Below are positions 1 to 64,000 of a DNA stretch of 64,000 nucleotides, one piece after another. The stretch is from Nymphaea colorata (lineage: Eukaryota; Streptophyta; Magnoliopsida; Nymphaeales; Nymphaeaceae). Numbering within the stretch: the first letter of the stretch is position 1; every line of letters starts with the position of its first letter. The stretch is from contig NC_045143.1 in the NCBI RefSeq assembly GCF_008831285.2, positions 9,433,503 to 9,497,502 on the forward strand. The letters are read 5' to 3'. The position numbers and the translations under genes were made by a program. The notes beneath the pieces are model-generated. The model was not told where the DNA came from. It made no database searches and saw nothing but the letters and a program-made list of their open reading frames with translations.

Positions 1-209
1 GTTTTATTAAACTGCCAGCTAGTGTAGGCCCGACCAAAAACCCGAATCAATCCGCCCGACCTATTATCAATCGGGTCGGGCCGGGCCTCAGGCATTAACC
101 GAAGCCCGAGGCCCGATATTACATGAGCCCGGCCCAGCTTGGCCCGATACAGTTTTCGGGCTTCAATTTTTACATATTTTTCGGGCCGGGCCGGCTGATG
201 CCCAGCCCT
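1..209. mobile_element. End of a GGCCCG-rich hAT-like nonautonomous element, cut by window edge
   Basis: Dense degenerate GGCCCG/GGGCCGG motifs on both strands stop abruptly at about 209. The reverse complement of the end reads GGGCTGGGCATCAG, close to the terminal motif of the elements at 38989 and 16896 (CTGGGCATCGG). Family assignment rests on that similarity; the other end lies outside the window. Confidence 0.45.
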
Positions 210-724
210 AACCACCACCAAAGATGGTCATAGTGACGTGCATCAACAGAAATCCCTTTGGGCACAAACACAGGCAGCATATAACCAATCTTCATCAGGC
301 AGTCCACAAAGACCAAGACTAGCCTACAATGAAGCCTTCTGAGATATCCCATGTCGCTGCTACAACAACATAGTCCAACCACCTAGCCTTAGCCCAAGTG
401 GTACACCGGCACCTCTAGGCACCCAAGTTGAGGGACCAGGAGACGCCTTTCTCTCCTCAAAAATTGAAACAGAATCCCGCGCCCTTGTGCTCCCCAACAC
501 TCTACTCGTGCTTACATGTGCCATAACATAAGACATATTCGGTGTTCTAGTGTGTACCAATAAAGGATTTGCCATATCAAAACATATTCCAGTAATTCCT
601 CATGAAACCCAGCATTGAGTACAATTCTCAAGACCCACAAGTTCAAGTACCAAATGATACATACTTACAAAATTCTAATCACTCTAATTAGATTATGCTA
701 CAAAAGACATTGCTGGTCAACATA
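210..724. other. Intergenic, nothing recognised
   Basis: Only short open frames without recognisable domains are seen. Confidence 0.5.
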
Positions 725-1293
725 TCTTTCAGGAGAACAACTTTCCAATACCATTTCATTTATACCTGAAATATAACATTTTCATGAATAACATTAGCGA
801 TGCTCAAATGCATTCATAAGACTGTCCATGTATGCCTAAATATACATATGTAGGAGTAATATTATCTCTGCCCTATAGTGTTCATATAGTTCTCATGAAT
901 ACAAATAGATATGAATAACACTATTTCAACTCTATCATGCACATAAGGTTGCTAAGTATATATATGTATAAGAACAACATTATCTCAACTCCAATATGCA
1001 CAAATAGCTATCAGGGATATACATGTATAATAATATTTATCTCTGCTCTAATACGTACAGATGATTGTCATTTTGATAGCTAAGAATAACATTATCTCAT
1101 CACTAATATATGCATATGGTTGTCATATATATTCAAGCAAGAATAATATTATATCATCTTTGATATATATATATATATATATATATATTCATGTAAGAAC
1201 CGTATTATCTCATCTCTGACATATCTATATGATCGTCCTATATATTCAAGCAAGAACAACATTATTACATCTCTCATCTATCCATATGATTGT

Positions 1294-1332
<39 letters not shown>

Positions 1333-2050
1333 CTTATTTATGATATATCTATATAGTTGTTATATATATGTCCATAACAACAACATTATCTCATTTATGA
1401 TATATCTATATGATTGTCACATATATTCAAGCAAGAACAATATTATCTCATTTCTGATATATCTATATGATTGCCATATATGTGAGTAACAACAACATTT
1501 TCTCATCTAAGATATATCTATATGATTGTCATAGATATTCAAGCAAAAACAGTATTATCCCATCTTAGATATATTCTTATGATTGTCATATATACATGTA
1601 AGAACTGTATTATCTCATCTCTGATATATTTATATGATTGCCATATATATGTGTGTAACAATAGCATTATCTTATCTATGATATATCTATATAATTGTCA
1701 TATATATTCAAGCGAAAACAGTATTATCTCATCTCAAATATATCCATATGATTGTCATATACACATGTAAGAACCACATTATCTCATCTTTGATATATCT
1801 ATATGATTGTCATAACAAAATTATCTTACTATGATATATCCATATGATTGTCATATATATTAAAGTAAAAACAGTATTATCTCATCTTAGATATATCCAT
1901 ATGATTGTCATACATATTCAAGCGTAAACAGTATTATGTCATCTTAGATATATCCATATAATTGTCATATATATTCAAGCAAAAATAATATTATCTCATT
2001 TATCTCTTCTACGATATATCCATATGATTAACATATGTACAATTATAGAC
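725..2050. repeat. 57-bp minisatellite, about 23 degenerate copies
   Basis: The anchor ATATGATTGTCATA recurs with spacings mostly of 55-59 bp from about 725 to 2040 (for example 1412, 1469, 1524, 1581, 1636, 1693, 1750, 1805). Each unit also carries a form of TTATCTCATCT and ATTCAAGCAAGAACA. Copies on the left are more diverged. A (TA)n run (about 1166-1188) and a (CA)n run (1296-1327) have expanded inside single units. Short open frames here are by-products of the repeat. Confidence 0.88.
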
Positions 2051-3239
2051 AAACAACATTATCTAATTCTGTTTTCCTTAAAGTTAGTAGACCTGTCTCA
2101 CAAAATTATGTACTACAACAATTTTAAGATGACTTTGATACAAATAACATCATTCTCTGCTCAACAACAAAACACATGCTCAACTTTACATATTACCGAA
2201 AGCATCTACATACATATATATGTGTATATATATTATTTCGCATACATATACATTCACGTATCTTTATATACATCTACATACACCAAATATACATGAAATA
2301 CATGTTTCCAGTCATGGGTGGATGTCCCATACCCGAAAATATAAGATATGCTCACCCAATCATCTTATGGATCTGTCTACTTCAAGAGCAGTCCACCAAT
2401 ACTCTAATCCATGATAGTCGTTGCGCTAGCTCTCTCTCTACACATTTACGACATATATATGTGTATATATTTACAATCAGATCATAACATACTCATTTAA
2501 AACTACAGAGCTGTCCAAACATGGACTTGTTTCTGTTTCTAAATAGGTGGTTAGGGCATTTACTTAAGAAAGATAACTTGAATCCAAATCAGCAGCCCAC
2601 TAGCTTCCTTCCCTAATACATTGTGGCTGAGAGAATAGGAGAACAAGTCATTATCCTCAACTAAACTTCAAGCATGGATGCAACAAGAAAATGGAAGGTA
2701 TCTCCTTCTCTCTCCATTTTTTCGTTGTAGGAGCATTTCCCACTATGATAGCAGCAAATAGAAGGCTAGAATGCTATCTACCCAAGCTTAATAAGCCCTT
2801 TTTGATGGCCCCAAAACTTTCATCTGAATTTGTTGTTACCCAAAAGAAGAAAGGTGATTCTTTGGCTTATCCCACCTCTATTTAATATCTCATTTACTAT
2901 TTCTAGTAGTCCTAATATTCTTCTCAACCACCCCTCTAATCTTAATTACAAATTACAAATTTAATACTAATTTTGATTGGTCCCAATACATTATAAAAAT
3001 AAACAGAATATAAATAATATATATATTAGTTAATTATATCTGTTTGAAATTATAGGGCTTTACACGGTGCAACAACACTGAACGGAAAATGGCAAGACTG
3101 CCAGTCAAGCGAAGGTAGAGTCAGGGTCGCATTTTCGCAGTCTTATAGAAGACATAGGAGAAATCGAGGAAGTCTTTCGAAAACCCTAAGTTCCTAAATG
3201 AAACTAACAAACTTCAAAAACAAATTAAAAAAAATTTTC
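2051..3239. other. AT-rich intergenic, nothing recognised
   Basis: No domain-bearing frame, tandem repeat or transposon end was identified. Confidence 0.5.
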
Positions 3240-3372
3240 ATGTGGGCTTGTTGGGCCCTCAATGGGTTCAATACATTGAGTACCAGGCCAACCCTGATCT
3301 TGCAGGCTTGGTTTTTACCCGCCTCGGGCCTGGGCCCGGTACCAGGCATTGGCCCGACCTAGCGCCTAGGCA
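3240..3372. mobile_element. Fragment of a GGCCCG-rich repeat
   Basis: A short island of GGGCCC, GGGCCTGGGCCCGG and GGCCCGACC motifs in AT-rich surroundings, of the same kind as the elements at 16896 and 38989. Ends and target duplication were not found. Confidence 0.35.
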
Positions 3373-3405
3373 TAATATGAGTGTATATATGGACGCGATA
3401 GATTG

Positions 3406-3544
3406 AGAGATCGTTTAGCAATTGGAACAACAAGTATTTCATAAATCTTCTTAAAGATTGAAGGAACACTAAAATTAAATGCCATGAACGTGTTCCAATA
3501 TTTAACATACATATACAAAAGTGTTCCATTTACCAAACAACCCT
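3406..3544. mobile_element. Tourist-like MITE, about 139 bp
   Basis: The left end contains GATCGTTTAGCAATTGGAAC and the reverse complement of the right end contains GGTTGTTTGGTAAATGGAAC, giving imperfect terminal inverted repeats of about 24 bp. The flanks are TTG on the left and TTA on the right, consistent with a mutated TTA target duplication of the PIF/Harbinger superfamily. Confidence 0.5.
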
Positions 3545-3547
3545 TTA

Positions 3548-5860
<2,313 letters not shown>

Positions 5861-5865
5861 TCAAG

Positions 5866-6050
5866 AAGGAAGAGCATTGGAGCTAAAATTCAAAATTTGA
5901 ATTCAAGATTTGAATTCAAGAGGGAAGAGCTTTGGAGCCAAAATTTAAAATTTGAATTTAAGATTTGAATTCAAGAGAGAAGAGCTTTGGAGCCAAAATT
6001 CAAAATTTGAATTCAAGATTTAAATTCAAGAGGGAAGATTGTGGGGGAGT
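5866..6050. repeat. 55-bp tandem repeat, about 3.5 copies
   Basis: The motif GAAGAGCTTTGGAGCC or variants falls at 5872, 5927, 5982 and 6037, an exact 55-bp period. Each unit also contains AAAATTTGAATTCAAGATTT. Confidence 0.85.
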
Positions 6051-6306
6051 TTATAAAGAGTTTTGGAATTCTCGATTTGGATCTAAACTCAGATTTTGGA
6101 TCTAATTCGGATCTGAAAATTGGATTTTGGAATTGAATCTCGCGTATAAGGTAGGATTTTGAATTTGAATTTTGTGTTTCGGTTTGGACAACGATTTAGA
6201 GATTCATTTTGGATCAAGTAATTACAAATTTGTTTTGAGTTTAAAATTTAGGGGTGATAACAATATCAAATAGATCAAAGTGTGGAAGTTGGTGTCCTAA
6301 TGCTTA

Positions 6307-6830
6307 GAGGGTGTTTGGTAACTGTTGTTCTCGACAGAACGGGTAGGACATCTTGTCTGCCACACCCATGTCCTATCCATCTTATTATTAGGTCCATTGT
6401 TTTATGGCTTTATGAATAGAACACCATGTTCCTTGATGTCTGTCTTGTCCATTCTATTCGTCTTGTCCATTCTATTCGATGTTTGATTTATGTTATGTAC
6501 ATTCTATCTATTCTATCTAGTCTTTGCATCATGTACAATCTCCTTTGTCTGTCTTGTCCATTCGATCCATTGTTTGATAACTAAAACATTATGTTTGTTG
6601 GTTTTGCTTGTTTTATCTATTGTTTTTTATAGTCTGAATACAATATACAAAGTTACAACCCACAAAAATCATTCATTATTTTTATGCTTGATACTCGGTC
6701 CATTGTTTGATAACTAAAACATTATGTTTGTTGGTTTTGCTTGTTTTATCTATTGTTTTTTATAGTCTGAATACCATATACAAAGTTACAACTCACAAAA
6801 ATCATTCATTATTTTTATGCTTGATACAAT
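6307..6830. mobile_element. Harbinger-like left end with an internal 133-bp tandem duplication
   Basis: TTA at 6304-6306 is followed by GAGGGTGTTTGGTAACTG, similar to the terminus of the element at 57773 (GAGGTCGTTTGATTG). Both then show repeated CTTGTCCATTC and GTTTG motifs. From 6566 a 133-bp segment is duplicated in tandem at 6699 with only a few changes. No right end was found, so the element is truncated or very diverged. Confidence 0.5.
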
Positions 6831-7560
6831 AAGGTATGTTATATCAGTCTTATTACAAAATTCATAACAAACCTGTTAAATCAAAACCAATGCATTCAAT
6901 AACTTGATCATGTTAAAGCAAGATACATAAAACACCAAATAGCAAAATCAGTTTTACAACTTAAACAAAAACATTATCAATGTTAGATGTTGAATGGTTC
7001 AAATAAACGATACCAAATACATTAATAGGATACTAAAATATAGGCTATTGGGGGCCACAATTGGCATATATCGACATACAAATGTTCACAAAGATTCATA
7101 ACCTAGACAACAAGATTAGTTCTAGTTTAAATACAAGCAATTATGACAACTCCCAACAATTGGTCTTCTGGCTCAGTATAACTAAAAATGCAGATAAGAA
7201 AGTTTCCACGTGTTGTATGTATCTCATCTTCTTCTAGCTCATTGTAACTAGTACAATGCATCATCTTCTAGTTTCTGCATGTCAAAGAAACAAAGAGATA
7301 AATAAACACTTAAATTATTTTTATGAAGTATAAAAATAATATAGTATAATTGAAATAATGACATATGGTAAAGACAATTATGAATAAGAGACACATTATA
7401 AATGAAAAAATGCACATCCATGACATTAATGTTCATTCAAAATTAAGTAGGACAAAGATCCACATGAATAATATTAGTGGAAAGAAAAAATAAAGAGCAA
7501 ACTTGACCTATAAACCGGTGTTATCTGTTACAGTATAGGTTTAGAAAGCCTATACGATAT
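6831..7560. other. AT-rich intergenic, nothing recognised
   Basis: No domain-bearing frame; possibly outer parts of the hAT element that follows. Confidence 0.4.
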
Positions 7561-10500
7561 GCTTAAGCGTTATCACCTGTATTGTACGATATGGGCAATA
7601 CACCCTCATATCATATGATACGAGGAAAAACTCAAAACATGGGCCCGATGGCTTTTTTTTGTGTCCTCTCTCTCTCTTTCTCTTCTTGTTTCTAAAGACT
7701 CCACGAGACGTGGGATGGAGAGATTTTGCACATTTTCATAAAAAATCATTGATGATTCATTAATTTGGATGGAGAGCCTACTAGCCGGTGAAGAAACTTT
7801 CTCGTAATGAATGGTGGGAAGTATGGGGAAAGAGGATTTTTTGGTTTCTAACACCAAGAAGGTAAAAAATTACTTATTTTCACCATTGAATCCTTTATTT
7901 CTCAGTTAATCGTAGTTTTTTACTTGTTTTCTGAAGATATAATGTCAGACCTTGAATGGCAGTGGTGTAAAGGGTGAATCCCAAAGATATGTTAAAAGTT
8001 GTGTATAATTTTTGTAAGCAAATCATATCAGGAATAATCTCTCGTTTTAAATACCTTATAGTTAGTACAAACAACGATGTGGCTCAATAAACTGGCTCCC
8101 AAGAGAACCCATTGCCACCCTATGTCAAACACCAATATTTGGAGCTTATTAATGTCGTGAAAGCAAATAGGATTGAAAAGGAAATGCATGAGGCAAATGT
8201 AGGATATGAGGACCCATATGAAGAGGAAGAAAGCAAAGGTGAAGATGTTGAGCTCGAAGAAGAAGATGTTGGTATTAGTTTAGGAACAAATAAAGGGAAA
8301 GACATCATGCATAAAGGTGGTTCTTCAACTACAACCAGAAAGAGAAGATGTGTAAGTACAATTTCACAAAGACGTGGTAGAAGTCATGGTTGTACTATTG
8401 GAACTAGTGGTGGTAGAATGCCTACTATGATGTCGAGTTTTGGATCCGGTTTGATCAAGAATTTTTTCCCCACTTATACTGCTGCACCTGCGCAGCCTGA
8501 TATTCATACAACCATGTGTTCAAAGGATGTTATTGTCGCAGTAAGTAATACTGTAGGGAGGTGGTTCTATGACACATTCATTCCATTTAATGAAGCAAAC
8601 TCTTTTCATTTTTAGCCTATAGCAGATGCGATTGCTTTTGTAGTCCGAGGGTATGAAGTGCCATTTTATCATAAATTACAAGGTAAAATTCTTAATAATG
8701 CAGTTAGAGATTTCAAGGCATATTATGATGAAACAAAATTGAGCTGATGCAGTGTAATGGCAGATGGGTGGACAAACATCAAGAACAAAATATTGGTAAA
8801 CTTTCATGTATATTGGCCCTTAGGTACGATGTTCTTAAAATATATTGATTTGTCTGATACTCCTAAGACTGCTGATGTTTTGTGTGAAATTTTTGATAAA
8901 GTTATACAAGAAGTTGAGCCTGAGAATGATGTGCAATTTATCATAAATAATGTAGCAAATTATAAAGCTGCATGTGAAATGTTAGCAGCACAAGTGGACA
9001 GTTCAAAATTGCCAAGAAATCACAAAGTTATTTATAATCATGCTTATGTCATCAACTTGATGAGAAAATTCACAAATTGGGCTGAATTGATTCAACATGC
9101 ACAAACACTGTTTGCCACAAATGTTTGACTATTCAGGATATAGTCAAGCAAAAAAATCCTCTCAGGCAGATGTTCTCGAGTAATAATTGGGCTACATATC
9201 CACATGTCTAAAAGAAAGGCCACGACAGTTGAGGATACTATATTCAACACTAAATTTTGGGAATCATGTGCGAACTTATTAAAGGTTTGTGTACCTCTAG
9301 TGAAAGTTATCAGATTGGTTGACAGTAAAGATAGACCTTCTATTGGATATTTATACGAGGCTATAGGCATAGCAAATGAGGCCATTAAAGATAATCTGAA
9401 GGAAAAAAAGAAGTTGTACATGCCTATATAGAAGATTATAGATGAAAGGTGGTCTAGATAACTTCATCGCCCACTTCATGCAGTAGCTTACTACCTAAAT
9501 CCTGCTATTAGATATCTTCTCACTTTTAAGAAGGATAGAGAGGTCGGTTATGACATGTTGGATTGTATTGAGATATTGGTAAGTGATTATAGAGATTAAG
9601 AAGTTGTCCATGTGTCGATCAACAAATATGAACATTGGGAGAGACACCACAATTCGATGCAGGACATCCTTGCGTCCAAGCATTAGAAAAAGAGACTTTA
9701 TCTTATCTACTTTTTTTATTATTGTTTTATTTGTTGTTTGATTGTTTCTACCTTCTCATATGTTTACTATTTTGTATTCACTTTTTATCTATTTTTATAT
9801 TTGTGGCGGGGTAGGTTTGGACTTGATTGCCAAAAATTAAAGAAGCTTGCAATTAGAATATTCAGCCAAACATGCAGTGCAACCTAATGTGAAAGAAATT
9901 GAGTGTATTTCAGCACATCTATAGTAAAAAGAGAAATAGGCTGAAACATAAAAGGTTGAATAACCTTGTTTTCGTTCGTTATAATATGAAGTCGAGACAA
10001 AGGTAAATTAAATACATTTGTTATGCAAAATTGCCAATTCTAATATATATTTAATTTTTAACAATGTGTTAATTTCTTCTCTTATTGCACTTTAGGCAAA
10101 TAGAAGCAACATCTACGAGGAAACATCACACTTAATTTGATCCGATCAGCTTTGACAATTTTGATGTATTAGATTCTTGGATTGAAGAAGAACTATCTAA
10201 GATCCTTGGTGAGGACGATCTTGATTTTCTGAACATTGAAGGAGTAGCAGAGCTTTTTGAAGAAGGAGAGGCTGAATAGCAATGGAATGTTGGTGACATT
10301 CCAATAGAAGGGATAGATGCAACTAATGAAGAAAATGAAGATGATGAAGAAGATAATGATGCAATGACGAGGATTATCTTTGAGTCATGAAATATGATAA
10401 TTATATGTTTTGAACTTATGAATTGTGATGTAATATAAGTCCTAAGATTCCAAGTCCTAAGATTCTATAAAATTTTCAAGTTTAAAATTGTGATGGATGT

Positions 10501-10790
10501 TTATTATGTTATTTTGAATCTCTGATTTCTTATTTTTGAATGTGTTGTTGATATACATGAATGTTCTTATGTATGATGATTTTTTTAATATTGAATACAT
10601 TTTCTTGTTTTTTTTTCTGATTTTTTGTTATTTTAGATTTTTTGAATTTTTTTTTATTTTTAAATATTTTTTAAAATTTAAAAATTAATTTTACGATACA
10701 CTACGTTACATTTGCGATACGTTATGATATGGTATATAAGTGGGCCCGACCGATATGTGTTATGTTACACATTTGGCAACATTGCTATAA
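7561..10790 (+). mobile_element. Decayed autonomous-type hAT transposon (DUF659 class)
   Basis: A broken transposase (7942-10279) lies between AT-rich flanks that both contain GATACGATAT-like and GGGCCCGA motifs (about 7555-7650 and 10690-10760), which look like subterminal repeats. Exact terminal inverted repeats and an 8-bp target duplication could not be fixed, so the boundaries are approximate. Confidence 0.6.
7942..10279 (+). pseudogene. hAT transposase pseudogene (BED finger, DUF659, dimerisation region)
   Basis: Read across several frameshifts, the order of parts is that of plant DUF659 transposases. First comes a ruined BED finger (7942-8110, with stops) starting SDLEWQWC. A charged linker with RKRR follows (8112-8612). 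The DUF659 core has VMADGWTN and GTMFLKYIDLSD (8755-8880) and then NVANYKAACEML. A helical part has YNHAYVINLMRKFTNW and ATNV (9030-9125). The C-terminal part has IIDERWS, HRPLHAVAYYLNPAIRY (9430-9515) and an acidic tail ending near 10279. In-frame stops (for example before CSVMADGW and in the finger) rule out a working enzyme. An active member would cut at the element ends and make 8-bp target duplications. Confidence 0.8.
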
Positions 10791-11250
10791 AGTTATAAAC
10801 TGTCAACTAAAACATGTGTCCGCAAGAGGGGACCAAGAAAAAAAAAAAGAAAGAAAAGCATAACCAAATTACTATCTGGCATAAAAGAAGGAAAAACTAA
10901 GAAAACATAGAGAAGAAGGCAATCAAGTTCCCTATAACGACATAACGACATGCAAAGACTATACCAACAAAAAAATAAAATACTAACTATAGTATTGTAT
11001 GTGTGACACGAGCAATGCAGAAGTAAAAGCCTACTGTAAACGTGAATTATACTGCGATCACATAAAGCAGAGACAACCATGTTAGGCTAAAAAACAATAT
11101 AAAATCTAACGCAACATAGATAAACAACAGTAAAGCTAGACACAATCCAACTAAGAACCCAAACTGCAGCTTGCAATGCATTTGAAAAGAAAAATAAAAC
11201 CAGACAAAGACTATTATGTCAACTATTCCAGAAATCACCGGTGCCAGCCA
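10791..11250. other. Intergenic, nothing recognised
   Basis: No recognisable frame or repeat. Confidence 0.4.
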
Positions 11251-11253
11251 CCA

Positions 11254-11645
11254 GCTCTGAAAATTATTCTACAAGATCTCTCGGGGGGTTCAGAGGCGTT
11301 TGAGCTATTGGCAAGGTTCTGCCCCAACAAGGGAATGATTCCTTCCAACGCGTGCCTTCTTCATTGTGCAGCAACTTTCATGGGGATAACGGAAGAGGTT
11401 CATTCGAACAACTTAATTGAGCAGATAGAACGATCCCTTCAAGAAGTGGCTTACTGGAATTGGGCAGAAAACTTGGTGGCACTGAAGCAATGCCAAGAGC
11501 TTATCCCTGCAGCGACCTCATCAGGAATCCTGCAGAAGATCATCGATTCCATGTTGTTGAAAATCACCTCGAACAGTGAATCAAGTCCTAATTCCTCACC
11601 CGAGAGTTCAGTGCGTTTGCCTTGTGATACAAAGAAACACCATAA
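11254..11645 (+). pseudogene. NPH3-family (BTB/NPH3) exon fragment
   Basis: The frame reads LKIILQDLSGGSEAFELLAR, then IPSNACLLHCAATFMGITEE, NLIEQIERSLQEV, WNWAENLVALKQCQELIP, a serine-rich stretch (SESSPNSSPESS) and CDTKKHHKS. This is the hallmark of the C-terminal BTB region and the start of the NPH3 domain of plant BTB/POZ-NPH3 proteins, which are cullin-3 adaptors acting at the plasma membrane in phototropism and auxin-related signalling. Family members run to roughly 600 residues. Here only about 130 remain, with no BTB start and no rest of the NPH3 domain, so this is an exon fragment, not a working gene. The FC-Y motif usual after LAR is altered (FCPNKG). A distant remaining exon or capture by a transposon cannot be excluded. 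Confidence 0.75.
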
Positions 11646-12087
11646 GAGCTTGGAAAACATAAATAAACAAAAAAGAAAAAGTGGATGTAGGCAACTACCT
11701 CAATCAACATTTCTGTCTCTTTGTTTAGTGAGACGATTTATGCTTCTCCAGTTATTTGCACGGATAACTTACATTTTAATTAATAAATCAAGCCAAGGTA
11801 GGATCCAACCAGTTGATACACTACACCTTCTCAAAGTATGGAAAGCAACAAGCAAAAAAAAAACAAGAATAAGCGTAAGGCCTGCATGATGAAGGCTTAC
11901 CCCTATGAGTTGGATTCTCCATTAAACTTGCCTCAAGTTGAAGCTCCTTGGTGAGACAACTTCTTCTATGGTCTATAGTCTTCTTAATAATTCATCGTTC
12001 TTTACACAAGGTGTCGGTTCACATTCCTCCATCTCAAAAGGGCAACAGGTTCATGTCAAAGTCCCTCACACTAAGGCCATTATCTAT
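11646..12087. other. Intergenic, nothing recognised
   Basis: The open frame of the NPH3 fragment runs on to 11889 but loses family resemblance after about 11645. Confidence 0.4.
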
Positions 12088-13133
12088 AGGGGTGAACAAC
12101 GAGCCGAGTAACTCGAACTCAGCTCGTTAAAGCTTGGCTCGAACTCAAGTTCGAGCCAGCTTTTTTACTCAACAAGCCAAGTTCGAGTTTATTGTTCGGC
12201 TCGTTCATTTTATCGAGCTCGGCTCGAGTTTGTTTAACGAATCTCGTTTAACCCAACTTGGCTCGATAGATCAGATATTTATTGTTCTCGTCTTGATTCA
12301 TCTTCATTTTTCATCTTTTTTTCTCTCTCTTCACTTTCTTTCTCTTCATCCTCGACCTCCAACCTCTGTCGCTGCCCTTGGCACACCCTCTTTCTATCTA
12401 CTGTGTTCTTCTACTTCTTCTTCCTCCTCCTCTTTTCCCACCCAGAGATGTCACTACTTCTTCTTCCTCCTCCTCTTCTCCCACCCAAAGATGGTCGCTT
12501 GAGTCAGACATCACCTTCCCATCCCAAACCCTAACCCTACTCTCAGCCATCACTGCAAGCCCTCCGCCATCATTATCTGCAGCTTGAGGGTCAAGGGGGA
12601 GGCCCGCAAAGCAGAGCCTCCTCCCGTCTTCTCCATTGTTCGATCCTTCGCTCCCGCCACCGTTGCTGACCTCAGCCCCATCCTCCTTCGATTATCACCG
12701 ACATCCAGCTGATGGCAACCAACAATGGTACTCTTCTCTTTCTTTCTTTTTCTCTCTCTCTCTCTCTCTCTCTCTATCTCCCTCTCTAAATCAAAGAAAA
12801 CAAGGTTTCTGAAACCCTCTCTCCCTCAAGCGAGAGAGGGTATCAAAAACCCAACGAACTCTGCTCAAGCGAGAGAGGGTCTTCTTCCCCCTTCCACAGC
12901 AGATCTGCTATAGCCTATTGCCGTCTTCCTCCCCCTTCTACTGTCTTCTTCCCCCTTCTACAAACTCTGCTCAAGCGAAAGACCCCCTTCCACAGCAGAA
13001 GAATCTAGAACAAGCATGTAATCGAGTTAAACGATTCGGTCGAGTCAATCTCGAGCTCGAAGACAATTGATCGAGTCAAGTTCAAGCTACCATTGTAAAG
13101 CTCGTCGAGTCGAACTCGAGCTGACCAACCTTA
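12088..13133. mobile_element. GAGCTCG-rich hAT-like nonautonomous element carrying gene-like DNA
   Basis: Both ends are packed with GAGCTCG/CTCGAAC motifs in inverted orientation (12090-12270 and 13020-13133), as in the well-bounded element at 39370. The left tip reads AGGGGTGAACAACGAG and the right tip, reverse-complemented, AAGGTTGGTCAGCTCGAG, a degenerate inverted repeat. The interior (12300-12960) is GC-rich, with CT runs and a homoserine-kinase-like stretch. No clean target duplication was seen. Confidence 0.6.
12554..12690 (+). pseudogene. Homoserine-kinase-like N-terminal fragment inside the element
   Basis: One frame reads KAEPPPVFSIV then RSFAPATVADLSP (12608-12679). Plant homoserine kinases, the chloroplast enzymes that phosphorylate homoserine for threonine and methionine synthesis, begin their mature part with the pattern EPxPVFxSVxxFAPATVANLGP. 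The match ends where the GHMP-kinase glycine loop should continue. Residues upstream (from about 12554, HCKPSAIIICSL) could be the transit-peptide part. The fragment has no start codon and no kinase body. The match is short, about 24 residues, and identified from memory of the family motif. Confidence 0.55.
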
Positions 13134-13886
13134 ATCATCCCATACTTATTTTTTAACATTATTTCATGCATTCGCTCGTTATCTCATAATTTTTTTACTA
13201 TCTCATAAACATAATTTCATATTTATGTTTGGTGTTATTTTATACATCCGTTTGTTAGTTACCTTATAAATCTTTTGTTATCTGATAAACATTTTTTCAT
13301 ACTTATTTGTTATTTTATATTTATTTGTTATCACACATGCATATCCAATATTTTAGCATGAAAATAAATATATATATATTGGTAATAGAGTCCACCCTCA
13401 ACTAAGGTGAGGATGACACACGTAACTTGATGATGCTGCAGGGAAAAGAATGAGATGTTCACGAGCATATGCCAAGGTAGTGCAAGCATATGCCAAGGTG
13501 GTGCACGTTCGGTCAGGGTGTGAGGAGAGACTGAAATGTTCCTCAAAACGCTTGAATGCCTTGGCCTTTTTTTATACACACGTACCCATTATTCTATGTC
13601 TGACCCATGTTTGTGTGAGTTTCAATGCATTCAAAAGGCCTCCTAAGCCACAAAAAAATATTGATGGTTAAAAAAAGTGACAGCACGATTCACAGAAACG
13701 TACAAGAAATACCAAATAAAATTAAAAAACTTTCCCCACATGAGGTGGTACACATTACATATCTATATATAAAGAAAGGAAAAAGAAGTAGGCGGGCCAT
13801 GTGTGACTGGAAGTTTGCATTTAATGAAAACCACGTGAAAAACTAAAACCAGCCTGAAAACCGACAACTAGTTAAAAGGACTTCAG
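13134..13886. other. 3' flank of the first P450 gene
   Basis: No gene seen. A short direct repeat built on GCATATGCCAAGGT occurs twice near 13466-13500. Confidence 0.4.
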
Positions 13887-15413
13887 TCACGTATCCCTGC
13901 TAATGAGCTTCACCGGAAAACCGCCCTTCATTTTGGATGTCAAATTCGCCACGTAATCGGGTTCGAATTTCGGCATTGCAGGTACGACTCTGAACTGTCG
14001 AAGAACGGCGGCAGCGACGCTTTTCATCTGGACGAACGCCATCTCCTTCCCCAGGCACACCCTCGGCCCTCCCTGGAACACCGGGTATTTGTACGGATCC
14101 TCTGCCACGAACCTCCACTTCCCCTCCGCTTCGTCCTTCCGCAGCCACCTCTCCGGCCGGAACTCCTCCCAGTCCTTGCCCCACAGCGACTCCAGCCTCC
14201 CCATGGCGTAGGGATGGTACGCCACCCTGGCGCCCTTCGGCACGAAGGTGCCGTCCGGCAGGACGTCGTCCTCGGCCGCCCCTTTAGTGTCGTGCGGCAC
14301 AGGCGGATACAGCCGCATGCTCTCGCAGATGGCGGCATGCAAATACTGCATCTCCTTCACCTTCTCGAAGCCAACAACTTCGCTGCCGAAGTTGGAGATC
14401 TCCCGGAGAATCTCCTCTTCTGCGTGTTTGTGACTGGAAATCAGCCAGAAGAACCACGTGAGCGCTGCCGACGTCGTATCCCTGCCGGCGAGCATGAAGC
14501 TGACGACTATGTCCTTGACGAACCTCTCGTCCGCACCGCATGTCTCCAGGAACCTCGACAAGAGATCCGAGTTCTCCGTCTCGGATTTAGCGGCCGTCGC
14601 CAGCTGAGACTTCCTCTCACGAATCAACTTTGCGGCGAAGTCATTGATAATGCGGACGGAATCAAAGAGCCGCTTCTCGGATCCGATACGGAGAGCTCGT
14701 TTAAGCTTCCACACGAACCAGACGGCAGTGGTGAGGCGCTGGCCAGTCAGCCAGACGGCGTCGTCGAAGGCCGCGGCGAAGTCGGATGCAGGCGCGTCTG
14801 GGTCCAGGCAGCCGGGATCCGAGCCGAAGGCGATTTTACATATGTTATCGAAGGCAAACCGCTGGAGCGCGTCTTGGAGATCCAGAACCGTCTTACACTT
14901 GGCGGCGGAGGAGAGTAGGGGGAGGAGCCGGCCGGAGACCTCCGAGAGCACGGCGACGTCAACGAACCGGCGGAGGGAGCGCGTGCTGAACTCATGGCTG
15001 GCCAACTTCCTTTGGATCTTCCAGGTTTCGCCGTCGGCGTTGAAGATGCCGTCGCCGAGGAAGTCTCGGATGGCGGAGTTCATGAGCGGGCCTTTTGGGT
15101 AGGCCTCGAACCGAGTCTTGAGCATGTGCTCGACGTTGGCGGGGTTGGCGGTGACGATGAGGCAGGAACCGAAGGGACCGCGGAAGGTGATGGTGTGAGT
15201 TGGGGAGCGGCGGATGAGGCCGGTGACGTACTGGGGGAGACGATCGCCGTTGGCGGCGATGGCCAGCGCCGACCCGATTAACGGGTAGGACTTGGGCCCG
15301 TAAGTGGCGGAGGCAGCGGTAGTGGTCTTGGGCTTGAGCAGGAGAAAGAGGAGAGGAAGGGCGAAGGTGGCGAATAGGAGGAATGGCAGAGAGAGCTCGA
15401 GGACATCTGCCAT
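13887..15413 (-). CDS. Cytochrome P450, CYP94 family, divergent intact copy
   Basis: Intronless frame of 508 codons, the usual CYP94 length and structure. Residues 6-28 form the hydrophobic ER anchor, followed by the hinge YGPKSYPLIG (38-47). Family hallmarks are TANPANVEHMLKTRF (88-102) and GDGIFNADGETWKIQRKLAS (120-139). The I-helix oxygen-activation motif is AGRDTTS (309-315), the K-helix ESMR (364-367), FRPERW (418-423) and the haem loop FQGGPRVCLG with Cys453. All catalytic features are intact. CYP94 enzymes omega-hydroxylate fatty acids or jasmonoyl-isoleucine; which one applies here is not readable. The protein is clearly more distant from the array copies than those are from each other, and its flanks are not part of the duplicated unit. 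The start was chosen as the first Met of the anchor. Confidence 0.95.
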   Translation of the reverse strand: MADVLELSLPFLLFATFALPLLFLLLKPKTTTAASATYGPKSYPLIGSALAIAANGDRLPQYVTGLIRRSPTHTITFRGPFGSCLIVTANPANVEHMLKTRFEAYPKGPLMNSAIRDFLGDGIFNADGETWKIQRKLASHEFSTRSLRRFVDVAVLSEVSGRLLPLLSSAAKCKTVLDLQDALQRFAFDNICKIAFGSDPGCLDPDAPASDFAAAFDDAVWLTGQRLTTAVWFVWKLKRALRIGSEKRLFDSVRIINDFAAKLIRERKSQLATAAKSETENSDLLSRFLETCGADERFVKDIVVSFMLAGRDTTSAALTWFFWLISSHKHAEEEILREISNFGSEVVGFEKVKEMQYLHAAICESMRLYPPVPHDTKGAAEDDVLPDGTFVPKGARVAYHPYAMGRLESLWGKDWEEFRPERWLRKDEAEGKWRFVAEDPYKYPVFQGGPRVCLGKEMAFVQMKSVAAAVLRQFRVVPAMPKFEPDYVANLTSKMKGGFPVKLISRDT

Positions 15414-16895
15414 GGTTGCTTGCCCTCAAATTTTTGGGACGTTCTTAGGTAGTTAGCAGCAACAACAAGTTTCAAGAGTTTTCGTTCTAATAATATCCAC
15501 AGTATCGCTCGTTCCAATTTTATCGGATAAAATTATCTGAAAACAAATGAGAAAAAAAAATCAGTCCACAAGAACTAAAATTCTTGAAAAAGTTGATCAT
15601 TTTGATGAAGCAGAAACGAAATTCAAGAATAAAAGAACTTACCTTTAATGCTACGTCATGACTTCCTGATCGATTATATGCAAATTTGTAAAAAATATGA
15701 TACTCACTAGTAACTACATTTAAGATCAAGTGTTTTTATGTTGTCATAAAGATTGCAACAATGAATGAGTTCTTCCTCCGTTTTGCTTCAGTTCCTCTTC
15801 TTCGAGTCTTCTGGCACATTTGACGCTGACATACATTGATTGATAAACAAAAGATCATCAAAGAAAAATCCTTATCAGTAAATATGAAAACCAATATACT
15901 TTTGAAGATTTAACATCATCCGTTCATTTATCATTTATTTGGCGGCTCGACTTATACTTTCCTGGACCACAAGGGTTGTTGCGATGGACGACTTATACTT
16001 TTGAAGATCTATGTTTGTTCTGCAAAAGAAGAGCACTGATATATAAGTTTAAGTATAACTAAGGCATCATATCAAATCAGTATTAGATCTTAGGAAAAAA
16101 TGAGAAACTTCAGTCTTATTGAAAGAATAGGATTAGCTTCATGGTGTAATATATTGTTATTGTTTTATAAATCATAAATAAGATCTAAAAAGTAAGATAT
16201 ATTCATAAAACACTGAAATTTGCTCTAAAAAGTAAGATATATTCATAAAACACTGAAACAAATATTTTATGAATCTACTTCAATTTTTTCGTACGAACAC
16301 ATGAAACTGTAAGAACGTGTTACTATCACCGAATAACCACTTCAGCACTGTTTGACAACATTTACACCTTGTCAATACGTAATGAACTTGTCCAAAAAAA
16401 AAAAAAAAATTGATAGGGTATTGTAACAAGTGTTTAATGAATATGCCCCACTTTTTGACGTAAATTCACAAGATGCTAACAATATGTTATGGTTACCAAA
16501 CTGCCTTTTAAAAATAGTTTGGCAGCAAAAACATTGAGGATGTGTCTAATGGATCTGATTCAAATATTGTTCTAGTGTTCTATACCTATTCTAACTATTA
16601 AGTGTCGCCGAGAATTTTCTTGTTGCCTCCCTGGTTCGATGGTAACTTAATTTTCGTCGTTCAGATTTCATATAATACATATTTTTCATTGATAACAAAG
16701 TCCCTGCAGCCAACAAAAATTAACGATGAAACGACACACGAGCTCGACCAAATTACTTGTTACCACATTTACTTCTTGTTACATAATTTTGCCCGTTGTT
16801 TTTCTTTACAAAAATTTAAAAAAAATTGACGTATATGTTCAATAGTTTCCGTCGGCAGGCACCAAACCAAAGATGTCAAAATCAAGGGTCCTCCT
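15414..16895. other. 5' region of the first P450 gene; AT-rich
   Basis: No other gene seen. A 40-bp near-perfect tandem repeat (1.9 copies) begins at 16184 and 16224 with TCTAAAAAGTAAGATATA. No convincing TATA box was fixed for the gene. Confidence 0.5.
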
Positions 16896-17146
16896 AGGCC
16901 TGACTTGATTTTTAATATTATTTTAATTTAATAATGATATATATTTTATTATTAAAAATATATTTTATGTTTGATTTTTTTTTATTTTATATTTAAAAAA
17001 ATTATTTTTTATTTTAACGGAGCTAGGCTGGGTTTGAGCTCAGATGTTGGGTATTGAGCTGGGCCCGAACTCAATTTTTGAGTTTCGAGCTGGCCTGAAC
17101 CCCACTCTTACCGGGCCGAGCCGGGCCCGGCCGATGCCCAGGCCCA
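16896..17146. mobile_element. Short nonautonomous hAT element, 251 bp, with target duplication
   Basis: Flanked by the perfect direct repeat GGTCCTCCT (16887-16895 and 17147-17155), fitting an 8-bp hAT target duplication. The right end reverse-complemented reads GGGCCTGGGCATCGGCCG; the left begins AGGCCTGACTTG. The core is AT-rich and the right arm is rich in GGGCCCGG. Same family as the element at 38989. Confidence 0.75.
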
Positions 17147-17155
17147 GGTCCTCCT

Positions 17156-17690
17156 GCGCACTACTAATTTTCAAATACAAACAATACCACCCACCTGCCA
17201 CAATAAATCACACGCATACGTAACGATAGAAGTACAAACATGAAATTTTATGTTTCTCATATATGTCCAAGACATTCTTAAGAACAAAGGAGGACTTTCT
17301 GCATGTCGGGATGTAAGTGGTTTGGATTGGGGTCGGATCCATCCTTTGTATAATAGGAATATAACTAAGACGGTTTTGGATATGGAGTCCAATTGAGGAC
17401 CACTGAATAGGAATTTAACTACCGTAGGTCTGATATTTATGTATAATCGACTCAGAATTTTTGAAAATCTAACACGAATTAGGACTATCAAGCTGCATGT
17501 CTAGTGCGAAACCTGTTGGTAATTGGATATGAGTTTCTTTTATCACCCTGAACTAAATTGGTGCGGAGAAGGAATCGATAATGTGGTATACCAGATCTAT
17601 TACATCCATAAAAGTGAAAAAGCATCCAGTTCAAAAATCCTAGGCAACAAATTTTTCATAATGAGCCATTTTGAAAGCACTTTTGTTATT
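17156..17690. other. Intergenic, nothing recognised
   Basis: Short frames only. Confidence 0.4.
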
Positions 17691-17699
17691 TTAATCTCG

Positions 17700-17930
17700 A
17701 GAAGGCATAGCCCGGTCAGATTGGTGGGTCAGTGAGAACTTAGACGTCAGTTCGATTCCATTCTCTTAGATGCTATTCTTTTAGGATGTAACTAGTGGCA
17801 GTGCGACACTTTAGTTGATAGAGTATATCATGGATCTACTGAGCTCATGAAACAGCCCTGGCAGGGAGAAGAGGGAATGGCTTGGGCTCTTGTTCGGGTG
17901 GTGGCTTTTGCACTACGAAGAAAAGGCTTT
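17700..17930 (+). repeat. SINE-like sequence, copy 1
   Basis: GGCATAGCCCGGTCAGATTGG is followed about 45 bp later by GTTCGATTCC, resembling the A and B boxes of a tRNA-derived RNA polymerase III promoter. AGTGGCAGTGCGACA follows. The arrangement recurs at 18147. No poly-A tail or target duplication was confirmed. Confidence 0.35.
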
Positions 17931-18146
17931 TGTTATGAAGTTTGAAGACTAGGCCACACTAGATCAATCAGTCTTACTATAGTATCCCTAAAACCATAGC
18001 ACTTTAAGAGCTCTAGTTCTATTCTCATGAGCATCACCTTAATAAGGCAAGCCAGTACCTTGGCTCGACAAGACAAAATTACTTCAAACATTTCTGAAAA
18101 GTCAATGTTCCATATGCAAGAACAACAATGCGTCATCTATTGCCTG

Positions 18147-18360
18147 AAGGGGCATAGCGTACGTCGGGCTTGATGCCCATATAAAGGCAGACTTTTAGTT
18201 TGATTCCTATGAGCGTTGTGATTTTGTGTCTTTAAGTGGTAGTGCACGACATTCAAGTTGAAGGATACACCATTGCTATCGCTGACACCAACGCAACTCA
18301 AAACGCCACCCACCAAATCTGCTAAAAGACAAAGGGACCTGGCCAAAAAAACTTACCAAG
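18147..18360 (+). repeat. SINE-like sequence, copy 2
   Basis: GGGCATAGCGTACGTCGGG, then GTTTGATTCC, then AGTGGTAGTGCACGACA occur in the same order and with similar spacing as at 17700. The two look like diverged copies of one element. Confidence 0.33.
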
Positions 18361-18756
18361 AAACATGAATATAAATCAGCATAAATCATGCGCATCTTGA
18401 AAGGGATGGATTCTAGACTAAAATAACTACTGGATTGAATTCGACGGAATTCAATAATTTAATGAAGCATTACCAAAAGACGGAATCAGAATTTTTTGAC
18501 CGAAATCTGCAATCCGAAATATTTTCTTTCATTTACATTCCAACTATATTGGTGTCCAGGCATATATGGCCAGGCGTTGCGTTTTTCTACCTCATTTTTC
18601 CACCTCATAATACAGATTTGAACATGCTCATCTGGCCTGAACAGTCCAAGAAGCGTCATATATGGACGTCCTGCCAAGCAGCTTGTTCCCTAGGAAAAGC
18701 TTCTCTCGCGCATCCATCTTCCATCCATGTCATAAGCTTATGAGGTGGAAAAAACT

Positions 18757-19733
18757 TAGTGGCGGAGCCAAAAATTTTTTGGCTAATGGGCACCATTGTA
18801 AAAATTTTCATTTTTTGATGGGGCACAACAAATATAAGTAAGTAGATAATTGTAAGACATTTATATAAAAAATATAAAAAATGTTCCTGATGTGAGCAAC
18901 TGCCCATGCTAGCCTATATGTTGCCCCCCTACTAATCCAACTGCATGAGAGAACAATGACAATAATGTACCCTTTTAATTTATACCTCACTTCATCACTT
19001 GAGAGGTAAAAACATAAAAAGTCTAAATGAATTGAAATAATGGTGCACCTCTATACTATGCCTTGGTTGTGTTGAAAACTAAGATCTAAGAGAAGGAAGT
19101 TCTTCTATAAATTCCAAAACTATACGGTGGAAGTAAAGTGTTTTGAATTTGCAGAATTTCTTACAGCATTATTTATTCATTTATTTATTGGCTTAGTTCT
19201 TTTTTCTTTGAAATCCCTTTTTCATGAGACATCAGATATTTTTCTAAGCGTGAATTCCAAACCGACCCGAAACGTATTAAACTATCGGCTGCTCAAAGTC
19301 AAATGACCAAAAATGAGGAGCTCCTCCAATAAAAACAAAATCCAACGAAAAGTCCAAAAAAGCACAGAAAAAAAAGGATGAAAATGCGCTGAAGCATTTC
19401 TCCTGGCACAGCCACATGGCAGTCATACGAGGGCCCAATGAAAGGTATTTCTCCATTCGATTTTAAATCCACAATTTTTTACATTAAAGTGTGGATTTGA
19501 AAAACATATTTGGCGGTAAATGCTGAAATTCATAGTTTGATACAATTGTGGATTTCAGCAATCATAGATTTGAAATTTTATCGGATTTAAGATTATAAAA
19601 TTTAAAATTTTAAAAAACATCAACATGTAAGTAAAAAGAAACTATTCAAATATATTAATACAAAATTAAGAAAAATTTTGGGTTTTGTATGGACAGTTGC
19701 CTACACTTAGTCTACACCACCCTCCGCCCCTGA
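18757..19733. mobile_element. Element with AGTGGCGGAG-type ends, in the inverted unit
   Basis: The left end is AGTGGCGGAGCC and the right end reverse-complemented is AGGGGCGGAGG, giving short inverted termini. A shorter sister lies in opposite orientation at 32752-33301, so the insertion is older than the inverted duplication. It is missing from the corresponding places of the units at 46-48 and 55-56 kb. No transposase is seen. Confidence 0.45.
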
Positions 19734-21163
19734 GCATAGTCTCTGTTCGCTGCATCACAATATACCTTTTATTAATCCCTCTGTTTTATTAGGAGTTACC
19801 AGCAGCACTTTTCCGTCATTTATGTGCAGTATTGGCTTTACAGACACAGCAGCATAAACATCCACTTTTATGGATCATAACATGAAAAACAAAAAGTAAA
19901 TTTAGCTATCTTCGTAAACAAAAAAGATTTTGGGGGAATGAAATGGATATGGGCCGAAACTGCATCTGTTTGACCAAGGTAGGCTGAGGCATTTGAAACA
20001 ATAGGTTTAGTTGTCCAGTGTTTGAAGGGACTGCCATTTTTTTTTTCTGACCCTGCAAAACTTTTTAAAAGATGTTTTATTGAGAAAAAAAATTATTTAC
20101 CCTCAAACGCCCGCATAGTAAAGTATCTGACAAAAAAGTTTTTTTTTTTTTTGAAAAATTAGCTCGGTGAACCTTGAGACGTTTCCTTCTGATATAAACT
20201 TTTATTTTCTCTTTCGCTTCTCCCACTGGTTGATGGTGATCAGCCCTTGTCCACTAGTGAGCCCACTATTTAAGCGTGACTAAAAGAATTCAAACAAGTT
20301 CTAGAAGAAAGTACTTTTTAGGAACGGGTTGGAAGTTGTCGCTGGCATCAAACGCCCCCGATAAAGTATCGCAACAAAAAAGTGTTTTGAAAAAGTACGG
20401 CAGGCAGCCGTAGCTTCGTCAACCTTGGGATGTTTCCTTTTGGTATAAATTTTCATTTTCTCTTTCGCTTCTCCCACTGGTTGATGGTGACCAGCCCTTG
20501 TTGACTAGTGAGCCCATTATTTAAGCGTGACTATTTAGGAACACATGCGCATATTTAAAAATACAGTTTGGTTTTCATTTTGGTTTCAACTTGATTTCTA
20601 CCATTGGATTACTTTAGTCAAGGCTCATCTTATCTCATCCCAATGGCATAGAAGGGTAAGTTAGCTACCCATGTTACACGCCCACACACAAAATTCAATG
20701 GTGCCGTGTGGTAGATGATGTAGATGGTTAAAACTTAATAAATTGTTTCACTAAATTCAAAATAGTCACGGTTTGCATAATGGTTTATTGTGACTTTAGT
20801 GATGATTTATAATTTTTTTAGCGACTTTGTTACAGTACCCATAGGAACTCAAGGGTCGTCATTTCTAAATACTTTTGATGTTATTTGAGAAGAATAACAT
20901 TATGTTACGGTCTAACCCAAAAAATAGTTGTTTCATGAATCTGCCCTACCTCTTGAGGTAGATGCAGGAGGCGCCAAATCGGCTTCTCTGCTCCATTACT
21001 TTTGAGGAGCTCTCTTATATAGGGCACATTACTACGAAGAGATATTATTACAAAAAGGCATCAATAAAATCAGGAAACTAATAAAGTTAGCTACAGGCGT
21101 GGCTCAATCTGGAATATTCTGCTCCCTTACGCCAAATAAGCAGCTGAATTTTGCTGATGAGCA
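19734..21163 (+). repeat. Duplicated P450 upstream block, inverted copy
   Basis: Reverse complement of the blocks at about 31900-32750, 46700-48250, 55100-56000 and 63480-64000. A roughly 170-bp segment containing CTCCCACTGGTTGATGGTGA and GAGCCCA occurs twice here (20200 and 20460). The last 180 bp match 63480-63660 in reverse complement, so this is distal promoter DNA placed directly against the truncated gene. Confidence 0.75.
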
Positions 21164-22321
21164 GGCAACGGCATCTTCAATGCCGACGGGAAGACTTGGA
21201 AGGTGCAGAGGAAGTTAGCCAGCCACGAATTCAACACCCGATCGCTGCGTAAATTCGTTGAGACCGCCGTGAAGTCGGAGATCTCCGGCCGCCTCATCCC
21301 GCTTTTCACCTCTGCTGCGGCCGGAAAAACCGTCTTGGACCTCCAGGATGTGCTTCAGCGGTTCGCCTTCGATAACATCTGCAAGGTCGCTTTCGGTTCG
21401 GATCCCAGCTGCCTCGACCTCAATCTGCCTCCCTCTGAGTTCACCTCGGCTTTCAACCTCGCAGTGCGAATCTCGAGCGAGCGTTTCCGGGTCAGCTCTC
21501 CAATGGTCTGGAAAATCAAGGCTGCATTAGGATTGGGGATGGAGCGGCAACTCAGAGACGCCATCCGCGTCGTCGACGACTATGCCAGAAACCTTATCTG
21601 CGAGCGGCGGCAGAATCCGATCACTTCCCCGGAGGACTCCGACCTTCTGTCGAGATTTATGAGCTCGAGTGCTGGTGACGAGGAGTTCCTCAAAGACATA
21701 ATAATCAGTTTCCTGCTTGCCGGAATGGACACGACATCGGCCGCGTTGACATGGTTCTTCTGGTTGGTTTCCAACCACAAGCGCGTAGAGGAGGAGGTTC
21801 TGAAGGAGATATCGAGCATCAAAGAAGAAGCATTTGGCTTCGACGAAGCGAAAGAGATGCATTATTTGCACGCCGCGATCTGCGAGAGCATGAGATTGTA
21901 TCCGCCGGTGCCGACTGACGGCAAGTTCGCAGCCGAAGATGATGTTCTGCCGGACGGCACCGTGGTGCCGAAGGGGGCGGAGGTGATTTACGCTCCCTAT
22001 GCGATGGGGAGGCTGGAATTGTTGTGGGGTAAAGATTGGGAGGAGTTCCGGCCGGAGAGGTGGTTGCAGGAGGAAGGAGAGGGAGGGAACAGAAGGTTCG
22101 TGAACGAAGACCCTTACAAGTACCCTGTTTTCCAGGCAGGGCCGAGGGTGTGCTTGGGGAAGGAGATGGCCTTCATCCAGATGAAATGCATCGCTGCCAC
22201 CGTTCTCCGCGACTTTAGGGTTGTACCAGCGGTGCCCGACTTCCAGCCGGTGTTCGCATCCACACTGACTTCCAAGATGAAGGGCGGCTTTCCGGTGAGG
22301 ATTGTCCAAAGGAAGCCATGA
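21164..22321 (+). pseudogene. 5'-truncated CYP94 pseudogene
   Basis: Homology to the array genes starts abruptly at residue 121 (GNGIFNADGKTW) and runs without frameshift to the normal stop. I helix AGMDTTS, ESMR, FRPERW and the haem loop FQAGPRVCLG are all intact. In-frame TGA TGA lies just before the junction and the next in-frame Met is far inside, so no functional protein can start here. The membrane anchor, hinge and first substrate-recognition regions are lost. Over the shared part I count five differences from the gene at 30042, and at each of the five this copy agrees with the genes at 44800 and 53232. It is the only array member on the plus strand. Confidence 0.93.
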
Positions 22322-23093
22322 CAATGACCACCTGTATCTTTGTTCTTTCCTCCCTTTCCTCTGGCGCGTTTGGATTATTACTCTGTTTACTTCTTTCGGT
22401 TTTTTCAGTATTGGGTTTGTCCCAGTGTTTGCCCCCTTTGGTAGACGAGTCCTTCCCGGTACTTTTAGATGTAGAAAATATGGACATCCAGTCGGTATGT
22501 TTGAGCAGATATACACAAGTTACATATTTTCTTTATTTAATAGAAGTAGAACTTAAATTTTCTGTATTTATACAGATTTTATGTTCGTGATTTTCTATAT
22601 ATATATTTTTAAGTCTCGCATTGCTGACCATGTTTTAATCGAAATCCAGGGCTCGAATATGAGCATGAAAAGCACGAAAGTAGAGGCCCCCAAACACGAG
22701 ATAGTATGCTTGGAATGTCGTGAAGAAATTTACAAATGACAGCCGAGTGAAGAGCAAATCTCCGTCGTCCTTGTGAGTTGTAACAACATGGGGAGATGGA
22801 GCACAAATATTAGTTGAGGAATCTTCGTAATTTTATAAAAAATTATAAATTTAATATGCATTTTGAATGGAATCTGGCCAATTTTCAAAATGAAGAATAT
22901 TGAATATAGGATATTTATTGAAAACTAAATCTGATCGATTAACCTAATCCAATCAGAAGTCATTGCTTACATTGCTTAAAACGAAATCTGATAAGATTTC
23001 TTAACCAGATATTAATTTTTTTTTTCCATATCCTATTATTTCAGAACAGTTCAGTTAAATATCTAACCCAAACCACAAATATTGACATGCATA
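22322..23093 (+). repeat. Duplicated P450 3' flank, inverted copy
   Basis: Reverse complement of 44380-44795 and 52840-53230, including the GAGCATGAAAAGCACGAAAG segment. No gene of its own. Confidence 0.7.
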
Positions 23094-23225
23094 CTCCTCA
23101 TTGCCTGTACCACCTATTGTTTGATATCGTTCGGCTGCTTATGAACAGTTTTGCACAAAAAACCTCTTTTTCTTCATCCAAGTATGGCCCCAAATGTTTC
23201 CCCATAATAGGTTCATCAATTTCCT
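23094..23225 (+). pseudogene. CYP94 N-terminal relic, inverted unit
   Basis: Decayed anchor and hinge of a second CYP94: IVRLLMNSF, then YGPKCFPIIGSSISF (compare IVRLLMNSF and YGPKCHPIVGSGISF in the intact genes), ending at the same point as the relics at 42520, 51549 and 62007. The start-codon part found in the other units is missing here. Confidence 0.8.
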
Positions 23226-24954
23226 TCCATCAATTTACCACTATGCAAAAAAAAAAGGGAAAAAGGATTTAAATTCCATAGTTTATAGTCAAAACCTCAT
23301 GGTATTTCAGGTGGGATGGGAAGGGAGCCGACCTCAAATCCTTGGATCTGAAATCATATTGGATCTCAGAAGAAATAAAAACTTCTCTCATAAATATGGA
23401 AATGGAAAACAACTCTTTGTGGAGTATGAAATCGTTGTCTACATAGTGAATGGTCGATCTGCGCTGCAGACTTGAAGCCAGATTGAGCTGATGGATTTAA
23501 AAACATGGCGACTTGAGAATGATCGAACACGGCAAGCCTCAAGTTTTAAAATTTTCAAGTCTACCACGGTTGGATGTTTTTCTTGATCCAGATCCGTGGC
23601 TGGAGTTTGAACCCTCGGTCTGAAATCTGTGATTAGTCATTTTTCAGGAAATCGTGATTAATTAGAACAATTACAAAAGTCCCCAGAATCTAGATTCGAT
23701 CAAATTCCAAGATTTAGTATGATAAATTTACTTTCGCCAAAACCATACTTCTATAGATTTACTCAAATATATAGAAATAATCTTGTCATTTTCCGATTTA
23801 ACCAACTATTCTAGGGAAGCAGGTTTCGTGTTTGGAGGCAGACCACAAACAACGTGTTCAGGTCTTTCAAAATACAAAACAAAAACCATTTTCTCAGAAT
23901 AAAAAAAAAAGAAAGTAAAATAACGTACAAAAGAACCGTCATGGCAAAGGAAAGACTTTAAAGTTTATTTTATTTTTTATTTTTTATTTTTTTAAACGTG
24001 TTCATCTCCACGCAGAGAGCCGCTGATCATTCTTAGTAACCCGCTGTGAAGCTGGTATACCTAAAATTTTGTCCTTATGGTCATGACCAATGACAAACTT
24101 TAAAATATACATGAAGTCATTAAGGTGACGATTAGTAACGCACTTGTGAGGTGCACGGTAAAGTGAACTCAATATCATCGATTAGGATGTGTTGGAAGAG
24201 ACCTCATATTATATAGATTCATTGAGTTAGATAACAGCCTAACAATGTTGAAATTATTGATGGTTCGCGAGAGGCAAAGCTATCTTCTTATCTCATCACA
24301 AGTTCTCAACAACTTCAAGACTTGGGTGGTCTTATCATACACCATTCAATTTGAATAATGTACAATGCATCGTCAATGCGACACTCAGGCCGACCAAGTA
24401 TGTTATTTCTATAAAAACAAAAACCTTGACATAATTGAAATAACTTTCTTTTTCACTTTTCAGCATGCAGGTAAAACACAATTTGCATATGATTGATTGT
24501 TCTTTGACGTGCTTCTGTCAAAATGGACATCCAACTTCAACTGTGTCAATGTAGAATCAAACCTCACCTTGTTAATAATTTTTCTTACCAAATAAAACAA
24601 ACCATTTATGTGAGTTCTTTTCATGGCTATTCAAGAGTAAATCCTTTCGTGCTATAGAAAATGAAGACCCAACCCAAAACTTAAACCATTTGTTGACCGA
24701 CATAAATCAATCTTCTTCAGGGGCAGAACTATAAATTTTTTATGAGAGTGGCCAACTTACAGTTTTAAAATTTTAACAAGACCATGTTTTCCCTTTAATC
24801 CTGCTTGCCACTGTTTTGGGGTTTGGGTAGCCCTACAGTTAATCGTGATTGCCACTGTTTGCAACTTAGAGGAGCTCAGTCTTCACAAATATTATGAAAG
24901 AATGTTACTATCTGGCTGAGGTTTGAGGATAGGTAGTGTTGGGATCATGAAGGC
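23226..24954. repeat. Duplicated relic flank plus unassigned DNA
   Basis: 23226-24150 is the reverse complement of about 61110-62000, with sister copies at 41440-42510 and 51110-51540. 24160-24950 shows no gene and no clear match in the window. Confidence 0.6.
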
Positions 24955-25248
24955 AAGACTTCAGATTTGTTGGCAAAACAGACATTTTCTCACCAAAACA
25001 GACATTTTCTCACCAAGTCCGGTGGTTTCTTAGTCACGATCCATTATGGAACCATCCTATTATTATCAATTAGGCCCCAGTGTCCAACGGAAAAAATTTC
25101 AGTACGGCCGTTTATAATTTTTACAAATTTTACTGGTGCAACATTTTTCCTATTTTTTACGAATTGTGAAGGACGCATGAGTACTTTTTGAGAAAAGATC
25201 AATATGATTTATATTTTTTTTTCACACATTGCGGCGAGCCTGTCACTA
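24955..25248 (-). mobile_element. CACTA-like segment, inner part (inverted copy)
   Basis: Reverse complement of about 38600-38930 (TTCATAATTTGTAAAAAACA and neighbouring sequence). Interrupted at 25249 by a GGCCCG-rich element and resumed at 26319. Confidence 0.55.
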
Positions 25249-26318
25249 GGGGTGGGTATCCGGCCGGGCCACTAAAACCCGGCCCGGGTCGCCCCGTCGG
25301 GCTTGAAACCCGGCCCCGGCCCCGGCCCGATAATGTTGCCGGGCCGGGTACCGGGCCGAGTCCACCAAAATCAGGCCCAGCCCGGCCCGTTTGGTGGGCC
25401 GGGTTGGGTCGGATCTTCTTGCGCTCCAGTGAGTACGGTCCAACCCGTGCTCGATGTCCGCCCGTCACCGCTCGCCTGCTGAGTGTCGAATGGCAGTCGA
25501 TAGGGAGTGCCGAACGGCAGTCGATAGGGAGTGCCGAACGACAGTCGATAGGGTGGTGGTCTTTCACTGGCAGGCGGAAGGCACCCATCTTCGTGGCTGG
25601 CCGCCGGCGGATACCGCCAGGACGGCCGGCTATCGCCCACCGCGATGGCCGGTCGTCGCCCACCGAAAAACAGCTCAAAGGATCGAGAGAGGAAGAGGGA
25701 GAGGAAGCGGGAGCAGAGACGGAGAGGGAGAGTGGAGAGGGAGAAGAGGAGGAGAAGGGAGAGGGGAGCAGAGAGGGAGAGGGAGAGGAGGAGGAGGAGA
25801 AGGGGGCAGGAGCAGAGACGGAGACCAGAAGGTAGAGGGGGAGTGGAGAGGGAGAGGGATGCGGGAAGGGAGAGGAGGGAGACGGGAAGGGAGAGGAGGT
25901 AGAGTGGAGAGGGAGGCAAACGATGTCTCCCGGTGGTCTCTGCACTGAACATTGGTGGAAGCTCCAGCTGCTCCACTGTCGGTCGAACGAGAAGACGAGG
26001 GAGCCAGGGAGGTGCTTCCGCGAGGAGAGAGAAGATCGGGTGAGAAATGAAAAAACATTTAGGGTATGACAAGTTTTATATCAAATTTGGAAAATTACAA
26101 GAATGGTCCACCATATTTGCGAACTTTTCAGAAAAACGGTTATAATAACTTAATTTTCAGAAATTTATGATGCAACCGGGCGGGCCGGGCCACCGCCGGG
26201 CCAGCCTATCAGGCCCGGGCCCGGCCACCGCCAGGCCAGCCTATCCGGCACGGCCCGGCCCGGGTCCGCTGCCGGGCCAGGCCGGGCCGGCCCACCGGCG
26301 GCCCGGCCCAACACCGGA
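25249..26318. mobile_element. GGCCCG-rich hAT-like element inside the CACTA-like segment
   Basis: It starts AGGGGTGGGTATCCGGCC and ends GGCCCGGCCCAACACC, with dense GGCCCGG motifs in both arms. The core has a 22-bp sequence with GTCGATAGGGAGTGCCGAA repeated three times (25495-25560) and a long GA-rich tract (25670-25920). Frames across the GA tract are low-complexity artefacts. Compared with sister units, some CACTA-like sequence is missing at the insertion. Confidence 0.55.
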
Positions 26319-26431
26319 CGGATATGACAATCCGTCAAAGTACAGTGGCCAGTGAAACTTTTACCGAACGACACTCTCAGTAAAAAGGCAAATATCTTAC
26401 CATCCAATAATATGTCTTTGTTTTTGTAGTG
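26319..26431 (-). mobile_element. CACTA-like terminus (inverted copy)
   Basis: Ends in TTTTTGTAGTG at 26431, the complement of the CACTACAAAAA tip seen at 38321, 49202 and 57215. Subterminal CAGTAAA motifs precede it. Confidence 0.6.
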
Positions 26432-27080
26432 ATGGTTTTTCTCTGTTAACCATTGAGGTGGGCTGGTGATTCTATGCTCTACCATCGTCTTTGTTATAGA
26501 GTTTGATTTCTTTATTCCTCAGTAACCGTTCTTTGTTTCTCTTCATCTCTCTTCCTGCCTTTGTACTCAGGTAATACGTTTCCATTTGGTCACCCCTCTC
26601 TCTCTCTCTCTTTGGGTCTTGGCTTTAGCCTGCCAAGCATGTGTCCACTATATGCTGTCACCATGATAAGGATATACCTCACCTATTTTGGTATTGTGAA
26701 GTGATGAAACAACTCTTTAGTAGCACATGCACAGAGCTCAGATCGTTGTAAGGGAGGAATCACAAATCCGAGATGCCAGTCTAGGCCCCGCTGACCTCTC
26801 TATAAGACTAAGAAGGAAAGACACTCTAATGTGATGAAGGGAAGACACTCTGAATGTGATGACTCTTTATCACATGGAGAGGACATTATTTTTCAACGGC
26901 GGCACTGGATATTAGAATTTTGGAGCTTGACAACTTGTTTAATGTTGTAGTGTTGGTTAGGAATTTCACCACATGAATAGTATGTGGTGTACTGGTGTTT
27001 CATTTTTCTATTCTCTCTTGTGTTGTACCACATGAATAGTATGAGGTGATTCTTCAATGTTGAGTACATATTTTTCAGTT
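26432..27080. repeat. Duplicated spacer block, inverted copy
   Basis: Reverse complement of about 56590-57210, including CACATGAATAGTATG and the CTTGGCTTTAGCCTGCCAAG region. Sister blocks lie at 34180-34530 and 48890-49200. No coding content. Confidence 0.65.
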
Positions 27081-29835
27081 GCTTATTTTTTATGCTAGCT
27101 CTATTTTCATTGTCTCCATCCGACTTCTTTTGTTTGGGCCTACTTTTCCTTGCACATGGGGTCTGCCTTTTTCGGTAAAGGTTCCGCGGGTCTTCAGCCC
27201 AGGTAAACAGCTACATCAGTTCTCCTCGCATGCCAAGCTCCCGCCATCACAACTCCCGCCCTTGCTTCCCTCACTCCTGACCCGCCATCACAACTCCCGC
27301 CATCACAACTCCCGCCCTTGCTTCCCTCACTCCTGAAGCCGGCCTTGGCTTCTCAGTGGTGTCCTGTCTACTCTCCGCCATGCTCCCCTGAGGTACCTTA
27401 CTTGCCCCTTCATTTTCCTTCTTTGCGAGCTAGGGGGTTCACGCTTGTCCACCTCGGGATGCCCCGACCCAATGCTGCTAGCCGTTCTGTCTACTCTTGG
27501 CAACAGCCGGTCTTTTGCACCTTCACAGTCAGCTGCCCACTCGTTAGATGATTCGACATCTTGTGCGCCAATAGACCAGCCTTCTTCGATCTCCCTTGCT
27601 TAATTGTGTCTCTGTGCTGTGCTCCTATCGACTGAGGGTCGCCCCCTTGAGGTCACTATTATTGCTAACTCTTCTTAGACTATGGTCTCGATTACTTTGG
27701 CCTCTGTCGATACATCACCCCCAGTCAGTTCATCTCCCTATGTTGCCTTTACCTTTCTCTTTACCCTTGTTACCGAGCCCCCTTTGCCCCCTTTCCAACT
27801 AGGACCACCTCCTTTGCCCACCTGCTTTGGTTTTCTTTTGTTTCCATTGACAGTAGTATTGCAACCTACTTACTTTTCCAGCATGCACTTCTCCTTACAT
27901 TTAGTCATGGCTGTCCTTACACCCCATCTGTTTGCCTCTCCCCCGTTAGCCCTACCCTCCCCCACATGCCGTGTTGGCATTGTTTTCTTCGCTCTGCATT
28001 CTGATCTTGCATCCACCCCTGCTTCCCTGTCCTCCCCTCCCTCTCCTGCTCGGTTGCTTGGTCCCACCACCAGACCATTTGTTTGTTCCCTCATGCCCAG
28101 TAGGTTGCCACCTGTTTCTCCCTTGTTAGATGCGCTTGCCTCTCTTAGGGTCTCACTTCCACATGAAGAACTTGATTTCTTGCGTTCATTTTTTGTTGCC
28201 ACTATTGCGCCAAACTCCTATTCCAGCCTTGCCAGGTTACGACGAGAATTGCGTAGGATCAGGGTTCAGCGGGCTCCATCCTTCCTTCTGGTGCTGTTAG
28301 GATTGTCAGACGTACATCGGTTCACATGGTTTCCTCATGAGGGTTGTATGTTGGAATGTGCGTGACCTGAGTTCCCGTTATCGACATAGATATCTCTCTT
28401 CTTGGGTCTGTCAGCGTGGACCTTCCTTGCTTATCGTGGTAGAGACCAAGCTGTCTATGGTTTCTCATACATGCATTCGTACTTTGTTGCACCAACCGTC
28501 CTTTTGGTACCTTCCGGCTAATGGTGCCACTGGCGACATTCTGCTGGCATGGTTTTTGCCTCTTATGGGGGTTGTTATACATATTGGTAAGTACTCTATC
28601 TCGGTTATTCTCATTGGTCTCTAACCCAATGGCTTGGTCTTAGTTACTGCTATTTATGGCCCTTACGTTAGGGCCTTGCGTGACCAGCTATGGGCTGAGC
28701 TTCATCATGCTCGTGAGCTTGCTTCTTCACTATGGCTTTGGGAAGGGGGACTTCAATTGTCTGCTGCTGACTCCTCCTCACTTATCACTTTTGGTCCATT
28801 TATATATGTTTTTCACTCATTCGTTGATGATTCAACCTTTTTGACATGTCTCTAAATAATAGAAGGATTACTTGGTCCAACAATAAGAATCATCTCATTC
28901 TCCATAGGCTGGATCGTGTTTTCCTCTCCCATGAGCTGTTCACTGCTTTTCCTTCGTTGTCCTTGGTTTTAGGACCGAGACACTTGTCTGATCATGCTTC
29001 GCTGCTCCCTTCACTTCTTCTAGAAAGGGCTAGAACATGGCGCACCTGGTTCCACTTTGAACTTCAATGGCTCCAAGATGAGTTCTTTGTGGCTGCCGTC
29101 CCTAGGTAGTGGGCTTGCACCATGAATGGTAGGTGGGCTGATTTTAGGTTCTCGCATAAGCTGCATTGCATTAGGAAGGAGATTATTACCTGGAAACACA
29201 TTTTTTGGAGCGGCAAGTTTTCTAAGGTGACCGTTTGGGATGAAGAGATCATGTCCCTCTAGTCATCTGATATTTATTATGTAGATCAATCTTCCCGTCT
29301 CCTATGTCTACAGTGTCTTACTCAAGAGTGGCGGATTAGGGAGTCCATCCTCTGGCAGCAGCATTTTACGTTGGGTTGGCTTTCGTATGGAAACCAGAAT
29401 TCTAGATTCTTCCACTTGGCCGCCTCTCAAAGACACCATCAGACTTTGATACAGTCCATCGTTATTGGGTATAAGGTATTTCTTGGTAATGACATTCTTC
29501 TCTCGGCTTTGACCGCTCATTTTTGTGATTTTTACTCTAAGCCTCTTTGCTTCCGCGTCCCATTGCTAGACATTCACCTCTCCTAGACATTCACCTTTCC
29601 TACCTCTCCGTCTCATGCATGATCACTCTTGAATGACCTTTCCTACACAATAAATCAAGATTGTTGTTTGGACCCTCGGCTCTGGTAAGGTGCCCAACAT
29701 TGATGGTTTCCCTATTGAATTTTTTCGCACCTTTTGAGAGACTTGTAGAGCTTATGTGTTCACGTTTTGTGATGAATTTGTCTTCAATTCTGTCTTTCTT
29801 AAAAAATTTAATCAACCCAGCTATTCACTGAGGTG
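27081..29835 (+). mobile_element. LINE retrotransposon lacking its 3' part
   Basis: GC-richer than its surroundings. It holds a broken ORF1-like region (about 27100-28365), then the endonuclease and the very start of the reverse transcriptase. It stops where the 3' flank of the next P450 begins (about 29840). LINE copies usually lose the 5' end, so loss of the 3' end points to a later break. Confidence 0.75.
28337..29820 (+). pseudogene. LINE ORF2 remnant: endonuclease and start of reverse transcriptase
   Basis: It starts MRVVCWNVRDLSSRYRHRYL, the usual start of the AP-type endonuclease of plant L1-like elements, with ETKL as the catalytic Glu region (about 28440). Then come the domain end RITWSNN, LHRLDRVFLS and LSDHASLL (28860-29010), the pre-RT segment LGWLSYGNQNSRFFH (29365-29420) and an RT start resembling DGFPIEFFRTF (29700). 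Several frameshifts and stops break it, and the RT catalytic motifs are absent. Confidence 0.75.
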
Positions 29836-30041
29836 TCATTTATAAATTTAATCTGCTCAACATAACGACAGGATGTCCTTATTGCCTACCTCTAGAAATA
29901 CCGGGAAGGACTCCGTCTACCAAAGAAATAAGGGGGCAAACACTGGGACAAACTCAATACTGAAAAAACCGAAAGAAGTAACGGAGCAATAATCCAAACG
30001 CGCCAGACGACAGGGAGGAAAGAACAAAGATAGAGGTTGTG
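29836..30041 (-). repeat. Duplicated P450 3' flank
   Basis: Matches 44605-44799 and 53025-53231, including GGGACAAACTCAATACTGAA. The junction with the LINE is at about 29840. Confidence 0.7.
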
Positions 30042-31559
30042 TTATGGCTTCCTTTGGACAATCGTCACCGGAAAGCCGCCCTTCATCTTGGAAGTCAGTG
30101 TGGATGCAAACACCGGCTGAAAGTCGGGCACCGCTGGTACAACCCTAAAGTCGCGGAGAACGGTGGCAGCGATGCATTTCATCTGGATGAAGGCCATCTC
30201 CTTCCCCAAGCACACCCTCGGCCCTGCCTGGAAAACAGGGTACTTGTAAGGGTCTTCGTTCACGAACCTTCTGTTCCCTCCCTCTCCTTCCTCCTGCAAC
30301 CACCTCTCCGGCCGGAACTCCTCCCAATCTTTACCCCACAATGATTCCAGCCTCCCCATCGCATAGGGAGCGTAAATCACCTCCGCCCCCTTCGGCACCA
30401 CGGTGCCGTCCGGCAGAACATCATCTTCGGCTGCGAACTTGCCGTCAGTCGGCACCGGCGGATACAATCTCATGGTCTCGCAGATCGCGGCGTGCAAATA
30501 ATGCATCTCTTTCGCTTCGTCGAAGCCAAATGCTTCTTCTTTGATGCTCGATATCTCCTTCAGAACCTCCTCCTCTACGCGCTTGTGGTAGGAAACCAAC
30601 CAGAAGAACCATGTCAACGCGGCCGATGTCGTGTCCATTCCAGCAAGCAGGAAACTGATTATTATGTCTTTGAGGAACTCCTCGTCACCAGCACTCGAGC
30701 TCATAAATCTCGACAGAAGGTCGGAGTCCTCCGGGGAAGTGATCGGATTCTGCCGCCGATCGCAGATAAGGTTTCTGGCATAGTCGTCGACGACGCGGAT
30801 GGCGTCTCTGAGTTGCCGCTCCATCCCCAATCCTAATGCAGCCTTGATTTTCCAGACCATTGGAGAGCTGACCCGGAAACGCTCGCTGGAGATTCGCACT
30901 GCGAGGTTGAAAGCCGAGGTGAACTCAGAGGGAGGCAGATTGAGGTCGAGGCAGCTGGGATCCGAACCGAAAGCGACCTTGCAGATGTTATCGAAGGCGA
31001 ACCGCTGAAGCACATCCTGGAGGTCCAAGACGGTTTTTCCGGCCGCAGCAGAGGTGAAAAGCGGGATGAGGCGGCCGGAGATCTCCGACTTCACGGCGGT
31101 CTCAACGAATTTACGCAGCGATCGGGTGTTGAATTCGTGGCTGGCTAACTTCCTCTGCACCTTCCAAGTCTTCCCGTCGGCATTGAAGATGCCGTTGCCG
31201 AGGAGGTCGTAGAGCACGGAATAGGTGTTTGGTCCTTTTGGGTAGTTGTGAAACTTGGTCTTCAGCATGTGCTCGACGTTGGCCGGATTGGCGGTGACGA
31301 TTGATATGGGAACGAACAGCCGGCGGATTTGAATAGTGTGGGTTGGAGATTCACGTATGAGGTCAGTGAAGTATTGAGGTAGACGGTGGGCGTTGGCAAG
31401 GAAGGAGATGCCTGAACCCACCATTGGAAGACACTTGGAGCCATAAATGGATGAAGACGAAGATGTTTTGGCTGCGAAACTATTCATGAGTAGCCTGACT
31501 ATATGAACCAAAAGGAAGGTAGAGGCAATAAGAAGGAACAATACAGAAGCTTCTTCCAT
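30042..31559 (-). CDS. Cytochrome P450, CYP94 family, array copy A
   Basis: Intronless, 505 codons. ER anchor at residues 6-27, then PANVEHMLKTKF (92-103), GNGIFNADGKTW (121-132), I helix AGMDTTS (306-312), K helix ETMR (361-364), FRPERW (415-420) and haem loop FQAGPRVCLG with Cys450. The reading frame is complete. Expected role as for the family: ER-bound omega-hydroxylation of an acyl substrate. I count about 22 differences from the copy at 53232. Several are private to this gene: hinge GSKCLPMVG instead of GPKCHPIVG, D267, Y324, T362, S406 and T499. The hinge Pro-to-Ser change could weaken folding. A TATA box lies 72 bp upstream of the ATG. Confidence 0.95.
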   Translation of the reverse strand: MEEASVLFLLIASTFLLVHIVRLLMNSFAAKTSSSSSIYGSKCLPMVGSGISFLANAHRLPQYFTDLIRESPTHTIQIRRLFVPISIVTANPANVEHMLKTKFHNYPKGPNTYSVLYDLLGNGIFNADGKTWKVQRKLASHEFNTRSLRKFVETAVKSEISGRLIPLFTSAAAGKTVLDLQDVLQRFAFDNICKVAFGSDPSCLDLNLPPSEFTSAFNLAVRISSERFRVSSPMVWKIKAALGLGMERQLRDAIRVVDDYARNLICDRRQNPITSPEDSDLLSRFMSSSAGDEEFLKDIIISFLLAGMDTTSAALTWFFWLVSYHKRVEEEVLKEISSIKEEAFGFDEAKEMHYLHAAICETMRLYPPVPTDGKFAAEDDVLPDGTVVPKGAEVIYAPYAMGRLESLWGKDWEEFRPERWLQEEGEGGNRRFVNEDPYKYPVFQAGPRVCLGKEMAFIQMKCIAATVLRDFRVVPAVPDFQPVFASTLTSKMKGGFPVTIVQRKP

Positions 31560-31630
31560 GGCTTGAACTTGAGCTCGGGAGGATGTCCTTGGTGTTTTAA
31601 TGAGTGATTACTCCTAGCTCCTCACGCTCA

Positions 31631-31638
31631 TATTTATA
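31631..31638 (-). promoter_or_regulatory. TATA box of array copy A
   Basis: TATAAATA on the minus strand, 72 bp upstream of the ATG, in a block conserved in all promoter-bearing copies. Two TGACGT-type motifs lie a little further upstream. Confidence 0.65.
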
Positions 31639-34535
31639 CAAGAGAGAGAGTGTGTGTCTGTGTTGAAGCGGCAAGAGATTTGCTGCGCAAGCGATGACGT
31701 TGCTGAAGAATCGTGTGGACGAAGAAAAGTTCTTAGTTTCTTCTAGTAGTGTTTGACGTTCGAAGCTTTCTTTCCAAACATGTCTGAAGTATTTGGGAAC
31801 TAGCATGGGCCCGGAAGGGCTGGTCCAGGTGGGAGACGCGAGAGAAAGAACTTGACGTGGAGATTCCCCCACCATTTCTGAGTTACTTCTTTCCTGGTAT
31901 TCAAGTAACATTGCCTCAAGAAGCATGAATGAACAAGTTATCTGTTAATGGCAATTTGTCTGTGGCAGCACACTGAAGTTTACTTCATGTGTCTCCATCC
32001 ATGTGCTCATTGTTATACCTTTAGTCAGCTCCCTGCTTATACTTTTTTCTTCTCGATGGCTTCTACGACTCCCATCCAATTTTGTAATAAAGGTAATAAA
32101 GATTCGTGGTTTCTTTCTTGATATGTGCATGTGTTCTTAAAAGGTACTTTCTTCTAGAACTTGTTTGAATTCTTTCCAGTCAAGCTCAATTAGTGGGCTC
32201 ACTAGTCGACAAGGGCTGGTCACCATCAACTAGTGGGAGAAGGAGAAGCGAAGGAGAAAATTAAATTTTATATCAAAAGGAAACATCCCAAGGTTGACCA
32301 AGCTAAGCCTGCCCTACTTTTTCGAAAAAAGCTTTTTGTCAGAATACTTTATAATAAGGGCGTTTGATGGAAGGGAAAAGTTTTTTTTTAATAAAACATT
32401 TTTAAAAAGTTTTGCAGGATGAAAAAAAAATTTACAGTCTCATCAAAGAATGCACAACTAAACGTATTGTTTCCATGCCTCAGCCAACCTTGGTCAAACC
32501 GATGCAGTTTTGGCCCATATCCATTTCATTCCCCCTAATTATTTTTGTTTATGAAGATAGCTAATGTTACTTTTTGTTTTTCATGTTATGATCCATAAAA
32601 GTGAATGTTTACGCTGCTGTGTCTGTGAGGCCAATACTGCACCCTGCAGAGACATAAATGACGGGAAAATGCTGGTGGTAACTCCTAATGAAACAGCGGA
32701 ATGAATATAAGGAATATTATGATGCAACGAACTGAGATTATGCTCAACTCAGGGGCGGAGGTTGGTGTAGGCTACGTATGGGCAACTGTCCACATGGAAC
32801 CCAAGTTTTTTTAAAAATTTTGTATTGGAGTAATTTTTTTTACTTACATGTTGGTGTTACTTAAAATTTTAAATTTTATTTTTTGCCTTTTAGTTAGAAT
32901 TTACTGGTTCTGCCCATGGCTGGGCTAAAGGACCAATCTACACTTAAAAGTTGATGAAAAAGACATTTCTCTTTAAAAACCAAAAAATTACCTAATTCTC
33001 CTCCTTTTTTTTCATCAACATACTCTACTGGTGCACACAACTCACTTTTGATTAATGGGCACGACTAATTTGCACTAAACAACGGGACAACCACGTATGT
33101 GTAAAAATTGTGGATTTGAAATCGGATGGAGAAAGACCAATTTCAAAACCGCGGATTTCAAATCCATAATAATTTAAGAGGTGGTTTGCTTTAATGCATT
33201 TTCATCCTTTTTTTTTTTTTCTTTTTGGACTTTGCCTTGGATTTTGTCATTCTTGGAGGAGCTCCTCATTTGCGGAGCTACATATAGGCTCTGCCACTGA
33301 GTTGGATTAAAAGACCCAGAAAATTAACCTAGCAACGAAACTTAGGTCAGTGCCGCTGTTCAGCGAAGTCTCCCACAAAGTCACAATAAAAAGATTTCTG
33401 ATCCCTTCTTACAAACAAGCCACTGATTCTTGTCAATTCTTACAGTTATCATGCCTCTCCTAAGCAAGTTAAGGGGATTTTAAGCTTTGCTGGATGGGAA
33501 GAGAAGTTCTTAATGGGATATTTTTTTCCACTGAGAAAAAAAGTCCTTGCATTGTATTTCCACGAAACCTCTTTTCCACTTTCGTTTTCGTTGTATCAAC
33601 TCAAGACAGATGCAAGGACTAAGCTGTGCTAACCGATGCGTGTTATGTGCAGACAAAGAGAATATAGGCGACCTTGTTTTGAAATGTAAAATTGCAATTG
33701 GTGTGTGGCAGAAGATAGTGATGTAGTTTGTGTGGGGAGAAACAGAGCCCTACTAATTACTGCTAATGCATCTTCTCTTGCGAAAATTACTCAAAAAAAA
33801 GTCAGTGAAAATAACATTACTTACAAAGTTAATTCGTTTTCTCATTGTAAGTTTCCATCATAAACTATTAATTGAAAACTTGGCGTCTTGCACCACACAG
33901 CGCGGTCAAGTTCATGAGGAAGTCTTTTTCGTTTTTTCTCCAGCATTCGTCCACATGCAATTAAAAGCTGGAAGATAAATGGTTCAGATATAGTTTGGTG
34001 TTTGTGGCTGTACCAAATCTAACGTAAATATGTGTTTTCATGTATTTTTGGACCAATTTCATTTTATGCATCGAAATGAACGCTCCAATTCCTTAAGCAT
34101 CCTCGTGCAGTCTCTCGATGTGCGTAGGGAAATTTCTAGTTGATAATTGAGAGAGAGAGAGATAACAGGCGGTTGGTGGACCTAAGAATCACCTCATACT
34201 ATTCATGCATGTGGTACAACACGAGAGAATAGAAAAATGAAACACCACTACAACACCACATGCTATTCTTGTGGTGGAATTCCTAACCAACACTGCAACA
34301 TTAAACAAGTTGTCAAGCTCCAAAATCCTAATATCCAGTGTCGTCCTTAAAAAAATTATGTCCTTTCCATGGTGACAGCATAGTCGACACATGCTTGGCA
34401 GACCAAGGCCAAGAACGAGATAGGCGACCAATGGAAATGTATTATCTTACTACAAATGCAGGAAGAGAGAGGGAGAGAGAGAGAGAGAGAGAGAGAACGG
34501 GTACTGAGGAATTCAGAAGTCCAATTGTATAACGA
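31639..34535 (-). repeat. Duplicated upstream block of copy A
   Basis: Proximal promoter (to about 31930) matches the other copies closely. The 170-bp segment with GGGCTCACTAG and CACCATCAACTAGTGGGAGA follows at about 32195-32360. 32752-33301 is an element with GGGCGGAG ends. 33300-33900 is not found in the units at 46 and 55 kb. 34180-34530 matches 48890-49100 and 56600-57150 and contains a (GA)n tract near 34462-34495. No gene. Confidence 0.65.
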
Positions 34536-34854
34536 AGGCCTGTTAGCAGCCGGCATTTTGCAATTGCCGCAGTTGCTGCCCTGCGCAAGACTCCCCGAGA
34601 AGGCATTCCAGGCATGACTTTCTTTAGGGGGCGATTTTTACTGTTAGCTATTCAGAGGTCGAGCAAGGTGGCGTTGGATTCGGGTATGTGTCTAGTATTT
34701 TTGGTCAAATTTTTAGATTTTTTGGACAATCTTGTGGAGAGATACAGAATTTACAAGTGCCGCAGGTTTTTAAAGTTCCCTGCGACATCATGCGACAGAG
34801 AGACTCACCTGCAACCCAGACTGTCTTCACTGGGAATCCATAGTACCAATATCA

Positions 34855-37718
34855 TGGCCGACGCTGCTAGCTCAAATCAAAGAGATGAAGCATTCAAAGG
34901 AGTCAAGTGCACCGAGCATAATACCCAGAACATTACCTCCACCCCACTCAATGGCGCTAACTATTTGAGTTCGGCGAAGGCTGCTCGCTTGTTCCTTAGT
35001 GGAAGATCAAAGGCAGAATATATTAACCGAAAATCAAAGCTCCAGCCACTACTGATCCCAACTACGATGAATGGGAATTAGAGAATGACATGGTTATGGC
35101 GTGGCTGCTCAACTCTATGAAACCATCCATAGAAAATTTGTTTACACATCAACATACTGCGCACGGAATATGGGAGGCTTCGAAAGAACTTTACAGTGAG
35201 CAAAATAATCTTGCTCGAGTATACCAGATACAATGTGAGATTGCCAATCTCACCCTCCATGACCAAGACGTGCAGCGGTACATTGGGACATGCCTTTCAC
35301 AATCGGGCACTAATCAAGACATACAAAGGTACCACTAAAACACAGAAAAATCGCAGCAAACTTAAGTGTACTGCAGGAAATTGGGTCTCACGCACGATCA
35401 CTGCTGGAAACTTGTGGAGCGACCAGGGAAGGAAAAGGGATCTTCTTCAATCCTAGACAAAGACGTCAACCTTGCGAACTTTGTCACCAAAGATGACTTG
35501 GAAAAATTCTTCTAGAAATTCTCTAAAGCAAATCTTGTATCTTCCCAACCAGTGGGCGACGTCTCAGAAGTTAAGTTCTATGCTTTATTGACTGCCACAA
35601 GATTAATGATCCCACAAGACTTGCCGATCTAAATAAGGATCTTCATCGTTCTTTTTTTTCTACTGATGGGTCATCTATAGTTGTTGCTGGCATGGGAAAA
35701 ACAACATTTTTTCGAGAAAAATATTAATTCCACTTTACTTCCCTCATTCATTCCCTCACCATTCATGAAAATAAAGCGTGTGATGCAGGCGAATTCACCA
35801 AATTCACATGCCTCCCCTTCCAGCCCAATCATGAAAGGTTTGAAAAAACTTTCGAGCTCATTCACTTGGATGTTTGGGGACTTGCTCCAGAGGACTCTCA
35901 AGCTGGTTTTAAGTTTTATGTCTCTTTCATTGATGACATGACTCGTGTAACTTGGATTTATTTTCTCAAAAAAAAAAGAGTGCAGTGCCAAAAATTTTTG
36001 GAGAATTCTATAACCTCATTCTCACTCAGTATGTTGCTAAGATTAAAATGCTTCGCTCTCACAATGGTGATGAATATGTGAATGATGCATTGAAAAACTT
36101 TAAGAGAAAGTATGGAATACTGCCCCAATATACTGTGTCTAGACGCCTCAGCAAAACGGCATTGCAGAAAGAAAAAACCAACAACTTCTGAATATTGCTC
36201 GGGCTCTTATGATGCACATGAACGTACCTCATTTTTTAGAGTGAAGGCATTGGAACAACATGTTATATATCCAATCGAGTTCCAAACTCTAGCATAGAAG
36301 GAAAAATTCCTCTTGAACTCCTTCTCAGCAAGCCGCTGTCACTTAAACACATCAGGGTATTTGGGTGCAAATGTTTTGGACATGTCCAAGAAAGATTTAG
36401 AAATAAATTCTAGTGACGTGCGATTAAGTGTATATTCTTGGGATACTCAAGCAAAAAAAGAGGTTATCATTGTTTTGACCCTCTCTCTAAATGTATGGTT
36501 GTATCTAGGGATGTAAAGTTCTATGAAAATGAACATTTCTCTGACAACTGCATACAGGGGGAGGCAAATAACCAAAACTCTACTGAAAATAGTACAGATG
36601 AAACTCCACATCTATTGGCTGACATCATCACAAGTCAAACTCCTACATGCCAACTAGGGATCGCCCACTTTCCCAGTAACGACAACAGCCTTGAAAACAC
36701 TATTTTGGAAGAAGACGAACCACCTACCAACATCGAACCTCAACCAGGCATAAGACATTCCTCTAGAGTGACTCGGCCTCCATCCAAGTTAAGTGATTAC
36801 TATACTTACTTATCCGCTGGAAGTCTTCATTTAGTAGACAATTATCTTTCTTTTGAAGCTCTCTCGCATAATTACAAGTCATACATCTTTGCTACTTATG
36901 GTCATCAAGAGCCAAGAAACTTTAATGAAGCTAGTGCAGACTTACGGTGGAGAGCAGCCATGAAAGAAGAAATCAAGGCGCTTGAAAAGAACCATACTTG
37001 GGACGCCCCTTGAGATGAACTGGAAGCTAAGAAAAGAAGATGGTGATATTGTCAAAAACAAAGAAAGTTTCCAAAAACTAGTTGGAAAAGTTATATATTT
37101 GATAGTTACGCGGCCTGAGTGTCACTAGCCAATTCATGCACCAACCGAGATCCCATCATGTTGAAGCAGCTCACCGAATTTTGAGGTACTTAAAGGGGAC
37201 ATGGAGAAAGGGAATCCTAATGAGATGTGACCAATCTCCTCATGTTACTGGCTATTGTGATGCGGACTAGGTCTGGGGACCCAAATGAAAGACGGTCAAC
37301 ATCAGGTTATTGCACATTTCTGGATAGAAATTTGATCACTTGGCAAAAAACAAGTCGTAATAGCCCGATCCAGCGCAGAGGCCGAATACCTAGCCATGGC
37401 CATATGTACGTATGAATTGATTTGGCGAAAGTCCCTCCTTATGGATATGAAGGTCAAAACTCACCCCCTAGTGGAACTTAAGTGTGACAACATGGCTGCT
37501 ATTCATATTGGCGTGAATCCCGTATTTCATGAACGAACAAAACATATTGAAGTTGACTGTCATTCCGTTCGAGAAAATGTTCAAGATGGCATTATTGCAA
37601 CTTCTCATGTTAGAAGCGAAAACCAGCTCGCCGACATCTTCACAAAAAGTTTGGGGAAAGAAAGGCACAAGATAATTGTGGACAAGTTGGGGCAGACTGA
37701 TGTCTGCCTACCAACTTG
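34855..37718 (+). pseudogene. Copia gag-pol remnant with internal deletion
   Basis: The gag part has ITSTPLNGANYLSSAKAARL (34930-34995), then VMAWLLNSM and a degraded CCHC knuckle near 35365-35410. The integrase part has LDVWGLAPEDS, DDMTRVTWIYF (35860-35965) and HNGDEY. Next comes RHSSRVTRPPSKLSDY, and the RT start RAAMKEEIKALEKNHTW (36950-37005). The text then jumps at about 37010 to WKLRKEDGDIV, RILRYLKGTWRKG and the RNase H part ending EVDCHSVREN, ADIFTKSLGK (37545-37660). The RT catalytic core is thus deleted. Many stops and frameshifts add to this. Confidence 0.8.
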
Positions 37719-37727
37719 AGGGGGGGT

Positions 37728-38250
37728 TGTTATCACATTTGGAAGGAAGCTCTGTTGTTTCATCCTCATGCTCATCTCCTCCCTATACCTTTGGAAAGAA
37801 AATCCTCACCAGCTAACGGTTGATTACGTTTTTGGATAGAGGAGCAACAGAACGAGAATCCTTTGGAATGAAATTCTCGTCTTACCAATCTCATCTTACC
37901 TCTTTAATCTTTTGCCCTTTTTTTCTCTGTAACTCCGTGGTTTCCAAGGATCTTAAACCGTTGGGATATGTAAGGGAAGAAGGGACTGTAACGTGTAATC
38001 CTTTACAAGGAGATCATTCATATGATATCATGATGAGAAAATAAGAGAGAAAAAACAGAGCTTCCTTTGTTTTCGTGGATGTAGGCTATTAACGCCGAAC
38101 CACGTTAAGTTTGAGTTGTTCCTTTTTTCCTGCTTTATGATGAGAAAATAAGAGAGAAAAAACAGAGCTTCCTTTGTTTTCGTGGATGTAGGCTATTAAC
38201 GCCGAACCACGTTAAGTTTGAGTTGTTCCTTTCTTCCTGCTTTCCTTCCA
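37728..38250 (+). repeat. 3' LTR of the Copia element with internal 107-bp duplication
   Basis: It begins TGTTATCAC right after a polypurine tract and ends CTTCCTTCCA, fitting TG...CA. The segment starting TGATGAGAAAATAAGAG is present twice, at 38031 and 38138 (107-bp period). It includes GGATGTAGGCTATTAACG, typical of R-U5 of such elements. Confidence 0.7.
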
Positions 38251-38320
38251 TGAAATTTAACAAGACCATGGTAGAGCATAGAATCACCAGCCCCGTGAAT
38301 GGTTAAGAGAGAAAAACCAT

Positions 38321-38979
38321 CACTACAAAAAGAAGACATATTACTGACGGTAAGAAATGCGACCATCAATAATAACTAAATTATACTGATAGAATGGGAA
38401 GTGTGTCAGTAAATCAAGCTTTCATCAACACAAGAAAGTCTCATCATAAATACTGCCTTTTCATTGATACGAGAGAAGTATCCTTAGTAAAAGTTTCATT
38501 GGGATACTGTACAATGATGGATTGTCATATCTGTCAGTGATACTAACATCAAGGCTTTTTCATCCTATACTGACGTGTTCTGCCCTTCAGTAAAACTTAT
38601 CATACTGAAGGAGAGATAGGCTGGCCCACAATCTGTGAAAAATATATATATATAAATCATATTGAAGTTTTCTGAAAAAGCACTTATACGTCCTTCATAA
38701 TTTGTAAAAAACAGGAAAAATGTTGCACCAGTAAAATTTATAAAAAATACAAATGGCCCTATTGAAATTTCTTTGGGGGCCACTGGGACCTAATTAATAA
38801 TAATAGGATGGTTCCATGAATGGATCGCGACTAAGAAACCACCGGTCTTACTACGTGAGGAATGTCTGTCTTGCCAACTTCTATAACAAATCTGAACTCT
38901 TGCCTACACGATCCCGACACTACCTACTCTAAAACCTCAACTCAGGTAACCTTCTTCCTTGTTTGTGAAGACGGAGTTC
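38321..38979 (+). mobile_element. CACTA-like segment, unit A
   Basis: It starts CACTACAAAAAGAAGACAT and carries subterminal GTCAGTAAA and TACTGACGG motifs. Sister copies lie at 49202, 50341 (lacking the tip), 57215 and, inverted, 24955-26431. No transposase and no clear opposite end. Confidence 0.55.
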
Positions 38980-38988
38980 CTCTAAGCT

Positions 38989-39332
38989 AAAGCTGGGCAT
39001 CGGGTTTGGTATCCAATGGGTACCCGGTAACGGGCTCGACTCAAAACTGGGCTCGGGCCCGAAAGAAGAAGGCTCCGGGCTGGCCCGATACATTATCGAG
39101 TCCGCCCAAGTGGGCCCGACAAAACCCAGTTTGGCTCGAACGGATTTTTTTAATATTATTGATTTATATATATAATTATAATATTTTATTATGACTAATT
39201 ATATTTATATATTGTATATATAATAATATTTTAATTTAATTGGGCCGGGTCCAAGCTCGCGTTTTGAGTGTCGGACTGGGACTGAGCCCATGTTTTGGGT
39301 GTTGGGCCGGGCCGACCCAATGTCCAAGCTTA
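38989..39332. mobile_element. Nonautonomous hAT element, 344 bp, with target duplication
   Basis: Flanked by CTCTAAGCT on both sides (38980-38988 and 39333-39341). The left end reads AAGCTGGGCATCGGG and the right end reverse-complemented AAGCTTGGACATTGGG. Arms are rich in GGGCCCG, the core AT-rich. The unit near 50890 keeps an unoccupied site. Confidence 0.85.
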
Positions 39333-39369
39333 CTCTAAGCTCCAAAGAGTGGTAAGCACCACTGACATC

Positions 39370-40300
39370 CTAGGGCTGCACATGTGCCGAGTCGAGCTTG
39401 AGCTTACCTAGCTCGAGCTCGACTTGGCTCAAAGAGCTCGAACTCGAGCCGAGCTCCCTAACACAAGCTCGAGCTTGACTCGATTATATAGCATCGAGCT
39501 CGAGCTCGACTCCCTTAACTTGATTCACTTGTTTACTCGACTCGTTTAACTCATTTACGACACCAAAGCAAGTTCTATGGTACAATTGAAAGGGCAAAAT
39601 GCAGGCAAGCAAAATCCACCATGAAAACCAATTGTGTGCCCAAGCACCAATTCAAACGCAACCAGGAGGATGTTTCTCAAACAAATGAAATTTAAGGAAG
39701 AGATTGATTACCGCTTCGCACAATTTCTTGATCAATGTCATTGGCTTCCACTTCAAGCCTCTCTAGAACCTACACATTCATCAAAAAAATGGAAAACCAT
39801 ATGAAATACAGAGAAAAACAGAAGAGGATGGAAAACGGAGCGCAAGAGAGACACACCGTCTTCAAGCCCCGGCGTGGAAGAGTTTGGTGAACTCCTCTGT
39901 GGGCATGTCAAGGACGGCATCCAGATCCTCCCCTGAAACTGAACTTCTTCAACGTCCTCCTCTTTGGCTGTCCGCCGGCGACCTCCGTCTCGACATCTGC
40001 CTGTGAAAAAAGTCTGAACACAAACAAAGTCATAGACAAACCCGGTAGATGCAAGAGATTTTAACGACGCTGGAAATCAAAAACACTATAATTTCAACTT
40101 CCACCACAGACCATGGCTTGAATCGACAACGACACGGCAAGATCCTAGATCTGTATTGGCGGAGCTCCAAAAGAATGCTAGGGTTTCAGGGAAAGACGAG
40201 AATAGAGACTAAGCAGTGTAGTGGCCGGACTCTGCCGGACAGATGGTGTTTGTCATGGCTTGTGCGACGGTGAGCCGGTGTGGCCATGGGTGGTAGAGAG

Positions 40301-40338
<38 letters not shown>

Positions 40339-40511
40339 TAGAAAGGAAAATGTTAAAAATGAAAACAGAACAGCTCTAACTCAACTCATTTAATGTTTCG
40401 AGTATAAGTTTAAATTCAAGCTCGACAAATTTATAAACGAGTCGAGCTCCAGTCAATTTTCGAGCGAGTTCGAGTCAAGCCCGAGTTGGCACGACTCATT
40501 GTGCAGCCCTA
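39370..40511. mobile_element. Nonautonomous hAT element, 1.14 kb, carrying an RPS15 fragment
   Basis: Termini TAGGGCTGCACA and TGTGCAGCCCTA form a perfect 12-bp inverted repeat. The direct repeat ACTGACATC flanks it (39361-39369 and 40511-40519), fitting an 8-bp hAT target duplication. Sister sequence near 50915 (GACCTTGACATGG) is unoccupied. Subterminal arms are rich in GAGCTCGAG. The interior is host-like, with a ribosomal-protein exon and a (GA)n run at about 40300-40335. Confidence 0.88.
39857..40000 (-). pseudogene. RPS15: Captured 40S ribosomal protein S15 (uS19) exon fragment
   Basis: On the minus strand, after an acceptor-like TTTTTTCACAG, the frame reads ADVETEVAGGQPKRRTLKKF then SFRG; after a 2-base loss it continues DLDAVLDMPTEEFTKLFHA. 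This is the N-terminal part of plant cytosolic ribosomal protein S15 (pattern [25 protein letters not shown]). The RRRF part is deleted and the match ends near 39857. The frameshift and missing body make it non-functional. The intron-like acceptor before the second codon suggests capture of genomic DNA, not of a cDNA copy. A further exon-like stretch at about 39712-39772 was not recognised. Confidence 0.8.
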
Positions 40512-40519
40512 CTGACATC

Positions 40520-40672
40520 GAAATAAAGATTAAACATATTGTAAGACTACCCAAGCCCCAAAGTAGTGTCGATCCAGAGGACAAAAAGAGGAGGACGTTT
40601 CACTTATTGTACCCTGGGCCTACCTAAATAGTTGTCCATGCACCTCATAAGTGCGTTGCTAATGTTACCTTA
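40520..40672. repeat. Duplicated spacer between transposon insertions
   Basis: Matches 50140-50310, 50945-51100 and 60945-61105 (CCCAAGCCCCAAAG and following). Confidence 0.6.
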
Positions 40673-41434
40673 GGCCACGTTTGATGCGCGCAGATATTAC
40701 TGTGCATGGGATGAAATTTACCGTTTTTGTACGGTTTTTCACAAGCATATCAAACGCAGGAAATTTTCCTCTGCAAAAACAGTATGATAAGGGTAACTTT
40801 ACCCCGGAAAAAAGTCGGACCTTCAGAGGTCCGACTTTTTTCCGTGGATTTTTTTCCTGCCCATTAGGAAGGGCGCTGTGAAAAGCCGAGAGGGAGCGCA
40901 AGACCTCTTCCGATGGCAACGCTGGCACTGATGGATGCCAACACCAGCCGCATAAGGATAAGGGAGGGTGGAGGGAGGGCCGTATCCACTAATAGTGGAA
41001 GGGAGAGGAAAGAGGCAAGGGCCACTGCACGGCGGCCCACACTTCACTCATTCTTCCTCTTCTTCCTCCTCCCCTCTCCTACCATATGCACACTGGAGTT
41101 GGGAGAGCTCAACGCAGCCCATTCGGTTGTACTTACCTCCGGCAAGCAGGGATCTGGCGCAGACGCGTCCCATGACCAGCCATATCCATGGCTTGGCAGC
41201 AGTGATGGCGGTGAGTGCGGTGTGGCTGTAAGGGGAGGTGAGGGATGTCCGGCTTCACCTTCTCCCCTCACCAAGACGACGAACACTGAATTTTTTACCT
41301 CGAAAAAGATTTCCAGGCCATCAAACATGGCCTGAAAATGGAAGAAGGAAACTTTACCTTAGGTAAACTTACCCTGGATTTTTTCCCTTGAAAAAATCTT
41401 CCCTATGAAAAAATCCAGGCCATCAAACGTGGCC
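40673..41434. mobile_element. Harbinger-like nonautonomous element, 762 bp
   Basis: Perfect 14-bp termini GGCCACGTTTGATG and its complement, flanked by TTA (40670-40672 and 41435-41437). Empty sister sites at about 51090 and 61095 read ...TTAATG... without it, which fixes the insertion. An internal copy of the right end (CCAGGCCATCAAACATGGCC, about 41314) suggests nesting or end duplication. A perfect 18-bp-arm hairpin lies at 40805-40844. The GC-rich middle may hold captured DNA that I could not name. Confidence 0.88.
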
Positions 41435-41437
41435 TTA

Positions 41438-42519
41438 ATGACAAAACTTCATGTATATCTTTACAACTTTTTATTAATTGGATTATATTTCATTTTGGCG
41501 TCTACTTTAAAGTTTGTTATTAATCATCTCCATAATGACAGATTTTAAGGTATGCTAGTTTTACAACTGGTTATTAAGAACGAGCAGCGGCTAGCTGCGT
41601 GGAGATGAACTCGAGCTTGTGTTAGGGAGCTCGACTCGAGTTTGAGTTGAGCTCGAGCTCGAGCTTGTGTTAGGGAGCTCGACTCAAGTTTGAGTTGAGC
41701 TCAAGCTTGAGCTCTTTGAGCTGAGTCGAGTTTGAGCCGGGCAAGCTCGGGCTTGACTCGACTCGACTCGTGTGCAGCCTTTCCTTTGCCATGAGGGTTT
41801 TTTTGTATGTTATTTTACTTTTTTTTTTTGAGAAGATGGTTTGTTTTCTGTTTTTTTGTATTTTTGAAAGACCTGAACACCTTGTTTGTGGTCTGCCTCC
41901 AGACAGGAAATCTGGTTCCCTAGAATGGTTGGTTAAATCGGAAACTGATAAGATTATTTCTATATATTTAAGTATTTCCACAAATCTATAGAAATATGGT
42001 TTTGGCGAAAGTAAGTTTATCATACAAAATCTTGGAATTTTATCAAATCTAAATTCTGGGGACTTTTCTAATTGTTCTAAGTAATCAAGGCTTCCTGAAA
42101 AATGACTAATCACAGACTTCAGACCGTGTGTTCAAACTCCAGCCACGGGTCTGGATCAAGAAAAATTACCAACCATGGTAGACAGGAAAAATTGTAGGCT
42201 TGCCGTGTTCAATCATTCTCAAGTCGCCATGTTTAGATCCATCAGCTCAATCTGGCATCAAGTCTACAAAGCAGATCGACCATTCATTATGTAGTCAACG
42301 ATTTCATACTCCACAAAGAGTAGTTCTCCATTTTTATATTTATGAGAGATGTTTTTGTTTCTTCTGAGATCCAATGTGATTTTAGATCCAAGGATTTGAG
42401 GTCGAGCGCCCAACCATCCCTCCTGAAATACCATAAGGTTTTGACTATAAACTATGGATCTTAAATCCTTTTTCCTTTTTTCCTTTTCTTTTTTTTGTTA
42501 TAGTGTTAAATTGATGGAA
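41438..42519 (-). repeat. Duplicated relic flank, with an inserted hAT end
   Basis: Sister of 51110-51540 and 61110-62000. At about 41612-41783 a GAGCTC-rich stretch ending GTGTGCAGCC interrupts it. That stretch matches the end of the 39370 element and contains its own 50-bp tandem duplication (GAGCTTGTGTTAGGGAGCTC, twice). Confidence 0.65.
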
Positions 42520-43087
42520 GGAAATTGATGAACCTATTATGGGGAATGATTTGGGGCCATAGATGGATGAAGGAAAATAGGTTTTGAGTGTAAAACTGTT
42601 CGTAAGTAGCCTAACTATATCAACTAAAAGAGGGTGGAGGCAATGAGGAGTGTGCATGCCAATATTTCTGGTTTGGATCGGATATTTAACTGAATTGTTC
42701 CAAAATAATCCAATAAGGAAAAAAATTTAATATCCAGTTAAGAAATCTGATCAGATTCAGATTTAAGCAATGACTTCTGATTGGATTTGGATTACCAATC
42801 GGATTTAGTTTTCAATAAATATCTTATATTGAATGCTCTTACATTTTGAAAATTGGCCAGATTCGATTCAAAATGCACATTTGGATTTGTATATGAATGT
42901 AACAATTGGATTTGAATTAGACTTAGAACATGAAATGGGATTTTATATTCAGTTTCAGATGTCTTTTTTTCGTATTTGAAGAATGCATATCTGAATATCC
43001 AAAAAACTGCGGTTGAGGGTATATTGGATTCAAGTCCCATTCCTTAACATCCCTAAAGAGAAAGAAAAGTGAAGGAGCTTATTCCAT
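42520..43087 (-). pseudogene. CYP94 N-terminal relic
   Basis: The start codon region (43087) reads ATG GAA TAA, so codon 3 is a stop. After about 20 bp of homology an AT-rich insertion of roughly 400 bp (42660-43060) intervenes. CYP94 sequence then resumes: DIVRLLTNSF, YGPKSFPIIGSSISF, ending at about 42520. Upstream (43090-43180) traces of the array promoter can be seen (GACTACTCTTAGCTCC) but the TATA box is lost. No P450 body follows. Confidence 0.8.
42660..43060. mobile_element. Old AT-rich insertion inside the relic
   Basis: Rich in GGATTTGGATT/GATTCGATT motifs. One end reads AGGGATGTTAAGGAATGGG, the other GCATGCCAATATTTCTGG, weakly inverted. It also occurs at about 51700-52120 and 62160-62520, thus predating the duplications. 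Looks like a hAT-type MITE; no target duplication found. Confidence 0.45.
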
Positions 43088-44496
43088 GTTTTGAATTTGT
43101 ACTCCCGACGATGCTTTTTTTTCTTAGAATGATTGACTACTCTTAGCTCCCCCTCTTGTGGTTACAAAAGTGAGGGAGGCAGCTAAGAGTCACATGGATA
43201 CTTCAATCAGGTTCACGTACTAATGTCGTGGTGCTCATGCCTAAAGTGAGTACTTGAACACCCTTGAGTAGTTTTTAGATCAAAACCGATCCAAACTGCT
43301 TAATTTTACATGATTTAATTTTTTCCAATTCGGTCCTTGTTGATTAACATGTAATTTTATTTAAAATCACTTGTTTATTTAAATGTTTGTCTATAATTTT
43401 TTAATATTATTTTGAATATATATCCCATATTTTCTAAAATTGTCATATTTGTACCTGCATGTTCGCACCATACTCATACCAACGTGACTTAGGGAGGCAG
43501 GAGACTGCACTGAAATGGTGACATTGCTCGTCTTAAATAGAGGTGGCGTAATTTCATTAAAGAGTTGGAAAACAATTGCTTTCATGCTTTACTCATGCCT
43601 GATGATCTAACTGGCTTGAAGTCAATGTATTATTTGTTTCATTCCCCTTGCTTCACATATGCAATGCAGAGTACTTTTCTTAGTTTCACTGTTAGGCAGC
43701 GAGCACACCCCGTTCTAAATGATCCTATTGACCAATAGACAATATTGGATATTCCAAGGGCCGGAGCCAAGGAGGGGCCGCATGGGCCCTGGCTTCACCT
43801 CAATTTTTTTTAAAAAAATTACATGTAAATTTAAAAAAAATCCATGTGTTTTATATAAAAATTTCGAAAAATGATATTTCGGCAACTGTCAAAAAATTTA
43901 GAAACTTTAATTAAGTCCCCTCAAAAACAATTCCAGACTCCGCCTCTAGATATACCCTAATTAATTAGAATAAGTACTCATGGTAGCTGTAAATAATGTT
44001 ATACTAATAAATGGGTATTTGGTTGGTAGAAATAGGTTGCTCTTGATGCAAAAAGGAATGGATTTGAAAGCTATAAGGAACGATCAACTAACGGAGTAAG
44101 CATTTTGAGGAAAGTCATTTGTTTGATAAATAAGTTTATATTATTAACTTTTCCCAACCTTTTTTTATCTTATTTTGAAAACTCTTTTTTCTAAATTTTT
44201 TATGTACATGTGTCCGGGCTACCACGAACTGAAAAGTTTAAAATACATAATTTTTTATATAAAATTTCTAAGATACCTCAACTCATATTTGGTCTCCATC
44301 TCCCCGTTCGATGTTGTTACTACTCACAAGAACGACGGAGATTGGCTGTTCACTGAGCTGTGATTTATAAATTTCTTGCAAACGTTCTCGCGTTCGGGGG
44401 CCTCTACTTTCGTGCATTTCATGCTCATATTCGAGCCCTCGATTTCCATTAAAACATGGTCAACAAATCGAGACTTTTATATATATATATATATAG

Positions 44497-44527
<31 letters not shown>

Positions 44528-44799
44528 TGAACATAAAATCTGTATAAATACAAAAGATTTCAGATCTACTTCCATTAAATGAAGAAAATATGCACCATGT
44601 TTATATCTGCTCAACATGACGACCGGATGTCCATATTGTCTACCACTAAAAAGACCGGGAATGACTCCGTCTACCAAAGAAATAAGGGGGCAAACACTGG
44701 GACAAACTCAATACTGAAAAAACCGAAAGCAGTAACGGAGCAATAATCCAAACGCGGCAGACGACAGGGAGGAAAGAACAAAGATACAGGTGGTCATTG
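43088..44799. repeat. 3' side of copy B: duplicated spacer with small insertions
   Basis: 43090-43750 matches 52145-52780. A 195-bp insertion at about 43756-43950 has GGCCGGAG/GGCGGAG termini and flanks GATATTCC and GATATACC. (TA)n runs at about 44480-44518. 44380-44799 is the conserved P450 3' flank. No gene. Confidence 0.6.
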
Positions 44800-46317
44800 T
44801 CATGGCTTCCTTTGGACAATCCTCACCGGAAAGCCGCCCTTCATCTTGGAAGTCAGTGTGGATGCGAACACCGGCTGGAAGTCGGGCACCGCTGGTACAA
44901 CCCTAAAGTCGCGGAGAACGGTGGCAGCGATGCATTTCATCTGGATGAAGGCCATCTCCTTCCCCAAGCACACCCTCGGCCCTGCCTGGAAAACAGGGTA
45001 CTTGTAAGGGTCTTCGTTCACGAACCTTCTGTTCCCTCCCTCTCCTTCCTCCTGCAACCACCTCTCCGGCCGGAACTCCTCCCAATCTTTACCCCAAAAC
45101 AATTCCAGCCTCCCCATCGCATAGGGAGCGTAAATCACCTTCGCCCCCTTCGGCACCACGGTGCCGTCCGGCAGAACATCATCTTCGGCTGCGAACTTGC
45201 CGTCAGTCGGCACCGGCGGATACAATCTCATGCTCTCGCAGATCGCGGCGTGCAAATAATGCATCTCTTTCGCTTCGTCGAAGCCAAATGCTTCTGCTTT
45301 GATGCTCGATATCTCCTTTAGAACCTCCTCCTCTACTCGCTTGTGGTTGGAAACCAACCAGAAGAACCATGTCAATGCGGCCGATGTCGTGTCCATTCCA
45401 GCAAGCAGGAAACTGATTATCATGTCTTTGAGGAACTCCTCGTCACCATCACTCGAGCTCATAAATCTCGACAGAAGGTCGGAGTCCTCCGGGGAAGTGA
45501 CCGGATTCTGCCGCCGCTCGCAGATAAGGTTTCTGGCGTAGTCGTCGACGACGCGGATGGCGTCTCTGAGTTGCCGCTCCGTCCCCACTCCTAATGCAGC
45601 CTTGATTTTCCAGACCAATGGAGAGCTGACCCGGAAACGCTCGCTGGAGATTCGCACTGCGAGGTTGAAAGCCGAGGTGAACTCAGAGGGAGGCAGATTG
45701 AGGTCGAGGCAGCTGGGATCCGAACCGAAAGCGACCTTGCAGATGTTATCGAAGGCGAACCGCTGAAGCACATCCTGGAGATCCAAGACGGTTTTTCCGG
45801 CCGCAGCAGAGGTGAAAAGCGGGATGAGGCGGCCGGAGATCTCCGACTTCACGGCGGTCTCAACGAATTTACGCAGCGATCGGGTGTTGAATTCGTGGCT
45901 TGCTACCTTCCTCTGCACCTTCCAAGTCTCCCCGTCGGCGTTGAAGATGCCGTTGCCGAGGAGGTCGTAGAGCACGGAATGGGAGTTTGGTCCTTTTGGG
46001 TAGTTGTGAAACTTGGTCTTCAGCATGTGCTCGACGTTGGCCGGATTGGCGGTGACGATTGATATGGGAACGAACAGCCGGCGGAATTGAATAGTGTGGG
46101 TCGGAGATTCACGTATAAGATCAGTGAAGTATTGAGGTAGACGGTGGGCATTGGCAAGGAAGGAGATGCCTGAACCCACTATGGGATGACACTTGGGGCC
46201 ATAAATGGATGAAGACGAAGGGGTTTTGGCTGCGAAACTATTCATGAGTAGCCTAACTATATGAACCAAAAGGAGGATTGAGGCAATAAGAAGGAACAGT
46301 ACAGAAGCTTCTTCCAT
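44800..46317 (-). CDS. Cytochrome P450, CYP94 family, array copy B
   Basis: Intronless, 505 codons, all P450 landmarks intact: anchor 6-27, hinge YGPKCHPIVG (39-48), I helix AGMDTTS (306-312), ESMR (361-364), FRPERW (415-420), haem Cys450 in FQAGPRVCLG. It differs from the copy at 53232 at only three residues that I can see: F78, D290 and F407 here against I78, A290 and L407. F407 sits just before the conserved WGKDW segment. The near-identity means a very recent duplication or gene conversion. Same expected ER hydroxylase role; TATA box 72 bp upstream of the ATG. Confidence 0.96.
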   Translation of the reverse strand: MEEASVLFLLIASILLLVHIVRLLMNSFAAKTPSSSSIYGPKCHPIVGSGISFLANAHRLPQYFTDLIRESPTHTIQFRRLFVPISIVTANPANVEHMLKTKFHNYPKGPNSHSVLYDLLGNGIFNADGETWKVQRKVASHEFNTRSLRKFVETAVKSEISGRLIPLFTSAAAGKTVLDLQDVLQRFAFDNICKVAFGSDPSCLDLNLPPSEFTSAFNLAVRISSERFRVSSPLVWKIKAALGVGTERQLRDAIRVVDDYARNLICERRQNPVTSPEDSDLLSRFMSSSDGDEEFLKDMIISFLLAGMDTTSAALTWFFWLVSNHKRVEEEVLKEISSIKAEAFGFDEAKEMHYLHAAICESMRLYPPVPTDGKFAAEDDVLPDGTVVPKGAKVIYAPYAMGRLELFWGKDWEEFRPERWLQEEGEGGNRRFVNEDPYKYPVFQAGPRVCLGKEMAFIQMKCIAATVLRDFRVVPAVPDFQPVFASTLTSKMKGGFPVRIVQRKP

Positions 46318-46388
46318 GGCTTTAACTTGAGCTCGGGAGGATGTCCTTGTTATTTTAACGAGTGACTACTCCTAGCTCATCACACTCA

Positions 46389-46396
46389 TATTTATA
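46389..46396 (-). promoter_or_regulatory. TATA box of array copy B
   Basis: TATAAATA on the minus strand, 72 bp upstream of the ATG, identical context to copies A and C. Confidence 0.65.
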
Positions 46397-49201
46397 CAAG
46401 AGAGAGAGTGTGTGTCTGTGTTGAAGCGGCAAGAGATTTGCTGCGCAAGCGGTGACGTTGCTGAAGAATCGTGTGGACGAAGAAAAGTTCTTAGTTTCTT
46501 CTAGTAGTGTTTGACGTTCGAAGCTTCCTTCCCAACCATGTCTGAAGTATTTTGGAGCTAGCATGGGCCCGGAAGGGCTGGTCCAGGTGGGAGAAGCGAG
46601 AGAAAGAACTAGACTTGGAGATTCCCCCAACATTTTCTAAGGTATTCAAGTAACATTGCCTCAAGAAGCATGAATGAACAAGTTAACTGTTAATGGCAAT
46701 TTGTCTGTGGCAGCACACTGAAGTTTACTTCATGTGTCTCCATCCATGTGCTCATTGTTATACACCTTCATTCAGCTCCCTGCTTATCAGCAAAATTCAG
46801 CTGCAAATAGATATACAGCTTGGTTTATACTTTTTTTCTTCTCGACGGCTTCTACGACTCCCATCCAAGTTTGTAATAAAGGTATCAAAAGTTCGTGGTC
46901 TATTTTTAGAAATGTGCATGTGTTCCTAAAAGGTACTCTCTTCTAGAACTTGTTTGAATTCTTTTAGTCACCCTTGTCACGCTTGAATAGTGGGCTCACT
47001 GGTCGATAAGTCACCATCAACAAGTGGGAGAAGCGAACGAGAAAATGAAGTCTATATCAAAAGTAAACATCCCAAGGTTGAGCAAGCTAAGCCTGCCCTA
47101 CCTTTTAGAAAAAACCTTTTTTGTTAGAATACTTTATAATAGGGGCGTTTGATGGTAGGGTGTAATCACCCTAAATTTTGTTTTAAAATTTTTGAATGAT
47201 TCAAATTAGATTTAAAATCCAAATTCAAATCAAAATCGCGCATTTGAGACCCAAAAGGTAGAAGATTCATATAACATTTTTAAAGTATCTAATGAACTGA
47301 ACCATTTTTTGGGTTAAATGTATAGGACAATAACATAATGTTATTCTTCCAAACAAGTCCAAAAGTATTTAGAAATGACTACCATTCAGTTACTATCGGT
47401 GCGTTTTCTAACAACAAATTATCTACCACATGGCACTATTAGATTTTGGTGTGTGTAAAATCGGTAGCTACCTTACCCTTCTATACCAGATTGGATGAGA
47501 TAAGATGAGCCTTGACTAAAGCAATCCAATGGTAGAAATCAAGTTGAAACCTAAATGAAAACAAAACTGTATTTTTAAGAGGGAAATGGCCATAATAGCA
47601 CGAAACAAATTAACTAAATAAATATGCAGCTTGGTTTATACTTTTTTTAACTTCATGTCCATCGTTTAATCTCGATGGCTTCCACGACTCCCATCCAGTT
47701 TTGTATATAAAGGTACCAAAGAATCTGGTTTTCTTTTTAGATATGTCCATGTCTTCCTAAAAGGTACTTTCTTCTAGGACTAGAACTTGTTTGAATTCTT
47801 TTAGTCAGGCTTAAACAGTGGGCTCACTAGTGGACAACGGCTGGTCACCATCAACTAGTGGGAGAAGCGAAAGAGAAGACGAAAGTTTATATCAAAAGAA
47901 AACATACCAAGGTTGACCAAGGTAAGCCTGCCGTATTTTTTCCAAAAAAAAAAACTTTTTTGTCAGGATACTTTATTATGAGGGCGTTTGATGGTAAAGA
48001 ATTTTTTTTTCCTGAATAAAACATTTTTGAAAAAGTTTTGCAGGGTGAAAAAAAAAATTACAGTTCCAACAAAGACTGGGCAACTGAACGTATTGTTTCC
48101 CTTGCCTCAGCTTACCTTGGTCAAACCGATGCAGTTTTGGCCCATATCCATTTCATTCCCCCTAAATCTTCTTGTTTATGAAGATAGCTAAATTTACCTT
48201 TTATTTTTCATGTTATGATCCATAAAAGTGAATGTTTATGCTGCAGTGTCTGTGACTGTCCACAAGGAGACCCATATTTTTTTTAAAAAAAATTGTATTG
48301 ATATTTTAGAGTAATTTTTTTTACTTACATGTTTGTGTTTGTGTTCCTTAATATTTAAAATTTTATTTGTTGCCCTTTAGTTAGAACTTTCTGGTTCTGC
48401 CGCTTTGCTTCTTGAGGAAGTCTTTTTCATCTTTTCTCCAGCACTCGTCCACATGTAATTAAAAGCAGGAAGATAAACGGTTAGATATAGTTTGGTGTTT
48501 ATGGCTACACCAAATCTAACGTAAGTATGTGTTTTCCTGTATGTTTGAACCAAGTTTCATTTATGCATCGAAATGAATGCTCCTATTCCTTAAGCTTCCT
48601 CCTTCAGTCCCTCCATGTGCGCAGGGAACTACTTTCTAGTTGATAATTCTTGCAAAAAGAGGTCTTTTAGTGCATAGTTGGATGTCTAATAATTACAGAA
48701 GCGGTAGATAGAGCTTCACTGTGTTTCCTTAATTGCTCCCAAGTTGAAATTTCAGCAGTGCAGCTATGATCGACGTTATTCCCCTTCTCATAAGGTGCTA
48801 CCCAAACAGGAAAGCGAATATTGCAGAATAGAAAAATGTGTGGCTGTGTGAGAGAGAGATGTACTCAACGTTGCAAAAAACATCCACTGACAGGCGGTTG
48901 GGGGGCTTAAGAATCACCTCATACTATTCATATGGTACAACACGAGAGAATAAAAAAATGAAGCACCAATACAACACCACATTCTATTCATGTGGTGCAA
49001 TTCCTAACCAACACACTGCAACATTGAACAAGTTGTCAATCTCCAAAATCCTAATATTCAGCGCCGTCCTTGAAAGAAAATGTCCTATGATAAAGAGTCA
49101 TCACATCACATTCAGAGTGTCTTCCCTTCATCACATTAGATAAGGACCATGGTAGAGCATAGAATCTCCAGCCCCATGAATGGTTAACAGAGAAAAACCA
49201 T
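46397..49201 (-). repeat. Duplicated upstream block of copy B with internal tandem duplication
   Basis: Promoter to about 46650. A segment of about 370 bp beginning GCAGCTTGGTTTATACTTTT occurs at about 46800-47160 and again at 47625-48000. Both contain the conserved GGGCTCACT and AACAAGTGGGAGA-like motifs. 48240-48880 matches 55990-56600. 48890-49200 matches the spacer blocks of the other units. No gene. Confidence 0.65.
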
Positions 49202-49821
49202 CACTACAAAAAAAAGACATATTACTGGCGGTAAGAAAGGCGACCATAAATATTGACAGAACGGGAAATGTGTCAGTAAATCAGGTTTTGTAGGTTTTCA
49301 TCAACGAAAGAAAGTTTAACTATAAATATTGCCTTTTTTACTGATAGGAGAGTAGTATCCTTCAGTAAAAGTTTCATTGGGATACTGTACACTGACGAAT
49401 TGTCATATCCGTCAATGGTACTAATTTCGAGGCTTTTCATCCTATACTGACGTGTTCTGCCAGTCACTAAATCTTATCACACTGAACAGGCTCACCTGTG
49501 TGAAATATAAAAATATATATATATATCAAATTGATGTTTGATGGAAAAGTACTTATACGTCCTAAAAAATTTGTAAAAAACAGAAAAAATGTTACACCAG
49601 TAAAACTTATAAAAAATATAAATGGCCCAATCGAAACTTTTTTGGGGGTAAACTGGGCCTACCTAGTAATAATAGGAACCGTTTACTTCATGAGGAATGA
49701 CTGTCTATAACAAATCTGAAGTTTTGCCCACATGATCCCAACACTACTTATCCTCAAACCTCAACTCAGACAGTAATCTTCTTTTATGTCTGTGAACTTT
49801 TATGTCTGTGAAGACAAGTTC
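49202..49821 (+). mobile_element. CACTA-like segment, unit B
   Basis: CACTACAAAAAAAAGACAT at the start; body parallel to 38321-38979. Confidence 0.55.
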
Positions 49822-49830
49822 CTCTAAGCT

Positions 49831-50097
49831 AAGGCTGGGCGTCCGGTTGGGTATCCAGTGGGTACCTAATAACCGACCTGAAAAAAAGGATTTGGGCTAG
49901 CCCGATAAGTTATCGGGCCGGCCTGAGTGGGCCCGACTAAGTTCGATTGGACTTGATAGGATTTTTTAAATATATATTTTATTGATTTATATATATAATT
50001 GTAATGTTTTATTATAATTAATTATTTACATATATATACGTTTTAATTTAATCAGAAAGAAGTGCTCGAGCTCGGGCCGACCCGATGTTCAAGTTTA
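49831..50097. mobile_element. Nonautonomous hAT element, sister of the 38989 insertion
   Basis: Flanks CTCTAAGCT (49822-49830) and CTCTAACCT (50098-50106) are the same target duplication with one change, so this is the same insertion carried by unit duplication. Confidence 0.8.
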
Positions 50098-50106
50098 CTC
50101 TAACCT

Positions 50107-51548
50107 CCAAATAATGGTAAGCACCACTTTAAAATAAAAGATTAGCCATGTCATAGGACTACTTAAAGCCTAAAGCAGTGTGGACCCACAGGGCATAGAG
50201 AAGAGTTGAGGTTTCACTTATTGTCGCTTAGCGTTACCCAAGTTCCAAAGCATCATGGACCCCGAGGCAAAGAAAGGAGGTGAGGTTCCACTTGTCGGTC
50301 CATTTGTTAATGTCACCTTAATGCCAAAACTTCATGTAAGAAAAGAGACCGTCAGTAATAACTGAATTATACTGATAGGACAAAAAATGTGAAATATTGC
50401 CTTTTTACTCATAGGAGAGAAGTATCCTTTAGTAAAAGTTTCACCGGATACTGCACACTGACGGATTGTCATATCCATCAACGATGCCTAACATCGACGG
50501 CTTTTCATCCTATACTATACTGGCATGTCCTGCCCGTCAGTAAAACTTATCATACTGAAGGAAGGAGAGACAGGCTCGCCCGTATGTTGATGTTTTTTGG
50601 AAAAGTACTTATACGTCCTTCAGAATTTGTAAAAGACAAGAAAAATGTTGCATCAGTAAAATTTGTAAAAAATATAAATGGCCCTATTGAAATTTTTTCT
50701 GGGAACAATGGGGCCAAATTAACAATAATGTGATGGTTCCATAAACGGATCATGACTAAAAGACCATCGGTCTTACTTCGTGGGGAATGTTTGTCTCGCC
50801 AACTTTTAGAACAAATCTTCTTCATGATCTCAACACTACCTATAATGAAAACTCAACCCAGACAGTAACCTTCTTCCACGTATGTGAGAGGGAGTTTCTC
50901 TGAACATTAAACAGTGGTAAGGCTGACCTTGACATGGAAAAAAGTACCCAAGCCCCAAAGCAGTGTAGAGCGTGAGGGCAAAAAAGAAGAGGTGAGGTTT
51001 CAATTATTGTACCCTAAGGCTGCCCACGCAGTGTGGACCCCGGGACAAAGAAAGAGGTGAGGTTTCACTTGTCGTACCCCAGACAAGTGTGTTGCTAATG
51101 TCACGTTAATGGCAAAACTTCATCCATATCGGTACAACTTTATATTAATTGGATTTTATTTCATTTTGGCGTCTACTTTAAATTTTGTTATTAATCATCA
51201 CCATAAAGACAAAACTTTAGGTATGCTAGCTTACTAAAAATGAGCAGCGGCTATCTGCGTGGACACGAACACTAAAAAAAGGGGAATCTTTAACTTTGCC
51301 ATGAGGGTTTTTTTTGTATGTTATTTTACTTTTTTTTTTCAGAAAATGGTTTTTTTTTTTTTGTATTTTTGAAAGACCTGAACACATTGTTTGTGGTTTG
51401 CCTCCAAACAGGAAACCTGCTTCCCTATAATAGTTGGTTAAATAGGAAATTGATATGATTATTTCTATATATTTAAGTATTTCTACAAATCTATAAAAAT
51501 ATGGTTTTGGATTTCAAATACTTTTTACCTTTTTTTTTTTTGCATTGA
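50107..51548. repeat. Duplicated spacer with second, tip-less CACTA-like copy and an empty hAT site
   Basis: 50341-50880 repeats the CACTA-like body without the CACTA tip. At 50891-50915 the sites that hold hAT elements in unit A are unoccupied. 51110-51540 is relic flank. No gene. Confidence 0.6.
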
Positions 51549-52145
51549 TGTAAGGAAATTGATGAATCTGTTATGGGGAAACATTTGGGGCCATAGGTGG
51601 ATGAAGAAAAATAGGTTTTGTGTGCAAAACTGTTGATAAGCAGCCTAACGATGTCATCCAAAGAGGGGTAGAGGCAATAAGGCGTATGCATGTCAACATT
51701 TCCAGTTCGCATCGGATATTTAAATAAATTGTACCAAAATAATCAGATGTGAAAAAAAATTTAATGTCCAGTTAAGAAATCTGATTAGATTTAGATTTAA
51801 GCAATGACTTCTGATTGGATTTGGACTACTAATCGAATTTAGTTTTTAATAAATATCTTATATTCAATGCTCTTATATTCAATGCTCTTACATTTTGAAA
51901 ATTGGCCAGATTCGATTCAAAATGCACATTTGGATTTATACATGAATGTAAAAATTAGATTTGAATCAGATTCAGAATATGAAATGGGATTTCAGTTTCA
52001 GTTTCGGATATGTCATTTTCTTTTTGTATTTGAAGAACGAATATTTGAATATCAAAAAAAAAAGCAACGGTTGAGGGTATATTTGATTCAAGTCCCATTC
52101 TTTGACATCCCTAAGGAGAAAGGAAAGTGTAAGAGTTTATTCCAT
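51549..52145 (-). pseudogene. CYP94 N-terminal relic
   Basis: Same structure as the relic at 42520: ATG GAA TAA at the start (52145), the AT-rich insertion (about 51700-52120), then DIVRLLINSF and YGPKCFPITDSSISL, ending at about 51549. Confidence 0.8.
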
Positions 52146-53231
52146 GTTTTGAATTTGTACTTCAGACGAGGGAGACAACTAAGTTACATGGGTACTTCAA
52201 TAAAGTTGACGTACCCGTGTTGCGGTACTCATGCCCAAAATGAATACTTTGACAAACTTGGATAGTTTTTAGATCAAAACCAATACAAACTGCTTAATTT
52301 GAGGTGTTTTTTTTTTCAACTCATTCATTGTTCATTAATATGTAATGATTTTATTTAAAAATCACTTGTTTATTTAAATGTTGCTTTATTTTGTTTTTAT
52401 TGTATTATTTTGCATATATATATATATATATATATCATGCCGTACTTACCCACATTTTCTAAATTTGTTATATTTGTGCTGCATATTCCCACCATACTCA
52501 TACCCACGTAATTTAAGGGGCAGGAGAGACTGTAGTGAAACTGTGACACTGCAGCGTAGTTTCAATAAAAAGTTGGAAAACAATTGCTTTTGATGCTTTA
52601 CTCATCCCTGTGATCTAACCATCTTTTTGGAGGCTTGAATTTAACGTATTATTTGTTACATTCCCTTTGTGCTTCAAATATGCAAATAGAGTACTGTCTC
52701 TTGGTTTCACTGCTCAACAGCGCACCCCTCTTCTAGAAGATCCTCTTGACTAATAGACACTATGGATATTCCCATGGGCGGAGCCAAGGGGGCCTTGCCC
52801 CACCACTAAACTGTCATTTGTAAATTTCTTACGACTTTCCAAGCGTACGTCCTCGTGTTTGTGGGCCTTTATTTTTGTGCTTTTCATTCTCATATTTGAG
52901 CCCTCAATTTGGATTAAAACATGGTGAACAATATGAGTATATATATATATATATATAAATCTGTATAAATACAAAAAATTTAAGATCTACTTCCATTAAA
53001 TATAGAAAAGAAAATATGTACCTTGTTTATATCATCTCAAACATAGCGACTGGATGTCCATATTTTCTACATCTAGGAATACCGGGAGGGACTCCGTCTA
53101 CCAAAAACTAAGGGGACAAACACAATACTGAAAAACCGAAAGAAGTAACGGAAAAATTGTCCAAATGCGAGCACGAAAGTAGGTCGACGCAGACGACAGG
53201 GAGGAAAGAACAAAGATACAGGTGGTCATTG
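52146..53231. repeat. 3' side of copy C: duplicated spacer and 3' flank
   Basis: Parallel to 43090-44799 but shorter; the GGCGGAG-ended insertion is reduced to its left tip (about 52776). (TA)n at 52414-52434 and 52938-52956. No gene. Confidence 0.6.
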
Positions 53232-54749
53232 TCATGGCTTCCTTTGGACAATCCTCACCGGAAAGCCGCCCTTCATCTTGGAAGTCAGTGTGGATGCGAA
53301 CACCGGCTGGAAGTCGGGCACCGCTGGTACAACCCTAAAGTCGCGGAGAACGGTGGCAGCGATGCATTTCATCTGGATGAAGGCCATCTCCTTCCCCAAG
53401 CACACCCTCGGCCCTGCCTGGAAAACAGGGTACTTGTAAGGGTCTTCGTTCACGAACCTTCTGTTCCCTCCCTCTCCTTCCTCCTGCAACCACCTCTCCG
53501 GCCGGAACTCCTCCCAATCTTTACCCCACAACAATTCCAGCCTCCCCATCGCATAGGGAGCGTAAATCACCTTCGCCCCCTTCGGCACCACGGTGCCGTC
53601 CGGCAGAACATCATCTTCGGCTGCGAACTTGCCGTCAGTCGGCACCGGCGGATACAATCTCATGCTCTCGCAGATCGCGGCGTGCAAATAATGCATCTCT
53701 TTCGCTTCGTCGAAGCCAAATGCTTCTGCTTTGATGCTCGATATCTCCTTCAGAACCTCCTCCTCTACTCGCTTGTGGTTGGAAACCAACCAGAAGAACC
53801 ATGTCAATGCGGCCGATGTCGTGTCCATTCCAGCAAGCAGGAAACTGATTATCATGTCTTTGAGGAACTCCTCGTCACCAGCACTCGAGCTCATAAATCT
53901 CGAAAGAAGGTCGGAGTCCTCCGGGGAAGTGACCGGATTCTGCCGCCGCTCGCAGATAAGGTTTCTGGCGTAGTCGTCGACGACGCGGATGGCGTCTCTG
54001 AGTTGCCGCTCCGTCCCCACTCCTAATGCAGCCTTGATTTTCCAGACCAATGGAGAGCTGACCCGGAAACGCTCGCTCGAGATTCGCACTGCGAGGTTGA
54101 AAGCCGAGGTGAACTCAGAGGGAGGCAGATTGAGGTCGAGGCAGCTGGGATCCGAACCGAAAGCGACCTTGCAGATGTTATCGAAGGCGAACCGCTGAAG
54201 CACATCCTGGAGATCCAAGACTGTTTTTCCGGCCGCAGCAGAGGTGAAAAGCGGGATGAGGCGGCCGGAGATCTCCGACTTCACGGCGGTCTCAACGAAT
54301 TTACGCAGCGATCGGGTGTTGAATTCGTGGCTTGCTACCTTCCTCTGCACCTTCCAAGTCTCCCCGTCGGCGTTGAAGATGCCGTTGCCGAGGAGGTCGT
54401 AGAGCACGGAATGGGAGTTTGGTCCTTTTGGGTAGTTGTGAAACTTGGTCTTCAGCATGTGCTCGACGTTGGCCGGATTGGCGGTGACGATTGATATGGG
54501 AACGAACAGCCGGCGGATTTGAATAGTGTGGGTCGGAGATTCACGTATAAGATCAGTGAAGTATTGAGGTAGACGGTGGGCATTGGCAAGGAAGGAGATG
54601 CCTGAACCCACTATGGGATGACACTTGGGGCCATAAATGGATGAAGACGAAGGGGTTTTGGCTGCGAAACTATTCATGAGTAGCCTAACTATATGAACCA
54701 AAAGGAGGATTGAGGCAATAAGAAGGAACAGTACAGAAGCTTCTTCCAT
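53232..54749 (-). CDS. Cytochrome P450, CYP94 family, array copy C
   Basis: Intronless, 505 codons with the same landmarks as copy B (hinge 39-48, AGMDTTS 306-312, ESMR 361-364, FRPERW 415-420, Cys450). At the three sites where it differs from copy B (I78, A290, L407) it has the residue shared with copy A, so copy B carries the derived changes. 3' flank and promoter are also nearly the same as those of copy B. Expected ER-bound omega-hydroxylase; substrate unknown. Confidence 0.96.
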   Translation of the reverse strand: MEEASVLFLLIASILLLVHIVRLLMNSFAAKTPSSSSIYGPKCHPIVGSGISFLANAHRLPQYFTDLIRESPTHTIQIRRLFVPISIVTANPANVEHMLKTKFHNYPKGPNSHSVLYDLLGNGIFNADGETWKVQRKVASHEFNTRSLRKFVETAVKSEISGRLIPLFTSAAAGKTVLDLQDVLQRFAFDNICKVAFGSDPSCLDLNLPPSEFTSAFNLAVRISSERFRVSSPLVWKIKAALGVGTERQLRDAIRVVDDYARNLICERRQNPVTSPEDSDLLSRFMSSSAGDEEFLKDMIISFLLAGMDTTSAALTWFFWLVSNHKRVEEEVLKEISSIKAEAFGFDEAKEMHYLHAAICESMRLYPPVPTDGKFAAEDDVLPDGTVVPKGAKVIYAPYAMGRLELLWGKDWEEFRPERWLQEEGEGGNRRFVNEDPYKYPVFQAGPRVCLGKEMAFIQMKCIAATVLRDFRVVPAVPDFQPVFASTLTSKMKGGFPVRIVQRKP

Positions 54750-54820
54750 GGCTTTAACTTGAGCTCGGGAGGATGTCCTTGTTATTTTAACGAGTGACTA
54801 CTCCTAGCTCATCACACTCA

Positions 54821-54828
54821 TATTTATA
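54821..54828 (-). promoter_or_regulatory. TATA box of array copy C
   Basis: TATAAATA on the minus strand, 72 bp upstream of the ATG. Confidence 0.65.
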
Positions 54829-57214
54829 CAAGAGAGAGAGTGTGTGTCTGTGTTGAAGCGGCAAGAGATTTGCTGCGCAAGCGGTGACGTTGCTGAAGAA
54901 TCGTGTGGACGAAGAAAAGTTCTTAGTTTCTTCTAGTAGTGTTTGACGTTCGAAGCTTCCTTCCCAACCATGTCTGAAGTATTTTGGAGCTAGCATGGGC
55001 CCGGAAGGGCTGGTCCAGGTGGGAGAAGCGAGAGAAAGAACTAGACTTGGAGATTCCCCCAACATTTTCTAAGGTATTCAAGTAACATTGCCTCAAGAAG
55101 CTCTACTTTGTGTTGCATCTAAGGAAGATTCATAAAACATTTTTTAACGTATATAACGAACTGAACCATTTGACTACCTTCAGTTACTATGGGAGCATAC
55201 CACATGGCACTATTAGATTTTGCACTATTAGATTTTGGTGTGTGTAAAATGGGTAGCTACCTTACCATTTTATACCAGATTGGATGAGATAAGATGAGCC
55301 TTGACTAAAGCAATCTAATGGATGAAATCAAGTTGAAACAAAATGAAAAATAAACTGTATTGTTAAGAGGGAAATGGACATAATAGCACGAAACAAATTA
55401 ACTTAATAAATATGCAGCTTCCACGACTCCCATTCAGTTTTGTATATAAAGTATCAAAGATTCTGGTTTTCTTTCTAGATATGTTCATGTCTTCTTAAAA
55501 AGTACTTTCTTCTAGAACTTGTTTGAATTCTTTTAGTCACGCTTAAATAGTTGGCTCACTACTGGACAACGGCTGGTCACCATCAACTAGTGGGAGAAGC
55601 GAAAGAGAAAACGAAAGTTTATATCAAAAGAAAACATTTTAAGGTTAACCAAGATAAGCCTGCCGTACTTCTTAAAAAAAAAAATCTTTTTTGTCAGGAT
55701 ACTTTATTACGGGGTCGTTTGATGGTAAAGAGATTTTTTTTTCTGAATAAAACAATTTTTAAAAAGGTTTTTGCATGGTGAGAAAAAAATTTACAGTCCC
55801 ATCAAAGACTGGACAACTAAACGCATTGTTTCCCTTGCCTCAGCTTACCTTGGTCAAAGCGATGCAGTTTTGGCCCATATCCATTTCATTCTCCCTAAAT
55901 CTTTTTGTTTATCAAGATAGCTAAATTTACTTTTTATTTTTCATGTTATGATCCATAAAAGTGAATGTTTGTGCTGCTGTATCTGTGACTGCCCACAAGG
56001 AGACCCATATATATATTTTTTAATTTTGTATTGATATTTTAGAGTAATTTTTTTTACTGACATGTTGGTGTTCCTTAAAATTTAAAATTTTATTTAGAAT
56101 TTTCTGGTTCTGCCGCTTTGCTTCTTGAGGAAGTCTTTTTCATCTTTTCTCCAGCACTCGTCCACATGTAACTAAAAGCAGGAAGATAAACGGTTAGATA
56201 TAGTTTGGTGTTTATGGCTACACCAAATCTAACGTAAATATGCGTTTTCATGTATTTTTTAAACAATGTCATTTATGCATCGAAATGAACGCTCCAATTC
56301 CTTAAGCATCCTCCTTCAATACGTCCATGTGCGTAGGGAACTAATTTCTAGTTGATAATTCTTGCAAAAAGAGCTCTTTTATTGTATAATTGGATTTCTA
56401 ATAATTACAGAAGGGTAGATAGAGCTTCACTGTCGTTCTATACTTAATTGCTCCCAAGTTGAAATTTCAGCAGTGCAGATATGATCGACGTTATTCCCCT
56501 TCTCATAAGATGCCACCCAAACAGGGAAGCGAATATTGCAGAATAGAAAAATGTGAAAGAGAGAGAGACTGATGTACTCAATTTTGCAAAAAACACCCAC
56601 TAACTGGCAGTTGGGGGACCTAAAAATCACCTCATACTATTCATATGGTACAACACGAGAGAATTGAAAAATGAAACACCAGTACAACACCACATGCTAT
56701 TCATGTGGTGGAATTCCAAACCAACACTGCAACATTAAACAAGTTGTCAAGCTCAAAAATCCTATTATCCAGCGTCGTCCTAGAAAAATAATGTCCTTTC
56801 CATGTGATAAAGAGTCATCACATTCAGAATGTCTTCCCTTCATCACATTAGAGTGTCTTTCCTTCTTAGTCTTGCAGAGAGGTCAGCCGGGCCAAAACTA
56901 GCATCTTGGATTGGTGATTTCTCCCTTACATTGATATGAGCTCTGTGCATGTATTACTAAAGAGTTGCTTCATCACTTCACAGTACCAAAATAGGTGTGG
57001 TGACAGCATAGCCCACACATGCTTGGCAGGCTAAGGCCAAGACCGAGAGAGATAGAGAGAGGGGCGACCAAATGGAAATGTATTACCTTAGTACAAAAGC
57101 AGGAAGAGAGAGAGAGAAGGGGTTCTGAGGAATTCAGGAATCCAACTCTATAACGAAGACCATGGAAGAACATAGAATCACCAGTCTCATGAATGGTGAA
57201 CAGAGAAAACCCAT
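54829..57214 (-). repeat. Duplicated upstream block of copy C
   Basis: Promoter to about 55090, then one copy of the segment repeated twice in unit B (about 55420-55720), 55990-56600 shared with unit B, and the spacer 56600-57210 shared with all units. Near 57151-57165 it preserves the unoccupied site of the Copia insertion found in unit A. Confidence 0.65.
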
Positions 57215-57769
57215 CACTACAAAAAGAAGGCATTTCTGACGCTAAGAAAAGCGTCCGTCAGTAATAAATAAATACTGACAGAATGAAAAATGTGTCAGTA
57301 AAGCGGGCTTTCATCAACGGAAGAAAGTCTCGTCCGTCAGTGATACTAACATCGACAGCTATTCATCATACACAGACGTTTTTCTGTCCGTCAGTAAAAC
57401 TTATCATACTGAAGAAGAGACAGGCTAGCCCGCAATATGTGAAAAATTATATTTATAAATGAAATTGATGTTTTCTGGAAATGTACATATTACGTCCTTG
57501 AGAATTTGTAAAAAACAGGAAAAGTGTTGCACCAGTAAAATTTGTAAAAAATATAAATGGCCCCATTGAAATTCTTTTGGGGCCTAACTGATGGTTCCAT
57601 AAATGGATCGTGACTAAGAAACCACCGATCTTACTTAAGAGGAATGTCTGTTTTGCCAACTTCTATAACAAATATGAAGTCTTGCCTTCATGATCCCAAT
57701 ACTGCCTATCCTGAAACCCTCAACCAGATGGTAACCATCTTCTTCCATGTTTTTAAGGACAGAGTTCCT
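57215..57769 (+). mobile_element. CACTA-like segment, unit C
   Basis: CACTACAAAAAGAAGGCAT start; body parallel to 38321-38979 and interrupted at 57773 by a Harbinger-like element. Confidence 0.55.
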
Positions 57770-57772
57770 TTA

Positions 57773-60700
57773 GAGGTCGTTTGATTGTTGTCAATCGGGA
57801 CAAGACAGATATGACGTCCTGTCCATTACACTATTGTCATGTCTTCATGAACAATGATGTTCTTTGTCCACCGTTTGATGATTTTAAGAACATAACACTA
57901 CGTTCTTCTTGTCCGACGTTTGTTTCACATGTGTCTATTCTGTCTTTTCTGTCCGTCCTATCTGACGTTTGTTTTTGTCCTGTCCAATCTATCCGTATTG
58001 TCCCATGTTTGTATCTTACATGGTTAGTTCTGTCTAATGTTTGTTTATGTTCTGTTCAAACTGTCTGTTTTATCCGGTGTTCAAACAAACCGCGAATGCA
58101 TGTCTACAACTTTCTTGAGGGCAACTTCTATGGGGTGGTGAATCGTAGCTAAAAACATCTTAGCATTTTTTTTCCAACAAATACTTCATAAATATGAGAG
58201 TTAAGTGAGAGAGGGAGAGAGAGAGAGAGAAACGAGTTAGTTGTCGAGAACAGTAGAAAATTTTACCATAAAATAGAATGAAAGAAAGTCAATCGACTGC
58301 AACTGTTATATCAACAATGCTCAAGCAACTAAGACATATATCCTCCGGCTTGCAAACCTTAACTGAGTTGTATGTGCCAACTATTCAAACAGCCAAAACA
58401 TAAGACCCAAAACAACTTGTTTTTTTATTAATGAAGAAAGTTGACAGGCAAGCTAAAACCAGTTGGTCATGTTAAACCGAAAGTGGTGCATCTAAAATTT
58501 CGGTAGTAGTTTTTTCTGACAATATCAAGGAGATGTATGAATAGTATATTATTCAATATTTGAACCTCTCCTTTCTACATAAATGCCCTTGTCTACAAAG
58601 ATAAATCTTTATAAATTTCAATGTTCGGCCATCCTTGTTCAGCCTACGACTTCACAAACATGGCTAAGAGTTTGATTTCATCATCTTGCAGCCTAGTTCC
58701 GAATGTACACTGACCTCTTGACGTGCAATTTCTCACCAAATCCCTGCAATGAAAAACAACAACTTTACTTAAATATCACACCCTAGAGAGAGAAAAACCT
58801 GTAAAAGCAAACAGTCAAAAAAACCTGATAATGCATCTAACAATGCTTCTAATTCTCAAGATCAAAGTGGACTAGAGCATGGTGCTGGGGATGGTGAACA
58901 TGGTAACATGCCAAAAATAATAGCAGCACCTACAGTAATATGGCGAACGTTTAGCTGTTTGGTAGGAATGAGAGCAATGACACTGATAGTGACTAAACAA
59001 CTCAGAAACAGGAAAATCATGGACATTAGTGAACAACCTCTTTAAGCTTTCAGTCTCCCTTTCCCTCTCCTTCTTATGCACTTACACAAATAGGAAAAAG
59101 AAAAAAAAATGGAAATTGTAGTCCAGCAATACTTCCAAATTTGAAGCTTAGAGACCAGCAAGAGTAGATAAAAAAGCTAAGAGTAAACGTAGACACAAGA
59201 TTTAGAAAAGCCAAAGATGAGCAAGGATCTTTTGGTGATTTTTATATGGTCAGGAACTTTGTCTCACATGTTCATGGTGCTCTTGATGCCTAATCAGCTG
59301 CAAACACTAAACTATCAACATAGACACCTATATGATTAGGATGTAGGTCGATCAGGGTCCTAATAAACAAGGTAAGATGAATGAGATCAAAATCAGCTCA
59401 GAAGTCAGACCAAGTCCACTGCCTCCAAGCTGCACCTAGTTCATTCAGTTTAATATCTACACTCTACAGCAACACAACAACTGTCCAAATTACATGACCA
59501 CGATCATTTTATGCTGGATTCAGAAAAATGCTTGAGCTTAACCAATATAGCTAAGCCAAAATGTCCTTGAACAAGAAGAAAAGTAACTGAACAGAAAATA
59601 AGAAATTGATGTGGCCTCTGTCATCCAAAAATTTATATACTGTTCGAGTGAATGGGCTGTGCCTGATGAGGCAAGATTAGGCTTTCGGCCAAGTTCACAT
59701 GATCCAGCAATCAGCAGTTCAGTCTGGATTTTACCATCAAAGAAGAGACTTACAAATTCAGTTGGTATTTTGATCATTGCTCATCCCTATGCATGGTTTT
59801 TAGTGTATAAGAATGTGCACATAACCAGCTACGTTCCTTGCACAAGTTTATTTTTTGCACACTGACATTGGAGGTACAATCACCTGTATAAACTAGCAAT
59901 CAGCGTAATATGGAAGAAATTGCTATTCAGAAGCTACACAAAACACACGTAATTCAGTAGGATATCAAATTACAATGGCTCACTAATATTTCAGACAGAA
60001 TTAGGCTTGTACAGTTGGTTTTCTGCTAATACCAATGGCTGATTTTCTGCTACTAAGGAGACGATTGAAAAAAGTATTATTTTTCTATGTTCAAATTTTC
60101 AACATAATGGATTTGGTTTGTCGTTCATCCTGGTGGATGAATGTCGTTTTGCACTCGCTTAAATGTAGGGAGCCGATCTAATGACCCACACCGCCTGTGC
60201 GAGGGAACCTAGATCCCATCCCTTACAGGTTCCAGCCGAGCCAACTACTGGTGGTGCTGGAACCAACATAACACAAGAACACCAAAGAGAAGAGGGAACC
60301 GCGCCGGAATCATCGGATCTCGGACGCGAGAGAGAGAGGGAGGGAGAAATGTCCGACCATGGAGGTAAGCAGCGAGGATCCCAAGATGAGCAGGCGGTAT
60401 TGAGACCTCCTGGCGAGCGTGATGCAGGCATTGGCGATGGCGAGGGGCCAGATGAAGAACAGCTCATGCCAAACCAGCCCCACGAAGAAGAAGGGATGCT
60501 CCGAGGCTAGGTAGTCACCGAACCGATCTTTGTACTAGGAAGCAATACGAAGCAGGGGATCCAGGAAGAGGGTGGAAGGAAGCGCGGTCTGCACGTCCAG
60601 GAGAGGAGCGCAGATGATGAGGATGAGGAAAAAGGTGAAGAGGATTACGTCCAAAACCAGAGAGGGAGGAGAAAGGCAGTTCGGGGGGAGAGGCAACGGG

Positions 60701-60914
60701 GTCAGGGGATCGGGGTCGGGGGAGGGAGGTGGGCTGTCCTGTCTGTTCTGAGGGTTAGCTCGGAACAGAATGGGACAAAAAAATTATTTAAACCCTCGTC
60801 CAGTCGTCCGTCTTGTCCATGTCCTGCGTCCTGCGTCCAACGTTTGATGAAAAAATCAACTAAACAGGACAGGCGTTTTCTGTTCTGCGTGTCCTGTGGC
60901 CATCAAACAACCTC
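57773..60914. mobile_element. Harbinger-like element, 3.14 kb, carrying a host gene fragment
   Basis: Termini GAGGTCGTTTGAT and, reverse-complemented, GAGGTTGTTTGATG; TTA on both sides (57770-57772 and 60915-60917). Subterminal parts on both sides repeat CTGTCC/GTCCTG and GTTTG motifs. The interior (58150-60150) has no transposase that I can recognise; it includes intron-like DNA and, at 60349-60658, an EXPERA-domain exon. The neighbouring units lack it. Confidence 0.82.
60349..60658 (-). pseudogene. Captured EXPERA / TMEM97 (sigma-2 receptor)-like exon
   Basis: The minus-strand frame reads LVLDVILFTFFLILIICAPL, LDVQTALPSTLFLDPLLR, IAS, a TAG stop, then [36 protein letters not shown] and [12 protein letters not shown]. 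This is the first half of plant TMEM97-like proteins, small four-helix ER membrane proteins of the EXPERA fold, which bind sterol-type ligands. The pattern D-x-QTxLP, then GDYL and FFVGLVW-E, is diagnostic. The stop most simply replaces the Trp of the usual WY pair. There is no start codon and the second half was not found nearby. Confidence 0.75.
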
Positions 60915-60917
60915 TTA

Positions 60918-62006
60918 AGTTGCTACACGATTAACCATAGAACGACCCAATCCCCAAAGCAGTGTCGACCCAAGGGCAAGAAACAAAAGGTGAGGTTTCA
61001 CTTATTATTGTACCCTAGGTTCCAAAGTAGTGTGGAACTGGGACGCAAAGAGAAGAGGTGACGGTCCACTTCACGGTGCACCTCACAAGTGCGTTACTAA
61101 TCGTCACCTTAATGACAAAACTTCATGTATATTTTTACAACTTTATATTAATTGAATTATATTTCATTTTGGTGTCTACTTTAAAGTTTGTTAATCATCA
61201 CCATAATGACAAAATTTTAGGTATACTAGTTTTATAACTGGTTATTAAGAATGAGCAGCGGCTAGCTGAAAAAAAAAAAGGAATCTTTAAAGTCTTTTGC
61301 CATGAGGGTTTTGTTATTTTACTTTTTTTATTCTGAGAAAATGGTTTTTGTTTTGTATTTTGAAAGACCTGAACACCTTGGTTGTGGTCTGCCTCCAACC
61401 ACGAAACCTGCTTCCGTAGAATAGTTGGTTAAATCGGAAAATGATAAGATTATTTCTATATATTTGAGTAAATCTATAGAAGTATGGTTTTGGCGAAAGC
61501 AAATTTATCATACAAAATCTTGGAATTTGATCGAATCTAAATTCTGGGGACTTTTCTAATTGTTCTAATTAATCACGATTTCCTGAAAAATGACTAATCA
61601 CAGATTTCAGACGGAGGGTTCAAACTCCAGCCACGGATCTGGATCAAGAAAAACATCCAACCGTGGTAGACTTGAAAATTTTAAAATTTGAGGCTTGCCG
61701 TGTTCGATCATTCTCAAGTCGCCATGTTTTTTAAATCCATCAGCTCAATCTGGCGTCGAGTCTGCAGCGAAGATCGACCATTCACTATGTAGACAACGAT
61801 TTCATACTCCACAAAGAGTTGTTCTCCACTGCCATATTTATGAGAGAAGTTTTTATTTTTTCTGAGATCCAATATGATTTCAGATCCAAGGATTTGAGGT
61901 CGGCTCCCCTCCCATCCCACCTGAAAATACCATGAGGTTTTCACTATAAACTATGGAATTTAAATCCTTTTTCCCTTTTTTTTTTTTGCATAGTGTAAAT
62001 TGATGG
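60918..62006 (-). repeat. Duplicated spacer and relic flank, unit D
   Basis: Closest visible relative is the inverted copy at 23226-24150. Contains the uninterrupted site TCACCTTAATGACAAAAC (about 61099) that is occupied at 40673 in unit A. Confidence 0.65.
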
Positions 62007-62546
62007 AAGGAAATTGATGAACCTATTATGGGGAAACATTTGGGGCCATAGGTGGATGAAAAAAAAGAGGTTTTGGGTGCAAAACTGTTCATAAGTGGCC
62101 TAACCATGTCAACTAAAAGGGGGTTATAGGCAATGAGGAGTATGCATGCCAATATTTCTCGTTTGGGTCAGATATTTATCTAACTGTTCCCAAAGAATAG
62201 GATATGGAAAAAAGTTTTAATTTCCGGTCAAGAAATCTTATCAGATTCGGATTTAAGCAATGCTTTCTGATTAGATTCGGATTACCGATCAGATTTAGTT
62301 TTCAATAAATATCCTACATTCAATACTCTTACATATTGAAAATTGGCAAGATTCGATTTAAAATACATTTTTGGATTTATATGTGAATGTAAAATAGGAT
62401 TTCATATTCAGCTTCATATATGTCTTTTTTTTTTTTGTATTTGAAGAATGAATATTTGAATATCCAAAGAAACGAGGGTATATTTGATTCAAGTCTCATT
62501 CTTTGACATCCCTAAGGAGAAGGAAAAGTGTAGGAGTTTATTCCAT
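62007..62546 (-). pseudogene. CYP94 N-terminal relic
   Basis: Again ATG GAA TAA (62546), the AT-rich insertion (about 62160-62520), then DMVRPLMNSF and YGPKCFPIIGSSISF, ending at about 62007. Confidence 0.8.
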
Positions 62547-62884
62547 GCTTTGAATTTGTACACCCTGCGATGCTTTTGTTTTTTGGAATGATTGACTACT
62601 CTTAGCTCCCCCCTTTCGCCGTTATAGAAGAGAGGGAGGCAGCTAAGCCACATGGGTACTTCGATAAGGTTCATGTACCCATGTTGCGGTACTCATGCCC
62701 AAAGTTAGTGTTTGGACACACTTGGGTAGTTTTTAGATCACAACCAATTCAAATTGGTTAATTTTGGGTGATTTATTTTTTTCTAACTCAGTCATTGTTC
62801 ATTAACATGTAATGGTTTTATTTAAAATCACTTGTTTATTTAAAAGTTTCTTTATTTTATGGGATGAAGACGTGTCCAAACTAT
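62547..62884. other. Spacer between relic and stub
   Basis: Decayed relic promoter, then AT-rich DNA up to the deletion junction at about 62884. The normal roughly 2 kb of spacer, 3' flank and P450 body is missing. Confidence 0.5.
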
Positions 62885-63021
62885 ATGGGATGACACTTGG
62901 GGCCATAAATGGATGAAGACGAAGGGGTTTTGGCTGCGAAACTATTCATGAGTAGCCTAACTATATGAACCAAAAGGAGGATTGAGGCAATAAGAAGGAA
63001 CAGTACAGAAGCTTCTTCCAT
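62885..63021 (-). pseudogene. CYP94 N-terminal stub (codons 1-46)
   Basis: Start ATG at 63021, then the anchor and hinge exactly as in copies B and C up to YGPKCHPI (residue 46). Similarity ends at about 62885 at a deletion junction. Promoter and TATA box are intact, so transcription may still begin here, but no haem domain remains. Confidence 0.9.
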
Positions 63022-63092
63022 GGCTTTAACTTGAGGTCGGGAGGATGTCCTTGTTATTTTAACGAGTGGCTACTCCTAGCTCATCGCACTCA

Positions 63093-63100
63093 TATTTATA
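63093..63100 (-). promoter_or_regulatory. TATA box of the stub
   Basis: TATAAATA, 72 bp upstream of the ATG, as in copies A-C. Confidence 0.6.
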
Positions 63101-64000
63101 CAAGAGAGAGAAAGAGAGTGTCTGTGTTGAAGAGGCAAGAGATTTGCTGCGCAAGCGGTGACGTTGCTGAAGAATCGTGTGGACGAAGAAAAGTTCTTAG
63201 TTTCTTCTAGTAGTGTTTGACGTTCGAAGCTTTCTTCCCAAACATGTCTGAAGTATTTGGGAGCTAGCATGGGCCCGGAAGAGCTGGTCCAGGTGGGAGA
63301 AGGGAGAGAAAGAACTAGACTTGGATATTCCCCCACCATTTCTAAGTTACTTCTTTCCTGGTATTCAAGTAACATTGCCTCAAGAAGCATGAATGAACAA
63401 GTTAACCGTTAATGGCAATTCGTCTGTGGCAGCACACTGAAGTTTACTTCATGTGCTCATTGTTATACTTTCAGTCAGCTCCCAGCTTATGAGCAAAATT
63501 CAGCTGCTTATTTGGCGTAAGGAGCAGAATATTCCCGATTGAGCCACGCCTGTAGCTAACTTGATTATTTTCCTGATTTTATTGATGTTTTTTTGTAATA
63601 ATATCTCTTCGTAGTAATGTGCCCTGTATAAGAGAGATCCTCAAAGTAATGGACCAGAGAAGCCGATTTTTTTCCCTCCCCTGTTTCCCGTGCCTTTCTT
63701 TGCTCTGTTTTGTCTCCGCACCCTCCAGTATGTTTTTGCATCTACATCGAAAGGTAGGGCAGATTCATTAAACTTTTCTCAAAGTATATAAAGAATTTTA
63801 CCATTTTTTGAGTGAGATGCATCAGAAAGTAACATAATGTTATTCTTTCCAAACAACTCCAAAAGTATTTAGAAATGACCACCCTTCAGTTCCTATGGGT
63901 ACTGTAACAAAGCCGCTAAAAAAATTATAAATCATCACTAAAGTCGCAATAAACCGTCACCGCACAAAAACCGTGGCTTTTGTAAATTTAATGACCGTTT
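63101..64000 (-). repeat. Duplicated upstream block of the stub
   Basis: Proximal promoter to about 63400, as in copy A (keeps ACTTCTTTCCTGGTATTC, lost in B and C). 63480-64000 is the reverse complement of about 20720-21163, the flank of the plus-strand pseudogene. No gene. Confidence 0.7.

Follow-up and report, generated by a model that had tools for sequence, protein, structure and literature searches.

In this window, the whole 64,000-nucleotide stretch of Nymphaea colorata DNA analysed here, a tandem array of CYP94-like cytochrome P450 genes probably consists of old segmental duplications whose genes, broken copies included, have been homogenised by recurrent ectopic gene conversion, as judged from the one genome examined. 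The genes appear much younger than the DNA that surrounds them. Silent divergence within the genes lies far below the divergence of their flanks, a contrast that is weaker where gene A is compared with genes B and C.

Layout and gene content of the array

The genome measures 408 Mb, and the window lies on its contig C6. An earlier note made from the letters alone had counted three intact genes, one 5'-truncated copy and one stub, and this inventory is correct: A, B and C are intact open reading frames (ORFs), and the broken copy T and the stub S are located by tblastn. The residue differences that it had counted by eye, three between B and C and 22 between A and C, are exact; the corresponding protein identities to C are 99% for B and 96% for A.

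13887-15413, minus strand: D, a 508-codon P450 relative, intact and not part of the repeated units (ORF; Pfam p450 E 3.6e-63)
19311..27054, plus strand: unit T, in the opposite orientation to A, B, C and S, all of which it matches on the minus strand
21164-22321, plus strand: T, 5'-truncated P450, codons 121-505 (tblastn; junction), no internal stop
23114..23227, plus strand: P450 fossil of unit T, an N-terminal fragment (38 aa at 76% by tblastn)
30042-31559, minus strand: A, intact P450, 505 codons (ORF and motifs)
42517..42630, minus strand: P450 fossil of unit B, a fragment (38 aa at 71% by tblastn)
44800-46317, minus strand: B, intact P450, 505 codons (ORF and motifs)
51554..51652, minus strand: P450 fossil of unit C, a fragment (33 aa at 73% by tblastn)
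53232-54749, minus strand: C, intact P450, 505 codons (ORF and motifs; Pfam p450 E 9.9e-64)
62006..62140, minus strand: P450 fossil of unit S, a fragment (45 aa at 69% by tblastn)
62884-63021, minus strand: S, stub, codons 1-46 (tblastn)

Self-matches place the homology of the repeated units between 19311 and 63994, close to the interval of 18757-64000 given earlier. The homology is far above chance (A and B align over 2587 columns at 92.4% identity). Some units are partial: homology of unit A ends at ~29847, leaving it without the downstream segment and fossil, and unit S comprises only ~3.1 kb. The earlier interval also omits D, the fourth intact relative in the window, and several relatives to the right of the window; the wider P450 cluster extends over ~149 kb. 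D shares 71% nucleotide identity with A, B and C and pairs with a C8 copy in a tree in which 16 proteins of C6, C8, C1, C2 and C3 form one clade and four more distant proteins stand apart.

C and D match the Pfam PF00067 (Cytochrome P450) profile over the catalytic domain, and the helix-I, ExxR and haem Cys motifs are found in A, B, C, D and T; S is too short to contain them. Following the earlier note, we label the array genes CYP94-like, as putative members of that family. Under the naming rule, CYP94 membership calls for at least ~40% identity to named CYP94 proteins; hydroxylase activity on JA-Ile, fatty acids or sterols is a further mark of the family. Judged by family only, the expected targets of hydroxylation are fatty acids, oxylipins or sterol side chains; the top matches among solved structures, LUTEIN DEFICIENT 5 and the cholesterol 24-hydroxylase CYP46A1, are too distant to name a substrate. 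NCBIfam profiles gave matches only far under cut-off, and an Rfam scan of the window gave nothing reaching the gathering score.

That the array is decaying, as had been proposed, is borne out by the broken state of T and S and by the fossils. T has lost the near promoter and the first 120 codons (~0.8 kb), its remaining frame being open. The fossil fragments, present in four of the five units, are changing near-neutrally, with mean pS of 0.12 and pN of 0.10 over 36 codons. A functional fossil peptide was considered because these 36 codons are open in all four copies, yet it was rejected on account of the same near-neutral ratio.

Divergence of genes and flanks

The pair B and C displays the contrast most clearly. 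Synonymous divergence, a comparison suggested earlier, amounts to 4 of 351 sites, and the near promoters do not differ at all (0/352), against 102 of 1220 sites in four pooled flank blocks (U1 45/570, U2 16/239, U3 21/195 and D3 20/216); the likeness of the genes is therefore not a measure of duplication age. A Fisher test of the synonymous sites against these four blocks, a set that does not include the two most diverged ones (3' flank 55/391, D4 44/270), gives p 9e-8, and flank divergence overall ranges from 7 to 16% of sites. The longest silent stretch without a difference covers 544 sites, a length never approached in 20,000 shuffles (none >209). Counting transversions only, the promoter and flank still differ (0/352 vs 44/1220, p 2e-5). 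The homogenised tract is located as follows.

44758..46669, minus strand: B side of the tract, comprising the near promoter, the gene and 42 bp past the stop
53190..55101, minus strand: C side of the tract, with a 19-bp insertion at its 3' edge and replaced sequence at its 5' edge

Its edges, ~352 bp upstream of the ATG and 42 bp downstream of the stop codon, both coincide with structural breaks in C; the 42 bp after the stop contain no B-C difference, and divergence climbs at both ends of the tract. Among A, B, C and S, a 13-bp promoter deletion is common to B and C only.

Other pairs extend the pattern to the broken copies. A and T differ at 5 of 260 synonymous sites and at 130 of 896 flank sites (p 2.5e-10), and T carries a single private change in 1158 coding bases compared with 57 in 540 upstream. 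The coding part of S is identical to B and to C (0/138) and differs from A at 11 of 138 bases; its promoter differs from that of B at 17 of 352. T may also be mosaic, with 23 sites clustered (permutation p 0.0064); at only one of them, site 1085, do T and B/C clearly have a derived state in common, against the grouping of A with T, and the outgroups are near saturation. For A and B the overall contrast is modest (synonymous 19/350, flank 115/995, p 8e-4), and in the first 60 codons of A, 6 of 46 synonymous sites differ from B, a flank-like level. Some flank blocks are less diverged, namely the A-B 3' flank (12/191) and A-T U3 (11/173). In the control pair G-J of the same cluster, the rates are nearly equal (synonymous 37/362, flank 91/607), silent sites in this cluster changing almost as fast as flanking ones.

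Overall, these patterns support the notion that a unit of ~8-10 kb was copied segmentally long ago and is now present five times; each copy would once have carried an intronless CYP94-like P450 gene, and four of the five today also contain an older P450 fossil. Non-allelic conversion limited to the gene and near promoter would keep the genes alike, while the flanks would drift and gain inserts until they recombine poorly. The latest large event would have joined B with C over ~1.9 kb; further events would have involved A with T, and B or C with S and probably with T. We infer a role of selection in the homogenisation, and purifying selection is proposed as the reason that the frames stay similar enough for pairing. 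A bolder reading, in which T and S are not passive debris but working templates, a reservoir that exchange keeps near-perfect for the repair or re-mixing of live genes, is doubtful; if true, truncated neighbours would help to maintain or diversify live enzymes.

Alternative routes to similar genes

A reciprocal exchange by double crossover, or the re-insertion of a 1.9 kb gene cassette into unit C, could account for the 19-bp insertion and the replaced sequence lying exactly at the tract edges in C. Either is unlikely, because the gene occupies the same unit position in A, B and C with homologous flanks on either side and because several pairs are affected. T is moreover inverted relative to A, and repeated unequal crossover between the two would rearrange the interval. 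Conversion rather than double crossover is the route that we infer.

It is also conceivable that no exchange took place and that silent sites and promoter are constrained, or that the flanks mutate fast as methylated, repeat-like DNA; promoters and codon usage can indeed be constrained, and the flanks do contain inserts. The persistence of the contrast in transversions alone, the near-equal rates in G-J, and the same pattern in T, which is promoterless and truncated, leave this explanation very little weight.

Blending of similar copies by assembly polishing is more improbable still. Seven B-C differences remain inside the tract, the 13-bp deletion shared by B and C is missing from A and S, and copies initially several percent apart would not easily be blended. 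The diverged flanks argue indirectly against B and C being a single locus assembled twice, the case that the earlier note had named as its refutation.

Least probable, and close to dismissed, is a recent whole-unit duplication in an array that is expanding now: B and C are indeed only three residues and 7 of 1518 coding bases apart and are also the nearest pair in block U1, where the split agrees with the coding split in joining B with C, but their aligned flanks are 7 to 16% diverged and carry differing inserts, and the earlier claim that copies are still being born finds no support, the likeness of B and C dating sequence exchange rather than duplication.

Related systems and spacer inserts

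Gene conversion between duplicates has precedents. In Arabidopsis halleri, the HMA4 tandem triplication shows concerted evolution by ectopic gene conversion with 99 to 99.3% inter-copy identity (PMC3749932). As there, the coding sequences of tandem plant genes are homogenised; the HMA4 work covers many individuals and finds promoters with a separate history (a sweep), whereas here one genome is considered, the near promoter lies inside the B-C tract and broken copies participate. A rice survey reports 377 conversions in multigene families, P450 among the families named, some involving pseudogenes and with same-chromosome partners tending to be near; its tracts average 130 nt (range 4-1237), compared with ~1.9 kb for B and C (PMC2277409). 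Bee P450 clusters are reported to show birth-and-death evolution (PMC8670302), and they resemble the array in that P450 genes arise and decay in tandem; the units of the array, by contrast, are old, and its genes became alike more recently than they were duplicated. In Dioscorea zingiberensis, CYP94 genes are likewise partly tandem (6 of 23 in the expansion), and Ks is taken as duplication age, with no mention of conversion in the passages drawn on here (PMC9531337). Within the open-licence papers searched, none was found joining CYP94, tandem arrangement and gene conversion; among the titles listed, none dealt with conversion between CYP94 genes, and none gave a usable reference for CYP94 subfamilies or function. 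That tandem genes can evolve in concert is already established, and the array adds a clear further instance of this known kind.

Studies of tandem genes commonly take Ks as duplication age. Read in this way, the B-C duplication would come out about seven-fold too young, and a long-separated dead copy would look nearly fresh. The locus offers a compact test case in which flanks date the duplications and genes date the last exchange, and in which dead copies record exchange under little selection on their own product.

The spacers hold unit-specific inserts, and an element terminus recurs in them.

27055..29846, plus strand: LINE-like insert that separates unit T from the 3' end of A, without homology to other units
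34540..38242, plus strand: copia-type retrotransposon remnants within an A-B spacer insert that has no self-match and is absent from other units
38321..38331, plus strand: CACTA-like terminus in the A-B spacer, also at 49202 and 57215 and inverted at 26424

Of the CACTA-like segment proposed earlier, one terminus (CACTACAAAAA) is present in four of the five units, with no partner terminus established: 20 shuffles gave 6-20 candidate pairs, the 15 shown are no excess over these, and in no pair shown do the 3-bp flanks match. A CACTA transposon would have two inverted termini that begin with CACTA and a 3-bp target duplication; with one terminus only, this reading was not retained. The insert between T and A is presumably LINE-like, by resemblance of its ORFs, four of which gave no Pfam match. 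No LTR pair was found in 34300-38400, which rules out LTR dating of the A-B spacer insert; within it, the ORF at 36417-37010 matches Pfam SH3_retrovirus (E 7.6e-14).

Array composition

In a single genome, assembled to 408 Mb in 783 contigs with the window at C6:9433503-9497502, homology of the repeated units (P450 gene, usually a fossil P450 fragment, and spacer) spans 19311 to 63994. Past these limits no additional unit was found on either side; what lies there are gene relatives and a single 188-base match to a unit segment (76976-77161).

P450 copies and fossil fragments of the five units (window positions)
30042-31559, minus strand: A, intact single-ORF P450 with the usual motifs
44800-46317, minus strand: B, intact single-ORF P450 with the usual motifs
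53232-54749, minus strand: C, intact single-ORF P450 with the usual motifs
21164-22321, plus strand: T, truncated copy retaining codons 121-505 (tblastn)
62884-63021: S, stub retaining codons 1-46 alone
23114-23227: fossil fragment, unit T
42517-42630: fossil fragment, unit B
51554-51652: fossil fragment, unit C
62006-62140: fossil fragment, unit S

Copy T is missing about 0.8 kb, comprising the near promoter and the first 120 codons. Four of the five units hold the fossil fragment (approximately codons 9-53) on the downstream side of the gene site; all four fossils have a frame open over 36 codons, yet change there is near neutral. In unit A, the corresponding side is occupied by an insert that we take from its resemblance to be LINE-like, and for which a Pfam search gave no match. 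A copia-type remnant is confined to the A-B spacer, and a 107-bp tandem duplication (38030-38243, 99% identical) adjoins this remnant. Among the 42 genome matches listed, 37 fall on the GC-rich segment at 25260-25500, inside unit T, which is a dispersed repeat. Further left, an ORF at 8748-9125 matches DUF659 (E 4e-22), probably a transposase remnant of what we presume to be hAT type, and 1082-1999 is a diverged tandem array with periods of ~57, 112 and 169 bp.

Genes and flanks of B and C

As the earlier note had counted, B and C differ at three residues (F78I, D290A and F407L) and A and C at 22. A recent duplication of B and C is contradicted by the flanks: silent coding sites and flanks should then match, but 4/351 synonymous sites differ against 102/1220 in flank blocks U1 (45/570), U2 (16/239), U3 (21/195) and D3 (20/216), with a Fisher p of 9e-8 for synonymous sites alone in a test that excluded the two most diverged blocks, the 3′ flank (55/391) and D4 (44/270). 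Because the two measures disagree, the B and C genes are not simply young. Their promoters differ at 0/352 positions, and among silent sites in unit order the longest difference-free stretch is 544, a length never above 209 in 20,000 shuffles (third codon positions in a separate alignment, where the 3′ flank gives 52/391).

The substitution rate was controlled with two C6 relatives that were duplicated together with their flanks.

Control pair
Window position 93315-94838, right of the window: G, intact frame
C6:9574366-9575874, right of the window: J (L027), intact frame

This pair differs at 37/362 synonymous and 91/607 flank sites (omitting two windows that straddle gene ends, 5/141 and 9/150), so synonymous sites in the C6 cluster change roughly two-thirds as fast as flanks; for B-C the figure is near one seventh. 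Transversions are not raised by methyl-cytosine decay, and with these only the B-C contrast is the same (promoter 0/352, flank 44/1220, p 2e-5).

The homogenised B-C tract runs from 352 bp upstream of the ATG to ~42 bp past the stop, 1912 bp with seven differences, every one coding. Its 3′ edge is a 19-bp insertion in C, with divergence thereafter, and at its 5′ edge the upstream sequence of C has been replaced; a 13-bp promoter deletion common to B and C is absent from A and S. As judged from these alignments, exchange between units is shown to be confined to the gene region. It would represent ectopic gene conversion following old duplications, probably limited by flank divergence and inserts. 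Omega is 0.2-0.4 between close pairs, and purifying selection acting on the reading frames would keep the partners alike.

In the portions of the literature drawn on here, the closest described case is HMA4 in Arabidopsis halleri (PMC3749932), and a rice survey reports conversion with pseudogenes, P450 being among the named families, in tracts with a mean of 130 nt (PMC2277409). Beside the rice maximum of 1237 nt given there, the B-C tract is long. The array adds a new example of this known process, one in which the tract is long and takes in the near promoter, and in which broken copies take part.

Broken copies and copy A

The broken copies T and S participate in this exchange. T carries private changes at 1/1158 coding bases vs 57/540 upstream; in the same blocks A has 9 coding and 28 upstream, and A-T differences are 5/260 at synonymous sites and 130/896 in the flanks. 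At 15 sites, none beyond position 1177, T has A's state, and at eight (nine if the stop codon is counted), five of them beyond 1177, that of B and C (clustering p 0.0064, 5000 permutations). T is thus likely a mosaic of A-like and B/C-like sequence, although not firmly so, since A-private changes would likewise yield sites of the second class and position 1085 is the one site where T clearly shares a derived state with B and C when K, E and F serve as outgroups. Over its 138 coding bases S matches B and C exactly, A differing at 11 of them, and its promoter differs from that of B at 17/352. Its break (62858-62884) holds ~26 bp of filler repeating adjacent gene sequence, a pattern suggestive of end joining that copied local templates.

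Three points count against the conversion reading: the first 60 codons of A show flank-level divergence from B (6/46 synonymous), the overall A-B contrast is modest (synonymous 19/350 vs flank 115/995, p 8e-4) and flank divergence is uneven, being lower in the first 190 bp past the stop (A-B, 12/191) and in U3 (A-T, 11/173). A thus appears partly left out of exchange, its N-terminal third above all. This third contains T112S and Y113H, ~20 residues ahead of the WKVQR motif, in a region that we take to be the one usually assigned to substrate recognition.

The wider C6 cluster

CYP94 enzymes are known for fatty-acid hydroxylation. In the published material consulted, JA-Ile oxidation is a further role and sterol side-chain oxidation a proposed one (PMC9531337). 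By analogy, the array genes, as putative CYP94 members, may act in JA-Ile, sterol side-chain or fatty-acid oxidation.

In a genome search with C, in which 85 of 301 candidates were scored, at least 36 matches reached an E of 1e-60 or better, at least 12 of them on C6 over ~149 kb from D (9447398) to K (9595929). Nine of these twelve (A-G, J and K) are stop-free, T is truncated and two, close to 9546677 and 9581001, are interrupted by stops. Only local tblastn on the flanks detected S and an extra broken copy (window position 102483-103639). The protein tree covers 20 of the 36 matches, excluding T, the two stop-bearing copies and 13 further ones, most of which are less closely related or incomplete. 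In it A, B and C form one group, and E, F and K stand next to them (support 85/92, under the starred level). The partner of D is a C8 copy (97/94). G and J have the helix-I Asp replaced by Tyr (AGMYT); of the 20 proteins in the tree, 17 others have AGxDT and one gave no match. With an omega of 0.42 between them, G and J represent two copies that keep a possibly altered oxygen-activating site.
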